From: an uncultured Woeseiaceae bacterium
Lineage (GTDB): Bacteria; Pseudomonadota; Gammaproteobacteria; Steroidobacterales; Woeseiaceae
Direction: 5' to 3'
NCBI GenBank assembly: GCA_947258565.1
Contig: CAMYJB010000007.1
Coordinates: forward strand, 62,001 to 126,000
DNA length: 64,000 bases
Shown: positions 1 to 64,000 of the stretch, piece after piece
How the letters are laid out: each line of letters begins with the position of its first letter
Numbering within the stretch: position 1 is the stretch's first letter
Notes under the pieces: generated by a model
What the model was told of the DNA's origin: nothing
Seen by the model: the letters and a program-made list of their open reading frames with translations, nothing else
Databases searched by the model: none
Made by a program: the position numbers and the translations under genes

Positions 1-738
1 GACTGGGTTGCTAACAACGGCAACCCTTTCATTCAGGATGTCGGTGGCGGGGCCGTATTCTTCGGCACGGAGTTCGATGCCTACGAACTGATTGCGGGCT
101 GGACATACGACAGCCGCAACCGGGCAATCTTCGCGACGCGGGGCATGCGGCATCAGCTGTTTCTCGCGGGCACGGTTCCCGGCAGCGAGGTGGAGTACTT
201 CACTGCGCGCTACAACTCGACGATTTACTGGCCGCTCTGGCGCGGTTTCGTCTTGCGCTACAACCTCGAAACCGGGATCGGAGAGGCCCTCGGCGATACG
301 ACTGCTCTGCCGCCGTACAAGCAGTTCTTTGGCGGTGGACCCGGTTCTGTGCGCGGCTTTCGGGAGTCCTGGCTGGGGCCGCGCGACAGTTTCGGCAATC
401 CGTATGGTGGAAATGTTTTGGTTGCCAGTCAGTTAGAGCTTATAATTCCGTTGCCGGAGAAGTGGGCCAGCCAGGCGCGGGCGGCAATTTTTTACGACGT
501 CGGTAACGTTTTCAACTCAGGCGAGGTGGCTTTTACCGACAAGCTCGGCAGTCCGATCGAATACAAGCCCGAGTTTGACGAACTGCGCACATCTGTCGGC
601 GTAGGCGTTCAATGGCTCGCGCCCATGGGCTTGTTCCGGTTCAGTTATGCTTACCCGCTTAATAACTACGCCGGTAATGACAGGTATTTCGGAGACGAAG
701 TGGAAAGATTTCAGTTCTCCATTGGTCAAGCGTTTTAA
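1..738 (+). CDS. bamA: BamA outer-membrane assembly factor, C-terminal part (5'-truncated by window)
   Basis: The reading frame is open from base 1, so the start lies outside the window; 245 codons of the C-terminal beta-barrel are visible. BamA is the outer-membrane core of the BAM complex that folds and inserts beta-barrel proteins. The fragment carries the conserved loop-6 motif VRGF near fragment residue 117 within GGGPGSVRGF, alternating aromatic beta-strands, and a terminal Phe in FQFSIGQAF that fits an outer-membrane beta-signal. The next gene, 14 bases downstream, encodes the chaperone Skp, the standard neighbour. The POTRA domains are not visible. Identity is strong from motif plus context. 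Confidence 0.95.
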   Translation, partial: DWVANNGNPFIQDVGGGAVFFGTEFDAYELIAGWTYDSRNRAIFATRGMRHQLFLAGTVPGSEVEYFTARYNSTIYWPLWRGFVLRYNLETGIGEALGDTTALPPYKQFFGGGPGSVRGFRESWLGPRDSFGNPYGGNVLVASQLELIIPLPEKWASQARAAIFYDVGNVFNSGEVAFTDKLGSPIEYKPEFDELRTSVGVGVQWLAPMGLFRFSYAYPLNNYAGNDRYFGDEVERFQFSIGQAF

Positions 739-752
739 GGAATGGAAACTAT

Positions 753-1292
753 ATGAGTTCTATCAAGCGACACCTGCTTAAAGCAGCTGCGGGCATTGCC
801 CTGGTATTCGTGTTTGCACTGCCAGCTGCCGCGCAGGAAGTAAAGATCGGTGTGGTCAACGTACCCGTATTGTTGGATCGTGCGCCGCAGACGAAAGCAG
901 TAATGGATTCGCTGCAGGAAGAGTTCGCGCCGCGTCAGCGGGAGTTCATCGCCAAGCAAAAAGAACTCGAAGACTTGACCGCGAAGATTCAAAAAGACGT
1001 TGCCGTGATGGGCGAGACAGAGCGCCGTAACGCGGAGAAGAATCTGCGAGACCTGCAACGTGACGTTGCGCGGCTGCAGCAGGAATTCCGCGAGGACCTC
1101 GAGCTGCGGCAAAACGAAGAGCTTGGCAATCTGCAGCGTTCGCTTCTCAAGGAAGTGCAGGACTATGCGCAGGCCGAGGGCTACGATCTCATCGTTGGCG
1201 ACGGCGTGTTGTTCGCGAGCACGGCAGTGAATATCACGGAAGAAATCCTGCGTGCTGTAGAAGCGAATTTCCAGGCGCAGGGCGCACGCTGA
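753..1292 (+). CDS. skp: Periplasmic chaperone Skp/OmpH
   Basis: A 179-residue protein with a Sec signal peptide (basic start, hydrophobic stretch about residues 10-24, likely cleavage after PAAA near residue 27). It is followed by the long charged, Gln/Glu/Arg-rich helical region expected for the tentacles of the trimeric jellyfish-shaped chaperone. Skp binds unfolded outer-membrane proteins in the periplasm and delivers them to BAM. An AAGGA ribosome-binding sequence lies about 10 bases before the ATG. The gene sits between bamA and lpxD as in most Gammaproteobacteria and is presumably cotranscribed with them. Confidence 0.95.
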   Translation: MSSIKRHLLKAAAGIALVFVFALPAAAQEVKIGVVNVPVLLDRAPQTKAVMDSLQEEFAPRQREFIAKQKELEDLTAKIQKDVAVMGETERRNAEKNLRDLQRDVARLQQEFREDLELRQNEELGNLQRSLLKEVQDYAQAEGYDLIVGDGVLFASTAVNITEEILRAVEANFQAQGAR

Positions 1293-1327
1293 GGCGTCGT
1301 CCTGCGGCGTAACCGCTTGCCAGGCTG

Positions 1328-2341
1328 ATGCCGATCAGGCTCGGAGAACTCGCGGCGCAATTCGACTGCGAGTTAATCGGTGATCCCGACGTAACCATCG
1401 ACAATGTTGCGGGCCTGCAGAATGCGGGTCCGGCTTCGCTGAGCTTTCTGTCAAACCCGAGGTTTCGCGAGCAGCTGGCGGCGACCGGGGCGGCGGCCGT
1501 CGTGCTGCGCGCGGAAGACGTCGATGGTTCGCCAACGGCTTCGTTGGTAAGCGACAACCCTTACGCCGATTACGCTCGAATGGCCGGTGTCATCCACCCG
1601 CCGCCGGGTTTCGCGGCGGGTATCGACACGTCGGCCGTGATTTCACCGACGGCGGAAATCTCGCCAACAGCACACATCGCGGCGAATGTCAGTATCGGCG
1701 AGCGGTCGACCATCGGCGCCAATGTCTACGTGGGGCCCGGCACCGTTATCGGGCCGGATTGCAACATCGCGGACGATTGCCGGCTGATTGCTAACGTTAC
1801 ACTGGTTCGCGACGTCAGGCTCGGCCTGCGTGGAATTCTCCACCCGGGCGTCGTTATCGGTGCCGACGGATTCGGCAACGCCATGACGCCGGCAGGGTGG
1901 ATAAAGGTGCCGCAGCTCGGTGGCGTGCGCATCGGCGACGATGTCGAGATAGGCGCCAACACGACGGTCGATTGCGGTGCCATCGAAGACACCGTTATCG
2001 AGGACGGCGTCCGTATCGACAACCTGTGCATGATCGCGCATAACGCCCACATCGGCGCACACACCGCGATGGCCGCCATGAGCGGGATCGCGGGGAGCAC
2101 GACCATCGGCAAGCGCTGCCTGTTTGCAGGGCATTCGGGAGCCGTCGGGCACGTCAACATTTGTGACGACGTAGTCGTCAGCGGCAAAGCCGTTATTTCC
2201 AAGGATATTACAGAGCCCGGTGTCTATGCGGGCAGCTTTACGGCGGAACCGGCCCGTGAATGGAGCCGCAAGGTCGCCCGTTTCCGGCGGCTCGATCAAC
2301 TGGTCGATCGCGTCCGCAAACTCGAAAAATCCGGTAAGTAA
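1328..2341 (+). CDS. lpxD: UDP-3-O-acyl-glucosamine N-acyltransferase LpxD
   Basis: This 337-residue protein catalyses the third step of lipid A synthesis, N-acylation of UDP-3-O-acylglucosamine from acyl-ACP. An N-terminal uridine-binding domain (about residues 1-100) precedes a left-handed beta-helix of hexapeptide repeats (about 100-300). The catalytic His is seen in MIAHNAHIG at His238, matching the E. coli enzyme position. A C-terminal helical tail follows. It ends only 6 bases before lpxA; the fabZ gene that usually separates the two is absent here. Start ATG chosen because MPIRLGELA matches the family N-terminus. Confidence 0.96.
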   Translation: MPIRLGELAAQFDCELIGDPDVTIDNVAGLQNAGPASLSFLSNPRFREQLAATGAAAVVLRAEDVDGSPTASLVSDNPYADYARMAGVIHPPPGFAAGIDTSAVISPTAEISPTAHIAANVSIGERSTIGANVYVGPGTVIGPDCNIADDCRLIANVTLVRDVRLGLRGILHPGVVIGADGFGNAMTPAGWIKVPQLGGVRIGDDVEIGANTTVDCGAIEDTVIEDGVRIDNLCMIAHNAHIGAHTAMAAMSGIAGSTTIGKRCLFAGHSGAVGHVNICDDVVVSGKAVISKDITEPGVYAGSFTAEPAREWSRKVARFRRLDQLVDRVRKLEKSGK

Positions 2342-2347
2342 TCCCTG

Positions 2348-3127
2348 ATGAGCAGCGCAATTCACCCGACGGCGATTATCTCTGGCAGCGCGAACATCGT
2401 CGACGGCGTCGAGATCGGTCCCTACGCCGTCATTGGCGACGACGTGACGATCGGCAGCGGCACGCGGGTCGACAGCCACGTCGTCATCAACGGCCCCACC
2501 GAGATCGGGCGCGACAACCATATCTACCAGTTTGCATCGATCGGCGACGATCCACAGGACCAGAAGTATCGCGGCGAACCGACTCGCCTGACGATCGGTG
2601 ATCGTAATACGATCCGCGAATTCTGCACCGTCAGTCGCGGGACCACGCAGGATTTGGGTGAAACCGTTCTCGGCAACGATAACTGGATCATGGCGTACGT
2701 GCATATCGCGCATGATTGCGTCGTGGGAAGCAAGACGATCATGGCAAATAACGTGACGCTTGCGGGCCACGTGCATGTCGGCGACTGGGTTATCTTCGGT
2801 GGCTTTTCCGGCGCGCACCAGTTTACGAAGATCGGCGCGCATGCGTTCCTCGGAATGTATTCGGGCGTTAATCGGGACGTGCCAGCCTACACGATGGTGT
2901 CCGGCCAGCCCGCACTTCCGCGGGGCATCAACAGCGAAGGGCTGAAGCGTCGCGATTTCAGCGAAGAGCAGATTCGAAATATCAAGAACGCCTATCGGCT
3001 CGTATACCGCAAAGGGTTGAAACTCGCGGATGCGATTGTCGAAATCGAGAAGCTGATCGATTCTCAGCCCGAGCTCGTCATCTTCCTGGAATCGCTGCGC
3101 GCATCCGAGCGCGGCATCATTCGGTAG
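2348..3127 (+). CDS. lpxA: UDP-N-acetylglucosamine O-acyltransferase LpxA
   Basis: LpxA (259 residues) starts lipid A synthesis by moving an R-3-hydroxyacyl chain from ACP to UDP-GlcNAc in the cytoplasm. The protein is hexapeptide-repeat beta-helix for about 190 residues, then a helical C-terminal domain. Family hallmarks are visible: GDDPQDQKY near residue 67, the catalytic His122 in HIAHDC, ANNVTLAGHV and GVNRDVPAY. Length agrees with the family (E. coli 262). It lies directly between lpxD and lpxB, six bases after lpxD, so translation is probably coupled. Confidence 0.97.
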   Translation: MSSAIHPTAIISGSANIVDGVEIGPYAVIGDDVTIGSGTRVDSHVVINGPTEIGRDNHIYQFASIGDDPQDQKYRGEPTRLTIGDRNTIREFCTVSRGTTQDLGETVLGNDNWIMAYVHIAHDCVVGSKTIMANNVTLAGHVHVGDWVIFGGFSGAHQFTKIGAHAFLGMYSGVNRDVPAYTMVSGQPALPRGINSEGLKRRDFSEEQIRNIKNAYRLVYRKGLKLADAIVEIEKLIDSQPELVIFLESLRASERGIIR

Positions 3128-3135
3128 CGCTGAAG

Positions 3136-4278
3136 TTGCGCGTCGGACTGGTTGCTGGCGAGTCGTCGGGCGACCTGCTGGGGGCGGGGCTCATAACGGC
3201 GGTCCGGGAGCGTTTGCCTGACGCCGTATTTGAAGGCGTCGCCGGCCCGGAGATGCTCGCGGCCGGCTGCGAGCGCTGGGCCGATGCCGAGGAACTCGCG
3301 GTCATGGGCGTCGTCGAGCCCCTGAAACACCTGCCGCGGCTGTTGCGACTGCGTCGCATGCTGATCACGCGCTGGCGGGAAGCGCCGCCCGACGTCTTTG
3401 TCGGTATCGACGCGCCGGATTTCAACCTCGGCCTGGAAGCCGCACTGAAAGCGTCAGGGATCCGAACCGTGCATTATGTCAGTCCGTCAATCTGGGCATG
3501 GCGTGCCGGGCGCATCCGCAAGATTCGCAAAGCGGCCGATCGCGTCATCTGCATCCTGCCGTTCGAGCCCGCGATTTATGGCGAGCAGGGCATGGATGCC
3601 GTATTCGTCGGTCATCCGAAAGCCGACGCGCTTTCTCCCGACATCGACGTTCCGGCCGTGCGCCGCAAGCTGGCGCTGCCGGCGGAGGGCAGGATCATCG
3701 CGATGCTGCCGGGCAGCCGCAGCAGCGAAGTGACGCGGCTGGCGCCTGTTTTCGCCGCGACAGCCGCGACGATAGCGGCCAGGGAGCAGGACGTGCATTT
3801 CGTTACGCCGGTCGCCGCGCCAAAATTGCGGCCGCTTATCGAGGCAAGCCTGCGACAGCATGCCGTCGCCGGGCGCTTTACAGTTATTGACGGCCGCTCG
3901 GTCGAGGCGATGTCCGCATCTGATTTCGTCTTGCTGGCGTCGGGAACGGCGGCGCTGGAGTCGGCATTGCTCGGCAAGCCGACGGTGGCCGCCTACCGGG
4001 TTGCCGCGCTGACGGCGTTGATCACGAAGCTGTTCCGGCTGGTGAAGGTGAAGCACTTCACGCTGCCCAACCTGCTGACCGGCGAGGCGTTGATACCCGA
4101 GTTTATCCAGGGTGATGCGGAGCCCGCCAGGATTGCCGCAGCGGTCATCGACCTGCTCGACGACCCTGCACGCTGCGCGGCCATCAGGGAAAGATTTGCT
4201 AAACTGCGGAGCGAGTTGGCAATGAACTCGAATGAGCGCGCAGCCGACGCGCTGATAAGCCTCACAGCACAGGGATAG
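3136..4278 (+). CDS. lpxB: Lipid-A-disaccharide synthase LpxB
   Basis: LpxB (380 residues) is the membrane-associated glycosyltransferase that joins UDP-diacylglucosamine and lipid X into the lipid A disaccharide. The N-terminus reads [17 protein letters not shown], with the conserved GExSGD loop, and the conserved [12 protein letters not shown] segment follows near residue 115; LPGSRSSEV lies in the second Rossmann-like half. The only start giving the correct N-terminus is TTG at 3136, eight bases after the lpxA stop. It is followed 19 bases later by rnhB. Confidence 0.96.
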
Positions 4279-4297
4279 CCGGGCTCGCACACCGACA

Positions 4298-4900
4298 ATG
4301 CAGCAGCTGCAAGCAGATTTCTTAGCCGATCTCGTCGCGGGCGTCGATGAGGCGGGGCGCGGACCGCTGGCGGGACCGGTTGTAGCGGCGGCCGTCATCC
4401 TGCATCCGCAACGGCCGATCGCCGGTCTGCGTGACTCCAAGAAACTGTCCGCCGCCCGCAGGGATGCGCTGGAAGTGCTCATCAGGCGCCTTGCCCTGTG
4501 CTGGTCGCTGGCCTGGTCGGACCGTGCAGAAATCGACGCCCTGAACATTCTCGCCGCAACGATGCTCGCAATGCGCCGTGCCATCCTTGGCCTGGCCGTT
4601 GTGCCGCGAGCGGTGCACGTCGACGGCAACCGCTTGCCGGACCTCCGCTTCCGCGACGGCAGCATCGACGGACTCGCGATCGTCGGCGGCGATGCCCGGG
4701 TCGAACCGATCAGCGCGGCATCGATCATTGCGAAGACCGCGCGCGACCGGATGATGGTCGCGATGCACGCACGCTATCCCGAGTACGGGTTTGCGCGCCA
4801 CAAAGGCTACGGTACGGAGTTGCACCGCGCGCGCCTCAGGGAACACGGGCCGTGCCCCGAGCACCGGCGCAGTTTTTCACCGCTGAGGGCGCTGCAGTGA
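4298..4900 (+). CDS. rnhB: Ribonuclease HII
   Basis: RNase HII (200 residues) cleaves RNA in RNA-DNA hybrids and initiates removal of single ribonucleotides from DNA. The active-site D17-E18 pair is in [24 protein letters not shown] and the [11 protein letters not shown] substrate-recognition region near the C-terminus are typical. Its TGA stop overlaps the GTG start of dnaE (GTGA at 4897-4900), indicating translational coupling. The lpxB-rnhB-dnaE order is the standard gammaproteobacterial one. Confidence 0.96.
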
Positions 4901-7900
4901 ACGCTTCATCGTTCGTGCACCTGCACGTCCACACCGAGTATTCGCTCGTGGACAGCACGGTACGCATCCCGGCATTGATGGCCAAAGCGGCTGGCGACGG
5001 CATGCCGGCGATCGCCATGACGGACAGCAACAACCTGTTCGGGCTGGTGAAATTCTACAGGCGGGCGATAGCAGCCGGCGTCAAGCCCATCATCGGTGCG
5101 GACCTGCGAATCGCGAACGACGACGACCCGGCCCGCCCGTTTACGCTCATCCTGCTGTGCCAGGACAATCACGGCTACCGCAACCTGTGCCGCATCATCT
5201 CGCGCGCGTACCTCGAGGGCAGGGTGCGCGGTGAACCGATGGTCCGCCGCGAGTGGCTGGACAGGGAAAGCTGCGAGGGGCTCATTGCATTGTCCGGGGG
5301 GCTGCATGGCGATGTCGGCCACTCGCTGCTGGTCGGGCACCTGGATGAAGCTCGACAGCGGCTCGCCGCCTGGTGCGATCTGTTCGAAGACCGTTACTAC
5401 CTGGAACTCATCAGGACCGGACGCAGCGAGGAAGAAGGCTGCGTACAGGCGAGCCTGCTGCTGGCGAGCGAGAAGGCCGTGCCGGTCGTCGCGAGTAATG
5501 ACGTGCGGTTCATCGAGGCCGGGGATTTTTATGCGCACGAAGCCCGGGTGTGTATTCATGACAGCCGGGGGCTCGCAGATCCGGACCGGCCGCGGCACTA
5601 CAGCAACCAGCAGTACCTGCGCTCGTCGGCCGAGATGAGCGAACTGTTTTCCGATGTGCCGGAGGCCGTCGTGAACGCGCTCGAGATCGCCAGACGCTGC
5701 AACCTGGACCTGAAACTCGGTGAGAGCGTACTGCCCGCCTTTACTGTGCCCGACGGCCAGACGGAAGAGCAGTTCCTGGAGGCAGAGGCGAGGCGTGGGC
5801 TCGACAGGGCGCTCGAGGAGATATTCGCGGCGCGCGACGTTCCGGCCAATGAGCGTGACGCCGTCAAGGCCCCCTATCTCGAGCGCCTCGAGACCGAGCT
5901 CGGGGTCATCCGCGGCATGGGCTTTCCGGGATACTTCCTGATCGTCGCCGATTTCATTCGCTGGGCGCGGGATAACGAGATACCGGTCGGGCCCGGGCGC
6001 GGCTCGGGCGCAGGTTCACTGGTAGCCTGGGTGCTCGGCATTACCGACCTGGACCCGCTCGAACACGACCTGCTTTTCGAGCGTTTCCTGAACCCCGAGC
6101 GCGTCTCGATGCCGGATTTCGACATCGACTTCTGTATGGAGGGGCGCGATAAAGTCATCGAGTATGTCGCCGAGCGCTACGGGCGCGATCGGGTCGCCCA
6201 GATCATCACCTTCGGCACCATGGCGGCACGGGCAGTCATCCGGGACACCGGGCGCGTGCTGGGCCACCCGTATGGATTCGTCGATCGCATCGCCAAGCTG
6301 GTGCCGTTCGAAATCGGCATGACGCTCGACAAGGCACTGGAGCAGTCGGAAGAGCTGGCGGCCATGTACCGCGACGACGAGGAAGTGACGTCCATCATCG
6401 ACCTCGCGAAATCGCTCGAGGGACTGGTCAGGAATGCGGGCAAGCATGCCGGCGGCGTGGTGATCGCGCCGGATCAACTGACCGATTTCGCGCCGCTCTA
6501 TTGTGAAGATGGCGGCAGCAGTCTCGTCACTCAGCTCGACAAGGACGACGTCGAAGCGATTGGTCTCGTCAAGTTCGACTTCCTCGGCCTCAAGACGCTC
6601 ACGATCATCGAATGGGCAGAACGTATCGTCAGCGCGACCTACCCGGACGCGGCGCTGGACATCAGCCGCGTGCCGATGGACGACGCCGAGACGTTCAGGT
6701 TGCTGCAAGGCACGCAGACTGCCGCGGTGTTCCAGCTCGAATCGAGCGGTATGCGCGATCTCATCAAGCGCCTGCGTCCCGACCAGTTCGGTGATCTCGT
6801 CGCGCTGGTTGCGCTGTTCCGGCCCGGCCCCCTGCAGTCCGGCATGGTCGACGATTTCATTGCCCGCAAGCACTCGGCCAACCAGGCAGAGATCGACTAC
6901 CTGCACCCGGACCTCAAGCCGGTACTCGAAGAGACCTACGGCGTGATCCTCTACCAGGAGCAGGTCATGCAGATCGCGCAGGTGCTCGCCGGTTACACCC
7001 TCGGCGGCGCCGATCTCCTGCGGCGGGCGATGGGCAAGAAGAAGCCCGAGGAGATGGCGAAACAGCGGGAGATCTTCGTCTCGGGCGCGACGGAACGTGG
7101 TGTGGCCGAGCCGACCGCGACGCGCATCTTCGACCTGATGGAGAAGTTCGCGGGTTACGGGTTCAACAAGTCCCATTCCGCTGCCTACGCGGTGCTGTCC
7201 TACCAGACCGCCTACCTCAAGGCGCACTATCCGGCCGCATTCATGGCAGCCGTGATGAGCGCGGACCTGGATAACACCGACCGGCTGGTGACGCTCAAGG
7301 ACGACTGCCGCAAGCTCGGACTGGCTCTCGAAGCGCCGAATGTCAACCGTTCGTCCTATCATTTCAGCGTAGCCGGCGACCGGGCGATCCTGTATGGACT
7401 CGGTGCGATCAAGGGCGTTGGACGAGCGGCGGTGGAAGCCCTGATCGCCGAGCGCGTGGCGAACGGCGCTTACAATGGCCTTGCCGAGTTCTGTCGCCGG
7501 GTGGATCACGACAAGGTCAATCGACGCGCGCTCGAGGCAATGATCAAGTCCGGTGCGATGGATGAATTTGGCCAGTCCCGTCGCGCCCTGATGCACCGGG
7601 TGCCCGGTGCCCTCAAGAGCGCTGACCAGTATGCACGCGCGGTAGCCGCGGGCCAGAACGACATGTTCGGTCTGGAGGCGCCGCCGGAGCCGGCTGACGA
7701 CACGGCTTCCCTGGACATGGACGAGTGGCCCGAACGCCTGTTGCTCAGTAACGAAAAGGAAGCGCTCGGTCTGTACCTGACCGGCCACCCGTTCCACGCT
7801 GTGCACGCTGACGCGCGCTGTTTCGTGGACGGCAATCTCGCGGACCTTGCGGCGGAGCCGCCGCCGCAGACGGCTCGCGGCGAACGCGACTACGCGCAGG

Positions 7901-8418
7901 CGCGGCGCGAGGTGACGATCGCCGGCCTGATCGTCGACCTTCGCAAACGCGGCAACCGGGTCAGCGTCGTGCTGGATGACGATAGCGGGCGCATGGAGGT
8001 CAGCCTGTTCGGTGAAGCGTTCCAGGAGTTCCGGCACCTGCTGGTGAAAGACGAGATCGTGGTTGTAAGCGGTCCGCTACGCTACGACGACTTCATCGGT
8101 ACCTGGTCGGTCAACGTAAAGAACGTGCTGCATATCGATCGCGTAATCGAGAGCCGGGCGAAGAGCATGTTGCTGCGGCTGGCGCCGAACGGGCAGGGAG
8201 AGCAGCTGCTGATGAAGCTGCACGACGTGCTGTTGCCGTACCGGGAAGGCAACTGCGAGGTTGCCGTGCAGTATTTTGGTGACGACGCGAAGGCGCAGCT
8301 GGAACTCGGCGCCGAATGGTCAGTGCGGCCGAGCCGGGAATTGCGCGACAAGCTGAGCGAACTCCTGGGCAGCTCCAACGTCCGGCTGCTTTACGCACCT
8401 GGCCGAGAAATCATGTAG
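4897..8418 (+). CDS. dnaE: DNA polymerase III alpha subunit DnaE
   Basis: The replicative polymerase subunit, 1173 residues when started from the GTG at 4897. An open frame extends about 400 bases further upstream, but that part only overlaps rnhB out of phase. Order of domains: PHP domain starting with [13 protein letters not shown], polymerase palm with the catalytic aspartates of [14 protein letters not shown] (about 407-411) and the third Asp in [10 protein letters not shown] (about 561), fingers with [10 protein letters not shown], helix-hairpin-helix [12 protein letters not shown], then an OB-fold domain with [18 protein letters not shown]. Length and order match E. coli DnaE (1160). 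Confidence 0.97.
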
Positions 8419-8472
8419 AGTCCATTTTCCGGCCTGAAGCCGCGTATTCGACGTGTTACCGACGACTCCGCT

Positions 8473-9432
8473 ATGGATCTGAAATTCCTGGATTTCGAAC
8501 AGCCGATTGCCGAACTCGAGGCCAAGATCGAGGAACTGCAGTTTGTCGGCAACGACTCCGAAATCAATATCAACGAGGAAGTCACGCGCTTGCGAGCAAA
8601 AAGCGAGGCGCTCACGAAGAGCATCTTCGCGAAGCTCAGCGCCTGGCAGATCGCGCAGGTGGCGAGGCATCCCATGCGGCCTTACACAGCCGATTACCTC
8701 GAGATCCTGTCGCCGGATTTCCAGGAACTGCACGGCGACCGTATGTATGCGGACGACCCGGCTATCATCGGTGGCGTCGGCCGTATCGAGGGACGCGCCG
8801 TCATGTTCATCGGCCACCAGAAAGGGCGGGATACCAAGGAACGGGTGCGACGCAATTACGGCATGCCCAAACCGGAGGGTTACCGCAAGGCGCAAAGGCT
8901 GATGCGCCTCGCAGAGAAATTCTCGCTTCCCGTGGTGACCTTCATCGATACGCCCGGCGCTTATCCCGGGGTCGGTGCCGAGGAACGCGGCCAGAGCGAG
9001 GCAATTGCTTACAGCCTGTACCTTATGGCGGGCCTCAAGACGCCGATCATCAGCCTCGTCATCGGCGAGGGCGGTTCCGGCGGTGCGCTCGCCATCGGCG
9101 TCGCCGACAAGCTGCTGATGCTGCAGTACGGCATCTATTCCGTCATCTCGCCCGAAGGCTGCGCGTCGATTCTCTGGAAGAGTGCCGAGAAGGCGCAGGA
9201 AGCGGCCGAGGCCATGCGCATTACGGCAGACAGCCTCAACGACTTCGGGCTGGTCGATGAGGTGCTGCGCGAGCCGCTCGGCGGCGCGCACCGCAATCCG
9301 GGCGAGGCCGCGGAAGTCATCCGCAATGCGCTGATCAAGGCGCTGGACGAACTCGACTCCGTTCCGGTGGACCAGTTGCTCGAGAACCGCCAGAGACGGC
9401 TCGCCGGAATCGGCGAATACAAAGAGGCGTGA
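8473..9432 (+). CDS. accA: Acetyl-CoA carboxylase carboxyltransferase subunit alpha
   Basis: AccA (319 residues) forms the carboxyltransferase of acetyl-CoA carboxylase with AccD and transfers CO2 from biotin to acetyl-CoA, the committed step of fatty acid synthesis. The N-terminus [20 protein letters not shown] is typical. The crotonase-like core has [36 protein letters not shown] and [13 protein letters not shown]. Length equals that of E. coli AccA (319). It follows dnaE, as usual, and its stop overlaps the tilS start (GTGA). Confidence 0.97.
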
Positions 9433-10766
9433 CGTTCGGCCCCGAGATTCTCCTGGAGCGTCTCGAAGCGCTCGAGACCGCCGGCAACAAACCCGATCGA
9501 TATGTCATCGCGCTGAGCGGCGGGCTGGATTCGGCGGTCCTTGCGCATGCACTGACGGTAACCAGGGCGCGCCACGGCAAATCGCTGCTGGCGGTGCACG
9601 TCGATCATCAGCTGCACCCCGAGTCCGGCAGCTGGAACGATCACTGCCGCAGGCTTACCGAAAGACTCGGCATCGAGTTTGCTGCGGAGACGGTCTCGGT
9701 GGACACGAGCGCTGGCGGTGGCATCGAGGCCGCTGCACGCGAGGCGCGCTACGCTGCGCTGGCGCTGCACACAGGCGACAGGGACTGGTTGTTGAGCGCA
9801 CACCATCGCGACGACCAGGCCGAGACACTGATGCTGAACCTCATGCGGGGCAGCGGTCCCGCCGGGCTCGCCGGTATCGGCTTGCTCACGCAGTTTGCAG
9901 GGGGCTGGCTCGCTCGGCCCCTGATCGACGTGTCGCGTGCCGCGCTGGTGGCCTACGCGGCGGAGCACGAGCTGCGCTGGATTGACGATCCTTCCAACAA
10001 GGACTTGCGTTTCGATCGCAATTACCTGCGACACGACGTGCTTCCGTCACTGGAGCAGCGCTGGCCGGGCGTCGTCGAACGGCTCGCCCGCAGCGCCGCA
10101 CTTGCTGCCGAGGCAGCGTCCTTGCTCGATGAGCTTGCCGCGATCGACCTGCAAAGCGTCGGTGGTCGGGCCGCCAGAATCGATATCGCAGGATTGTTGA
10201 CACTCTCGGATGCACGGCAACGCAACCTGCTACGCCATGCCGTCAGGCGCGCAGGATTGCCGGCGCCCGGCGCCGCCCGGCTGGCTGCCGTGCTGGAGAA
10301 CTTGCTGCGCGCAAGAGAGGATGCGCAGCCCCTGGTAGCCTGGCGGGGCGCGGAGGCTCGACGCTATCGCGGCAAACTCTACCTGCTGCCGCCGCTCGGC
10401 GAACAGGACTGGCCGGTGGCAGGGCGAGCCCTTGCCGCTGCGCCCGTGTCGCTCGGCCCGGGCATGGGCGCGCTGCGCCGTTCCCCGGGGGCGGCCCGGG
10501 GTTTGTCGGACGCGATCGTCGAGCGCGGACTGTCCATCCGTGTGCGCGAAGGTGGAGAGGAAATAAAGCTGGTAGGTCAGTCACATACGAAGAAGCTCAA
10601 GAAACTGCTTCAGGAGGAAGGCATAGTCCCCTGGATGCGGAAGCGACTGCCGCTGGTCTACGCCGGCGAAAAACTCGTGGCCGTCGCGGACCTGTGGATC
10701 GCGGCGGGCGCGGTCAGCGAGCCGGGTACGGCGGTATGCTGGGACGAGCGCCCCGAATTGTACTGA
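9429..10766 (+). CDS. tilS: tRNA(Ile)-lysidine synthetase TilS
   Basis: TilS (445 residues) converts C34 of the CAU-anticodon tRNA-Ile to lysidine so that it reads AUA. The ATP-PPi-type signature SGGLDS occupies residues 30-35, followed by HVDHQLHP and the [21 protein letters not shown] region. C-terminal TilS domains end in [17 protein letters not shown]. The GTG start at 9429 overlaps the accA stop by four bases. This is the end of the lpx-dnaE-accA block; 166 noncoding bases separate it from pyrG. Confidence 0.95.
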
Positions 10767-10783
10767 ACAGGGCTTCCTTTTCG

Positions 10784-14720
<3,937 letters not shown>

Positions 14721-14741
14721 CTTGAAGATTGGGGACCTCAT

Positions 14742-15038
14742 TTGTCGAACCTGCGCTGGCTGCTGATCGTGCTCGGCACCATTGCCATGCTGCTGCAGGC
14801 GCAGTTGTGGCTGTCTGACGGCGGCTACCGCAAGACGATGAAGCTCCGTGCCGCGGTAGCGGAACAGCGCGCCATGAACGAGGGTCTGCGCGGGCGCAAC
14901 GCGGCGCTCGACGCGGAGGTGGTGAACCTCAAGCAGGGCCTCGAAGCGGCTGAAGAACGCGCCCGCACGGATCTTGGCCTGATCGGACGCCAGGAAACCT
15001 TCTACCAGGTCGTTCCCGACGCCGGCGACGGCGACTGA
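14742..15038 (+). CDS. ftsB: Cell division protein FtsB
   Basis: FtsB (98 residues) is a bitopic inner-membrane divisome protein that forms the FtsQLB complex and helps activate septal peptidoglycan synthesis. A single membrane segment covers about residues 4-22. A heptad-type coiled coil (about 30-70, Glu/Ala/Leu-rich) follows, then ARTDLGLIGRQETFYQVV, the conserved C-terminal motif. The start is TTG at 14742, preceded by GGGGA. Position after eno is standard; ispD and ispF, which normally follow, are missing here. Confidence 0.93.
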   Translation: MSNLRWLLIVLGTIAMLLQAQLWLSDGGYRKTMKLRAAVAEQRAMNEGLRGRNAALDAEVVNLKQGLEAAEERARTDLGLIGRQETFYQVVPDAGDGD

Positions 15039-15046
15039 GGCTTCCC

Positions 15047-16072
15047 TTGCCAGCAATCCCAGGCGCGCTTCGGGAGTGGGCCCGAGCACACGGTGCGCCG
15101 CTTTTTGCGGCGACGATTCGCGACCGGCCGTCCGATTTTCAGGTGGCCGAAAACCTCGGTTTCGAATTCAGCGGTTCGGGTGAGCATGACTACCTGTGGG
15201 TGCAAAAGACGGCGGCGAATACGGACTGGGTGGCGCGCCAGCTCTCGGGGCATGCCCGCGTGCGACCGGCGGATGTCGGCTACGCGGGCATGAAAGATCG
15301 TCACGCCATCACGCGACAGTGGTTCAGCGTGCCAGGTCGCGGGGTTGCTGACTGGGCATCATTCGGTGCGGATGGTGTCGAAATACTCGACGTTCGTCGC
15401 CATCACCGGAAGCTGCGCCGCGGTGCCCACACGAGCAACGCGTTTCGCATCGCGCTCCGTACGCCCGATGTCAGCAGGATGCGACAGCCCGTTGACGAGC
15501 GCCTTGCGAGCATTGCCGCTCGCGGCGTGCCCAATTACTTTGGCCCACAGCGCTTCGGCCACAAAGGTGCCAACCTCGATCTCGCGCAGCGACTGTTCGC
15601 GGGGGCACGGCTCAGGCGGGACAAGCGCAGCATTGCGATCTCGGCAGCGCGGTCCGCCCTGTTCAACCAGATCCTGTCTGCACGGGTCGCTGACGGCAGC
15701 TGGGAATGCATCCTGCCGGGGGAACTCGTCAACCTCGACGGATCCGGCAGCGTATTTCGTGCCGCCGAGATCGACGAGACGATCGAACGCCGCGCGGCGG
15801 AGTTGGATCTGCATCCGACCGGAACGCTCTGGGGACTACGACGTGAAATTTCACACGGGGACGTCGCGGCACTCGAACATGATGCGACGGAAGCCTCGGC
15901 AGACCTCAGGGTCGGCCTCGAAGGCCTCGGCATAAAAGCCGCTCATCGCCCGCTCCGGCTGCGTGTTTCCGATCTGTCGTGGGACATCGAAGAGGACGCC
16001 CTGTGGCTCGACTTCACGCTGCCCGCGGGCGGCTTCGCGACCGCGGTTCTCAGGGAGCTCGCCGCGACCTAG
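15047..16072 (+). CDS. truD: tRNA pseudouridine(13) synthase TruD
   Basis: TruD (341 residues) forms pseudouridine at position 13 of tRNA-Glu. The catalytic Asp is in GYAGMKDRHAITRQWFSV, the TruD signature. Also typical are RDRPSDFQVAENLGF, GVPNYFGPQRFG and the C-terminal GGFATAVLREL. The TTG start at 15047 has GAGG six bases upstream. The TAG stop itself (16070-16072) forms the first bases of a 24-base inverted-repeat arm (16070-16093), so the repeat has been placed flush against the gene end. Confidence 0.95.
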   Translation: MPAIPGALREWARAHGAPLFAATIRDRPSDFQVAENLGFEFSGSGEHDYLWVQKTAANTDWVARQLSGHARVRPADVGYAGMKDRHAITRQWFSVPGRGVADWASFGADGVEILDVRRHHRKLRRGAHTSNAFRIALRTPDVSRMRQPVDERLASIAARGVPNYFGPQRFGHKGANLDLAQRLFAGARLRRDKRSIAISAARSALFNQILSARVADGSWECILPGELVNLDGSGSVFRAAEIDETIERRAAELDLHPTGTLWGLRREISHGDVAALEHDATEASADLRVGLEGLGIKAAHRPLRLRVSDLSWDIEEDALWLDFTLPAGGFATAVLRELAAT

Positions 16073-16093
16073 GAGCACGCTTCGGCGCGCGGT
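16070..16093 (+). repeat. REP-like palindrome arm (left) overlapping truD stop
   Basis: A 24-base arm starting TAGGAGCACGCTTCGGCGCG and reading to 16093. Its exact reverse complement lies at 16237-16260, so the two form a perfect 24-bp inverted repeat enclosing a hairpin repeat. TAGGAGC is a core often seen in REP-type intergenic elements of gammaproteobacteria; that assignment is by resemblance. Confidence 0.75.
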
Positions 16094-16107
16094 CGACGAC
16101 ATTCTTC

Positions 16108-16195
16108 AGGCGAACGGGTCATTTGTCTCCCTCATGGCTCGCCACGCTGCGCGCGGCTGCGCTTTACTTCGGTCGACAAACGCCCCGGCACGCCT
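16108..16195 (+). repeat. Dispersed hairpin repeat, copy A
   Basis: An 88-base imperfect palindrome between truD and the convergent Smr gene. The outer arms begin AGGCGAACGGG and end CCCCGGCACGCCT, and TTTGTC pairs with GACAAA. The centre holds the conserved core TCATGGCTCGC...GCTTTACTTCGGTCGA, including an inner GCCACGC/GCGCGGC near-hairpin. Three relatives lie at 27242, 50917 and 51129. Confidence 0.85.
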
Positions 16196-16197
16196 TC

Positions 16198-16217
16198 TGT
16201 AGGAGCAGTTGTCGACC
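16198..16217 (+). repeat. TAGGAGC REP-like half-element
   Basis: TGTAGGAGCAGTTGTCGACC directly follows hairpin copy A. It shares the GTAGGAGC core with the flanking 24-base arms and with the element at 51060, but I see no perfect partner arm of its own nearby. Confidence 0.5.
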
Positions 16218-16236
16218 CGCGATTCCGGTTGATCCA

Positions 16237-16260
16237 ACCGCGCGCCGAAGCGTGCTCCTA
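16237..16260 (-). repeat. REP-like palindrome arm (right)
   Basis: Exact reverse complement of 16070-16093, ending GTGCTCCTA on the plus strand. It lies 26 bases beyond the 3' end of the convergent Smr gene, so the pair of arms almost fills the space between the two stop codons. Confidence 0.75.
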
Positions 16261-16285
16261 CACCAAGCATCGCGAAGACCGCCGC

Positions 16286-16813
16286 TCAATTTTGCCTGAG
16301 CAGGACGTAGATCGCGCCGGTGCCGCCATGCACCTGGCGCGTGGAGACGAACGCGAGCACGGCATCCCATTGCCGCAGCCAGCGGTTGACCTTTTGTTTC
16401 AGCACCGGCCCGCGCGCGCCGGAGCCGCGGCCCTTGCCGTGTACCACGCGGACGCAGAGCCTGCCGTCGCGCGCGCAGGATTCGATAAACGCCTGGAGCC
16501 GCGGCTTCGCCTCGGAGACCGTCATGCCGTGAAGGTCGATTTCGGCCTGCACGCTGAAGCTGCCCCGGGCGAGCTTGCGCATGGTGCGCCTGCCGACCGT
16601 CGGTCGGCGAAAACGCAGGGTCTCGCCACTGTGGCTTTCCGTATCGTCGATGTCTGCCTCGAGACTCTCGCGCAGGGCCGCCACCTCATCCGCTCGCGAG
16701 AAGCGGGCGTTGGGTGCGGGCTTGCGGACAACTTCCTCGGCTCGCCGCGCCGCACGCAGTGGTTTCGCATCGGCGAGGGCGCGGCGGAACAGATCTGCAT
16801 CGTCGTCTGTCAC
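16286..16813 (-). CDS. smrA: Smr-domain DNA endonuclease-like protein (SmrA/YdaL type)
   Basis: A 175-residue protein whose C-terminal half is a Smr (small MutS-related) domain: IDLHGMTVSEAKPRLQAFI with the LDLHG-type motif near residue 93, VRVVHGKGRGS, and GGTGAIYVLLRQN at the end. Smr domains of this class have nicking endonuclease activity; the cellular role is uncertain. The N-terminal part is charged and poorly conserved in my reading. It is convergent with truD and divergent from surE (93 bases). Confidence 0.85.
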   Translation of the reverse strand: MTDDDADLFRRALADAKPLRAARRAEEVVRKPAPNARFSRADEVAALRESLEADIDDTESHSGETLRFRRPTVGRRTMRKLARGSFSVQAEIDLHGMTVSEAKPRLQAFIESCARDGRLCVRVVHGKGRGSGARGPVLKQKVNRWLRQWDAVLAFVSTRQVHGGTGAIYVLLRQN

Positions 16814-16851
16814 GGTATCGTGTCCTGAAAACTATGGTGCGGCTGGAACAT

Positions 16852-16861
16852 TGAGTATAGT
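16852..16861 (+). promoter_or_regulatory. Candidate -10 element for surE operon
   Basis: TATAGT at 16856-16861, preceded by TTGAG, lies 45 bases before the surE ATG in the 93-base divergent gap with smrA. No convincing -35 hexamer is seen, so this is tentative. Confidence 0.35.
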
Positions 16862-16906
16862 GAGCGCGTCGCGAGCAGCCAAACGATCACCTCCGCCCCA
16901 GCAGCA

Positions 16907-17656
16907 ATGAAGATCCTCGTAAGTAATGACGACGGCTATCTCGCGACAGGCATCAACGTACTTACCGAGGCGCTTGCCGCGGTCGCGGATGTCGTGGTAG
17001 TTGCCCCCGATCGCAACCGGTCAGCAGCCAGTAACTCGCTCACAGTGCATACGCCGCTGCGCGTCCAGAAAATTGCGGCAAATCGCTACAGCGTGGACGG
17101 CACGCCGTCGGATTGCGTGCACCTGGCGCTCACCGGCTTTCTCGATTACGAACCCGACCTGGTCGTCTCGGGGATCAATCACGGCGCGAATCTCGGCGAC
17201 GATGTCATCTACTCAGGCACCGTGGCGGCAGCGATGGAGGGGCGTTTTCTCGGGCTCCCCGCCATTGCGGTGTCGCTGGCAGGATATGGGCGCCTGGAGC
17301 ATTTCGATACGGCTGCGCGTGTCGTTACCGAAATGGTGAAAAAGCTGCAACGCGCGTCGTTCGCCTCCAATATCACGCTGAACGTCAACGTACCGGACAG
17401 GCCTTACGACGAGCTCACGGGCGTCGTCGCGGCACGTCTCGGGTTCCGGCACAAGTCCGAGCCCGTCGTGCGCGAGAAGGACCCCCACGGTCGGACTATC
17501 TACTGGGTGGGCCCGGCCGGCCGCGGAGCGGATTCGGGCGACGGTACGGATTTCCATGCGATCGAGCAGGGCGCGGTAGCGGTAACCCCACTGAAGGTCG
17601 ATCTGACGCGGCACGATTCCCTGCCGCTCATAACCGACTGGCTGGCGAATGAGTAG
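16907..17656 (+). CDS. surE: 5'/3'-nucleotidase SurE
   Basis: SurE (249 residues) is a metal-dependent nucleoside monophosphatase, linked to stationary-phase survival. The metal-binding aspartates are in [11 protein letters not shown] (residues 8-9), and the characteristic [20 protein letters not shown] segment follows around residue 88; [14 protein letters not shown] and [13 protein letters not shown] also match the family. It overlaps pcm by eight bases. The surE-pcm-nlpD-rpoS cluster is widely conserved in Gammaproteobacteria. Confidence 0.96.
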
Positions 17657-18311
17657 CACCCGCGGCGGAATCGCCGGCATCGGGATGACGTCGGCAAGGA
17701 CCCGCGACCGGCTCGTGGAGCGCCTGCGCGCCCACGGCATCCGCTCTGAGGCGGTGCTGAACCAGATACGTAACGTTCCGCGCCACCTGTTCGTGGACGA
17801 AGCGCTGGCAAGTCGCGCTTACGAAGACACGGCCCTGCCGATCGGTCACGGCCAGACGATCAGCCAGCCCTACGTCGTTGCAATGATGACAGAGGCCCTG
17901 CTGGACGGATTCGACGGTGAGACGGTGCTGGAGATCGGTACGGGTTGCGGATACCAGACGGCCGTACTGGCGTCCCTGGTCAAAAAGATCTATTCCGTGG
18001 AACGTATCCCGGAACTATTGAGAAGGGCAAAGCAGCGCTTGCGCGATCTCGACATCTACAATGTGCAGTTTCGACCCGGCGACGGTTGGGACGGATGGTC
18101 CAAGTATGCACCCTACGACGGTATCATCGTGGCCGCTGCGGCGCCGGTCGTGCCGGAGAAGCTGCTGGAGCAGCTGGCACCCGGCGGCCGCCTGGTCATG
18201 CCGGTGGGAGCACCGGGCTATCAGGAGCTGATGCTGGTTACGCGACAAAACGAACACTTCGAGCAAAAATCGCTCGGAGGCGTGAGTTTCGTGCCGCTCG
18301 TTCATAGTTAA
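17649..18311 (+). CDS. pcm: Protein-L-isoaspartate O-methyltransferase
   Basis: Pcm (220 residues) methylates L-isoaspartyl residues of damaged proteins to start their repair. The SAM-binding motif is [46 protein letters not shown] and the [18 protein letters not shown] segment are family hallmarks. The ATG at 17649 overlaps surE by eight bases. After the stop comes a short AT-rich gap with a palindrome before yqaA. Confidence 0.95.
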
Positions 18312-18324
18312 AGTCATAATTATT

Positions 18325-18342
18325 AATATGTTACAACATATT
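18325..18342. promoter_or_regulatory. Operator-like palindrome in AT-rich island before yqaA-nlpD-rpoS
   Basis: AATATGTTACAACATATT is a perfect 8-bp inverted repeat with a two-base centre, inside a roughly 45-base AT-rich island (18308-18352), unusual in this GC-rich sequence. TATTAT at 18343-18348 could serve as a -10. The site is placed to control yqaA, nlpD and rpoS. The binding protein is unknown. Confidence 0.5.
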
Positions 18343-18389
18343 TATTATGTTGATTCTGCTGTGCAGGCAGCAAAGGGCGGGTAGCCAGG

Positions 18390-18974
18390 ATGGCCTTATT
18401 CGGACCACTTTACGAGCGCGTCATGCGCTGGTCGCGACATCCCCGTGCCGAGTGGTATCTCGGCGCCATGAGTTTCGCGGAGTCCTCGTTTTTCCCCATC
18501 CCGGTCGACGTCATGCTCGCGCCGATGTGCATGGCGATGCCCGAGCGCTCGTGGCGCTATGCGATCAATGCCTCCTTGCTGTCGGTCGTCGGCGGTATTG
18601 CCGGCTACGCGATCGGCTATCTCGCCTTCGAAGCCATCGAACCCTGGCTGCGCGAGTCGCACTACTGGAGCGCCTATCAAACGGCGCAGGCCTGGTTCGA
18701 CCGCTACGGTTTCTGGACGGTATTCGTCGCCGGCTTCTCGCCGATTCCCTACAAGGTGTTCACGATCGCGGCCGGGGTCGCAGTGCTGAATTTGCCCGCG
18801 TTCATCCTCGCATCGATCATCGGTCGCGGCGCCCGCTTCTTCCTCGTGGCCGGTGTTGTGAAGTATGCCGGTGTGCGGCTCGAGACCACCCTGCTCAAGT
18901 ATATCGAGCGCATCGGCTGGGGCGTCGTCGTCGTCAGCGCCGTCGTCATCGCGTATCTCATGGCGCGGGGTTGA
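18390..18974 (+). CDS. yqaA: YqaA family membrane protein (SNARE-associated/DedA-like)
   Basis: A 194-residue integral membrane protein of the YqaA branch of the DedA/VTT superfamily. Visible features are the ESSFFPIPVDVMLAPMCMA re-entrant segment, several hydrophobic helices (about 60-80, 107-128, 134-155, 170-190) and the GFSPIPYKVFTIAAGV motif resembling DedA G-x-x-P-x(R/Y)-x-x-x. DedA-related proteins are implicated in lipid flipping, but YqaA itself is of unknown function. It shares one base with nlpD (TGATG). Confidence 0.85.
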   Translation: MALFGPLYERVMRWSRHPRAEWYLGAMSFAESSFFPIPVDVMLAPMCMAMPERSWRYAINASLLSVVGGIAGYAIGYLAFEAIEPWLRESHYWSAYQTAQAWFDRYGFWTVFVAGFSPIPYKVFTIAAGVAVLNLPAFILASIIGRGARFFLVAGVVKYAGVRLETTLLKYIERIGWGVVVVSAVVIAYLMARG

Positions 18975-19648
18975 TGCGCGCACGGATCGTCGCGGGCGTG
19001 CTTGCTGCGCTGTTGCTCGTGGCGTGTGGTTCAGGCAGCAACTGGCAGGCGAAGCCGGAGCAGCATGTCGTTCGCAAGGGCGAGACCCTGTTTTCGATTG
19101 CCTGGCGGTACGGCAAGGACCCGGCCGACGTCGCACGCTGGAACCGCCTCGGCGACGGGTCGCTCATTTACCCCGGCCAGGTCATCCGCCTGACGCCGCC
19201 GCCCGGGACCAGCCGGCGCACCGCATCGTCAGGCAGCAGCAGCCGGCAGCCCTTGCCGTCGATCCCCGCGCAGCCGCCTCCGGCCTGGGCCTGGCCGACC
19301 CGCGGCCGGATCGTCGTGGAATATGGCGGGAAACCGGGTAGCGGCAGCGGTGTTCTGATCGACGGCCGCGCCGGGCAGGCCATAGTTGCTGCGGCCTCCG
19401 GCCGGGTGATGTATGCGGGCGGTGGACTGATCGGCTACGGTCAGCTTATCATTCTGAAACACAACGACACCTACCTCAGTGCCTACGGGCACAACGCGAA
19501 GTTGCTGGTCAAGGAGGGGCAGTCCGTTCGCAAGGGCCAGCAAATCGCGACGATGGGGGAGGGGCCGGAAAGAAAGCCGCGACTGCATTTCGAAATCAGG
19601 CGCAATGGCGAGCCGGTTAACCCGCGACGGTATTTGCCCGCGAGTTAA
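18974..19648 (+). CDS. nlpD: NlpD-like lipoprotein, LysM plus degenerate M23 domain
   Basis: A 224-residue lipoprotein. The lipobox LLLVAC puts the lipidated Cys at 18. A LysM peptidoglycan-binding module covers about 33-77 (VRKGETLFSIAWRYGKD), then a Ser/Pro linker and an M23/LytM domain (about 100-220). The first zinc-ligand motif (HxxxD) is replaced by GSGVLIDG while YGHN and LHFEIR remain, so it is likely not a peptidase but an amidase activator, as known for NlpD. A longer upstream frame overlaps yqaA and is rejected. rpoS follows 27 bases later; in relatives rpoS promoters lie within nlpD. Confidence 0.92.
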   Translation: MRARIVAGVLAALLLVACGSGSNWQAKPEQHVVRKGETLFSIAWRYGKDPADVARWNRLGDGSLIYPGQVIRLTPPPGTSRRTASSGSSSRQPLPSIPAQPPPAWAWPTRGRIVVEYGGKPGSGSGVLIDGRAGQAIVAAASGRVMYAGGGLIGYGQLIILKHNDTYLSAYGHNAKLLVKEGQSVRKGQQIATMGEGPERKPRLHFEIRRNGEPVNPRRYLPAS

Positions 19649-19675
19649 TTCGACTTATACCTGATTCCCCGCATC

Positions 19676-20656
19676 GTGGTTCCAGCGAGGGGGTATCGGC
19701 GAGTGCAAAAAGCGCGATCGCAGAGCGGCAAGTCGAAGCAGAGACCGGGCAGCAGCACCGGTTCCCGTGGTTCTGCAGCCACGGCGGGAAACGGCAGCGC
19801 CGCGAAATCCGACACGCTCGCCGTTCGCTCTCACGATCCCACACGCCTCTACCTTTCCGAGATCGGCGTTTCGCCGTTACTGACCGCCGACGAGGAGAAG
19901 AAGTATGCGCGCCTTGCCCAAGGCGGCGATGAGGCAGCCCGGCACCGGATGATCGAGAGCAACCTGCGGCTCGTCGTGAAAATCGCGCGCCGTTACATTA
20001 ATCGCGGTTTGCCGTTGCTCGACCTGATCGAGGAGGGCAATCTCGGCCTCATTCACGCCGTGGAGAAGTTCGATCCGGAACGCGGGTTCCGTTTCTCGAC
20101 GTACGCCACCTGGTGGATTCGCCAGACCATCGAGAGGGCAATCATGAACCAGTCGGGATCGGTGCGACTCCCGATCCACGTCATCAAGGACATCAACACC
20201 TGCCTGCGCGCGGCCCGCAGTATCCGGCAACAGCAGGAAAGGGAACCGACCACCGCGGACATCGCCAGGTATCTGCAGCGCGACGTCGAGGACATCGAGC
20301 GCCTGATGGCGCTGCACGACCGGGTAACGCTGGGGTCGGGCAGCGTCGATGAGACTGGTTCCGGACCGGTGGATCGCCTGCGTGCCAGGCGAGAATCGGA
20401 GCCGCCTCGCTGCGCGCAAAAGGACGACGTCAGCGACATCGTTGACCGCTGGGTCTGTGAACTGAACGAAAAGCAACGCGAAGTCGTGGAGCGTCGCTTC
20501 GGTCTGCACGGCTACCGCCGGGAGACGCTGGAGCGCATCGGCGAGGAGATCGGTGTGACCCGTGAGCGGGTCCGGCAAATCCAGCTGGAGGCACTCAGGA
20601 ACCTGCGCGCAATGATGGAGAGCAACGGCATCTCGGGTGACTCGATCCTGGACTGA
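19676..20656 (+). CDS. rpoS: RNA polymerase sigma factor RpoS
   Basis: The stationary-phase/general stress sigma factor, 326 residues from GTG at 19676. A second GTG at 19703, ten bases after GAGGGGG, is equally plausible and would shorten it by nine residues. Region 1.2 is [17 protein letters not shown]; region 2 holds [20 protein letters not shown] and [17 protein letters not shown]; region 4 ends with the helix-turn-helix [15 protein letters not shown]. Synteny with nlpD, and the lack of a large RpoD-type 1.1/non-conserved region, distinguish it from RpoD. Confidence 0.95.
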
Positions 20657-20669
20657 GACAGTTCAGCTG

Positions 20670-21440
20670 TCAGGGGTTCTCAAGATCGGTCGAGAGGGGG
20701 GCGAGCCCAAAGATGAAGTTTTTCTCCCACAACACTCGCTTTGCAGACACTACCTCCATCTTTATGCCAGTCGCTTCGGCCAGTGAGGTGATTCGGCCTA
20801 TGTCGCAGTCGTCGGAAAGGATCATCCTCACGATACTGGTATCTGAGATGTGCGAGGGAAGCTGAGCGAATAGCTTGGAAAAATATTCATAATTGGAACC
20901 ACAGAACCAGGCGTAGTCAGCGGCGCGTTCCGGGTTCGATGGAAAATACGGCGGATTGACTATTACGACGTCGAATGTCGTGTTGGCCAGGTTATCGAAC
21001 ATATCAGAACAGATTGCCGTTACTGCGACTCCATTTGACGCCGCGTTATCCTCGATGCCTTGTACAGAGATCTCGCTGATGTCACTTGCCGTGACCTGTG
21101 CTCCTCGCCGCGCCGCGAGAATCGACAGCAAGCCGCTCCCCGCACCCAGTTCAAGAAACCGTGTGGATTCGAGCTGCAGGCAATCCAGGTGCGCTGCGAG
21201 TAGTTTGGTACTGAAGAAAAGACCGGGATGAAAAACGCCGGGCTTTACAGTGACTTCGATGCCTCGTAAGCGGTATTGGCGTTCTGTTTTCAGATATTGC
21301 ACTACGAGGGGGCGATATACGAGATTGAGAAATCTCTTGATCAACGATCTGGCAGACAACTTATTCATCGCGATGTTCGTAGAACCGTCCAAATGAGCAT
21401 TTCGGACGCGTACGTCACCGCGTGGCAAAAAAGAGGTCAC
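20670..21440 (-). CDS. Class I SAM-dependent methyltransferase, RsmC/PrmC-like
   Basis: A 256-residue protein with a Rossmann-fold methyltransferase core: ELGAGSG at 97-103 (SAM motif I), ASDISEISVQ (acidic loop), and NPPY at 162-165, the motif of N-methyltransferases acting on planar nitrogens. The substrate (protein glutamine, rRNA base or small molecule) cannot be told. The GTG start at 21440 has GAGG about seven bases upstream; an internal ATG at 21368 is an alternative. Base and codon use are clearly more AT-rich than all neighbours, which suggests recent transfer. It is convergent with rpoS, with 13 bases between them. Confidence 0.75.
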   Translation of the reverse strand: MTSFLPRGDVRVRNAHLDGSTNIAMNKLSARSLIKRFLNLVYRPLVVQYLKTERQYRLRGIEVTVKPGVFHPGLFFSTKLLAAHLDCLQLESTRFLELGAGSGLLSILAARRGAQVTASDISEISVQGIEDNAASNGVAVTAICSDMFDNLANTTFDVVIVNPPYFPSNPERAADYAWFCGSNYEYFSKLFAQLPSHISDTSIVRMILSDDCDIGRITSLAEATGIKMEVVSAKRVLWEKNFIFGLAPLSTDLENP

Positions 21441-21449
21441 TGCCGTACC

Positions 21450-21815
21450 TCATAGATAGAGCAAGGCCACCAGCCGGCGGCCCTCTCCGGCCAGCACGTT
21501 GAAGGTGCGCGCGGCCGCCGCCGTATCCATAACCTCCAGCCCGATTCGGCGTCTCGCAAACGCGAATGTCAGTTCGCGCGGTGGAAAAACGGTGCGCTTG
21601 CCGGTGCCGAGGATCAGGAGTTCGGGCTCATCCTCGAGCAGTATGTCGAAATGTGACAGGTCCAGCTCCTCGATGGGAGGTGGCGCGAAGTCCTCGAACA
21701 CGCCATCGGGTGTCAGCGCTATGGTATCCGTGTACCGGTTCTCGCCGATGACAATCGCCTCGCCGGTCACCCGGCGTATAGTCGTTGCTGATGAAATTTC
21801 CCGCGTGAACTTCAA
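21450..21815 (-). CDS. Mth938-like (DUF498) domain protein
   Basis: A 121-residue protein of the Mth938/NDUFAF3-like fold (DUF498). Typical features are the N-terminal GEAIVIGENRYTDTIALTPDG, central PELLILGTGKRTVFPP and the C-terminal TFNVLAGEGRRLVALLYL. Its mitochondrial relative is a complex I assembly factor, but the bacterial role is not established. It lies ten bases upstream of the methyltransferase gene on the same strand, and is divergent from the RpfE-like gene across 68 bases. Confidence 0.85.
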   Translation of the reverse strand: MKFTREISSATTIRRVTGEAIVIGENRYTDTIALTPDGVFEDFAPPPIEELDLSHFDILLEDEPELLILGTGKRTVFPPRELTFAFARRRIGLEVMDTAAAARTFNVLAGEGRRLVALLYL

Positions 21816-21883
21816 AACCGGATTCCGTTACCATCGTCCGCCCACGCGCAATCATAGCGAACAGCGAGATCGGACCCAAAAGC

Positions 21884-22852
21884 GTGCCACTACCTTACGA
21901 CAGTTCGGCTGCCGTCGTGCTCCTGCCGCCGGTGCGTGGGCGGCTTACCGACCGCAAGTTGCTGCGCTGGCTGTCCCAGGCGCAGCTGGAGGCATTGCCC
22001 GCGCCTGTCGATCCGTTCGCCCAGGTGCTCGGTACCCTGGGACTTGAACGGCCCGTCGACGGCCTGGCTGCGCTGCGCATGTGGGGCCAGACGGGCGACC
22101 CGCCGGGCACCTGGATCGCTGCGGCGGATCCGGTTTACATGGAACCGCAGCTCGATCGCCTGTTCCTGCATGCGCTCGGTCCCGAGGAGGTGGACAAGTC
22201 GGAAATGCGGCGACTGTTCGACGCTTTGCAGGACACCCTGGGCGCGGACGGCGCATTGGGTTTTGCGAGGCTCGGCGCCTGTGGTTATATCCGCTCAGGG
22301 CGGCCGATGGTGACGTCCCAGCTGCCGGCGGCCATGCTGGACAGGCAGAACCCGAAGAAATCAATGCCGCCGGCGGGCTCGGCTGCGGACACCCTCAAGC
22401 TGACTTCGGAGATCGAGATGACGCTGCACGCGCAGCCTGTCAATGCAGAGCGACAATCGCACGGCCGGCCGCCCGTCAATTCGCTGTGGATCTGGGGCGG
22501 TGGCTACGCACCGGAACGGCGCGCAGTCCCGGTACCCCCGCTGTATGCGGACGATCCACTCTTGCGCGGCTTCTGGGAGAGCGTTTACGGAACCGCCCGG
22601 CCATGGCCTGGCGCGATCGGGGCGTGTCTCGAGATGGCGTCGGGCAGTTTCGTTGCCGAGGTTCCGGCTCCACAGGATGATGGGACCGCGTTGAACGGTG
22701 ATCTGCTGGCCCTTCGAAACGCGCTGCGATCGGGCAGGTTGCGCCACGCCGTAGTGATTTCGGCCGACGGGCTGCGCGCGACGCTGCGGCGGTCGGACCG
22801 TTTTCGTTTCTGGCGCCGGACGTCTGCCCTTCTCGGGGGAGCTCAGGCGTGA
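21884..22852 (+). CDS. RpfE-like / phosphoglycerate mutase-related protein
   Basis: A 322-residue soluble protein resembling the family annotated as RpfE-type regulatory protein or cofactor-independent phosphoglycerate-mutase-like in Xanthomonas and Betaproteobacteria. The diagnostic piece is NSLWIWGGG at residues 199-207, with PVNAERQSHGRPP before it and VISADGLRATLRRSDRFRFWRR near the end. Metal and catalytic motifs of true mutases are not evident, and the function is unknown. The GTG start at 21884 is used. It overlaps recJ by four bases (GTGA), a pairing also known from the Xanthomonas rpf region. Confidence 0.7.
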   Translation: MPLPYDSSAAVVLLPPVRGRLTDRKLLRWLSQAQLEALPAPVDPFAQVLGTLGLERPVDGLAALRMWGQTGDPPGTWIAAADPVYMEPQLDRLFLHALGPEEVDKSEMRRLFDALQDTLGADGALGFARLGACGYIRSGRPMVTSQLPAAMLDRQNPKKSMPPAGSAADTLKLTSEIEMTLHAQPVNAERQSHGRPPVNSLWIWGGGYAPERRAVPVPPLYADDPLLRGFWESVYGTARPWPGAIGACLEMASGSFVAEVPAPQDDGTALNGDLLALRNALRSGRLRHAVVISADGLRATLRRSDRFRFWRRTSALLGGAQA

Positions 22853-24567
22853 GCATGAGCCGCCCCATCGTACGGCGTCCCGCTCCCGATCCGCGGATAC
22901 TCTCCGCGCTGCCGGAACTGGACCCGATAACCGCGCGGCTGTTTGCGGCGCGCGGCGTGTCCGATCCCGGGCAGCTGGACTATGCGCTTTCGCGTCTTGC
23001 GCCTGTGAGCCTCCTCGAGAACGTCGACGCCGCGGTCGACCTGTTACTCGCGAATCGCGGATCCAGGATCACGGTAGTCGGAGACTTCGACGTCGACGGC
23101 GCGACGAGTGCCGTGCTGCTGATGCGTTGCCTCGGCGAATTCGGATTTGCGGACGTCGGCTACCTTGTGCCGAACCGCTTCGAATTCGGCTACGGACTCA
23201 CGCCGGAAATCGTCCGTATTGCAGCCGAAAGCTCGCCCGCGCTGCTGGTTACCGTCGACAACGGAATCTCGAGCCTTGCGGGCGTGGATGAGGCCAAGAG
23301 GCTGGGCATGCCGGTGCTGGTGACCGACCACCATCTGCCAGGCGGTGAACTGCCCGATGCGGCCGTGATCGTAAATCCGAATCTTCCCGCAAGCCGCTTC
23401 CCCAGCCGCAACCTGGCCGGCGTCGGCGTGGCGTTCTACCTCATGGCAGCGCTCGGGCGCAGGCTCGAGACAGAGGGCCTGAAGGGCGCTGCCCGGGTGC
23501 CTTCGCGATACCTCGATCTTGTTGCACTCGGCACCGTTGCCGACGTCGTGCCTCTCGATCACAACAACCGGATACTCGTCGACCAGGGCCTGCGGCGCAT
23601 CCGCGCCGGGAAAACGGTACCGGGCATCGAGGCGCTTTTGCGCCAGTCCGGCCGACAGCCCGGGAGGACGACCAGCGCCGACCTCGGCTTCGCAGCCGGC
23701 CCCAGGGTCAACGCCGCCGGACGCCTCGAGGATATCTCGATCGGCATCGAGTGCCTGCTTACGGACGACATGAGCACGGCGCTTCATCACGCGGCGATCC
23801 TGGACCGGATCAATGGCGAGCGCCGCGAAATCGAATCGACCATGCGCGAACAGGCGTTCGCGTACGTGGACAGGATGGACGCCAGTAATCTGCCTGGCTG
23901 CGTCTGCGTCTATGACGAGTCCTGGCACCAGGGCGTGGTCGGTCTGATCGCTGCGCGCGTAAAGGAGCGTTGCCACCGTCCGTCAATTGCATTCGCGCGG
24001 GAATCGGATGCGTTGCTCAAAGGCTCGGCACGCTCGATACAGGGCGTGCACGTGCGCGACCTGCTCGAAGCCGTGCATGCAGCCGATCCCGACGTCATTG
24101 TGAAATTCGGTGGCCACGCGATGGCGGCTGGCCTGACTATCGAGGAGCGTCGATACGACGCGTTCAGGCGACTTGTCTCCGAGCAACTCGAGCGCCTGTA
24201 CCCGTCGGCGGATTTCAGCGGGGCGATCGTCAGTGATGGCGTATTGCCGGACCAGGCTCTGAATCTCGATTTCGCCCGTAAGCTGCGCGAGGCCGGGCCG
24301 TGGGGCGCGGGCTTTCCCGAACCGGTCTGGAGCGGCGATTTCGAGGTGGTCGACCAGCGCACGGTCGGTGAAAAGCACCTCAAGCTGCGCGTCAGGCCGG
24401 CAGACGGTGGCAACGCCGTCGACGCGATCGCATTCAACCAGGCAGGGCCTGCCTATCGCGGCGTCGTACAGCTTGCGTACCGCCTCGACGTCAACGAGTA
24501 CCGCGGTTTCGAATCGGCGCAGCTGATCGTGGAGCAAATCGCGCCCATACAGGTGCACGGCGCATGA
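22849..24567 (+). CDS. recJ: Single-stranded-DNA-specific exonuclease RecJ
   Basis: RecJ (572 residues) degrades single-stranded DNA 5' to 3' in recombination and repair. DHH-family motifs are in order: DFDVDGATS with Asp79/81/83, VTVDNG at about 135-140, TDHH at 159-162, and DLVALGTVADVVPLD. The DHHA1 domain has VKFGGHAMAAGLTI, followed by the OB-like C-terminal domain. Length matches E. coli (577). The GTG start overlaps the upstream gene stop. prfB and lysS follow. Confidence 0.96.
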   Translation: MSMSRPIVRRPAPDPRILSALPELDPITARLFAARGVSDPGQLDYALSRLAPVSLLENVDAAVDLLLANRGSRITVVGDFDVDGATSAVLLMRCLGEFGFADVGYLVPNRFEFGYGLTPEIVRIAAESSPALLVTVDNGISSLAGVDEAKRLGMPVLVTDHHLPGGELPDAAVIVNPNLPASRFPSRNLAGVGVAFYLMAALGRRLETEGLKGAARVPSRYLDLVALGTVADVVPLDHNNRILVDQGLRRIRAGKTVPGIEALLRQSGRQPGRTTSADLGFAAGPRVNAAGRLEDISIGIECLLTDDMSTALHHAAILDRINGERREIESTMREQAFAYVDRMDASNLPGCVCVYDESWHQGVVGLIAARVKERCHRPSIAFARESDALLKGSARSIQGVHVRDLLEAVHAADPDVIVKFGGHAMAAGLTIEERRYDAFRRLVSEQLERLYPSADFSGAIVSDGVLPDQALNLDFARKLREAGPWGAGFPEPVWSGDFEVVDQRTVGEKHLKLRVRPADGGNAVDAIAFNQAGPAYRGVVQLAYRLDVNEYRGFESAQLIVEQIAPIQVHGA

Positions 24568-24615
24568 TAATATCGCGCGTTTTCCGCGCCACGGGGCGCC
24601 CTGGATCGGAGCAAC

Positions 24616-25711
24616 ATGGAAACGAGTCAGATCAGACAGTCGATTGCAGATCTCACTGAACGCGCGGACGCGTTGAGGAGGTATCTTTGACTACGAGCGG
24701 CAGGCGGAGCGTCTGACCGAAGTCCAGCGCGAGCTGGAGCAGCCGGACGTCTGGGAGAAGCCCGAGCGGGCACAAGCGCTCGGCCAGGAGCGGGCGAAAC
24801 TCGAGCAGATCGTCGTCGGGCTCGACGAGATCACAAACGGGCTGCGCGACGCGGACGAACTGCTGGCTCTCGCGATAGACGAAGACGACGCCGCGACCGC
24901 GGCTGAAGTCGAGCGCGACCTGAAGGGATTCCTGACACGCGTCGAGGGACTCGAATTCCGGCGGATGTTCTCGGGTGAGATGGACGCCAATAACGCCTAC
25001 CTCGACATCCAGTCGGGTGCGGGCGGCACCGAGGCGCAGGACTGGGCGGAGATGCTGCTGCGCATGTATCTGCGCTGGGCGGAAGCGCACGAGTTCAAAG
25101 CGGAAGTCATCGAGGCATCGGCCGGAGAGGTCGCGGGTATAAAGAGTGCGACCGTCCACATCGTGGGCGAGTACGCCTACGGCTGGCTCCGGACCGAAAC
25201 GGGCGTGCACCGGCTGGTTCGCAAGTCACCCTTCGACTCGGGAAATCGCCGTCACACCTCCTTTGCATCGGTGTTCGTGTCTCCCGAGGTGGATGATGAC
25301 ATCGATATCGAGGTGGATCCGTCGGATCTGCGCGTTGACGTCTACCGCGCGAGCGGTGCTGGCGGTCAGCACGTCAACCGGACCGAATCCGCAGTGCGTA
25401 TCACGCATCTGCCCACCAACATCGTCGTGCAGTGCCAGAACGATCGTTCGCAGCACAAGAACAAGGCCACTGCCATGAACCAGCTCAAGGCAAAACTCTA
25501 TGAGCTGGAGCTGCAGAAGCGGCGTGCCGAGGCGTCCGCCGTCGAGGAAAGCAAGGCCGACGTCGGCTGGGGCAGCCAGATTCGTTCCTATGTGCTCGAT
25601 CAGAGCCGCATCAAGGATTTGCGCACCGGCGTCGAAACCGGTAACACTCAGGCCGTGCTCGATGGCGGACTGGACAGTTTCATCGAGGCGAGCCTGAAAC
25701 AGGGACTCTGA
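24616..25711 (+). CDS. prfB: Peptide chain release factor 2 (programmed +1 frameshift)
   Basis: RF2 recognises UGA and UAA stop codons. Translation begins at ATG 24616 and reaches an in-frame TGA at 24688 after 24 codons. A +1 shift at CTT-TGA-C puts the ribosome in the downstream frame (24689-25711), giving 364 residues. The stop-codon tripeptide SPF is at 204-206 and the catalytic GGQ at 249-251, both one position from E. coli RF2. A start within the downstream frame would lose the N-terminal domain. lysS follows 5 bases later. Confidence 0.96.
24676..24691 (+). promoter_or_regulatory. Programmed +1 ribosomal frameshift site of prfB
   Basis: AGGAGG (24676-24681), TAT, CTT and TGA-C form the classic RF2 autoregulatory slippery site: an internal Shine-Dalgarno three bases before CTT, then a poorly terminating UGAC. 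Low RF2 favours the shift and hence more RF2; this mechanism is established for the family. Confidence 0.95.
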
Positions 25712-25716
25712 GACAC

Positions 25717-27219
25717 GTGGCTGACGACAGGACACAAGACGAAAACAGGCTGATCGCCGAACGGCGCCAGAAGCTCGACGCGCTGCGTGAGCGTGGCAAT
25801 CCGTTCCCGAACGATTTTCACCGTAATGCGCTCGCGGACGAGCTGCAGCACATGTACGGCGCGCACGATAATGACACGCTCGCTGAGGAACATGTCGAGG
25901 TGGCAGTCGCAGGCCGGATGATGGTGAAACGCGTCATGGGCAAGGCGAGTTTCATCAAGCTCCAGGATCGCTCGGGCCAGATACAGGTTCGCCTCGAACG
26001 CGACCGCCTGCCCGAGGGTGTCTATCAGGATTTCAAGAAATGGGACGTCGGCGACATCCTGGGTGCCCGTGGTTCGCTGTTTCATACCAGGACGGGCGAA
26101 TTGACGGTGATGGCGGATGAGGCACTGCTGCTGGCCAAGTCGCTGCGCCCCCTGCCCGAGAAGTGGGCCGGTCTCACCGATCAGGAGATGCGCTACCGCC
26201 AGCGCTACGTTGACCTGATCATCAACGAGTCGAGCCGCGAGGTCTTCCGCAAGCGTTCGAGAATTATCACGTACATGCGCGGGTTCCTCGAGTCGCTCGA
26301 CTTTCTCGAGGTCGAGACTCCGATGATGCAGGTCACGCCCGGCGGCGCAATCGCGCGGCCGTTCAGGACGCATCACAATGCGCTGGACATGCCTCTTTTT
26401 CTGCGAATTGCACCCGAGCTGAATCTCAAACGGCTCATCGTCGGCGGATTCGAGCGCGTCTACGAGATCAATCGTAACTTCCGCAACGAGGGTGTTTCGA
26501 CGCAGCACAATCCCGAGTTCACCATGATGGAGGCGTACCGGGCGTACGCGGACTTCAACGACTGGATGGATTCCACCGAGGCGATGTTGCACGGCATGGC
26601 GGACGCGGTGAACGGGACGACGATCATCAGCTACCAGGGCGAAGAATACGATTTCGGCAAGCCGTTCCCGCGCCTGACGCTCGAGGAGGCGATTGTGCAG
26701 CACAATCCTGGTTGCGACACGTCGAAAATGCGCGACCGCGACTACCTGGCTGCCTGGTGCGAGAAACTCGGCGCGCCGGTCAAGGACGGCTATGGTGCCG
26801 GCAAGCTGCAGACGGAAATCTTCGACGAAACCTGCGAGGCGAAGCTGCGCGAGCCGACCTTCATCACGCAGTATCCCGCCGAGGTATCGCCGCTGGCGCG
26901 CAAGAACGACGACGATCCTTTCGTTACGGATCGATTCGAGCTGTTCATCGCCGGCCGCGAGATCGCGAACGGTTTCTCGGAGTTGAACGATCCCGAGGAC
27001 CAGGCCGAGCGGTTTCGTGCCCAGGCCGCAAATCGCGATGCCGGTGACCACGAGGCGATGGCGTTCGACCACGATTACATTCGGGCGCTCGAGTACGGCA
27101 TGCCGCCGACGGCCGGCATCGGTGTCGGCATCGACCGGCTGGTCATGCTGTTTACGGATTCGCCCTCGATTCGCGACGTGCTGCTGTTCCCGCACTTGCG
27201 CCCGGAAGTCTTCGAATAA
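25717..27219 (+). CDS. lysS: Lysyl-tRNA synthetase (class II)
   Basis: LysRS (500 residues) charges tRNA-Lys. An N-terminal OB-fold anticodon-binding domain (about 60-150, [19 protein letters not shown]) precedes the class II catalytic core: motif 1 [17 protein letters not shown], motif 2 [20 protein letters not shown], motif 3 [20 protein letters not shown]. The start is GTG at 25717, five bases after prfB. The recJ-prfB-lysS cluster is common in proteobacteria. A hairpin repeat begins 22 bases after the stop. Confidence 0.97.
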
Positions 27220-27241
27220 TCTTTCCTGGTGTGCCGATCAC

Positions 27242-27320
27242 AGGCGCACCGGGTCATTTCTCTCCCTCATGGCTCGCTTCGCTGTGCTTTACTTCGGTCG
27301 AGAAACGCCCCGGTGCGCCT
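27242..27320 (+). repeat. Dispersed hairpin repeat, copy B
   Basis: A 79-base imperfect palindrome between lysS and the convergent small gene. Arms AGGCGCACCGGG and CCCCGGTGCGCCT pair almost perfectly, and TTTCTC pairs with GAGAAA where copy A has TTTGTC/GACAAA, a compensatory pair of changes. The core TCATGGCTCGC...GCTTTACTTCGGTCGAG is shared with the other copies but lacks the inner GCGCGGCT insertion. Confidence 0.85.
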
Positions 27321-27385
27321 GATCGTCGTGCTCAGGGTCCACCGAACCGGGATTCGTGCCCCGAGATAGGGTCGTGCTGCAGGCG

Positions 27386-27595
27386 TTAGCCGAAGACGAG
27401 GGTGCCGATCCCGAACAGCATGGCCCAGATGGCGAGGCTGAAGATCAGGCCGCTGCGCAGACCGCGGATGACATCCCCTTCCGGCTCGTCGGAAGACTCG
27501 GGGATAACAACCCTGTCCGGTGCCGCAGTCTCGCCTCCGGCAGCAAACGCGCTGTGTTCCCCGCGACCGGGTCCGTCTGCCCGGAAGTTGTCCAT
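27386..27595 (-). CDS. Small single-span membrane protein, unknown
   Basis: A 69-residue protein with a hydrophilic, acidic N-terminal half and one C-terminal membrane helix (about 49-68, GLIFSLAIWAMLFGIGTLVFG). I do not recognise a family. Support for it being real: GGGGA seven bases before the ATG, a good promoter (27659-27688) about 65 bases upstream, and its own noncoding surroundings. It converges on lysS with a hairpin repeat between. Its topology suggests a tail-anchored or N-in protein, by inference only. Confidence 0.6.
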   Translation of the reverse strand: MDNFRADGPGRGEHSAFAAGGETAAPDRVVIPESSDEPEGDVIRGLRSGLIFSLAIWAMLFGIGTLVFG

Positions 27596-27658
27596 AGAGT
27601 GTCCCCACTATTGCGAGCTGACCTGAGCAATGAGGTGCAGCTACTTATTTTTTCAGGC

Positions 27659-27688
27659 ATTTTAGCCACGCTCGGGGATCAAAATCAA
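27659..27688 (-). promoter_or_regulatory. Candidate sigma-70 promoter for the small membrane protein
   Basis: On the minus strand TTGATT (27688-27683) and TAAAAT (27664-27659) are 18 bases apart, in the 162-base gap between ygfZ and the small gene. Both hexamers match the consensus well. The ygfZ stop lies upstream on the same strand. Confidence 0.55.
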
Positions 27689-27757
27689 GTTATGTTAAAA
27701 GAACCGCCGCTCAGGCAGGAGTGTCACAGCGATTTCGATCCGCTGATCGTTGCCGGA

Positions 27758-28441
27758 CTACCGGTAGTCGAGCGGGATATGGCGGAGCTCCACAGCGTTG
27801 ACCGAGAGCGGGCTTTCAGCCTTCTCCGACGGTATGACGGCGAGCAGGTCGGTGCCGATCGCGTTCAGCACCTCGCCGACGTCGCGCTCGCCGTCGGAGA
27901 CCTTGTCACCGGCTGATAGCGGCTGCGCGGATTCGAACCGGTGCGTGCGGCGCCTCGTTGCACCCCGGTAGTGGGTTCGTGCGACGATTTCCTGTCCGGG
28001 GTAGCAGCCCTTGTCGAAGCTGACGGCGCGCAGCAGATCCAGATTCAGCATGTGCGGCGTGAATTCCTCGGACTGCGCCCGCCAGACTTCCGGCCGGCCT
28101 GCCCGCAGGTTGTCGAGCAGCCAGTCTTCCGTTGCGCCCGATATGCCCAGGTCATCGGCCGTTGCGGGCGCGGATCGCAGATCGACTTTCGATCGAAAAC
28201 GAAACATCGTGAGGCGCTCGCGCACAGATTCCGTGAGCTCCGCCGGCAGCACCAGCTGGTAACCCGAATCGGCTTGCCGAACGCGCATGATGCAGATCAC
28301 GCGGCCCTTGGGGTTGCACCACGCGGACAGGAGTCGCGCCCGATCCTCCAGCAACCGCAGGTCGTTGGACAGCTGTGCCTGCAGGAAATCGAAGGCCTCG
28401 GCGCCGGAGGCAAGGATGCTCGAATAGGGGAATGTAGCCAT
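27758..28441 (-). CDS. ygfZ: Folate-binding Fe-S assembly protein YgfZ
   Basis: YgfZ/CAF17 (227 residues from the ATG at 28441; a longer open frame upstream is noncoding) is a tetrahydrofolate-binding protein that supports iron-sulfur cluster enzymes. The family signature KGCYPGQEIVARTHYRG is at about residues 143-159, with the conserved Cys and Gln-Glu. It is shorter than the E. coli protein (326). It is divergent from the succinate dehydrogenase operon whose SdhB carries three Fe-S clusters. In E. coli ygfZ is likewise next to sdhE-ygfX, so the association is conserved. Confidence 0.93.
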   Translation of the reverse strand: MATFPYSSILASGAEAFDFLQAQLSNDLRLLEDRARLLSAWCNPKGRVICIMRVRQADSGYQLVLPAELTESVRERLTMFRFRSKVDLRSAPATADDLGISGATEDWLLDNLRAGRPEVWRAQSEEFTPHMLNLDLLRAVSFDKGCYPGQEIVARTHYRGATRRRTHRFESAQPLSAGDKVSDGERDVGEVLNAIGTDLLAVIPSEKAESPLSVNAVELRHIPLDYR

Positions 28442-28465
28442 AGCCGACCGATTGTAACGACTTGT

Positions 28466-28478
28466 ATGTAATTTACAT
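28466..28478. promoter_or_regulatory. Palindrome in the ygfZ/sdh divergent promoter region
   Basis: ATGTAATTTACAT, a perfect 6-bp inverted repeat around one base, lies in the 77-base gap between ygfZ and the SDHAF4-like gene. It could be an operator for either direction. No regulator can be assigned. Confidence 0.4.
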
Positions 28479-28518
28479 CGGCTTACGCAGGTGCGGGATT
28501 GTCTGGCATACTTCGTCC

Positions 28519-28692
28519 ATGAAAACGACCGACCATTCTGCCAACGACGAAGTGCCCGCGTCTGAGACCGAGGAAACCGCCGACAAACAGAACACTCCCG
28601 AGGCCCGGCCAAAGGAGATCGGTGGTCGCGAAGGCCCGGATCCGACGCGTTACGGCGACTGGGAGAAGGGCGGTCGTTGCATCGATTTCTGA
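28519..28692 (+). CDS. DUF1674 / SDHAF4-like succinate dehydrogenase assembly factor
   Basis: A 57-residue protein from the ATG at 28519; the open frame reaches back to TTG 28462 without homology. The disordered, charged N-terminal half is followed by GGREGPDPTRYGDWEKGGRC with a final IDF, the DUF1674/SDHAF4 signature. In mitochondria Sdh8/SDHAF4 binds flavinated SdhA before SdhB joins; the bacterial role is inferred. The gene is first in the sdhCDAB-sdhE operon, 19 bases before sdhC, which strongly supports that function. Confidence 0.85.
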   Translation: MKTTDHSANDEVPASETEETADKQNTPEARPKEIGGREGPDPTRYGDWEKGGRCIDF

Positions 28693-28711
28693 ATAACAAG
28701 AAGCTACGAGA

Positions 28712-29089
28712 ATGAGTAACTCCGGCAGACCCCTGTCGCCGCACCTGTCGATCTATCGCTGGCCGATCACCATGGTGCTCTCTATTCTGCACCGCGCGAC
28801 CGGCATCGCAATGTCCATCGGCCTCGTCGTACTGGCCGCATGGCTCATGCAGGCTGCCGCAGGGCCCGAAGCCTACCTGAGATTCACGGCGACCATGTCT
28901 ACCCGCGTCGGCCAGCTGTTCCTGGTGGCGTGGAGTTTCGCATTCTTCTTTCACGCCGCGAACGGCGTTCGGCACCTCGCGTGGGATACCGGGCGGGGCT
29001 TCGACAAGCGACACGCCGATCGATCGGCATGGCTCGTGGTCGGGTTTGCGGCACTTGCCACAGCGGTATTCTGGTGGGTGGCGACATGA
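28712..29089 (+). CDS. sdhC: Succinate dehydrogenase cytochrome b556 subunit SdhC
   Basis: SdhC (125 residues) is one of the two membrane anchors binding heme b and ubiquinone in complex [14 protein letters not shown] is the typical start; SILHRATG has the Ser and Arg of the quinone site, and [16 protein letters not shown] carries the heme-ligand His. Three membrane helices are visible at about 22-48, 62-85 and 104-124. It overlaps sdhD by four bases (ATGA). Confidence 0.96.
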
Positions 29090-29466
29090 GCCTCAGGAGC
29101 CCGCTGGGCCGGGTGCTCGGGCTGGGAAGCGCGAAAGAGGGAACCGATCACTGGTGGGGACAACGTGTGTCCGCCGTCGCGCTGATCATTCTCGGCAGCT
29201 GGTTCGTCTACTCATTGCTGCGCCTGGACAGCCTGACTTACCTGGACGTCATTCGCTTCATCGGCGTGCCGCTAAACGCGGTCTTGCTGTCGCTGCTGTC
29301 GATGACGCTCGCCTATCATTCTTACCTGGGTGTGCAGGTCGTCATCGAAGATTACGTGCATGCGCCGGGCACCAAAGTCGTATCGCTGTTGCTGTCGCGA
29401 TTCGCGCATGTCTTTGTCGCGATCGCAGCCGTATACGCGATCCTCGTTATCGGAATCGGCTCATGA
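29086..29466 (+). CDS. sdhD: Succinate dehydrogenase membrane anchor SdhD
   Basis: SdhD (126 residues from ATG 29086) is the second membrane anchor of complex II. Three hydrophobic helices (about 28-46, 54-80, 100-124) and the conserved [17 protein letters not shown] segment, with heme-region His and the Asp-Tyr pair of the quinone pocket, identify it. An earlier start in the same frame lies inside sdhC and is rejected. It overlaps sdhA by four bases. Confidence 0.94.
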
Positions 29467-31247
29467 GCGATTACGAATTCATCGACCACAGTTACGACGT
29501 CGTGGTTATTGGCGCTGGCGGCGCGGGCCTGCGGGCTACGTTCGGACTGGCCCAGGCAGGCTTCGACACGGCCTGTATAACCAAGGTGTTTCCCACACGC
29601 AGTCATACCGTTGCGGCACAGGGCGGCATCAGCGCCGCACTCGGCAACATGGGCGAGGACGACTGGCGCTGGCACATGTACGACACGATCAAGGGATCCG
29701 ACTGGCTCGGCGACCAGGATGCTATCGAGTACATGTGCAAGGAAGCGCCCGACGCCGTCATCGAGCTCGAGCACTACGGCGTGCCGTTTTCACGCACCGA
29801 AGACGGCCGCATCTACCAGCGACCCTTCGGCGGCATGACCACGCATTTCGGTGAGGGTACGGCACAGCGGACGTGCGCGGCGGCCGATCGCACCGGCCAT
29901 GCGATGCTGCACACGCTCTACCAGCAATCGCTCAAGCATGATGCCGAGTTTTACATCGAGTACTTTGCGGTCGACCTGATCATGGAGGACGGCGCCTGCC
30001 GCGGCGTCGTCGCGATCGACCTTGCGACCGGGCGGCTGCACCGCTTCCGCTCCCACCAGGTGATTCTCGCGACCGGCGGCTACGGTCGCACGTATTTCTC
30101 CTGCACGTCTGCGCACACCTGCACGGGCGACGGCAATGCAATGATCCTGCGCGCCGGGCTGCCGCTGCAGGATATGGAGTTCGTGCAGTTTCACCCGACC
30201 GGCATCTACGGCGCCGGCTGCCTCATCACCGAGGGCGTGCGCGGGGAAGGCGGCTATCTCACCAATTCCGATGGCGAGCGCTTCATGGAGCGCTATGCGC
30301 CCAACGCGAAAGATCTTGCGTCGCGCGACGTGGTCAGTCGCTCGATGACCATCGAGATCCGCGAGGGCAGGGGCGTCGGCAAAGAGGCGGATCACATTCA
30401 TCTGCACCTCGAGCATCTGGGCGCCGAGGTCATCGAGGAGCGACTGCCGGGCATCGCTGAAACCGCGAAGATTTTTGCGGGCGTCGACGTGACGAAGGAG
30501 CCGATCCCGGTCCTGCCGACCGTGCATTACAACATGGGCGGAATCCCGGCGATTTACTCCGGCGAGGTCGTGACGCTCAAAGACGGTAAACCCGAATCTG
30601 TCGTTCCCGGAATCATGGCCGCCGGCGAGGCGGCGTGCGTTTCAGTCCATGGCGCGAATCGGCTCGGATCGAATTCCCTGCTCGATCTCGTCGTTTTCGG
30701 CCGCGCCGCTGCGCAACACTGCGCGGAAACGATGCAGCCGGGTGCGCGACACAAGCCGCTGGCTGCGGACGCTGGCCAGAACAGCGTGGAGCGCATCGAC
30801 CGGCTGCGCAATGCCAACGGCAGCCGCTCGACCGCGGAAATCCGCCTGGAAATGCAGCGCATCATGCAAAACCATGCGGCGGTATTCCGCACGGGCGAGA
30901 CCCTCGATGAAGGCGTCGAGAAGCTCAGGGACACCTTTGCCTCGTTCGCCGACGTGCAGGTCTCCGACCGTTCCCTGGTATGGAATACGGATCTGATCGA
31001 GACCATGGAACTGGAAAACCTGCTGCTGAATGCGGTCGCAACGATCGAGTCGGCCGCTAATCGTCTCGAGAGCCGCGGTGCGCATGCGCGCGAGGACTAT
31101 CCCGATCGCGACGACGAAAACTGGATGAAACATACATTCGCATGGGTTGATGAAGAGGGCGCCGTCCGTTTCGAGTATCGGCCGGTACACCAGGAAACCC
31201 TGACCGACGAAGTCGAGGCCGTGCCGCCCAAGGCACGGGTCTACTAG
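29463..31247 (+). CDS. sdhA: Succinate dehydrogenase flavoprotein subunit SdhA
   Basis: SdhA (594 residues) oxidises succinate to fumarate through covalently bound FAD. The dinucleotide-binding motif [12 protein letters not shown] is near residue 14, the FAD-attachment His48 in [11 protein letters not shown], and the active-site regions [11 protein letters not shown] and GGIPAIYSG follow. The C-terminal domain has the MEDNNL-type [12 protein letters not shown]. The ATG at 29463 overlaps the sdhD stop. The N-terminal extension of the open frame (from 29046) is out-of-phase with sdhD and not used. Confidence 0.97.
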
Positions 31248-31256
31248 GAGATCCCC

Positions 31257-32039
31257 TTGGCCGAGTTCAGACTGCCGCCCAATTCGAGAATCAAGAAAGG
31301 CAAGCACTTTGCGGCGCCGGCAGGTGCCGGCACTATCAAGCGCTTCGCCGTGTATCGCTACGATCCCGACAGCGGCCAGAACCCGCGCATCGATACTTAC
31401 GAGGTCGATGTCGATAGTTGCGGTCCCATGGTGCTGGACGCGCTGATAAAAATAAAAAACGAGATCGATCCGACGTTGACGTTCCGGCGGTCCTGTCGCG
31501 AGGGCATCTGTGGCTCCTGCGCCATGAATATCGACGGCGGCAACACGCTGGCGTGTACGCGCGCGATCGATGTCGTGAAGGGCGACGTGAGGATCTATCC
31601 TCTGCCGCATATGCCGGTCGTGAAGGACCTGGTTCCGGACCTCACCAACTTCTATGCACAGTACGCCTCGATCAAACCCTGGCTGCAGGCCCGCACGCCA
31701 CCGCCCCCGGATCGCGAGCGGCTGCAAAGCAAGGAAGACCAGGAACTCATCAACGAGCCTGCGGCCTGCATACTGTGCGCGTGCTGCTCGACGAGTTGCC
31801 CGAGTTACTGGTGGAACAGCGATCGTTATCTGGGCCCCGCCGCGCTGCTGGCGGCATACCGGTGGCTCGTCGACAGCCGGGACGAGGCGACCGGCGAGCG
31901 CCTCGATCAGCTGGAGGATCCGTTCCGCCTTTATCGGTGCCACACGATCATGAACTGCACTCAGGCCTGCCCGAAGGAACTGAATCCGGCAAAAGCCATC
32001 GCCGAGACCAAGAAAATGCTCGCGGAGCGGCGGCATTAA
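31257..32039 (+). CDS. sdhB: Succinate dehydrogenase iron-sulfur subunit SdhB
   Basis: SdhB (260 residues) passes electrons from FAD to quinone through three clusters. The [2Fe-2S] ligands are Cys80, 85, 88 and 100 (CREGICGSC); the [4Fe-4S]/[3Fe-4S] ligands are in [11 protein letters not shown] (171-181) and [17 protein letters not shown] (228-238). The start is TTG at 31257, preceded by AGGAG. Its TAA stop (32037-32039) lies inside the proposed ATT start region of sdhE. Confidence 0.97.
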
Positions 32040-32274
32040 CAAGGCGCGGCTGCGCTGGCAGTGCCGGCGGGGTATGAAAGAGCTCGATCAGCTGCTCACG
32101 AGCTATCTCGACGACGGCTACGACGCGGCGCCAGAGGCGGATAAGGCCGCGTTTCACGAGCTTTTAGCGCTTTCCGACCCGGATCTCGTGGGGTATTTAT
32201 TGCAGCGCAAGGAGCCCGGGTCGGAAACAATTGCACGCGGCATCAACATCATACTCGGCCGAAATCGTGCCTGA
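32035..32274 (+). CDS. sdhE: Succinate dehydrogenase flavinylation factor SdhE, probable ATT start
   Basis: SdhE (YgfY/CptB) promotes FAD attachment to SdhA; the RGxxE motif is essential in the family. From the first ATG (32074) the protein is only 66 residues and loses Arg-Gly of that motif. The in-frame upstream codons read [17 protein letters not shown], matching family N-termini, but contain no ATG, GTG or TTG. The best start is ATT at 32035, seven bases after GGAG and overlapping the sdhB stop, giving 79 residues. Identity is sure; the start codon is inference. Confidence 0.85.
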
Positions 32275-32674
32275 TGCGCGATTACGCCGCCTCGTGCTGC
32301 TGAGCGGCGCCGTACTGTGCCTCGCCGGTCTCGGGTTCGTGCCGTTGTTGCCGGTCTCCCTCAAGCTCAAGGCGCTCCTGGCCACGGTATGGCTCGGGCT
32401 GAGCGGCTACGAGTGGTCTGCACTGTGGCGGGGCTATGCTCAAAGCGGCGGCCTGCGCATCGCTGCAGGGGGGCACGTCGAGCGCCAGTGCAGCGACGGT
32501 AGCTGGCAGCCGGCCAGGCTGGGCACGGGCAGCGTGGTTTTGCGGCGCCACGCCTGGCTGCGCATCGAACCGCGGGGAATGCGACCTTACGCCGAACTCG
32601 TTCGCGGCGATTGCCGAGAAAGCGAGGAGTGGCGACGCCTCCAGGTGATCTGGCGGCACATTGGAGCGGTCTGA
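32267..32674 (+). CDS. ygfX: YgfX/CptA-like membrane protein
   Basis: A 135-residue protein from GTG 32267 (overlapping the sdhE stop); a TTG at 32231 is possible but lies deep in sdhE. Two adjacent membrane helices (about 9-45) are followed by a soluble beta-rich domain with RQCSDGSWQPARL and VVLRRHAWLRI, the layout of YgfX, which is encoded beside sdhE in E. coli. YgfX has been described as a toxin-like partner of SdhE that affects cell shape; whether this applies here is unknown. Length equals E. coli YgfX. Confidence 0.8.
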   Translation: MPDARLRRLVLLSGAVLCLAGLGFVPLLPVSLKLKALLATVWLGLSGYEWSALWRGYAQSGGLRIAAGGHVERQCSDGSWQPARLGTGSVVLRRHAWLRIEPRGMRPYAELVRGDCRESEEWRRLQVIWRHIGAV

Positions 32675-32784
32675 CGAAGCTGCTACCATGCCGAAGCTGT
32701 GTAATCGACGAGCAACAATCGCCGGTGGCAGCGGACCGGCATCACATATTCACATAAATTCGCAATATGACCGCTGAAATATCA

Positions 32785-32811
32785 GAACTTTTGAGGGGCT
32801 TGCCGGTCTAT
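32785..32811 (+). promoter_or_regulatory. Sigma-E-type autoregulatory promoter of rpoE
   Basis: GAACTT (32785-32790), a 16-base spacer, then TCTAT (32807-32811). The sigma-E consensus is GAACTT-N16-TCTGA, so the -35 is perfect and the -10 retains TCT. It sits in the 183-base gap before rpoE; the start point would be near 32818, leaving a leader of about 40 bases. Autoregulation of rpoE/algU from such a site is well known. Confidence 0.8.
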
Positions 32812-32857
32812 CCGGACATCGAGCGGCTGCGCCCCGAGGCCCGCGGGACACGACCGG

Positions 32858-33433
32858 ATGTCGAGTGAATCGACGGACGCCAAACTGGTCAAACGGGTCC
32901 AGAAAGGCGACAAAGGCGCGTTCGATCTGCTGGTGCTCAAGTACCAGCACAAGATTGTAAACCTGGTGATGCGGTATGTGCGTGACCCGGAGCAGGCGCT
33001 GGACATAACCCAGGAGGCATTCATCAAGGCCTACCGGGCTCTGCCGCGGTTTCGCGGCGACAGCGCGTTTTATACCTGGCTGTACCGGATTGCAGTCAAT
33101 ACCGCCAAGAATCACCTGGCGGCGCAGCGTCGGCGGCCGATGGACGTCGAGCTCGATTTGCAGGACCCGGAGCAGTATGACCTGCACGCGCGACTGAAGG
33201 AAACGGATACCCCGGAAGGTGTCACGCAGAGCCAGGAGCTGCAGCGGGCGGTAGAAAAGGCCATTGCGGCTCTGCCGGATGATCTGCGAACCGCGATCAT
33301 CCTGCGGGAACTGGATGGTATGAGTTACGAGGAAATCGCACAGACGATGGAATGCCCCGTCGGTACCGTGCGGTCGAGAATTTTCAGGGCACGCGACGCC
33401 ATTAGTAAAAAAGTCGGTTCCTTGATACGTTAA
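32858..33433 (+). CDS. rpoE: Extracytoplasmic stress sigma factor RpoE/AlgU
   Basis: An ECF sigma factor of 191 residues. The region starting LVKRVQKGDKGAFDLLVLKY, region 2 YVRDPEQALDITQEAFIKAY and FYTWLYRIAVNTAKN, and region 4 GMSYEEIAQTMECPVGTVRS are nearly those of Pseudomonas AlgU and E. coli RpoE. It directs the envelope stress response to misfolded outer-membrane proteins and LPS. It is followed by the anti-sigma factor genes rseA and rseB. A sigma-E-type promoter lies 47 bases before the gene. Confidence 0.96.
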   Translation: MSSESTDAKLVKRVQKGDKGAFDLLVLKYQHKIVNLVMRYVRDPEQALDITQEAFIKAYRALPRFRGDSAFYTWLYRIAVNTAKNHLAAQRRRPMDVELDLQDPEQYDLHARLKETDTPEGVTQSQELQRAVEKAIAALPDDLRTAIILRELDGMSYEEIAQTMECPVGTVRSRIFRARDAISKKVGSLIR

Positions 33434-33461
33434 TAAGGGGCGTTGCCCCGGCGGGTGGAAC

Positions 33462-34052
33462 ATGAACGAAGCAATAAGAATGCAGGTGTCGGCCTTCGTC
33501 GACGGCGAACTGCCGGATAACGAGGCGGATCTGCTGGTACGACGCCTGAGCCAGGATGCCGGCCTGCGCCAGCAGGTCTCGGAGTACCTCGCGATCGGCC
33601 GCATTGTGCGCGCTGAGTACAGCGTGCAGGGCGGCGATGCGCTGCGCGAGCGTATCGCGGCGGAGCTCGAGGAGCGACCGCTGCAGGAACCGGCAGATAC
33701 CGTGGTGACCACGAAGCCAACGCGCTACGTTCGGCCGGTTGCAGGTGCCGCGATTGCAGCGACAGTTGCGCTTGCCGCGATTTTTGGCCTCGGCCAGGTC
33801 GCAGACGTCGATAACGCGGCCCCGGGCACGACGGTCGTCGCCGATGAGAGCGTGTCCGAAACGGTCCCGACCATGAACGACGACGAGCTGCGTCGGCTGA
33901 TGGTCCTGCACGGCTATGACTCCAACAGCTTCTCGACACGCTGGACATCCCTGCAGATCCGGGCCGAGGAACTTGCCGAGGAGGCTGCGGCCGAAGACTC
34001 ACAGGCGGCGGACGACGCCGACCAGACCATGCCGGTGACCAGTCAGCCCTGA
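33462..34052 (+). CDS. rseA: Anti-sigma-E factor RseA/MucA
   Basis: A 196-residue single-span membrane anti-sigma factor. The cytoplasmic N-terminal domain (residues 1-85) has the typical VSAFVDGELPDNEADLLVRRL zinc-less anti-sigma motif; a membrane helix spans about 91-110; the periplasmic tail is acidic. DegS and RseP-type proteolysis releases the sigma factor. It lies 28 bases after rpoE, overlaps rseB by one base (TGATG), and fits RseA in order, topology and size. Confidence 0.93.
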   Translation: MNEAIRMQVSAFVDGELPDNEADLLVRRLSQDAGLRQQVSEYLAIGRIVRAEYSVQGGDALRERIAAELEERPLQEPADTVVTTKPTRYVRPVAGAAIAATVALAAIFGLGQVADVDNAAPGTTVVADESVSETVPTMNDDELRRLMVLHGYDSNSFSTRWTSLQIRAEELAEEAAAEDSQAADDADQTMPVTSQP

Positions 34053-35029
34053 TGCTCTTTTACACGCACACAGACAAAGCCGCAGCATGCCTGGTGTTCT
34101 GCGGCTTTTTCACTGCCTGGCCGGTTCTGGCCGATGACGCCGCAACGCCGCAGGACTGGATCGATCGCATGGGGACTGCGGTACAGGTCGTCAATTACGA
34201 AGGCACGGTTGTGCGCGTGCGCGACGGCAAGGTCGATACCTTCAAAGTCGTGCACACGGTGAAAGACGGCGTTGTCCGGGAGAAGGTCGTCATCCAGGAC
34301 GGCAACGGGCTGGAGATTATCCGCAACGGTAGCGAGGTGCACTGTATTCTGCCGGACCGGGAGTCGGTGCTGGTCGAGGAATGGAATAACCAGAGCACCC
34401 TGTTTTCGACGCTGCCGTCGAGTGATATTCGTTTCGGCAGCGAATACGATGTGCTCATCAAAGACTTCGAGCGCGTCGCCGGCCGGAAGGCAGCGAAGCT
34501 CGCAATCCTGCCGCACGATAATTACCGCTACGGGTATCTCATCTGGCTCGATGCGGAAACCGGTTTCCCGCTGCAGACACAGCTCATCGGCGATGACAAC
34601 GAGCCGCTGGAGCACGTCAAGTTCGCCGACATTCGCATTCAGCAGAACATCCTGTCCAGCGCCCTGGCGCCGTCGTACAGTACGGACAACTGGAAGTGGT
34701 ACACCGAACCACGCCAGGCGGTGCAACGTGAGGTCGAGAGCGACTGGGTAGCCGACCAGGCGCCTTCCGGGTTCCGCGTGGTATCGACGCAGCAGAAAAT
34801 CCTGCCGGATGTCGAAGACCCACTGACCCACATCATCTACAGTGACGGCCTGGTCACCGTTTCGGTCTTCGTGGCGCCGGTTACGGACAAGAAAAAGGCG
34901 GGTCGCTCCAGTGTCGGTGCATCGAACTCGTACAGCACGGTCATCGATGACTACCGCGTGACCGCCGTCGGTCAGGTACCGCAGATCACGGTGGAACAGA
35001 TCGCAAAATCAATGCGGCGGGGCAGGTAG
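34052..35029 (+). CDS. rseB: Sigma-E regulatory periplasmic protein RseB/MucB
   Basis: RseB (325 residues) is a periplasmic protein that binds RseA and shields it from DegS; lipids or LPS relieve it. A signal peptide (about 1-27, ending VLADD) is present. Family motifs follow: DWIDRMGTAVQVVNYEGTVV, HTVKDGVVREKVV, and the two-lobed layout ending in a MucB C-terminal domain with HIIYSDGLVTVSVF. The rpoE-rseA-rseB order is conserved. Confidence 0.94.
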   Translation: MLFYTHTDKAAACLVFCGFFTAWPVLADDAATPQDWIDRMGTAVQVVNYEGTVVRVRDGKVDTFKVVHTVKDGVVREKVVIQDGNGLEIIRNGSEVHCILPDRESVLVEEWNNQSTLFSTLPSSDIRFGSEYDVLIKDFERVAGRKAAKLAILPHDNYRYGYLIWLDAETGFPLQTQLIGDDNEPLEHVKFADIRIQQNILSSALAPSYSTDNWKWYTEPRQAVQREVESDWVADQAPSGFRVVSTQQKILPDVEDPLTHIIYSDGLVTVSVFVAPVTDKKKAGRSSVGASNSYSTVIDDYRVTAVGQVPQITVEQIAKSMRRGR

Positions 35030-35076
35030 GAAGGGCGAGTCGTCATTTCCTGACCCGGCCGCGTCGCTAATCCGCC

Positions 35077-35529
35077 ATGAATAACCCGCAGGGCACCGTC
35101 GTTTCGATCATCCGGGAGTCCGGCATCGCTCGCGCGATCGTCGTGGTCGACGCCGAGGCGGCCTGCGCGCGCTGCGCGTCCGGGCGCGGTTGCGGGGCGG
35201 GGATCCTGTCCGGGCGTGCAGGCAAGCGGCGCCTGGAACTCGCGGTCGGACCGGACCTGGAGCTCGCCGAGGGAGATGTCGTTGCCATCGAGCTGGCGCC
35301 CGGGAACGTCTGGCGGGCCGCGCTGATCGTCTACGGCCTGCCGCTCGCCGGAGCGATAATTGGTGCCGCGCTGGCGTATGCGAATGCCCTGGGTGACGGC
35401 GGCGCGGCGGCGATGGCCATCAGCGGGCTTGCGGGCGGCGTGTTGATCAGCCGGTTCTGGCTCGGCGACGATTCTTGCCACGCCCGTTTTACGCCGTCCA
35501 TCTCGCGTCGCATCGCGCCGGATCGCTGA
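35077..35529 (+). CDS. rseC: RseC/MucC family protein
   Basis: A 150-residue inner-membrane protein. Cysteines in CARCASGRGCG (30, 33, 39) recall the N-terminal cysteine cluster of RseC, linked in E. coli to SoxR reduction. Two membrane helices (about 83-103 and 111-128) follow, also as in RseC. It modulates sigma-E only mildly in known systems. It follows rseB by 47 bases, and a glutaredoxin-like gene starts 4 bases later, where many relatives instead have mucD/degP. Confidence 0.88.
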   Translation: MNNPQGTVVSIIRESGIARAIVVVDAEAACARCASGRGCGAGILSGRAGKRRLELAVGPDLELAEGDVVAIELAPGNVWRAALIVYGLPLAGAIIGAALAYANALGDGGAAAMAISGLAGGVLISRFWLGDDSCHARFTPSISRRIAPDR

Positions 35530-35533
35530 CGCC

Positions 35534-35776
35534 ATGCCCCCCACTCTGTACGTCTACAGCCGCCGTAGCTGTCATCTCTGCGATGTCCTCGTCGAGGCAT
35601 TGTTGCCGCTCGTGCGCGGCCGCCTGGAAGTCGAGGTGCGGGACGTCGACAGCCGGGACGACTGGAGAGAACGATACGACCTTCGCGTCCCGGTCGTTGA
35701 GTTCGAGGGCGATGTGGTCTGCCAGTACCGGCTGGATCGCCCCTCCATCGAAGCTATCCTGGCCCGTTATCCGTAA
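35534..35776 (+). CDS. Glutaredoxin-family thiol protein
   Basis: A compact 80-residue thioredoxin-fold protein with a CHLC redox motif (Cys13, Cys16) after LYVYSRRSC and a cis-Pro region LRVPVVEF. This resembles the short glutaredoxin-like (DUF836/YruB type) proteins found near lepA in several proteobacteria. A dithiol reductase role is inferred; the substrate is unknown. Its position between rseC and lepA may connect it with the RseC cysteines, but that is speculation. Confidence 0.85.
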   Translation: MPPTLYVYSRRSCHLCDVLVEALLPLVRGRLEVEVRDVDSRDDWRERYDLRVPVVEFEGDVVCQYRLDRPSIEAILARYP

Positions 35777-35824
35777 ACCGGTATACTTCGCCGGTTTACG
35801 CGGCGGTCCCGAAGCCAGCAATTC

Positions 35825-37615
35825 ATGGATCAGATTCGAAATTTCTCAATAATCGCCCATATCGATCACGGCAAGTCGACGCTTGCGGACCGGTTCATCC
35901 AGCTTTGTGGTGGTCTTGCGGACCGCGAGATGGCAGAGCAGGTGCTCGACTCGATGGATCTCGAGCGGGAGCGGGGCATCACGATCAAGGCTCAGAGTGT
36001 TTCGCTGGACTACACGGCTGCCGATGGCAAGACCTATCAGCTGAATTTTATCGATACTCCCGGGCACGTCGATTTCTCCTACGAGGTTTCCCGATCGCTT
36101 GCGGCATGCGAGGGCGCGCTGCTCGTCGTTGATGCCGCGCAAGGCGTGGAGGCCCAGAGCGTTGCCAACTGTGTGACCGCCATCGACCAGGGACTCGAAG
36201 TACTGCCGGTGCTTAACAAGATCGACCTGCCAGCCGCCGAACCCGATCGCGTCATGGCGGAGATCGAGGACATCATCGGCATCGACGCGCAGGATTCGGT
36301 CCGCACGAGCGCCAAGACCGGCGAGGGGGTCGCCGAGTTGCTCGAAGCGATCGTGCAGCGGATTCCTCCGCCCCAGGGTGAACCGGGCGCACCGTTGCAG
36401 GCACTGATCATTGACTCCTGGTTCGACAATTACGTCGGTGTGGTCTCGCTGGTGCGCGTAATGAACGGCACCTTGACGAAGGGCGGCAAAATAACCGTGA
36501 TGTCGACGGGTACGTCCTACAATGCTGATCGCGTCGGCAGCTTCACTCCCAAGATGAGCGACAAGGAGGAACTCCGTACGGGCGAAGTCGGCTTCGTCAT
36601 CGCGGGCATAAAGGATATTTTCGGCGCCCCGGTCGGCGACACGCTGACGATGACACGCAATCCCTGCGACGAGCCGCTGCCGGGATTCAAGCAGGAACAG
36701 CCACGGGTATTCGCGGGGCTGTTTCCCATACAGTCGGAGGACTACGAGGGATTCCGCGAGGCATTGCACAAGCTGCGCCTCAATGACGCTGCCCTGCATT
36801 TCGAGCCCGAGACCTCCGCGGCGCTGGGCTTCGGTTTTCGCTGCGGATTCCTGGGGATGCTGCACATGGAGATTGTGCAGGAGCGACTCGAACGTGAGTA
36901 CGACCTTGAACTCATCACGACAGCGCCGACCGTAGTGTTCGAGGTCGTCGACACGTCGGGTAACGTGACGATGGTTGATAACCCTTCGAGACTCCCCCCG
37001 CTGAACGAGATAGCCGAACTGCGCGAGCCGATTATAACGGCGAACATCCTGGTTCCCGACGCCTATGTCGGCTCGGTCATCAAGTTGTGTGTCGAGAAAC
37101 GCGGCGTTCAGAAACACATCCGTTACCTCGGTAGCCAGGTCTCTATCGAGTACGAGATGCCGCTCGCCGAGGTAGTACTGGATTTCTTCGACCGCCTGAA
37201 GTCAGTAAGTCGGGGCTTCGCGTCATTCGATTATCATTTCGAGCGATTCGAGACCGCGCAGCTCGTGCGGCTGGACGTTCTGATCAACAAGGAGCGTGTC
37301 GACGCGCTCTCGATCATCGTGCATCGCGACAAGTCGACCACGCGAGGCCGCGAACTTGTCGAGAAGATGCGGGAACTAATCCCGCGGCAGATGTTCGACG
37401 TTGCCATACAGGCCGCCGTCGGCAGCCAGATCATCGCGCGTAGCAGCGTAAAGGCCCTGCGAAAAAACGTAACGGCCAAATGTTACGGCGGGGACGTAAC
37501 GCGAAAACGCAAGTTGCTGGAGAAGCAAAAGGCGGGTAAAAGACGCATGAAGCAGGTGGGCTCGGTGGAGATCCCCCAGGAAGCGTTTCTTGCCGTTCTG
37601 AAAGTAGAAAAGTAA
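35825..37615 (+). CDS. lepA: Elongation factor 4 (LepA)
   Basis: LepA (596 residues) is a ribosome-associated translational GTPase, involved in ribosome biogenesis or back-translocation. GTPase motifs are G1 [11 protein letters not shown]3 DTPGHVDF and G4 NKIDLP; later domains resemble EF-G, and the LepA-specific C-terminal domain ends with [20 protein letters not shown]. Length matches E. coli (599). It forms an operon with lepB, rnc, era, recO, pdxJ and acpS, as in Pseudomonas. Confidence 0.97.
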
Positions 37616-37627
37616 TCCGAGGTTACC

Positions 37628-38383
37628 TTGAGCATTAACCTGGCATTGATCCTGACGCTATTGACGGCACTGACCGGCATCGTCTACCTGCTCGACATTT
37701 TTGTCTGGCACGATTCCAAGCGCGATAGCGAGGAGCGGCGAGGCGGCCGCCAGACGCTGGTTGAATACTCGCGCTCGTTTTTTCCGGTACTGCTTATCGT
37801 GCTGGTCATACGGTCGTTCGTGTTCGAGCCGTTTCGCATTCCGTCCGGTTCGATGATGCCCACGCTGCTGCAGGGCGACTTCATCTTCGTCAAGAAGTTT
37901 TCCTATGGCCTGCGATTGCCGGTTACGGAAACCGAGATCCTCGAAACCGGTTCGCCCGAGCGCGGCGACGTCGTCGTTTTCCGGCTGCCGCAGGATCCGA
38001 GCATCAACTACATCAAACGGGTAGTGGGTCTTCCGGGTGATACCATCGTCTACGAAGATCACCGTCTTACCATCAACGGCGAGCTGATAGAACTCGAGCG
38101 AAGCCCGGATGCAAAGCCCAGCGAGCTCGTCTATATCGAAGATCTGGACGGTCGGAGGCACGAGATCCTCATAACGAACGCCTATTCCGTACGCGACGAT
38201 GTTTACACGGTGCCGGAGAGTCACTACTTCGTCATGGGAGACAATCGCGATAACAGCAAGGACAGCCGATTCATCGAGGCAATCCCGGAGTCTCACCTCG
38301 TCGGCGAAGCCGTGCGCGTCTGGATGCATATGGATGGTTTGAGCTGGCCTCGCTGGGACCGGATCGGGACGAAGATCCAATAA
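37628..38383 (+). CDS. lepB: Signal peptidase I
   Basis: LepB (251 residues) removes signal peptides from exported proteins at the periplasmic face of the inner membrane. Two N-terminal membrane helices (about 3-25 and 50-66) precede the catalytic domain, with Ser75 in RIPSGSMMPTL and Lys130 in YIKRVVGLPGD; the box GDNRDNSKDSR is also present. The TTG start at 37628 has GAGG five bases before it. It is shorter than E. coli LepB (324), like many gammaproteobacterial versions. Confidence 0.96.
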   Translation: MSINLALILTLLTALTGIVYLLDIFVWHDSKRDSEERRGGRQTLVEYSRSFFPVLLIVLVIRSFVFEPFRIPSGSMMPTLLQGDFIFVKKFSYGLRLPVTETEILETGSPERGDVVVFRLPQDPSINYIKRVVGLPGDTIVYEDHRLTINGELIELERSPDAKPSELVYIEDLDGRRHEILITNAYSVRDDVYTVPESHYFVMGDNRDNSKDSRFIEAIPESHLVGEAVRVWMHMDGLSWPRWDRIGTKIQ

Positions 38384-38387
38384 TGTG

Positions 38388-38416
38388 GTGCCAGTCACTG
38401 ATTTGGCCGCTAGAAT
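38388..38416 (+). promoter_or_regulatory. Candidate promoter before the DUF4845 gene and rnc
   Basis: GTGCCA (38388-38393) and TAGAAT (38411-38416) are 17 bases apart, just after the lepB stop. The -10 matches at five of six positions. It could give internal transcription for the DUF4845-rnc-era part of the operon. Confidence 0.4.
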
Positions 38417-38490
38417 CGCGCTAGCCTTATGTAAATCGCGCTCGAACGGCGCGACGCATTTGCTTGATCAGAAATCGCGGAGTTTGGGTA

Positions 38491-38916
38491 ATGTGCGCCA
38501 GTTCACACATTCAGGGTAATAAGGTCTTCCGGCCTGTCAGAAGTCGATCGGCGCTGCGGCGCGAGGCCGGCATGACGACCGTTGGCATGATAATACTCGC
38601 CGCTTTCGTCGGTCTTTTCGCGTTTGCCGGAATTCGTCTGACGCCTGTCTACCTGAACTACATGAAGGTCGCGGGCGTAATCAATGGCGTGCATGAGGAA
38701 TTCGACGGCGCCAACGCATCGCGCAGCGCGATTCGCAGTTCCATAACTCGTCGATTTGACGTCGAAAGCGTGGGCGAGATTACGGCACGCGAGGTCACCG
38801 TGACCTCCGTGGACGGCGGTTTCGAGGTTCGTGCGCAGTACAATCATGTGGCGCCGTTCATCGCAAACGTTTCATTCTCCGTCGAGTTTGACAAGACGGT
38901 GCTGGTGCGGCGATAA
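38491..38916 (+). CDS. DUF4845 membrane protein
   Basis: A 141-residue protein from the ATG at 38491, chosen because GGAG lies eight bases upstream; a TTG at 38464 would add nine residues. A positively charged N-terminus is followed by one membrane helix (about 30-52, TTVGMIILAAFVGLFAFAGIRL) and a small extracytoplasmic domain with TPVYLNYMKVAGVINGV. This is the DUF4845 family, regularly found between lepB and rnc in Gamma- and Betaproteobacteria; its function is unknown. Confidence 0.85.
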   Translation: MCASSHIQGNKVFRPVRSRSALRREAGMTTVGMIILAAFVGLFAFAGIRLTPVYLNYMKVAGVINGVHEEFDGANASRSAIRSSITRRFDVESVGEITAREVTVTSVDGGFEVRAQYNHVAPFIANVSFSVEFDKTVLVRR

Positions 38917-38984
38917 CAACAGGCCGTTGAATACGGCAGGAAAGGTCGCGTCACGAGGTGCCGCGGCGATGCAGAGCGAATATC

Positions 38985-39671
38985 TTGGACAATGCCGAAC
39001 GCTGGCTGAGCAAAACCCTGGATTACAATTTCAGTGACGTCGGCCTGCTGCAGCAGGCGCTGACGCACAGGAGTGCGTCCGGCCGCAGCAACGAACGCCT
39101 GGAGTTTCTGGGCGATGCGGTACTCGATATCGTAATTTCCGAGGCACTGTTCCATTCCCTGCCCGACGCGCCCGAGGGCGACCTGAGCCGACTGCGTGCA
39201 TCGCTCGTGCGCGATACGTCGCTGGCCGGCATCGCGGCGGAGCTCGGGTTAGGTGAGCACCTGATCCTCGGCAGCGGCGAACGCAAGACAGGCGGGCATC
39301 GGCGCCAGTCGATACTCGCGGATGCGCTGGAAGCGCTGTTCGGTGCCGTGTATCTCGACAGCGATTTTGAAACGGCAGCCGACCTGATTCACCGCGTTTT
39401 CAGGGACAAACTCGAAGTCCTTCCCCGTGCCGACGAACTGCGCGATCCCAAGACGCGTCTGCAGGAATGGCTGCAGGCCCGGGGCGCGGCGCTGCCCGAG
39501 TACGAGCTGGTCAACGTTAGCGGCAAGGCTCACCAGCAGCGCTTCGAGGTGCACTGCCTCGTGCCGGACCAGGAACCGGCTAAAGGCGAGGGCCGTTCGC
39601 GGCGCAGTGCCGAGCAGCAATCTGCGCGTCGTATGCTGGAGCAGCTGACGGCGGGAGAATCGCGTGGCTGA
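38985..39671 (+). CDS. rnc: Ribonuclease III
   Basis: RNase III cleaves double-stranded RNA in rRNA and mRNA processing. The signature NERLEFLGDAVLD lies near residue 37, and the C-terminal dsRNA-binding domain (KTRLQEWLQARGAALPEYEL onward) is complete. Start choice: TTG at 38985 gives 228 residues and the usual spacing to THRS (E. coli 226); a GTG at 38958 in the same frame would add nine residues without homology. The gene overlaps era by eight bases. Confidence 0.93.
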   Translation: MDNAERWLSKTLDYNFSDVGLLQQALTHRSASGRSNERLEFLGDAVLDIVISEALFHSLPDAPEGDLSRLRASLVRDTSLAGIAAELGLGEHLILGSGERKTGGHRRQSILADALEALFGAVYLDSDFETAADLIHRVFRDKLEVLPRADELRDPKTRLQEWLQARGAALPEYELVNVSGKAHQQRFEVHCLVPDQEPAKGEGRSRRSAEQQSARRMLEQLTAGESRG

Positions 39672-40563
39672 GGAGACGTTTCGTTGCGGATTCGTTGCGG
39701 TCGTGGGCAGGCCGAACGTCGGCAAATCAACGCTCGTCAATGCGATCATGGGCAGGAAGGTGAGTATTGTCACCTCGAAGCCGCAAACGACCCGTCACCG
39801 GATTCTTGCGGTGCTGACGGGAGATGAGGAGCAAATTGTCTTTGTCGACACACCCGGGCTGCATCGCAATGCCGGCCGCGCGATGAACCGGCTCATGAAC
39901 CGGGCTGCCATCAGTGCGCTTGCCGATGCCGATCTTGCACTGTTCGTCGTCGAGGCGACACGCTGGACCGAGGAAGACGGGGACGTTCTCGATCGCATCA
40001 AATCATCCGGAGTGCCGTGTATCGCATTACTCAACAAGATCGATTCGGTACACCCGAAAGAACGGCTGCTCGCAGCGATCGATTCACTGTCGAAGCGCCA
40101 TGAATTCGTCGAGATCATCCCGGTATCGGCGCGCAAGCGGGATAATCTCGACCTCGTCACGGCCAGTATTCGTGACCGCCTGCCGGAGTCGCCGCCATTG
40201 TTCCCGGCCGAAATGCAGACCGATCGCAGCCCGGAATTTCATGCAGCCGAGGTCATACGCGAACGGCTGACGGTCCATTTGCGCGATGAGCTGCCCTACG
40301 GCCTGACCGTGCAGGTGGAACAGTACTCCCGGGATCGCGATCGGCTGACCATACACGCGGTCATCTGGGTCGAGCGTGACAGTCAAAAAGGTATCGTCGT
40401 CGGCAAGGGCGGTGAGATGCTCAAGAAGATCGGCCGGGAGGCGCGCCTCGCACTCGCGAAGCAACTGCACATGTCCGTTCACCTCGAATTGTGGGTGAAG
40501 GTCAAGGACAACTGGGCGGACAGCGAGCAGGATCTGATGAACCTCGGCTACGAATCACCGTGA
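39664..40563 (+). CDS. era: GTPase Era
   Basis: Era (299 residues) is an essential GTPase that binds 16S rRNA during 30S maturation. G-motifs are visible: GRPNVGKSTLVNAIMG, the TRHRILAVLTG switch region, VDTPGLH, and NKID near residue 123. The C-terminal KH domain carries VIWVERDSQKGIVVGKGGEM. The GTG start at 39664 overlaps rnc. The rnc-era-recO order is conserved across proteobacteria. Confidence 0.97.
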   Translation: MAEETFRCGFVAVVGRPNVGKSTLVNAIMGRKVSIVTSKPQTTRHRILAVLTGDEEQIVFVDTPGLHRNAGRAMNRLMNRAAISALADADLALFVVEATRWTEEDGDVLDRIKSSGVPCIALLNKIDSVHPKERLLAAIDSLSKRHEFVEIIPVSARKRDNLDLVTASIRDRLPESPPLFPAEMQTDRSPEFHAAEVIRERLTVHLRDELPYGLTVQVEQYSRDRDRLTIHAVIWVERDSQKGIVVGKGGEMLKKIGREARLALAKQLHMSVHLELWVKVKDNWADSEQDLMNLGYESP

Positions 40564-40567
40564 AGCA

Positions 40568-41314
40568 ATGACAGCGACGCGTCGAATCCAGCAACAGCCG
40601 GCGTTCATACTGCACCACCGGCCCTTCCGTGACAGCAGCCAACTGCTCGACGTGATCAGTCGTGAGCACGGCAAAGTCACGCTGGTCGCTCGCGGGAGTC
40701 GCTCCGCGAAATCGAAGTTGCGCGGCATACTGAGGCCGTTCCAGCCGCTGCGACTCTCATGGTTCGCTCGATCCGACCTCGGTACGCTGACCGGCGCGGA
40801 GCCGGACTCGGCACCGCTGTCGCTTGGCGGGGATGCACTGATTTCGGCGTACTACGTCAATGAACTGGTGCTTAGCTTCCTGCATCGGCACGATCCGCAG
40901 CCGGAGATTTTCGATGCCTACACCCAGACTATTTCGGCGCTGTCGCACAGCGAAGAACTCGCTGCCAACCTGCGCGTCTTCGAGATGGAACTGCTGAGGC
41001 TGCTTGGCTACGCACTGAACCTGGAATACGACGCGAATCTGCACGAGCCCATCGACGAGCAGCGATTTTACGAATATCGGGTCGAGCAGGGTCCTGTAGG
41101 CGTGACGCGAAGCGAGGGCCCCATGGTTTTCAAGGGCGCGCAGTTACGCGGCATCGCCGGGGCAGTGTTTGAAGATGCCGCGGTGCTGCGCGATGCGGGC
41201 CGCCTGTTGCGCGAGGTGATCCGGCATCACCTCGACGGCAGGGAGCTGAAGAGCCGCAAGGTGCTGCTGGATCTGCATCGCGCTAGAATGCCGCGAAACA
41301 GTTCCCCGGAATGA
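40568..41314 (+). CDS. recO: DNA repair protein RecO
   Basis: RecO (248 residues) loads RecA on SSB-coated DNA with RecF and RecR. The N-terminal OB-fold contains PAFILHHRPFRDSSQLLDVI and GKVTLVARGSRSAKSKLRG, characteristic of the family; a helical domain with LRVFEMELLRLLGYALNLE follows. It sits four bases after era and seven before pdxJ. Confidence 0.94.
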   Translation: MTATRRIQQQPAFILHHRPFRDSSQLLDVISREHGKVTLVARGSRSAKSKLRGILRPFQPLRLSWFARSDLGTLTGAEPDSAPLSLGGDALISAYYVNELVLSFLHRHDPQPEIFDAYTQTISALSHSEELAANLRVFEMELLRLLGYALNLEYDANLHEPIDEQRFYEYRVEQGPVGVTRSEGPMVFKGAQLRGIAGAVFEDAAVLRDAGRLLREVIRHHLDGRELKSRKVLLDLHRARMPRNSSPE

Positions 41315-41320
41315 GGCGGA

Positions 41321-42061
41321 ATGCCGGCTACCAGACCTATTCATCTCGGCGTGAATATCGATCACGTCGCGACGCTGCGCCAGGCGCGCGGGACTCCGTA
41401 TCCGCGGCCTGCGGATGCGGTGGTGATCGCCGAGGCGGCGGGTGCCGACAGTATTACCGTGCATCTGCGTGAGGATCGCCGTCATATCCAGGATGGCGAC
41501 CTGTCCGAGATCGCGGCAGTGATGCAAACTCACATGAACCTGGAGCTCGCGGTCACGGACGAAATGCTCGACATCGCTTGTGAATTCGGGCCGAGCGACT
41601 GCTGCCTCGTGCCAGAGCGGCGCGAGGAATTGACCACGGAGGGCGGCCTGGACGTCGCTGGCCAGGCAGATCGCGTGAGAGAAGCGTGTAAAAGGCTCGC
41701 GGACGCCGGTATCCGGGTATCCCTGTTTATCGATCCCGATGAGCGGCAACTCGAGGCGGCTGCCGCCTGTGGCGCACCTGTCGTCGAACTCCATACCGGG
41801 GCATTTGCGGATGCCGGCGAGGGCCAGCGCGCGGCCGAGTTGGAGAGAATCGTCGCAGCCGCCGCATTCGGTGATCGTCTCGGTCTCGCAATCAATGCGG
41901 GGCACGGCCTGAATTATGAAAACGTCGGCGAGATCGCTGCAATTCCGCAGCTCGTCGAACTCAATATCGGCCACGCTATCGTTTCCCGCGCCGTGTTCGA
42001 CGGCCTCGCGGCGGCGGTTTCCGAAATGAAGCGGCTCATGACGGAGGCGCGCGGCGGGTGA
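41321..42061 (+). CDS. pdxJ: Pyridoxine 5'-phosphate synthase PdxJ
   Basis: PdxJ (246 residues) closes the pyridoxine ring from 1-deoxyxylulose-5-phosphate and 3-amino-2-oxopropyl phosphate. The TIM-barrel motifs [60 protein letters not shown] and [11 protein letters not shown] are clear. It overlaps acpS by four bases (GTGA). Its substrate derives from DXP, so the organism is expected to have the DXP pathway, even though ispD and ispF are missing from their usual place. Confidence 0.96.
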
Positions 42062-42438
42062 TCTTCGGAGTTGGGACGGACGTCGTCGAGTTATCACGCA
42101 TTCAGGCTACCTACGATCGCTTCGGCGAGCATTTCGTCAGGCGCCTGCTCATGGAAGAGGAGCTCGCGCTGTTCCGCAAGACGAAATGGCCGATCCGTTT
42201 TCTCGCCATGCGTTTCGCAGGCAAGGAGGCGACCGTCAAGGCGATGGGCACCGGGTTTGCTCATGGCGTATGGTTGCGGGACGTGGGTATTACGAACAAC
42301 GAGTGGGGCCGTCCACTCGTCATCTGGTCCGAGCGCGGCCAGCGTGTCTGTGACCGTCTCGGTATCGGCGCAGGCCACGTCAGCCTTACTGACGACGCGG
42401 GTCTCGTGATCGCATTCGCCACAGTAGAGAAAGCCTGA
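42058..42438 (+). CDS. acpS: Holo-[acyl-carrier-protein] synthase
   Basis: AcpS (126 residues) attaches 4'-phosphopantetheine to acyl carrier protein. The start [15 protein letters not shown] contains the metal-ligand Asp, and [16 protein letters not shown] has the second conserved Glu/Lys motif. The GTG start overlaps the pdxJ stop, the usual arrangement. The next gene (exonuclease) starts one base after the stop. Confidence 0.95.
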
Positions 42439-42439
42439 T

Positions 42440-43216
42440 ATGCATTGCTTTTCTTTCGATATCGAAACCGTGCCCGACGTGGACTTCGGTCGCCGGATGT
42501 GGGGGCTCGAAGGTCTGCCCGACGACGAAGTGGCCACCGCGATGACCTTCATGCGCCAGCAGCAGACGGGCAGCGATTTTCTGCCGCTGCACCAGCATCG
42601 CGTCGTCGCGATATCCGTGGCTCTGCGCACCGGCGACAGTTTCAGGGTGTGGAGTCTCGGCGACGAGGAATCGGACGAGGGAGAACTCGTCGGTCGGTTT
42701 TTCGATGGCATCGAACGTTATGCGCCGGACCTCGTTTCCTGGAACGGCAGCGGCTTTGATTTGCCCGTGCTGCATTATCGTGCGCTCAGGCACGGCGTCC
42801 AGGCGCCGCGGTACTGGGAGGTCGGCGACAGCGACAGGGAGTACAAGTGGAACAACTACCTCGGTCGCTTTCACTGGCGTCACGTCGACCTGATGGATGT
42901 GCTGGCGGGCTACCAGTACCGGGGGCGTGCGAGCCTGGATCAGACCGCCGTGTTGCTGGGTTTTCCCGGCAAGCTCGGCATGAGTGGGGACAAGGTCCGT
43001 GAGAAATGGCTCGCGGGCGGTATTCGTGAGATTCGCGATTATTGCGAGACGGATGTACTCAATACCTGGCTGATCTACCTGCGCTTCGAATTGATGCGTG
43101 GCAACCTCGACACCGCCGCGCTGGGGCGCGAGTTTGCGCTGGTTCGCGAGACCCTGTCAGGCATGAACGCGCCTCACCTCAACGAGTTTCTCGACGCCTG
43201 GCCGGAAGCAGGTTGA
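42440..43216 (+). CDS. Predicted 3'-5' exonuclease (PolB-like, DEDDy)
   Basis: A 258-residue protein of the predicted PolB-like 3'-5' exonuclease family. The DEDD motifs are FDIETVPDVDF (Asp7, Glu9), SWNGSGFDLPVL (about 99-110) and the final YCETDVLNTW near 204-213, with Tyr in the DEDDy position. Family members are stand-alone nucleases of unsettled function. It starts one base after acpS and is probably the last gene of that operon; rlmD follows after nine bases. Confidence 0.85.
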   Translation: MHCFSFDIETVPDVDFGRRMWGLEGLPDDEVATAMTFMRQQQTGSDFLPLHQHRVVAISVALRTGDSFRVWSLGDEESDEGELVGRFFDGIERYAPDLVSWNGSGFDLPVLHYRALRHGVQAPRYWEVGDSDREYKWNNYLGRFHWRHVDLMDVLAGYQYRGRASLDQTAVLLGFPGKLGMSGDKVREKWLAGGIREIRDYCETDVLNTWLIYLRFELMRGNLDTAALGREFALVRETLSGMNAPHLNEFLDAWPEAG

Positions 43217-43225
43217 CCTGCGGGC

Positions 43226-44542
43226 ATGGCGCGCGGCAAGCGACAGCCGGAAACGGCAACGATTGCGTCCGTCACACACGATGGGCGAGGTATTGCGGAT
43301 ACGAGTGGCAAAAAGGTCTTTGTGGCCGGGGCGCTCGGCGGCGAAGAAGTTCGATTCGTGCGGCGCAAGTCGCGCCGCAATTTCGACGAAGCCGAATTGC
43401 TCGACGTCATCACTGCCTCAGCCGAGCGCGTGGAGGCAAAGTGTGCAGCGTTTGGCCGTTGCGGCGGCTGTGCGTTGCAGCACGTCAGCATCGACCAGCA
43501 GCGCGCCATCAAGTTCGAGGCGCTGCGGGATAACCTCGAGCGCATCGGTCAGGTCGAGCCGCGCCGCTGGCTGGAAGCGGTCACCGGCCCGGCGTGGAAT
43601 TACCGCCGTCGCGCGCGGCTTGCCGTCAAGGACGTCAGTGCCAAAGGCCGGGTGCTGGTGGGCTTTCGCGAACGGCACGCGCCATTCATTACCGATATGC
43701 ATCGCTGCGAGGTGCTTGCACATCCGGTCGACGGGCTCATCGCTCCGCTCAGCGAATCGATCGGCAGGTTATCGATACGCGCACGCATACCGCAGATCGA
43801 AGTCGCCGTGGCGGACAATGCCACAGCCCTGGTATACCGGGTGCTCGATCCGCCGAGCGGGGCCGATCTCGACGAATTTCGCCGCTTCGGAGACGAGCAC
43901 GACGTGCGTATCTACCTGCAGCCGGGCGGCCTCGATTCGGTAAGCCTGTTGCACCCGGACAGCGAACAAGAGCCGCTTTACTACACACTTCACGAATTCG
44001 ACGTGCGCATCGAGTTCGAGCCAGTCGATTTTGTGCAGGTCAACGACGAAATAAACCAGGCAATGGTCGGCAGGGCGATTGAATTGCTCGAGCCGGAGCA
44101 GGAGCATAGGGTCCTCGACCTCTATTGCGGTATCGGCAACTTTTCCCTGCCGCTCGCGCGGCGCAGCGGCGAAACGCTCGGTGTGGAGGGCGACGCAATG
44201 CTGGTGCGCCGGGCCGCGGCTAACGCGGCCGGCAACGCGCTCCCGAACGCCACGTTCCGCCAGGCCGACCTCGCCGCCATCGACGGCACGGAAAAATGGC
44301 TGCAGGGTCCGTGGGACCGGTTGCTCCTGGATCCGGCGCGCAGCGGAGCGGCGGAAGTCGTGAAACACGTCGGGCGCATGGATCCGGCGCGGGTCGTATA
44401 CGTATCCTGCCATCCCGGCACACTGGCGCGTGACGCCGGTGTGCTGGTGAACGAGGGGGGCTATTCGCTCGATGCGGCGGGCATCATCGACATGTTCCCG
44501 CATACGGCCCATGTCGAGTCAATTGCTGTTTTCGGTAAATAG
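43226..44542 (+). CDS. rlmD: 23S rRNA (uracil-1939-C5)-methyltransferase RlmD
   Basis: RlmD/RumA (438 residues) methylates U1939 of 23S rRNA. An N-terminal TRAM domain (about 8-65) precedes the [4Fe-4S] cysteines 73, 79 and 82 (CAAFGRCGGC) with a fourth near 158. The methyltransferase domain contains DLYCGIGNFSLPLA for SAM and the nucleophile Cys395 in YVSCHPGTLARD. The set of Fe-S cysteines separates it from TrmA; RlmC is less likely given length and motifs. Confidence 0.92.
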   Translation: MARGKRQPETATIASVTHDGRGIADTSGKKVFVAGALGGEEVRFVRRKSRRNFDEAELLDVITASAERVEAKCAAFGRCGGCALQHVSIDQQRAIKFEALRDNLERIGQVEPRRWLEAVTGPAWNYRRRARLAVKDVSAKGRVLVGFRERHAPFITDMHRCEVLAHPVDGLIAPLSESIGRLSIRARIPQIEVAVADNATALVYRVLDPPSGADLDEFRRFGDEHDVRIYLQPGGLDSVSLLHPDSEQEPLYYTLHEFDVRIEFEPVDFVQVNDEINQAMVGRAIELLEPEQEHRVLDLYCGIGNFSLPLARRSGETLGVEGDAMLVRRAAANAAGNALPNATFRQADLAAIDGTEKWLQGPWDRLLLDPARSGAAEVVKHVGRMDPARVVYVSCHPGTLARDAGVLVNEGGYSLDAAGIIDMFPHTAHVESIAVFGK

Positions 44543-44558
44543 TTAATAATTACTTAAC
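44542..44558. promoter_or_regulatory. AT-rich imperfect palindrome before nagZ
   Basis: GTTAA (44542-44546) and TTAAC (44554-44558) form a short inverted repeat around AT-rich sequence, directly after the rlmD stop and 24 bases before nagZ. It may be a promoter or operator; it is too short to classify. Confidence 0.3.
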
Positions 44559-44582
44559 CAGTGGTTCTTCGTGGAGTAGCGC

Positions 44583-45629
44583 ATGTCACTCGGACCGGTG
44601 ATGCTGGACATCGATGGTCTCAGCCTGACGCCGGCTGACCGTGAGCTGTTGCGCGAACCCGCCGTCGGCGGACTGATTCTCTTCAGTCGCAACTACGCCT
44701 CCCCACAACAGCTCACCGACCTCGTGGACGAGGTGCGCGCTATCAGAAGCCCGTCGCCGATCATTGCCGTGGACCACGAAGGCGGCCGCGTACAGCGTTT
44801 CCGCGAGGGATTCACGGCGATCCCGCCCATGCGGGTCATCGGCCGCCAGTACAGTACGGATCCGAGGGCCGCTCTGGCGCTTGCGAGGCAAGCCGGCTGG
44901 CTGATTGCCGCCGAGCTGAGAGCCTGCGGGATCGACGTGTGTTTTGCACCTTGCGTAGATCTCGATTGGGGCGTCAGCGAGATTATTGGCGACAGGGCCT
45001 TTCACGCCAGGCCTGAGGTTGTCGCGGAGCTGGCAGCGGAATTCTCACGGGGTCTGCGCAGTGCCGGAATGGCTGCCGTCGCGAAACATTTCCCGGGTCA
45101 CGGTGCCGTCGTCGCGGATTCCCACGAGCAGCTGCCGGTGGATCGTCGGGAGTACGGCGATCTGCTGGACGACATGCGGCCCTACGACAAGCTGATCAGT
45201 AACGGGCTCATCGCCGGCGTCATGATGGCGCATATCGTTTACCCTGAGATGGAGTCGCTGCCCGCGGGCTTTGCGCCGTTCTGGATACAGCGTGAACTTC
45301 GCTCCAGGCTTGGATTCGATGGCGCTGTTCTCAGCGACGATCTGAGCATGAAGGCGACCCGAACGTATGGCTCGATGCCCGAGCGCGCGCGCCGGGCACT
45401 GGATGCCGGCTGCGACATGGTGTTGGTATGTAATGACCGCGATGCAGCCCAGGCAACGGTGAGGGCACTGCGGGATTTCTCGAATCCGCTCTCGCTCGTG
45501 CGGCTCGCGAGACTGCACGGAACGGGGCACGAAATGCGTGAATCACTGCTCGCCAGCGACCAGTGGCATGAGGCACACTCGGAGCTGTCGAAATGGACCG
45601 AGCCCCCCGAGCTGAAGCTGGACGCCTGA
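44583..45629 (+). CDS. nagZ: Beta-N-acetylhexosaminidase NagZ
   Basis: NagZ (348 residues) is the cytoplasmic glycoside hydrolase family 3 enzyme that removes GlcNAc from anhydromuropeptides in peptidoglycan recycling, and thereby influences AmpC beta-lactamase induction where that system exists. Motifs: VDHEGGRVQRF, KHFPGHG (168-174) with the mobile-loop Asp-Ser-His (179-181), and the nucleophile Asp252 in LSDDLSM. GGAG precedes the ATG. Three bases separate it from the GGDEF-like gene. Confidence 0.95.
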   Translation: MSLGPVMLDIDGLSLTPADRELLREPAVGGLILFSRNYASPQQLTDLVDEVRAIRSPSPIIAVDHEGGRVQRFREGFTAIPPMRVIGRQYSTDPRAALALARQAGWLIAAELRACGIDVCFAPCVDLDWGVSEIIGDRAFHARPEVVAELAAEFSRGLRSAGMAAVAKHFPGHGAVVADSHEQLPVDRREYGDLLDDMRPYDKLISNGLIAGVMMAHIVYPEMESLPAGFAPFWIQRELRSRLGFDGAVLSDDLSMKATRTYGSMPERARRALDAGCDMVLVCNDRDAAQATVRALRDFSNPLSLVRLARLHGTGHEMRESLLASDQWHEAHSELSKWTEPPELKLDA

Positions 45630-45632
45630 ACA

Positions 45633-46517
45633 ATGGAACCGGTCAACAGGAGCATTCTGGAGCAGGTGCTTGCGGAATCCGCGGAGCCTGTGCTGGTCGT
45701 GCGCGTCGATCACTCGGAGTGGCCGGTCGTACTGAGTAACCGGGCGTTTGCCGCCATCGGTGGCGAACATCCGGATGGCGAGCCGTTTGCCGACGTCGTC
45801 GAGCAGATGGTCGGCCGCGAGCTGGCGCTCGAAATCAGCGAAGCGGTCCGATCGGGGCAGGAAACGAGTTTTCCCGTGGAGCAGGGAGGGCGCGAATTTC
45901 TCCTCGTGCTCAAGCCTCTCGCGTTACCCGGCGAGTCAGGGGCGGGATTTTATGCAGCATTCTGGCGCAGCGGGTCCGGCAGCGCATCGACCGCGGGAGC
46001 AGACGTGCAGCATGCGCTGCTGAAGGCGAAGCGGCGCATCCGTGACCTGTCGCGCGGCGATCCCGTGACCGGGCTCCTCAACGGGCGCGCGTTTCGCGAA
46101 GTGCTCGACCACGACTGGGCGGTTGCGGCTCGCGAGAAAAGCGCGCTGGCGGTCGTGGTGTTCGTGCTCGACGATTTCCATGCGTACGTTGACGTGTTCG
46201 GCCGGCACGCGGCCGATTCCTGCCTGCGCAGGGTAGGCCAGGCCATCCGGCGCTGCCTGAGGCGCGCGAGCGACGTCGTCGGGAGGCTGGACGGCGAGCG
46301 GCTGGCCGTGTTGTCGCACGCACCCGACGAGCACGCGGTACAGGATTTCGCGGCGAGAATCTCTACCGCGGTGCGGGAACTCGGGTTGCATCACCCGCGC
46401 TCCAGCGCCGGCCGTTTCGTCACCGTATCGTTTCGCGTTGGCCTGGTGCAGGCCGCGGAAGAATCGCGTAATGCCGGCAAGTTTCTCGACGATCTACTGG
46501 CCGAATTCTCCCGCTAG
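45633..46517 (+). CDS. PAS-like sensor with degenerate GGDEF domain
   Basis: A 294-residue protein. Residues about 8-112 look PAS-like (EPVLVVRVDHSEWPVVLSNRAF), and about 130-290 form a GGDEF-type fold starting LSRGDPVTGLLNGRAFREVL. At the active site the motif reads RLDGERLAVL (218-227), so DGERL replaces GGDEF, which should abolish diguanylate cyclase activity. It may act as a protein-interaction or nucleotide-binding module. No membrane segment is seen. Its 3' end overlaps the convergent csiV gene by 24 bases. Confidence 0.75.
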   Translation: MEPVNRSILEQVLAESAEPVLVVRVDHSEWPVVLSNRAFAAIGGEHPDGEPFADVVEQMVGRELALEISEAVRSGQETSFPVEQGGREFLLVLKPLALPGESGAGFYAAFWRSGSGSASTAGADVQHALLKAKRRIRDLSRGDPVTGLLNGRAFREVLDHDWAVAAREKSALAVVVFVLDDFHAYVDVFGRHAADSCLRRVGQAIRRCLRRASDVVGRLDGERLAVLSHAPDEHAVQDFAARISTAVRELGLHHPRSSAGRFVTVSFRVGLVQAAEESRNAGKFLDDLLAEFSR

Positions 46518-47306
46518 CCCGGCTTCGGCCTCCTCGTCCTCCGCTTCCTCGACGCGGGTAATTTTTGCCAGCACCCCGAATTTCGGATGGTCGAAATAAC
46601 GCAGGTCGCCGCTCTTGAATATGCGGTCCTCGGCGATCCGGAAGCGCACGGGCGCCGGCTGTAAACCGTCGTAGCTTGCCCCGCCGCGGCTGTCCCGGAA
46701 GACTGACACTGTATCGTCGACCGCGATGGGGTCTGCCAGGCCGGATCGCTGCTCGAGGGTCAGATCAACCACGAGATGCAGGTATCGGCTCAGGTACAAG
46801 GTGAAACTGCCGTCGAGCCTTTCGGGAGGCTGCGCCAGCGCGTGCAGCTCGATCGGCCGCGTTTCCTCTTCCGGCCGGGTAACCTGGGTCCATGCGAAAT
46901 GCATGACCGGCCGGTAGACATCCAGCCGTTCCAGCCGGCTGGCTATGTCGGTCATGCTGTATTCGCCCTCGAGGTGAAGAACGAATTCCGGACCGAACGC
47001 CCCGGCTGCCTGCTCGCCGGTGCCGGCGCCAGTATCAGCGCCGGGGTAGGGGCCGGGATCCGGGGCGGGCACCGCGCCGGCGTCCCCGAAAACGAGTTCG
47101 GCGTCCGCGCTGTCATCGGTCGCGGGCGGCGGTTCCTCCGGCAGGAACCGTTCCGTGCCGACCGAGACTTCCTCTGCGTACTCGAAGATGATCACTTCGA
47201 CGGTGTATCGCGGATCCTCGGTAACCTCGGGTTCGGCAGCAGTCTGGGCCACTGCCGTCGTACATGCCAGTGTCATGGCGATGGTTGTCGTTACTCGTCT
47301 TTTCAT
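46494..47306 (-). CDS. csiV: CsiV-like peptidoglycan-associated protein
   Basis: A 270-residue exported protein from the ATG at 47306. A signal peptide (about 1-22, MKRRVTTTIAMTLACTTAVA) is followed by YTVEVIIFEYAEE, the start of the CsiV/DUF2803 domain, then an acidic Pro-rich linker and LYLSRYLHLVVDL, FRIAEDRIFKSGDLRYFDHPKF. In Vibrio, CsiV binds peptidoglycan and responds to a D-amino acid; here the role is inferred. The gene follows mfd on the same strand by 22 bases, matching the Pseudomonas arrangement near nagZ. Confidence 0.82.
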   Translation of the reverse strand: MKRRVTTTIAMTLACTTAVAQTAAEPEVTEDPRYTVEVIIFEYAEEVSVGTERFLPEEPPPATDDSADAELVFGDAGAVPAPDPGPYPGADTGAGTGEQAAGAFGPEFVLHLEGEYSMTDIASRLERLDVYRPVMHFAWTQVTRPEEETRPIELHALAQPPERLDGSFTLYLSRYLHLVVDLTLEQRSGLADPIAVDDTVSVFRDSRGGASYDGLQPAPVRFRIAEDRIFKSGDLRYFDHPKFGVLAKITRVEEAEDEEAEAGLAGEFGQ

Positions 47307-47328
47307 CAAGCCTGTAACCTGCTGACCT

Positions 47329-50300
47329 TCAGCTATTCTGCGCGCCGTCCGGCTCCCGGGCGAGCCTGCCCATGAGGTCCTCGATCGCCCGGAAGCGTGT
47401 CTCGACGTCCTTGAGGTCGACCCTGAAGCTGAGCCGGTGCGAGCCCTGCAGCCGGTAGCTGCGGCTGTCATTTTGCACTAATTGCACGAGCGCGACAGGG
47501 TCAATGCGGCTGTTATCGCCGAACACGAGGTAGCCGCCCGCATCGGCAGCATCGATTTTCTCGATACCCAGCGCCGCGGCGCGCTGTTTCAGCGCCGCCA
47601 TGCGCATGAGGTTCTTCGTCGCATCCGGCAGCAGTCCGAATCGATCGATGAGTTCGACCTGCAGATCACGCAGTTCCTCGGCCGTCCTGGTCCCTGAAAT
47701 GCGCTTGTAGAGCATGAGCCGCAGATGTACGTCGGGGACGTAGTCGTCGGGAAGCAGGGCGGCGACGTGCAGGTTGATATCGACGCCGGCGTCAAACGGC
47801 GTGTCGAGGTTCGGCTCCCGGCCCGATCGCAGGGACTCGACGGCACGTGCGAGCAGCTCCGTGTACAGGGAAAAACCGATTTCCTGGATCTGGCCGCTTT
47901 GCTCCTCGCCGAGCAGTTCGCCGGCGCCGCGAATCTCGAGATCGTGGGTGGCGAGCGTGAACCCGGAGCCGAGGTCCTCCAGCGAGTCGATTGCCTCGAG
48001 CCGCTTCACGGCGTCGGCCGTCATCGCCGCTTTCGGCGGCGCGATAAGGTAGGCGTAGGCCCGATGGTGTGAGCGGCCGACGCGACCTCGCAGCTGGTGA
48101 AGCTGTGCGAGGCCGAATCGGTCGGCGCGGTTGATGACGATCGTATTCGCGGTCGGGACGTCGATGCCGCTCTCGATAATCGTCGTGCAGAGCAATACGT
48201 TGAACCGGCGGTGATAGAAGTCGAGCATCACCTGTTCCAGCTCGCGTTCCGGCATCTGGCCGTGGCCAATGCGCAGGGCCGCCTCCGGTACGAGCTTTGC
48301 GAGACGCTCGCCGACCCGCGCGATGTCCTCGACGCGGTTGTGCACGAAATAGACCTGCCCGCCGCGCTTGATCTCGCGCAGGCAGGCTTCCCGGATTACG
48401 ATGTCGTTCCACTCGCCAACAAAGGTCTTGACCGAAAGCCGCTCTGCCGGCGGCGTCGCAATCAGCGACATATCGCGAATCCCGCCCATCGCCATGTTCA
48501 GTGTCCGCGGAATGGGTGTAGCCGTAAGCGTCAGGACGTCGACCTCGCTGCGCAGCGAACGAATGGCTTCCTTGTGGCGCACGCCGAAACGATGTTCTTC
48601 GTCGATTATGACCAGGCCGATGTCCTTGAAAGATCTCGTGTGCTGCAGCAGCTTGTGCGTGCCGATTACCGCGTCGACGGCGCCGGACTTCATGCCGTCC
48701 ACGATTTCGCGAACCTGCTTTGGCGACCGGAAGCGCGACAGGACCTCGATCCGGACAGGCCAGTCGGCAAACCGGTCGCGGAAGTTCTGGCCGTGCTGCT
48801 GTGCCAGCAATGTCGTAGGCACCAGTACCGCAACCTGCTTGCCGCCGTGAACCGCGGCGAACGTGGCGCGCAAGGCAACCTCCGTCTTGCCGAATCCGAC
48901 GTCACCGCAAACGATGCGGTCCATCGGTTCTTCGGACGCCAGATCCCCGAGTACCTCGTCGATCGTCCGCGCCTGGTCGTCTGTGGGCTCGAACGGGAAG
49001 CCGCTCTCGAATGCCCGGTAATCCGCTTCGGCCCAGCGAAAGCGGTGGCCGGCGCGGGCGGCACGGCGGGCATAAATGTCCAGGAGTTCGGCCGCCGCGT
49101 CCCGGATCTTGCGTATGGCGCGCTGTCGCGCCTTTTCCCACTGATCGCTGCCCAGCCGGTGCAGCGGGGCGGTCTCCGGCGACGTGCCGGTGTATCGCGA
49201 GATCAGCTCCAGCGCATGCACGGGCACATAGAGCTTGTCGCCATCCGCGTACTCCAGGTGTAAAAATTCCCCTTCGACGCCGCCCACGTCGAGGGTTATG
49301 AGGCCGATGTAGCGGCCGACGCCGTACTCGGCGTGAACAACCGGGGATCCTTCCTCGAGATCGTCAAGCTGCCGGATGATTGCTTCCGGATCGCGCGCGG
49401 CGCGGCGCCGCCGGCTGGTGCGCACGCGGTCGCCAAAGAGCTGTTGCTCGCTGATGATCGCGAGTCGTGCCTCGGGTAGCAGGACCCCGTTCTCGAGGGG
49501 CGCGACCGCGACACCGATGCGGTGTTTGGCCGCCGCAAAGTCCGGCCAGTCAGCCACGCGCACGAGGTCGAGGCCGCGGCCGGCGAGAAGCTCGTAGACC
49601 TGTTCACGGCGGCCGGCCGAGTCGGTCGTAAACAGGACGCGGCCGTCGAAGCGCTCGAGAAACTGCGTTAACGCACCGGCCGGATCCTCGTAGCGTGCCT
49701 CGACTTTTAGCGCCGGCGCCATGCGCGTTGGCAGGTTGCGGACGTTCGTGTCCTCGGCGAGCGATTGCGCGGCGTAGCGAACGCAGCGGTAGCGGCCGAG
49801 CCGGGCCATGACTGCGTCACTCGCCGCAAATGTCTCCCCGGGATCGAGAACGGGCCGCTCGGGGTCGAGGCTGCAGAGCTCGTATCGCTCTTCGATCTCG
49901 GCCCAGGTCCGCTCCAGCAGGCCGTCCAGGCCGTCCGGCCTGATGACGATACAGTTGTCGGGCAGGTAGTCGGCCAGGCCGGCGGTCTGCTCGAAGAACA
50001 ACGGCAGGTAGTATTCGATCCCGCCATGCGCTATGCCGTCCGACACGTCGCGATACACTCGCGAGCGGCCGGGCTGGCCTTCGAAGCGCTCTCGATAGCG
50101 CGAGCGAAACGCCCGAATCGCTTCATCGTCGAGCGGCACCTCGCGGGCCGGCAGCAGATCGATCGAAACCATGGTCTCGCCCGATATCTGCGACTCCGCC
50201 GAGAAGTAGCGCAGCGATTCGATCTCGTCGGCGAAGAAATCGATGCGTACCGGCTGCGCCGAGCCCATCGGGAATACGTCGATCAGTGAGCCCCGGACGG

Positions 50301-50796
50301 CAAACTCACCATGCTCGGAGACCTGCGGGACCCGCAGGTAACCTGCCGACGTCAGCGACTCCGTGAACGCGTCATGAGACAGTTGCTGGCCGGTGCGCAA
50401 TGACAGCGAACGGGCAGCGACATAATCGAGTGGCGGCAGGCGCTGCAGCAATGCCGGGGCCGAGGCGATGATCACGCCGCGCTGCATCGAAGGCAGTTTT
50501 GACAGCACGAGCAGGCGCTGCGAGATGATGTCCTGGTGGGGTGAAAAACTGTCCCAGGGCAGGGTCTCCCATTCGACGAAGTGCAGCACCGGGAAATCCC
50601 CGCCCGAGAAAAACCGCAGCTCGGCCTCCAGCTGGTCGGCGTGGCGCGGGTCGTCGGCGAGCACCAGCATCGGCGCGTCGGTCTGTCTCGCGAGCTCGAC
50701 AAACGCGAGCGGCGCGCTGGCGCCGATCAGGCTGCCCCAGCCGGAATCTCGGCCGGACGCCAGGGGTTCGGCAATCAGGAATGTGGGTTCGGGCAC
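47329..50796 (-). CDS. mfd: Transcription-repair coupling factor Mfd
   Basis: Mfd removes stalled RNA polymerase from DNA lesions and recruits UvrA. Domains in order: UvrB-like module with WETLPWDSFSPHQDIIS, RNAP-interacting domain (HAEYGVGRYIGL), translocase with Walker A GDVGFGKTEVALRATFAAV and DEEHRFGVRHK, motif TATPIPRTL, and the C-terminal TRCF domain. I chose GTG 50796 (1155 residues), since a TTG at 50892 would add 32 residues without homology and lies upstream of the TATAAT element at 50830-50825. No strong Shine-Dalgarno precedes the GTG, so the start is uncertain. Confidence 0.95.
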   Translation of the reverse strand: MPEPTFLIAEPLASGRDSGWGSLIGASAPLAFVELARQTDAPMLVLADDPRHADQLEAELRFFSGGDFPVLHFVEWETLPWDSFSPHQDIISQRLLVLSKLPSMQRGVIIASAPALLQRLPPLDYVAARSLSLRTGQQLSHDAFTESLTSAGYLRVPQVSEHGEFAVRGSLIDVFPMGSAQPVRIDFFADEIESLRYFSAESQISGETMVSIDLLPAREVPLDDEAIRAFRSRYRERFEGQPGRSRVYRDVSDGIAHGGIEYYLPLFFEQTAGLADYLPDNCIVIRPDGLDGLLERTWAEIEERYELCSLDPERPVLDPGETFAASDAVMARLGRYRCVRYAAQSLAEDTNVRNLPTRMAPALKVEARYEDPAGALTQFLERFDGRVLFTTDSAGRREQVYELLAGRGLDLVRVADWPDFAAAKHRIGVAVAPLENGVLLPEARLAIISEQQLFGDRVRTSRRRRAARDPEAIIRQLDDLEEGSPVVHAEYGVGRYIGLITLDVGGVEGEFLHLEYADGDKLYVPVHALELISRYTGTSPETAPLHRLGSDQWEKARQRAIRKIRDAAAELLDIYARRAARAGHRFRWAEADYRAFESGFPFEPTDDQARTIDEVLGDLASEEPMDRIVCGDVGFGKTEVALRATFAAVHGGKQVAVLVPTTLLAQQHGQNFRDRFADWPVRIEVLSRFRSPKQVREIVDGMKSGAVDAVIGTHKLLQHTRSFKDIGLVIIDEEHRFGVRHKEAIRSLRSEVDVLTLTATPIPRTLNMAMGGIRDMSLIATPPAERLSVKTFVGEWNDIVIREACLREIKRGGQVYFVHNRVEDIARVGERLAKLVPEAALRIGHGQMPERELEQVMLDFYHRRFNVLLCTTIIESGIDVPTANTIVINRADRFGLAQLHQLRGRVGRSHHRAYAYLIAPPKAAMTADAVKRLEAIDSLEDLGSGFTLATHDLEIRGAGELLGEEQSGQIQEIGFSLYTELLARAVESLRSGREPNLDTPFDAGVDINLHVAALLPDDYVPDVHLRLMLYKRISGTRTAEELRDLQVELIDRFGLLPDATKNLMRMAALKQRAAALGIEKIDAADAGGYLVFGDNSRIDPVALVQLVQNDSRSYRLQGSHRLSFRVDLKDVETRFRAIEDLMGRLAREPDGAQNS

Positions 50797-50824
50797 GAGG
50801 GGCGCATCGGGAAACGGGCCCGCG

Positions 50825-50830
50825 ATTATA
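50825..50830 (-). promoter_or_regulatory. Candidate -10 element for mfd
   Basis: A perfect TATAAT on the minus strand 28 bases before the chosen mfd start, followed by the GC-rich discriminator CGCGGG. No clear -35 is seen at 16-18 bases. Confidence 0.45.
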
Positions 50831-50916
50831 GTCGCGCTGCCTGCCTCTCTCCACACGACCGGCGCAAGCCGCCACCCATAAGCGGTTCGCAAACCGCGAT
50901 CGCTTCATATCTTCGC

Positions 50917-51004
50917 AGGCGCCCGGGGAATTCCTCTCCCTCATGGCTCGCCGCGCTGTGCGCGGCTGCGCTTTACTTCGGTCGAGAAACATCCCGGCGC
51001 GCCT
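50917..51004 (+). repeat. Dispersed hairpin repeat, copy C
   Basis: An 88-base imperfect palindrome upstream of mfd. Arms AGGCGCCCGGG and CCCGGCGCGCCT pair, and the core TCATGGCTCGC...GCTTTACTTCGGTCGAG is identical in most positions to copies A and B. The inner stem GCCGCGC-TGT-GCGCGGC is perfect in this copy. The roughly 480-base gap between mfd and the gene at 51277 holds only this, a REP-like element, copy D and a terminator. Confidence 0.85.
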
Positions 51005-51059
51005 GCTGATTGCTATCAGGCATGACAGAGCCCGGTTGGGGTGCTTGTCGACGAGGCAG

Positions 51060-51103
51060 TAGGAGCTTTTTAAGACAATGCCGCGCGCGGAGCCGCGCTC
51101 CTA
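51060..51103. repeat. REP-like TAGGAGC palindrome
   Basis: TAGGAGC (51060-51066) and GCTCCTA (51097-51103) bound a 44-base element whose interior carries GC-rich GCCGCGCGCGGAGCCGC. It shares its ends with the 24-base arms near truD. It lies between hairpin copies C and D. Confidence 0.55.
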
Positions 51104-51128
51104 AGGGATGCTGTGTGGGGTGTCACGG

Positions 51129-51211
51129 GAACGCTGGCCGGGGTATTCCTCGAGGGAAGTAAAGCGCAGCGCAGCGAGCCATGACCGAGAGGAATACCCC
51201 GGCCAGCGTTC
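51129..51211 (-). repeat. Dispersed hairpin repeat, copy D (inverted)
   Basis: An 83-base element in the opposite orientation to copies A-C. Its arms (51129-51151 and 51189-51211) are a perfect 23-bp inverted repeat, beginning GAACGCTGGCCGGGG, almost unrelated in sequence to the arms of copies A-C. The core read on the minus strand, TCATGGCTCGC...GCTTTACTTC, is the same. It lies 9 bases beyond the terminator of the 51277 gene. Confidence 0.85.
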
Positions 51212-51219
51212 GATACCGC

Positions 51220-51250
51220 AAAACGAAAACGCCCGGGCATTGCCCGGGCG
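51220..51250 (-). terminator. Rho-independent terminator of the small secreted-protein gene
   Basis: On the minus strand CGCCCGGGC, a three-base loop and GCCCGGGCG (9-bp perfect stem, 51250-51230) are followed by TTTTCGTTT. It begins 26 bases after the stop of the gene at 51277-51552. Confidence 0.85.
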
Positions 51251-51276
51251 CTGGAGTTCGCGGAGGAGGGATTCGT

Positions 51277-51552
51277 TCAGCGTTTGAGGACGGCGTGAAT
51301 GACGCGGTCGTATTCGAAATAGACCGTGAATTCCTGGTATTCCCAGCGAGAGATCGGCGGATCGCCGACCGCTGCTTTCTTCGATGCCGGGCTGCCGTAC
51401 TTCGCCTCAACCTGCGATTGGGTCGTGCCGCGAAGCGGGCGTGAGCCGTCTTCGCCGGCGCTAATGCCGGACGTTCGCAGCGTATCTGCGCTGGCGCTTG
51501 CCATGAGGCCTAATGCCAGACCCAGGATTGTCAGTAACCGCAGCTTTTGCAT
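51277..51552 (-). CDS. Small secreted protein, possible BamE/SmpA-like fold
   Basis: A 91-residue protein with a clear signal peptide (MQKLRLLTILGLALGLMASA, cleavage near residue 22). The mature part reads RGTTQSQVEAKYGSPASKK then RWEYQEFTVYFEYDRVIHAVL. The G-x-T-x-x-x-V-x-x-x-x-G-x-P pattern followed by a Trp/Tyr strand recalls the SmpA/OmlA (BamE) domain, but no lipobox is seen, so it is probably soluble in the periplasm. GGAGAG lies six bases before the ATG, TATATT is a candidate -10 upstream, and a terminator follows. It is a stand-alone transcription unit. Confidence 0.8.
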   Translation of the reverse strand: MQKLRLLTILGLALGLMASASADTLRTSGISAGEDGSRPLRGTTQSQVEAKYGSPASKKAAVGDPPISRWEYQEFTVYFEYDRVIHAVLKR

Positions 51553-51662
51553 GATGTCTCTCCAAGTGCTTGCAGATGCAATATAGCACCCGGAGCAGGA
51601 TCAAAAAAACAGGGTCGATGTCCGTTTACGGCTGAAGACAAGCGCAAAACGCCGGTATTGAG

Positions 51663-51677
51663 AACTGTGTCACAGTT
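51663..51677. promoter_or_regulatory. Perfect palindrome upstream of lolC
   Basis: AACTGTGTCACAGTT is a perfect 7-bp inverted repeat about one base, 51 bases before the lolC GTG in the 176-base divergent gap with the 51277 gene. TGGTTTAAT (51718-51726) is an extended -10-like sequence close to the start. The regulator is unknown. Confidence 0.45.
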
Positions 51678-51728
51678 TGCAGGGGCCTGAACGCCGCGAA
51701 CCACCGCCTGTTGATTGTGGTTTAATGC

Positions 51729-52976
51729 GTGGCGATGATTAATCCCGTCGAACTCTTTATCGGGCTTCGTTACCTGCGGGCGAAGCGCCGAACCCGATTT
51801 GTTTCCTTCATAACGCTCATATCGCTGCTTGGTATTGCGCTCGGTGTCGCGGCCCTGATAGTGATTCTTTCGGTGATGAACGGCTTTGAGGGCGAACTGC
51901 GCAGCCGGCTGCTGAGCATGTCGGCACACGGCTTCGTAACCGGTAACGACGGGGTGACCAGCGACTGGCGCCAGCTCGTCAGGGAGGTGGAGGCCGAGGA
52001 GGGTGTTGCCGCTGCGGCGCCCATCGTGGAACTCGAGGGCATGATCCAGTCCGGCCGGGATTTGCGCGCAGTTATCGTGCACGGCGTCGATCCCGACTAC
52101 GAGGGCCGCTTGTCCGGTGACGTCATCAATCTTGTCGACGGCGAGTTGTCGAACCTGCAGCCTGGTAGCCGCGGCATCATACTGGGGCGAGTGCTCGCGT
52201 ACGATCTCGGCGCACGCATCGGCGACGGTGTCGTGTTGCTGATACCGAGGCCGGTCGGCGATGGAACGATGGAACCGGTGCTCGAGCGCTTCGTCATGAC
52301 CGGTGTCTTCGAAGCGGGCCTGCAGGATCACGACAGCATTCTCGCCCTGGTCAATACGCACGATGCGGCGGACATCCTCGGACTGGGGGACGAGGCCACG
52401 GCCGTTCGATTCCGCGCTCACGATGTCATGGCTGCGCCGGCCGTTTCGAAACGACTGATGCAGCGCCTCGATGGAGTGACAGCCAGCGACTGGACCGTCG
52501 AAAACGCGAGCTACTTCCGTGCCATCAGGCTCGAGAAAATGATGATGTCGCTTATTCTCTCGCTGATCATCGGCGTTGCCGCGTTCAATATCGTCGCCAG
52601 CCTCGTGATGGTCGTGACGGACAAGACGAACGACATTGCGATCCTCAGAACGCTGGGAATGGGTCCCAACGGTGTCGTGCGGGTCTTTTTCGTGCAGGGT
52701 GCGGTGATTGGCTGGGCAGGCGTGCTGGTCGGCGTGTTACTCGGGATCGTGCTCGCCATAAACGTGCCCGTGATCGTGCCGGTTCTCGAGCAGCTGTTCG
52801 GCTTCCAGATAATGCCGGGGGACGTCTATTACGTGACGCGTATTCCGTCGGAACTCGAGTGGCGCGATGTCACGGTCATATCGGTAGCTGCTTTTCTACT
52901 GACGTCGCTGGCCACGCTGTATCCGGCGAGGCGCGCGGCCCTGGTCAATCCGGCCGTCGCGCTGAGGTACGAGTAG
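51729..52976 (+). CDS. lolC: Lipoprotein-releasing ABC transporter permease LolC-type
   Basis: A 415-residue permease of the LolCDE complex, which extracts outer-membrane lipoproteins from the inner membrane and hands them to LolA. The start ELFIGLRYLRAKRRTRFVSFIT is typical; one N-terminal membrane helix (about 24-48), a large periplasmic domain and three C-terminal helices (about 270-300, 315-350, 375-400) form the FtsX-type layout. GTG 51729 or ATG 51735 may start it. Which of the two permeases is LolC or LolE is assigned by order only. Confidence 0.9.
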   Translation: MAMINPVELFIGLRYLRAKRRTRFVSFITLISLLGIALGVAALIVILSVMNGFEGELRSRLLSMSAHGFVTGNDGVTSDWRQLVREVEAEEGVAAAAPIVELEGMIQSGRDLRAVIVHGVDPDYEGRLSGDVINLVDGELSNLQPGSRGIILGRVLAYDLGARIGDGVVLLIPRPVGDGTMEPVLERFVMTGVFEAGLQDHDSILALVNTHDAADILGLGDEATAVRFRAHDVMAAPAVSKRLMQRLDGVTASDWTVENASYFRAIRLEKMMMSLILSLIIGVAAFNIVASLVMVVTDKTNDIAILRTLGMGPNGVVRVFFVQGAVIGWAGVLVGVLLGIVLAINVPVIVPVLEQLFGFQIMPGDVYYVTRIPSELEWRDVTVISVAAFLLTSLATLYPARRAALVNPAVALRYE

Positions 52977-52980
52977 CCGT

Positions 52981-54228
52981 ATGGCCAGGCGCTACGAAAC
53001 GTGGATCGGCGGCCGGTACGTGCGCTCGCGCAGCGCCAACAGCTTCGTATCGCTGATCTCGGCGATCTCCATGCTCGGCATTGCGATCGCGGTGTCGGTG
53101 CTCATCATCGTGCTGTCGGTCGTCAATGGCTTCGAGCGGGAACTCAAGGATCGCCTGCTGGCGATGACCGCGCACGCGAGCATTGAGGGCGTCGAGGGCG
53201 AGCTCGAGGGCTGGCAGGACCTGCAGGCCACCGCCGCCCGCAATTCGAGAGTCACCGCATCGGCACCCTACGTCGGCGGCCAGGCGTTGATGGTCTCTGG
53301 TGAAGAGCTGAGCGGTGCCGAGATCCGCGGCATCGACCCGCTGCAGGAAGACGCCGTATCGGGTGTAGCGCAGTTGATGCTCGAGGGCGAGCTGGCCAGC
53401 CTCGGGTCCGGCGAGTTCAACATGGTGCTGGGCGTGGAACTGGCGAGTGAGCTGCAGGTGGGTGTCGGCGACAAGGTCACCGTAACGCTGGCCGAAGGCA
53501 TCGTGACGCCAGCCGGCGTCATGCCCCGGACCAAGCGATTCACGGTGAGCGGAATTTACCGGGTCGGCATGTACGAGTTCGACCGCCGCCTTGCGTTCAT
53601 CAACATCGTCGACGCACAAAAGCTCTACCGCATGAGGGACACCGTAAGCGGCGTCAGGCTGTCGGTCACGGAGATCTTCGATGCCAACGCGATCGTCCGC
53701 GAAGTTGCGCTCGAGCATGGTGCACTCGTACTGATCAGCGACTGGACTCGACGCCATGTTAATTTCTTCCGCTCGATTCAGATAACCAAGTCGATACTGT
53801 TCGTCATCTTGTTGCTGGTCGTTGCGGTTGCAGCCTTCAACATCGTTTCCACCCTGGTCATGGTGGTGAAAGAGAAGCAGGCGGACATCGCCATTTTGCG
53901 CACGGTCGGTGCGCGCCCCTCGAGCATCCTCAGGATCTTCGTGACGCAGGGGAGCGTCATCGGTATCGTCGGCACGCTGGCCGGCGTCGTATTCGGCGTT
54001 CTGCTTGCGATCAACCTGGAGACCGTGGTGACCCAACTCGAGGCGATATTCGGCATGAAGTTCCTGGCAGCGGACGTGTATTTTATCAGCGACCTGCCGT
54101 CCGAACCGCGCATAGCCGACGTCGCAAGGATCGCATTCATTGCTCTGGCACTGGCGCTGGTATCCACGCTCTACCCGGCATGGGTCGCCGCGAAGACCGC
54201 GCCGGCGGAGGCATTGCGCTATGACTGA
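52981..54228 (+). CDS. lolE: Lipoprotein-releasing ABC transporter permease LolE-type
   Basis: The second permease, also 415 residues and clearly paralogous to its neighbour ([22 protein letters not shown], then [20 protein letters not shown]). Topology is the same: one helix near 23-46, a periplasmic domain, and three C-terminal helices with [17 protein letters not shown]. Two distinct permeases mean a heteromeric LolCE, unlike the single LolF of some other proteobacteria. It overlaps lolD by eight bases. Confidence 0.88.
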
Positions 54229-54913
54229 CGGCAAGCGCAATGTGCTGGAATGCCGCGGTGTCGTGCGGCGTTTCAGGGAAGGCGATTCGGTCCTCGAGGT
54301 CCTGCGCGGAGTGGACCTGGAAGTGGCTCCCGCCGAGCGCGTTGCCATCATCGGCGCATCGGGCTCGGGCAAGACCACGCTCCTGCAGATCATGGGGGGG
54401 CTTGATGATCCCGATGAAGGTGTCGTTCTCGTTGACGGCGTTGCAATGCACGGCGGTGACGAAAAAGCGAAGGGAGACCTGCGCAATCGCTATCTTGGTT
54501 TCGTGTACCAGTTTCATCACCTGTTGCCGGAGTTCTCAGCCGAGGAAAACGTCGCGATGCCGCTACTCATTCGCCGTGAGCCCAGGGCCGAGGCTCTGGG
54601 CAAGGCTCGCGACCTGCTCGGCCGCGTCGGGCTCGGCGAGCGGCTGACCCACAAGCCGGGCGAACTGTCGGGAGGCGAGCGCCAGCGCGCAGCCGTGGCG
54701 CGTGCTCTCATTACGCGGCCGCAACTCGTGCTGGCCGATGAGCCCACCGGCAATCTCGACGCGGGCAACGGCGAACACGTCCTAAACCTCATGCTGGAAC
54801 TGAACCGCGAGATGCGCACCAGTCTCGTCATCGTTACTCACGATCACTCGATCGCAAATCGTATGGACCGCGTCCTCCTCCTGGAGGACGGGCGGCTCGT
54901 CGAACAAAGCTAG
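54221..54913 (+). CDS. lolD: Lipoprotein-releasing ABC transporter ATPase LolD
   Basis: LolD (230 residues from ATG 54221) powers LolCE. Walker [10 protein letters not shown] is at 45-53, the LolD-typical [16 protein letters not shown] near 96-111, signature LSGGERQ at 149-155, Walker [13 protein letters not shown] at 169-180 and the switch His in VTHDH. An earlier in-frame start lies within lolE. It is convergent with the DUF2062 gene, one base apart. Confidence 0.96.
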
Positions 54914-54914
54914 T

Positions 54915-55442
54915 TCAGGATTCCCGGTCCCGGCGCTGCCGGCGTTTGCGGCTCTTGTACTGGCCGAGCGAGCTGCGCCAGACGAGGTCGAGCGTCACGT
55001 AAGCGATGAGGGCTGCCGTCGTTCCAAGCAACAGGCAGCCCAGCAACATCGGCTGCCAGATATTCACGAAGGTGTGCGTAACCCAGTCCAACGACATTTC
55101 CATTTCGAACGCCTTCTGCTCTGCGCCGAGTAGCCACACGCCGAGCCGGTACGCGAAGAAATACATCGGCCCCATGGTAAGTGGGTTGCTGATGAGGGTC
55201 GTCAGTGTTGCGATCGGGATGTTCACGCGCAGAGCCAGCGCGGCAAGCGCTCCCAAGACGAAGTGTCCCGGAAACGGCATGAACGCGAAGAATGCTCCCA
55301 AAGCGACTGCGGGCACGACGTTCTTGCGGCGCACGCCCCACAGGCGATGATCGTGCAACAGGTGGCTGAACGGCGCAAGAAACCACCGCTTGCCGTACTC
55401 GTGGCGTTTGAACGCGAACTTCCTGAAAAAGCGTCTTGGCAT
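54915..55442 (-). CDS. DUF2062 membrane protein
   Basis: A 175-residue protein from the ATG at 55442; the open frame extends to 55577 but that part overlaps comEC and shows no family features. A basic N-terminus (MPRRFFRKFAFKRHEYGK) precedes the DUF2062 domain: RRKNVVPAVALGAFFAFMPFPGH, LRVNIPIATLTTLISNPLTMGPMYF-like motif, and a C-terminal helix (about 131-153) before a Lys/Arg tail. DUF2062 proteins are membrane proteins of unknown function often encoded beside comEC. It is divergent from comEC. Confidence 0.85.
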   Translation of the reverse strand: MPRRFFRKFAFKRHEYGKRWFLAPFSHLLHDHRLWGVRRKNVVPAVALGAFFAFMPFPGHFVLGALAALALRVNIPIATLTTLISNPLTMGPMYFFAYRLGVWLLGAEQKAFEMEMSLDWVTHTFVNIWQPMLLGCLLLGTTAALIAYVTLDLVWRSSLGQYKSRKRRQRRDRES

Positions 55443-55509
55443 TCGTCGTTGAATCCGGTTCCCTGACAGGAGCGGTTCCTGAGTCACCGGCCGATGCGAC
55501 GGCAACGCG

Positions 55510-57798
55510 ATGATCAAGTCCTGTTTGAGCCTGCTGGCAGGCGCGTACGCGCTGCACTTTACCAGCTTTGTCTCCAATTACGTTCTATTGCCCGTGTCTG
55601 TTTTCGGCGCCGCTGTCGCGTTCCTTGCCGGCGGCCGTTGGGCAGCCACCTGTTTCATGGCCGGGCTCGCCCTGTTTGCGCTGCATGCATTTCATGTCAC
55701 CGGCCTGCGGCTCCCGTCACAGTTCGAGGGCGACAGCATGCTCACGGTACTCCAGGTTATCGATTTTCCACGCCGCAGGAGCGAGACGATCAGCTTCATC
55801 GCGCGTCCGGTCGACGACCCGAGAATCCCGCCGAGAGTCCGCCTGCGCTGGTTCGAAGCTAATGATCCGCCGCAGATCGGCGACGTCTGGCAGCTGGAGG
55901 TGCGGCTGCGGCGGCCGCGGGGAACCAGCAATCCCGGGGTGTTTGACTACGAGGCCTGGCTGTTCCGGGAGCGCGTCGGTGCGACCGGCTACGTCGTCAA
56001 CGGATCGCGCAATCGACGGTTGCAACGGGAAGCTGCCGATCCGGTCAGCCGCCTGCGGCATCACATTGTTCGCCGACTGGAGTCGATCTTCGAGGACACA
56101 GATACCGCCGCGGTCGTTGCCGCAATTTCCGTCGGTGCGCGCCATGCCATCACGGCTGAGCAATGGCTGCGATATGCGAAATCCGGAACCAGCCACCTGA
56201 TGGCTATCTCGGGGCTGCACGTCGGATTGGCCGCAACGGCGGCCTGGTTCCTGGTGGTTGCGGGTTGCGCATTGCTGCGCCTTGGCGGCAATCACCTCAG
56301 GATCGCCTGGGTTGCGTCCCTGGTCGTGGCCGTCGGCTATGCCTGCCTGTCGGGTTTCGCGGTGCCCGCGCGTCGCGCAACCCTGATGCTGCTTTTGCTG
56401 GTGCTCGCATTACTTCGTTCACGAGAACCGCAGCCATTCGCGATACTGGCGGCTACCTGCTTTGTCGTGGTTACGCTCGACCCGCTCGCAACGCTGGCGC
56501 CTGGGTTTCAGCTTTCGTTTGCGGCCGTGCTTTTGCTGCTGTGGTTCGCGAGGCGTCAGGCCTTCGCATCGAACCCTTCGAAAGTCGCGCGTCTTGCGCG
56601 CGGTATAGTTCAGCTTGCGGCAGTGCAGGTGTTTCTCTTGTTCGGCCTGTTGCCGTTGACGGTGACAAACTTCGGCCGTGTATCTTTTGTTGCGCCACTG
56701 GTCAATTTCGCCGCTGTGCCGCTGTTCAGCGTTGCGACGGTGCCGCTTGCGCTCGCGGGCGTATTACTCGACGGTCCCCTGTCCGTCGCGGGCGATGTCG
56801 CATTGCGAATTTCGGGCGCAAGCATCGGGTTGCTGCGCTGGTTCATCGACCGCGCGCTGGCAATACCGCACGGCGCGGTATCCACGACGTCGATCGACGG
56901 CAGTGGCAGCCTGTGCCTTGCTGCGATCATCGCCTGGGCCGTATTACCGAGAGCCTGGCCCGGCCGTCACGTCGCGTTGCTGGCGACGCTCGCGCTCATT
57001 ACAGACCGCGCGGAGGCTCCCCCCGATGGCTGTCTCGATGCGCGCGTGCTCGACGTAGGACAGGGGCTCGCCATCGTCCTGCGAACCCGGCAACGAACGC
57101 TGTTGTACGATACCGGCGCCGCTTTTCGTGGTGGCAGCGACATGGCGACCCGCGTGGTATTGCCGTATCTGTCGATTCAGGGCGTTCGGAAAATCGACGG
57201 GCTCGTCGTGTCCCACTCGGACATCGATCATTCGGGCGGCGCGGCGGCCGTGTTGGCCGGCGTCGAAGTGGCGCGCGTGCTTGCCGGGGAACCCGACGCG
57301 CTGCGCACGGGAAAAGCCATTGCCTGCCGGCGCGGCCAGGTATGGCGTTGGGACGATGTGTCGTTCCGCGTGTTACACCCACCTGCGGCGGGCCGGCACT
57401 CCGGCAACGACGCGTCTTGCGTCATGCTTGTCGAAGCGGGAGACGTGAGACTGCTATTGACCGGCGATATCGAGTCCGGTGTCGAGCAAGCGCTGGCCGG
57501 GTTGGGGGCCGTCGACGCCGTTCTCGTGCCGCACCACGGCAGCGATACCTCCTCCAGTAACGCGTTCGTGAGGGCCGTATCGGCAGACCTTGCGCTCGTG
57601 TCAGCAGGCCACCGGAACCGCTGGGGTTTACCGCGTCCCGCGGTCGTGCGGCGTTGGCAGGAGTCCGGTGCAACCGTACTGGTAACGGCGCGAGACGGTG
57701 CGATCGGATTCAGGCTTTGCGATCGTGCCGGAATCGCCGGGTTGTCGAGGCATCGTCAGCAGAGCCGCAGGTTGTGGCATGAGCCACCGGCCCACTGA
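55510..57798 (+). CDS. comEC: DNA internalization protein ComEC/Rec2
   Basis: A 762-residue polytopic membrane protein. The N-terminal DUF4131-type part and OB-like domain (about 25-165) are followed by the Competence domain with LMAISGLHVGLAA near residue 232 and many membrane helices (about 240-480). A C-terminal metallo-beta-lactamase-like domain has SHSDIDHSGG (568-577), LLTGDIESG and VPHHGSDTSS (about 672-681). ComEC forms the inner-membrane channel for single-stranded DNA in natural transformation. Other competence genes are not in this window. Confidence 0.93.
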   Translation: MIKSCLSLLAGAYALHFTSFVSNYVLLPVSVFGAAVAFLAGGRWAATCFMAGLALFALHAFHVTGLRLPSQFEGDSMLTVLQVIDFPRRRSETISFIARPVDDPRIPPRVRLRWFEANDPPQIGDVWQLEVRLRRPRGTSNPGVFDYEAWLFRERVGATGYVVNGSRNRRLQREAADPVSRLRHHIVRRLESIFEDTDTAAVVAAISVGARHAITAEQWLRYAKSGTSHLMAISGLHVGLAATAAWFLVVAGCALLRLGGNHLRIAWVASLVVAVGYACLSGFAVPARRATLMLLLLVLALLRSREPQPFAILAATCFVVVTLDPLATLAPGFQLSFAAVLLLLWFARRQAFASNPSKVARLARGIVQLAAVQVFLLFGLLPLTVTNFGRVSFVAPLVNFAAVPLFSVATVPLALAGVLLDGPLSVAGDVALRISGASIGLLRWFIDRALAIPHGAVSTTSIDGSGSLCLAAIIAWAVLPRAWPGRHVALLATLALITDRAEAPPDGCLDARVLDVGQGLAIVLRTRQRTLLYDTGAAFRGGSDMATRVVLPYLSIQGVRKIDGLVVSHSDIDHSGGAAAVLAGVEVARVLAGEPDALRTGKAIACRRGQVWRWDDVSFRVLHPPAAGRHSGNDASCVMLVEAGDVRLLLTGDIESGVEQALAGLGAVDAVLVPHHGSDTSSSNAFVRAVSADLALVSAGHRNRWGLPRPAVVRRWQESGATVLVTARDGAIGFRLCDRAGIAGLSRHRQQSRRLWHEPPAH

Positions 57799-57857
57799 GC
57801 GGGAAGAATTTTCGATCCCGGCGCTGTATATTCCATTTTTCCTCCGAGTCCGACTGT

Positions 57858-58478
57858 ATGGTTGAAATCGTCAAATCCGGTGGCTGGCTGATGGCGCCAA
57901 TCATCCTGTGTGCCATTATCGCCATGGGGATTATCCTGGAGCGCTTCTGGACATTGCAGCAAAAGCGCGTGATTCCTGAAGACCTGACCAGCAAGGTCTG
58001 GGGCTGGGTAAAGAAGGACCAGCTCGACCAGAAGCAGATCCAGACTCTGCACCAGGGTTCGCCGCTCGGTCAGATTCTCGCCGCCGGGCTCATCAATCGC
58101 GACCGTGAGCGGGCGGTTATGAAAGACAGCATCGAGGATACCGGGCGGCACGTGGTCCACGAACTCGAGCGCTACCTCGAGACGCTAGGCACCGTGGCGG
58201 CCATTTCGCCGTTGCTGGGCCTGTTGGGTACTGTCATCGGTATGGTGAAGGTATTTACGGCGATTACCACGCACGGCGTCGGCAACCCCACCGCGCTGGC
58301 CGGCGGCATTGCCGAAGCGCTGATAACGACGGCGGCCGGACTCACCGTCGCGATTCCGGCGCTGATCGGCTATCGCTACTACCGAAATCGCGTCGATACG
58401 CTGGTCGTAACCATGGAGAAAGAAGCGATCAAACTGGTCGAGGCGCTGCATCGCCGGCAGCAGAAGGGCGGCGAATGA
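57858..58478 (+). CDS. exbB: MotA/TolQ/ExbB proton channel protein
   Basis: A 206-residue ExbB-type protein. Three membrane helices (about 9-28, 108-132, 150-175) are visible, with the signature ISPLLGLLGTVIGMVKVF and the pore region GIAEALITTAAGLTVAIPAL. With ExbD it forms a proton-driven stator. Its place between comEC and msbA (as in Pseudomonas and many relatives) suggests an envelope role, not classical TonB energisation; tonB is not adjacent. It overlaps exbD by four bases. Confidence 0.92.
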   Translation: MVEIVKSGGWLMAPIILCAIIAMGIILERFWTLQQKRVIPEDLTSKVWGWVKKDQLDQKQIQTLHQGSPLGQILAAGLINRDRERAVMKDSIEDTGRHVVHELERYLETLGTVAAISPLLGLLGTVIGMVKVFTAITTHGVGNPTALAGGIAEALITTAAGLTVAIPALIGYRYYRNRVDTLVVTMEKEAIKLVEALHRRQQKGGE

Positions 58479-58900
58479 GGCTCAGTGTCCGGCCGAAGTC
58501 ACAGCCCGAGGTCAACCTGACTTCGCTGATCGACGTAGTGCTGTTGCTGCTGATCTTCTTCATGGTGTCCACGAGTTTCGTGAAGCAGTCGCAAATCCAG
58601 TTACGGCTGCCTGAGGCAGACAGTCCCGCTATTGTCGAGGAGACTCCGGATCAGATCGACATCATGATCACCGAAGTTGGAACCTACTTCGTCAACGGCC
58701 GTGAACTCATCAACACCCGGCCGGAGACCATCCGCAATGCGCTGCAGAAGATATCGGGGGGTAACCACCAGCTCCCGCTGACGATCAGCGCGGACGCCAA
58801 TGCCAAGCACCAGTATGTCGTCACGGCGATGGACGTTGCCGGGCGCCTCGGCTTTACACAGATAAACATCGCTACCGTCAACGACACGGCCGACGACTAG
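58475..58900 (+). CDS. exbD: ExbD/TolR biopolymer transport protein
   Basis: ExbD/TolR (141 residues) is the partner of the upstream ExbB. A short cytoplasmic N-terminus with EVNLTSLIDVVLLLLIFFMV holds the conserved membrane Asp (about residue 16) that carries protons; the periplasmic domain follows with ITISADANAKHQYVV-type motif ending in INIATV. It is followed by a 26-base gap with AGGGAGA, the ribosome-binding site of the msbA start proposed here. Confidence 0.93.
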   Translation: MRLSVRPKSQPEVNLTSLIDVVLLLLIFFMVSTSFVKQSQIQLRLPEADSPAIVEETPDQIDIMITEVGTYFVNGRELINTRPETIRNALQKISGGNHQLPLTISADANAKHQYVVTAMDVAGRLGFTQINIATVNDTADD

Positions 58901-58926
58901 GCGCGGACGGGAGAGGGAGACCACCC

Positions 58927-60684
58927 ATCGCCGCAAGCACGCCAACTGACCGGGAAACCGCCGTTATATACAGGCGCCTGTGGCGCTACGTGTTGCCGCA
59001 CAAGGGAATCGGGATTATCGCCGTCATCGGTATGGCCGCGACTGCGCTGATCGAAGCGAGCCTCGTGTACCTGCTCGAGCCGTTGATGGACGAGGCGCTG
59101 GTTGCCCGAAACCTCGAAACGGCGAGGTGGCTGCCGATCGCGTTCATCGTTATTTTCATCGCTCGCGGCATCGCCGGATTTGCGACGGAGGCATCGCTGG
59201 GGTGGATCGGTCGCAGCGTCATCAGTTCGCTGCGGCGCGAAGTCTTCAACAAGTTTCTGACGCTGCCGGCGCGGTTCTTCGATGATCGAAGCGCCGGGCC
59301 GCTGCTTTCGCGCATGACCTACAACGTCGAGATGGTCGCGGAATCCGTGACGAGCGTGGTCACGATCGCCATTCGCGACGTATTGACCGTATTCGCCGCA
59401 TTTGGCGTGATGCTGATTCAAAGCCCGAGGCTGACGGTGTTTGTCGTCATTCTCTTCCCCATCATAGCGCTGCTCATCAGGATCCTCGGGATCGCGTTCC
59501 GCCGCTACAGCAATCGTATCCAGGATTCCGTGGGCGAAGTGACCCAGGTGACGGAAGAAATCGTGCGCGGCAACTGGGTGGTCAAGATGTTCGGTGGCTA
59601 CGATTACGAGCGCGATCGCCTGGCCGAAGTTGACGAGAGAAATCGCAAACAGAACCTGAAGCTGATTCGTGTCAGGTCGATGGGGGTCGCCGTCACGCAA
59701 ACGATCTTCGGTTTCGGCGTGGCCCTCGTCATCTACATGGCCAGCCGGGAATCGCTCGAAGGCAACCTGACGGCCGGCCAGTTTATTTCCTTTTTCAGTG
59801 CAATGATGCTCATGCTGCAGCCGGTCCGCCGCATCACCAACGTAAATGCCACACTGCAGCGTGGTGTGGCAGGCGCGGATAGCCTGTTCTCGATCGTGGA
59901 CGAGCCTGACGAGGTCGATACGGGATCGATCGAGAAAACCGATGTTCGCGGCGATATCGAATTCCGCAACGTGAGCTTCGGTTATGGAAAAGACAACGGT
60001 CCGGTGCTGAGCGATATCTCCGTGTCGATAGGTGCCGGGCGGACGCTCGCCATCGTTGGTCATTCGGGCAGCGGCAAGTCCACGCTGGTAAGCCTGCTGC
60101 CACGCTTTTACGAAGTGAGTGCCGGCGACATACTGCTGGACGGCGTGTCGATTCGTGATTACACGCTGTCCAACCTGCGCGACAACATCAGCCTGGTCAG
60201 CCAGGACGTGGTCCTGTTCGACGATACGATTGCGAACAACCTCGCATACGGCGAGCTCCGGGTGCATTCGCGTGAAGAACTGCTCAGGGCCGCCGAAGCT
60301 GCTCATGTGCTCGACTTCGCGAGGGAGATGCCGAAAGGGCTGGACACCCGCGTTGGTGATCGCGGCGCGCTGCTGTCCGGTGGGCAGAAGCAGCGAGTCG
60401 CCATCGGCAGGGCTCTATTGAAGGACGCGCCGGTTCTCATCCTGGACGAGGCGACGTCGGCGCTGGACTCGAAGTCGGAGCGGCATATCCAGGAAGGCCT
60501 CGCCGAACTCATGAAAAACCGGACGACGCTCGTTATCGCACACAGGCTCTCGACGGTCGAAAACGCGGATCGCATTATCGTCCTGGATGCGGGCAGGATC
60601 GTCGAGTCGGGAACGCATGCGGAGTTGCTCGCGGCGGGTGGCCAGTACGCGGCGCTTTACCGGATGCAGTTCAGCGAGCAGTGA
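58927..60684 (+). CDS. msbA: Lipid A flippase MsbA, probable ATC start
   Basis: MsbA flips lipid A-core across the inner membrane. Six membrane helices occupy about 30-310; the nucleotide-binding domain has Walker A GHSGSGKST (about 378-386), LSGGQKQ (483-489) and LILDEATSALD. The first standard start, GTG 58990, begins just before helix 1, lacks a ribosome-binding site and deletes the conserved YRRLWRYVLPHK region. The in-frame sequence above it has no ATG, GTG or TTG. ATC at 58927, seven bases after GGGAG, gives 585 residues (E. coli 582). The start codon is inference. Confidence 0.9.
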   Translation: MAASTPTDRETAVIYRRLWRYVLPHKGIGIIAVIGMAATALIEASLVYLLEPLMDEALVARNLETARWLPIAFIVIFIARGIAGFATEASLGWIGRSVISSLRREVFNKFLTLPARFFDDRSAGPLLSRMTYNVEMVAESVTSVVTIAIRDVLTVFAAFGVMLIQSPRLTVFVVILFPIIALLIRILGIAFRRYSNRIQDSVGEVTQVTEEIVRGNWVVKMFGGYDYERDRLAEVDERNRKQNLKLIRVRSMGVAVTQTIFGFGVALVIYMASRESLEGNLTAGQFISFFSAMMLMLQPVRRITNVNATLQRGVAGADSLFSIVDEPDEVDTGSIEKTDVRGDIEFRNVSFGYGKDNGPVLSDISVSIGAGRTLAIVGHSGSGKSTLVSLLPRFYEVSAGDILLDGVSIRDYTLSNLRDNISLVSQDVVLFDDTIANNLAYGELRVHSREELLRAAEAAHVLDFAREMPKGLDTRVGDRGALLSGGQKQRVAIGRALLKDAPVLILDEATSALDSKSERHIQEGLAELMKNRTTLVIAHRLSTVENADRIIVLDAGRIVESGTHAELLAAGGQYAALYRMQFSEQ

Positions 60685-60694
60685 TCTCGTCGCA

Positions 60695-61735
60695 ATGAAG
60701 GATACTGCTCACACATGGATTCATCGTGCCTGGTATGGCGGCCATGGTTGGTACCGTGTACTGCTGCCGCTATCGGGTATCTACTGGCTGCTCTCGTCGC
60801 TGCGGCGATCTCTGTACCGCGCCGGGCTGCTTCGTACGCGGCGGGCAAAGGTCCCGGTCATCGTCGTGGGCAATATCACCGCAGGGGGTACGGGCAAGAC
60901 GCCGGCCACGATATGGCTCGCCAATTCACTCGCCGAGCATGGTTTTTCGCCGGGCGTCGTGAGCCGCGGCTACGGGGGCAGCAAGTCGGGTACCTCGATG
61001 CGCGTCGATGCGCGCAGCGATCCCGCGGTGGTCGGCGACGAGCCGGTACTGATCGCCATGCGGACCGGGCGCCCGATGGTCGTGGACGCCGATCGCGGTC
61101 GCGGCGCGGCCATGCTGGTTGCGGATGGCGCCGACCTGATCATCGCTGACGATGGCCTGCAGCACTATGCGCTGGCCCGGGACTACGAGATTTGCGTGGT
61201 CGACGGCGCCAGGGGTCTCGGCAATGGAGTGCTGCTGCCGGCCGGCCCGCTGCGGGAACCCGTCAGCCGCATCGAGGACGTAGACCAGGTTCTCGTCAAC
61301 GGCCGCCTGCAAGAGGCACGGGTGGCGGCGTCGACCGGCCTGCAAAATGCCATCGAGTTCAGGCTCGTTGCCGCGGAGGCGTGCAGGCTGAACGGCTCGC
61401 TGGATCGGCCGATCGAACGCTTCGCGGGCACAACCGTGCACGCCGTAGCGGCGATTGGCAATCCCGACCGGTTCTTCGACACCTTGCGCGGACATGGCAT
61501 CCAGGTTATCGAGCATGCCTTTCCTGACCACGCGCCGTTACGCCCGGAGCAACTCGACTTCGGCGACAACTTCGATATCCTGATGACGGAGAAAGATGCC
61601 GTGAAATTCCCGCGGCAGGTGTCGGACCGCTACTGGTATGTGCCGGTGGATGTCGAAATCGATGCCACCGTCGCTGCACCCTGGCTGCAACAGATCGAAT
61701 CGCGCATGCGAAGCGAGCAAGAAGGCAATGACTGA
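60695..61735 (+). CDS. lpxK: Tetraacyldisaccharide 4'-kinase LpxK
   Basis: LpxK (346 residues from ATG 60695) phosphorylates the 4' position of the lipid A disaccharide at the inner membrane. An N-terminal membrane-associated helix (about 20-38) precedes the P-loop in ITAGGTGKTPATIWLA (64-69 GGTGKT); VSRGYGG, LIIADDGLQHYALARD and MTEKDAVKF are family motifs. The open frame begins earlier but only inside msbA. The msbA-lpxK-kdsB cluster groups late lipid A and core steps. Confidence 0.95.
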   Translation: MKDTAHTWIHRAWYGGHGWYRVLLPLSGIYWLLSSLRRSLYRAGLLRTRRAKVPVIVVGNITAGGTGKTPATIWLANSLAEHGFSPGVVSRGYGGSKSGTSMRVDARSDPAVVGDEPVLIAMRTGRPMVVDADRGRGAAMLVADGADLIIADDGLQHYALARDYEICVVDGARGLGNGVLLPAGPLREPVSRIEDVDQVLVNGRLQEARVAASTGLQNAIEFRLVAAEACRLNGSLDRPIERFAGTTVHAVAAIGNPDRFFDTLRGHGIQVIEHAFPDHAPLRPEQLDFGDNFDILMTEKDAVKFPRQVSDRYWYVPVDVEIDATVAAPWLQQIESRMRSEQEGND

Positions 61736-62480
61736 TTTCGTCGTCGTGATTCCCGCGCGATACGCATCGACGCGCCTGCCCGGCAAGCCGTTGCGCGATA
61801 TCAGCGGCAAACCGATGCTCGAGCACGTTTACCGTCGAGGTCGCGAAAGCAGCGCACGGGATGTAGTGATTGCTACTGACGACGACCGGATAGCCCGGGC
61901 GGCCGAGAATTTCGGAGCCACCGTGTGCATGACGGGCGATCAGCATCGCTCCGGCACGGAACGTATTGCCGAAGTGGCTGACCTGCTGGACTGGCACGAC
62001 GAGACAATCGTCGTGAATCTGCAGGGCGACGAGCCGGCGATGCCGCCCGAGCTGATCGACCAGTGCGCGACGCTGCTTGACGAGTCGTCCGCCGACCTCG
62101 CTACGCTGGCTTCGCCGCTCCTGTCGGACGAGGACTTCGGCAATCCGAACGTCGTAAAGGTTGTTCTCGATAACGACGGTTTCGCGCTGTATTTCAGCCG
62201 GGCGACGATTCCGTATCCGCGGGATGCCGCGAGGCTCGGGGAGGCGAGGGCGGCCGCGCTGCATCACCACGGCATTTACGCCTACCGCTGCGGCGTGTTA
62301 CGCAGGCTGGTGGCGTCCGAGCCATCGGCGCCCGAGCTTGCGGAGCATCTCGAGCAATTGCGGGCGCTGTCGCTGGGAATGACAATCCGGGTCGGCGTAC
62401 CTGCCGTGCGCCCCGGAGCCGGCGTCGACACCGAGGACGACCTGGCCACGGCCGCGCGCGAGCTCGAGAGACGGTCATGA
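61728..62480 (+). CDS. kdsB: CMP-KDO synthetase KdsB
   Basis: KdsB (250 residues) activates KDO as CMP-KDO for LPS inner-core assembly. The nucleotidyltransferase motif FVVVIPARYASTRLPGKPL opens the protein; VVNLQGDEPAMPPELI holds the conserved metal Asp, and HHHGIYAYRCGVL is typical. The ATG at 61728 overlaps lpxK by eight bases. The small trm112/ycaR gene found between lpxK and kdsB in many relatives is absent. Confidence 0.95.
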   Translation: MTDFVVVIPARYASTRLPGKPLRDISGKPMLEHVYRRGRESSARDVVIATDDDRIARAAENFGATVCMTGDQHRSGTERIAEVADLLDWHDETIVVNLQGDEPAMPPELIDQCATLLDESSADLATLASPLLSDEDFGNPNVVKVVLDNDGFALYFSRATIPYPRDAARLGEARAAALHHHGIYAYRCGVLRRLVASEPSAPELAEHLEQLRALSLGMTIRVGVPAVRPGAGVDTEDDLATAARELERRS

Positions 62481-63250
62481 GAGGATTCGGCGAAACCTGC
62501 CGCGAGATTTACTACGGGCTGTCGCCGCGTGCGCTGCTGGCACAGTATCTGTTCCTCGGGTTTGATATCCTCGTAATCAGCTACTTCGTAGTGACCACGT
62601 TCCTCGATCCGTACGACTGGATCATTACGGTCGATATCATCATTGGCGTGATCCTCGTCATCGACTTCTGCTGCCGGCTGGCGGCGCAGAGGGATCGGGG
62701 GGCGTTCCTCGTGAAGCCCATGACGATCGTCGACTTTATCGTGATCGTGTCGCTGTTCGTGCCTGCACTGATCGGCAATTTCGCGTTTCTCCGTCTCGTC
62801 CGCTCGTTACGCCTGTTGCGTTCATACATCGTCGCGCGAGAACTCCGCAGGCATTTCCGCTTCTTTGCCAAGAACGAGGAGGTGATTTTCAGCGCGCTGA
62901 ATCTGCTCGTCTTCATTTTCGTCGTAACCGCGACCGTCTACGAGTTCCAGGTGCCGGTGAACGACTCGATCAACAACTACGTTGACGCCTTGTACTTCAC
63001 GATCACGACTCTGACGACGACCGGATTCGGCGACGTCATCCTGGTCGGCAGCACGGGAAGACTGCTGGCAGTCGTCATCATGATCGTCGGCGTAGCGCTG
63101 TTCCTGCGGCTCGTACAGACCATATTCCGTCCTACGAAGGTGAAGCACGAATGCCCCGATTGCGGGCTGTCGCGCCACGAACTGGACGCCATACACTGCA
63201 AGCACTGCGGCCGGCAGTTGCGCATCCGTACCGAAGGATTGCCGGGATAG
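62477..63250 (+). CDS. Voltage-gated-type K+ channel with C-terminal zinc ribbon
   Basis: A 257-residue ion-channel protein. Hydrophobic segments lie at about 22-42 (S1), 47-70 (S2), 81-99 (S3), 136-157 (S5) and 195-217 (S6); S4 (about 104-126) has regularly placed arginines, RLVRSLRLLRSYIVARELRR. The selectivity filter is TTGFGD (181-186), diagnostic for potassium. The cytoplasmic C-terminus is a zinc ribbon with Cys226, 229, 241 and 244 (CPDCG...CKHCG). The ATG overlaps kdsB by four bases. Gating and regulation are unknown. Confidence 0.85.
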   Translation: MRGFGETCREIYYGLSPRALLAQYLFLGFDILVISYFVVTTFLDPYDWIITVDIIIGVILVIDFCCRLAAQRDRGAFLVKPMTIVDFIVIVSLFVPALIGNFAFLRLVRSLRLLRSYIVARELRRHFRFFAKNEEVIFSALNLLVFIFVVTATVYEFQVPVNDSINNYVDALYFTITTLTTTGFGDVILVGSTGRLLAVVIMIVGVALFLRLVQTIFRPTKVKHECPDCGLSRHELDAIHCKHCGRQLRIRTEGLPG

Positions 63251-63280
63251 CTCGACAGCAACCCGAAGCGCACCGCCGGG

Positions 63281-63320
63281 CTGTCTAAATATTGTCTAGA
63301 AAAAATTCCGACACTATACT
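63281..63320 (+). promoter_or_regulatory. Promoter of the MerR-type gene with tandem TGTCTA repeats
   Basis: TTGTCT (63292-63297), a 17-base spacer, and TATACT (63315-63320) form a strong sigma-70-type promoter 54 bases before the ATG. TGTCTA occurs twice, at 63282 and 63293, eleven bases apart, the second overlapping the -35. This suggests a regulator binding on one helix face, perhaps the MerR-type protein itself. Confidence 0.7.
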
Positions 63321-63374
63321 GCGCGCAACGCAGGTGCGCACAGGCGCGCAGAACAGGTTACGCAGGAGACGGTC

Positions 63375-64000
63375 ATGCCCGACAACCCCGACGATCCCCG
63401 ACTTTACGGTATCGGTGCCGTATCGAGGCTTACCGGCCTGACCGATCACACGATTCGCGTGTGGGAGCGCCGTTATTCAGCCGTCGTGACTGCCAGGGCG
63501 CCCAACGGCCGCCGCCAGTACACCGAGGCTGACGTTCAGAAGCTCGGGCTGCTCAAACTGTTGACAGACCGCGGTATCTCGATCGGCCGCATCGCCGGCG
63601 ATTCGATCGACGCGCTCAGGCAGCGTGTCGATAGCCTGCGCGACCTGGCGGCCGGGGCCGCGCCCGTTGCCCGGAGCGTCGCGGTGCTCGGCGATTTCCT
63701 GCCGCGCCAGCTGCTCGAGCACAAGGGCGGCACGGCTCCGCTCGAGATCCGCATTGCGGACAGCAGCCGCGAGCGATTCGCTGCAGACCTGCGACAACAA
63801 CCGGTCGACGTCGTCGTTCTCGAAAAGCCCGTGCTTGATGCGGAGGCGCTGGCGGAAATGCAGCGTCACCTGTCCGACAGCGGGTCCGCGCTGGGCGTTA
63901 TCGTCTACTCGTTCGGGCGCACAACTGACGTCGAAGCCGCGGCGGATCAGGGCATCGTCGCGCTTCGCGCGCCCATTGGCATTAACGAACTGCGCGACGC
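63375..64000 (+). CDS. MerR-family transcriptional regulator (3'-truncated by window)
   Basis: Starts at ATG 63375, six bases after AGGAGA, and runs out of the window; 208 codons are visible. Residues about 10-80 are a MerR-type winged helix: YGIGAVSRLTGLTDHTIRVW, then RRQYTEADVQKLGLLKLL. The remainder (about 95-208) looks like an alpha/beta domain of receiver or B12-binding type (VAVLGDFLPRQLLEH, VDVVVLEKPVLDAEAL), but the DxHxxG cobalamin motif is not seen in the visible part. A strong promoter precedes it. Target genes are unknown. Confidence 0.85.
   Translation, partial: MPDNPDDPRLYGIGAVSRLTGLTDHTIRVWERRYSAVVTARAPNGRRQYTEADVQKLGLLKLLTDRGISIGRIAGDSIDALRQRVDSLRDLAAGAAPVARSVAVLGDFLPRQLLEHKGGTAPLEIRIADSSRERFAADLRQQPVDVVVLEKPVLDAEALAEMQRHLSDSGSALGVIVYSFGRTTDVEAAADQGIVALRAPIGINELRD

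Follow-up and report, generated by a model that had tools for sequence, protein, structure and literature searches.

A rare, REP-like hairpin repeat with a fixed apex and freely compensating arms, possibly read as a folded single strand

We found that four hairpins in a 64,000-nt stretch of an uncultured Woeseiaceae genome (hereafter the window) belong to a dispersed family whose unit of about 85-95 nt sets a near-invariant apex on top of two arms of about 28 bp. Our preferred reading, to which we give a probability of about 0.48, is that the family is a REP-like dispersed hairpin without a gene of its own, and that its folded single strand is recognised by a putative factor acting in trans. 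The strand carrying GAAGTAAAGC would act as folded single-stranded DNA, either exposed in replication or forming one side of a cruciform, and its apex would be recognised by a protein such as a hairpin-reading nuclease, a recombinase or a nucleoid protein. Such recognition would have dispersed the copies and may preserve them even now; at gene 3′ ends, copies would be least harmful or would serve the host. The arm pairing, its covariation, the edge at about 28 bp, a strand bias that is independent of transcription, and the occurrence of many copies in unrelated genomes all speak for this reading. Against it stand the failure to find a factor, a Y1 gene beside copies, a consistent tag, a clean empty site or an orientation bias with GC skew, together with the lack of evident recent spread in most genomes, the weak strand bias of variant cores, and a base composition that by itself predicts a 1.27-fold excess of A.C.

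A search of the window with a model of the family recovered the four copies that an earlier note had claimed at 16108-16195, 27242-27320, 50917-51004 and, inverted, 51129-51211, and no other match. The strand quoted for every copy is the TCATGG strand, and the folding strand is its opposite. Copy A, a long form (16108..16195, + strand; core 16132..16170), and copy B, a short form lying 3′ of a lysS-like gene (27239..27323, +; core 27267..27295), were both delimited by the family model. Copy C is a long form (50914..51007, +; core 50941..50979) and copy D a short form inverted relative to it (51128..51212, −, with + as its folding strand; core 51156..51184); both were delimited by the family model, and together they make one of the seven inverted long-plus-short pairs of the genome. 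Gene names here and below (lysS-like, coxIII-like, truD/Smr-like) were assigned by eye. The model was trained on 51 sequences, among them A (E = 2.3e-11) and C (1.5e-12), with B (1.1e-17) and D (4.8e-20) outside the training set. The arms quoted earlier for A (TTTGTC/GACAAA) and B (TTTCTC/GAGAAA) had been read correctly, and the perfect 23-bp arm pair described in D is present, 51129..51151 pairing with 51189..51211. All four copies fold better on the GAAGTAAAGC strand, with DNA and RNA parameters alike. Copy A is the weakest hairpin of the four, with 52% of 27 positions paired in the fixed register; folded as DNA, its TCATGG strand does no better than shuffles (z −0.12), and its opposite strand reaches z −3.0.

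Read along the folding strand, the apex consists of GAAGTAAAGC, a small tip that usually bears a GNA loop, and then GAGCCATGA. The core pattern ATGGCTCGC-N(2-30)-GCTTTACTTC occurs 38 times in the 3.48-Mb genome (22 forward, 16 reverse), against zero occurrences for the same pattern run backwards as a control. Fourteen of these exact copies form the seven inverted pairs, each of a long and a short form whose starts lie 116-213 nt apart. The short form is capped by a small loop; the long form carries an extra top stem whose sides covary between copies. Three-base loops read TNC in 107 of 116 cases, which is GNA on the folding strand, and d(GCGNAGC) is an unusually stable DNA mini-hairpin. In the arms of 151 distinct copies, held in one fixed register, 24 of the first 27 positions show Watson-Crick pairing of 0.60-0.96 and the remaining three of 0.48-0.52; pairing is 0.48 at position 28, 0.38 and 0.34 at positions 29 and 30, and 0.25-0.34 beyond, compared with a background of 0.24-0.27 outside the arms when copies are randomly combined. 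Some arm positions near the core keep their base (up to 0.91) and most are free, and the apex is intact in copies whose arms differ strongly. Outside the arms, neither a consistent tag (150 copies) nor a conserved upstream sequence was seen.

To measure pairing we used an alignment, A1, of 51 copies, comprising 49 of 54 low-similarity representatives (from 157 copies) and two window copies. Of the arm cells 76.2% are paired, where shuffling gives 47.5% and sliding the register 36.1-42.7%, and the covariation score is 0.662 versus 0.194 in shuffles; these figures are flattered because three poor pairers (L085, L086, L141) are among the five representatives omitted (the others being L049 and L122), with the poor pairers L061, L067, L131 and window copy A retained. 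Change on both sides is seen in 28 of 28 arm pairs, a count that does not discriminate because shuffles average 26.7. Orthologous copies were compared over 27 positions. L044 and L147 differ by six pairs altered on both sides and two broken in one copy, with an identical core, and L014 and L062, which follow a coxIII-like gene, by six altered and four broken, again with an identical core. L044 and L050 show four altered and three broken pairs and one different loop base; L050 and L147 show none altered and five broken, and L018 and L137 one altered and nine broken, with bulges that disturb the register and a different long-form tip. Double compensatory changes are clear in three of these five comparisons, which share loci and so are not independent. 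The pairing and covariation of A1 above controls, with the compensatory changes at some orthologous loci, bear out the earlier proposal that the folded form is what is maintained. Unpaired arms, which the same note had held would sink the structural claim, do occur: most arms pair, but 11 of 151 copies are less than 60% paired even with small shifts, and these include L085, a chance match inside a gene, copies that look chimaeric, L086 for one, and copy A of the window. With arms turning over while the apex stays constant, the family also offers compensatory changes in a natural series.

The usual case for a structured DNA repeat is made on folding energy. In this family the types of mismatch that the arms tolerate point out the folded strand and show it to be independent of neighbouring transcription. 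Isolated arm mismatches on the TCATGG strand of 152 copies comprise 224 A.C, 24 G.T and 232 others (raw p for A.C versus G.T 7e-42, shared descent ignored). Because an A.C here reads as G.T on the complementary strand, it is the GAAGTAAAGC strand that tolerates the wobble. In 51 diverse copies the counts are A.C 57, G.T 8, C.T 38 and A.G 5, and 18 of 19 informative columns favour A.C (p 8e-5); base composition alone would give an A.C excess over G.T of 1.27 times. When all mismatches in A1 are taken, the ratios of observed to shuffled are 0.55 for A.C, 0.24 for G.T, 0.68 for C.T and 0.20 for A.G, and the symmetric classes are balanced (C.C/G.G 0.31 and 0.30; A.A/T.T 0.53 and 0.52). By group, A.C:G.T is 34:1 in Coxiellaceae (15 copies) and 180:22 in the remaining, mostly Woeseiaceae-type copies (124 copies), with small sets at 5:1 (P_S1_bin.12), 3:0 (Myxococcota) and 2:0 (‘Delta’); the bias is weak in variant-core copies, at 16:9 (22 copies). 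What these comparisons show, as judged from sequence, is that the arms need mainly to pair and that the mismatches they tolerate fit one strand only.

The bias on the folding strand is independent of the direction in which neighbouring genes are transcribed. The A.C:G.T counts are 42:2 for copies flanked by two genes read along the TCATGG strand, 47:4 for those flanked by two genes read along the opposite strand, 97:12 at convergent junctions and 7:2 at divergent ones. Neither the neighbours’ mRNA nor a simple palindrome correction predicts such a bias, and a strand-biased mutation process acting on one strand of the hairpin itself may do so. These mismatch data cannot tell RNA from single-stranded DNA as the folding molecule. 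Orientation relative to the GC skew of the fetched stretch is unbiased (75 of 148 positive, p 0.75). The same count of mismatch classes might be applied to REP, BIME and attC-like families.

Copies favour gene 3′ ends, above all convergent junctions. With genes called by a home-made codon-usage caller, 165 copies fell into convergent (74), co-directional (30 in each orientation, an even split) and divergent (11) settings, with 6 inside a called gene and 14 unassigned. The 135 junctions with a hairpin (68 convergent, 57 co-directional, 10 divergent) were compared with 196 further junctions, each 80 nt or longer, a background that includes overlapping loci (28, 107 and 61); convergent junctions are enriched (odds ratio 6.1, p 1.6e-12) and divergent ones depleted (odds ratio 0.18, p 1.2e-7). 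In 21 of the 74 convergent cases the core is no more than 45 nt from either stop. This placement, along with the retention of hairpins at some orthologous 3′ ends, is what would be expected of a bidirectional gene-end element working in the neighbours’ mRNA, as a terminator or a 3′ stabiliser hairpin common to convergent genes. We regard that account as unlikely, though the strongest of the alternatives, since the strand bias is independent of transcription, co-directional copies have no preferred orientation, and a fixed apex would be superfluous in a terminator. Bidirectional intrinsic terminators resemble the family in being hairpins between convergent genes and differ in that the family has a conserved apex and its high-GC copies have no T-tract, which speaks against an intrinsic terminator: T fractions beside the arms are 0.21 and 0.24 versus 0.20 and 0.21 further out in 125 high-GC copies, and 0.30 and 0.32 versus 0.26 and 0.29 in 26 low-GC copies.

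Two further readings seem to us improbable, and about equally so. In one, every copy would encode a small RNA on its folding strand, expressed irrespective of the neighbouring genes. G.T on that strand would then be G.U wobble, G.A is also tolerated, as in RNA, and RNA folding is strong; against this, a promoter would not fit within the 85-nt unit, and conserved upstream sequence is not seen outside the arms. In the other, each copy is a double-stranded or cruciform binding site for a host DNA protein, for example gyrase or a nucleoid protein handling supercoils between convergent genes. Gyrase binds E. coli BIMEs, and both the convergent placement and an apex that stays intact over strongly different arms would suit such a site, but a site acting only as duplex DNA would require no complementary arms and leave no bias between strands, and the family is too rare for a universal host protein. 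Finally, template switching in replication (quasi-palindrome correction) could keep arms complementary without selection for the fold, making double changes in one step and leaving one-sided standard-pair changes rare on the TCATGG strand, as they are, but we consider it very improbable, since it predicts neither the roughly ninefold ratio of A.C to G.T among isolated mismatches nor the edge at about 28 bp and the fixed apex.

The folded, trans-recognised hairpin that we prefer is of a known kind in its REP/BIME layout and placement; what is new is its build, in which the tip is constant, the arms compensate freely and the folding strand has been identified, with a putative reader of that strand. 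GTAG REPs, BIMEs and REPINs with a RAYT (TnpA-REP) are multi-copy extragenic imperfect palindromes found at 3′ ends and convergent junctions and in inverted pairs, and RAYT-type recognition is of strand-specific single-stranded DNA in the cases characterised (PMC3733652, PMC8266576, PMC3116915). The family likewise is extragenic and multi-copy, sits at gene 3′ ends and convergent junctions and forms inverted pairs. It differs in size (GTAG REPs are given there as 20-40 bp, against about 85-95 nt here), in having an apex fixed on freely changing arms, and in lacking, beside its copies, a RAYT gene flanked by the repeat. Nor is a tag consistent: among 150 copies, the 16 nt flanking the arms contain GTAG in 17 on one side and in 10 on the other, and CTAC in 1 and 9. 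CGTC-tagged REPs are reported as dispersed palindromes without a dedicated transposase, a point of likeness, with stems of 8-9 bp, loops of 4-5 bases and a terminal CGTC (PMC3733652); the family differs in its arms of about 28 bp and its lack of a consistent terminal tag, CGTC standing outside the arms in 4 and 13 of 150 copies. A similar-looking motif in variant cores had hinted at kinship with E. coli REPs, but the core model gave no support for membership: R2, run unfiltered on 50 kb of MG1655, gave a best match of 14.5 bits and recovered as such none of the six REP-like pattern sites there, one 9.7-bit match touching the edge of one.

MITEs are also small dispersed elements without a coding gene, but the family has no conserved terminal inverted repeats, its ends being the variable part, and an unsystematic look revealed no target duplications. 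Integron attC sites function as a folded single strand, with base boxes kept and a varying tip. The family would share with them a folded single strand as its functional form and, judged by eye against that description, does the opposite in fixing the tip and varying the arms. That no named family fits, as the earlier note had it, agrees with our searches of Rfam and of the open-licence literature, which are not exhaustive: Rfam gave no match above the gathering score in the window, and in the literature the core words were not met as a described repeat, though two of the four words occur together in four papers with titles on unrelated subjects. Over the family loci, Rfam gave four sub-threshold matches in four loci, to miRNA and snoRNA families (E 0.083-1.4), which we take as chance. 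Were a trans factor found, it would add a further hairpin-reading system beside RAYT and the integron integrase. More tentatively, and with lower odds than the preferred reading, the family may be a new class of folded single-stranded DNA element, with a fixed tip and compensating arms, a non-RAYT reader that moved between phyla with it, and hosts that keep copies as shared gene-end elements.

The family is rare and patchy across unrelated bacteria. The model matches 55 times in the source genome and is present in 24 of 30 same-genus genomes (67 matches in G027) and in 1 of 19 from the order’s other genera, and a contig scan for the core returned at least 104 stretches. The exact core occurs in 15 of 36 relatives belonging to the genus, in none of 23 genomes of other genera, in none of 397 other genomes evenly sampled from the phylum, and in one of 368 other genomes of the class (even sample), itself of the same genus; exact-pattern counts of this kind are too low, because the model-positive G122, of another family, lacks the exact pattern. 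The model was positive in 2 of the 368 class genomes, G122 among them (12 candidates scored per genome). Nine of ten further genomes, chosen from the contig scan because a core match had already been seen there, had model matches: 28, 35 and 36 in three Coxiellaceae MAGs, 33 in P_S1_bin.12, 15 in Ww313 (an unplaced gammaproteobacterium), 4 in the Myxococcota PL23a_bin.25, none in DeMMO2_54, and 15, 6 and 5 in ‘Deltaproteobacteria’ MAGs, the five being weak (best E 3e-5). Viral contigs searched with the core pattern, and plasmids and phages searched with one 85-nt copy each, gave no match.

A RAYT or other Y1 transposase as present mobiliser found no support. None was found in nine copy-bearing genomes, several of them incomplete (G061, G062, G065, G066, G067, G068, G025, G026, G035), nor in G001, G012, G019 and G022, and none of 36 Y1 loci had a hairpin match beside the gene. 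No transposase was seen adjoining copies, nor was one recognised by eye among the genes between close copies in G027, G061 and G068. BLAST of stop-to-stop frames from 168 loci gave groups that mostly reflect orthologous neighbourhoods, and a group of Nth/MutY-like genes, mostly far from hairpins, was set aside as chance. Counting the source genome, hairpin matches stand at 4 of 30 lysS-like 3′ ends (two of them weak) and at 4 of 30 truD/Smr-like junctions. The one comparison examined in detail for a clean empty site, copy B against G035, gave none: G035 lacks the copy and has 30 nt instead of 168 between matching blocks, with flanks too divergent to define a clean junction. At the truD site, the G035 copy is inverted and its arms are unmatched.

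Mean arm identity within genomes is 0.45-0.58 in eight genomes, compared with 0.447 between assemblies treated as congeneric, where some labels are two names for a single genome. Arms are barely more alike within most genomes than between them, so recent spread is not evident there; copies in most genomes look old, yet the apex is kept, and continued selection is therefore favoured. In JARGNX and P_S1_bin.12 the mean is 0.70-0.76, and the arms of these two genomes and of part of JARGOB are alike, as after more recent spread.

Hairpins of the family lie at gene ends in two further genomes, at locus L360 (602-627) of genome G027 and at L362 (650-684) and L363 (454-479) of G068. Both G027 and G068 carry one at the end of a rhodanese-like gene, and G068, like the window, carries one at the end of a lysS-like gene, both genes having been named by eye. 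These two gene ends are hairpin sites that are either recurrent or old. The hairpin at a lysS-like site in genome G001 (L281, 2517-2623) has an altered core (CATGCCTCGG) and arms that pair well.

An additional variant lineage of the hairpin is present in G122, from another gammaproteobacterial family, in which the family model matched at four loci (L237, L240, L243 and L245) and the exact core pattern at none. Two hairpins with poorly pairing arms, at L086 (4394-4429) and L286 (1398-1473), look as if they had recombined at the common core, the two arms of each seemingly being drawn from different subfamilies.

Around copy A, the first hairpin of the window, lies a perfect 24-bp inverted repeat (16070-16093 with 16237-16260), which is perhaps a second family of short extragenic palindromes (REPs), of the GTAG type. 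The word TAGGAGC occurs five times in the window (16070-16076, 16200-16206, 16254-16260, 51060-51066 and 51097-51103), no more often than expected by chance, and every time within one of two intergenic regions, those of copy A and of the inverted hairpin pair C/D. The genome's sole match to a Y1 transposase, the enzyme class of the RAYT partners of GTAG-type REPs, is a gene at 1453-2136 of L064 (contig C11 of G000); the hairpin family was not found among its flanks, which bear inverted sequences with GGGGACAGTGACT.

Four of the inverted hairpin pairs (L020, L032, L033 and L035) are alike in their arms and to some extent in their flanks, and resemble a bigger composite unit copied within the genome.
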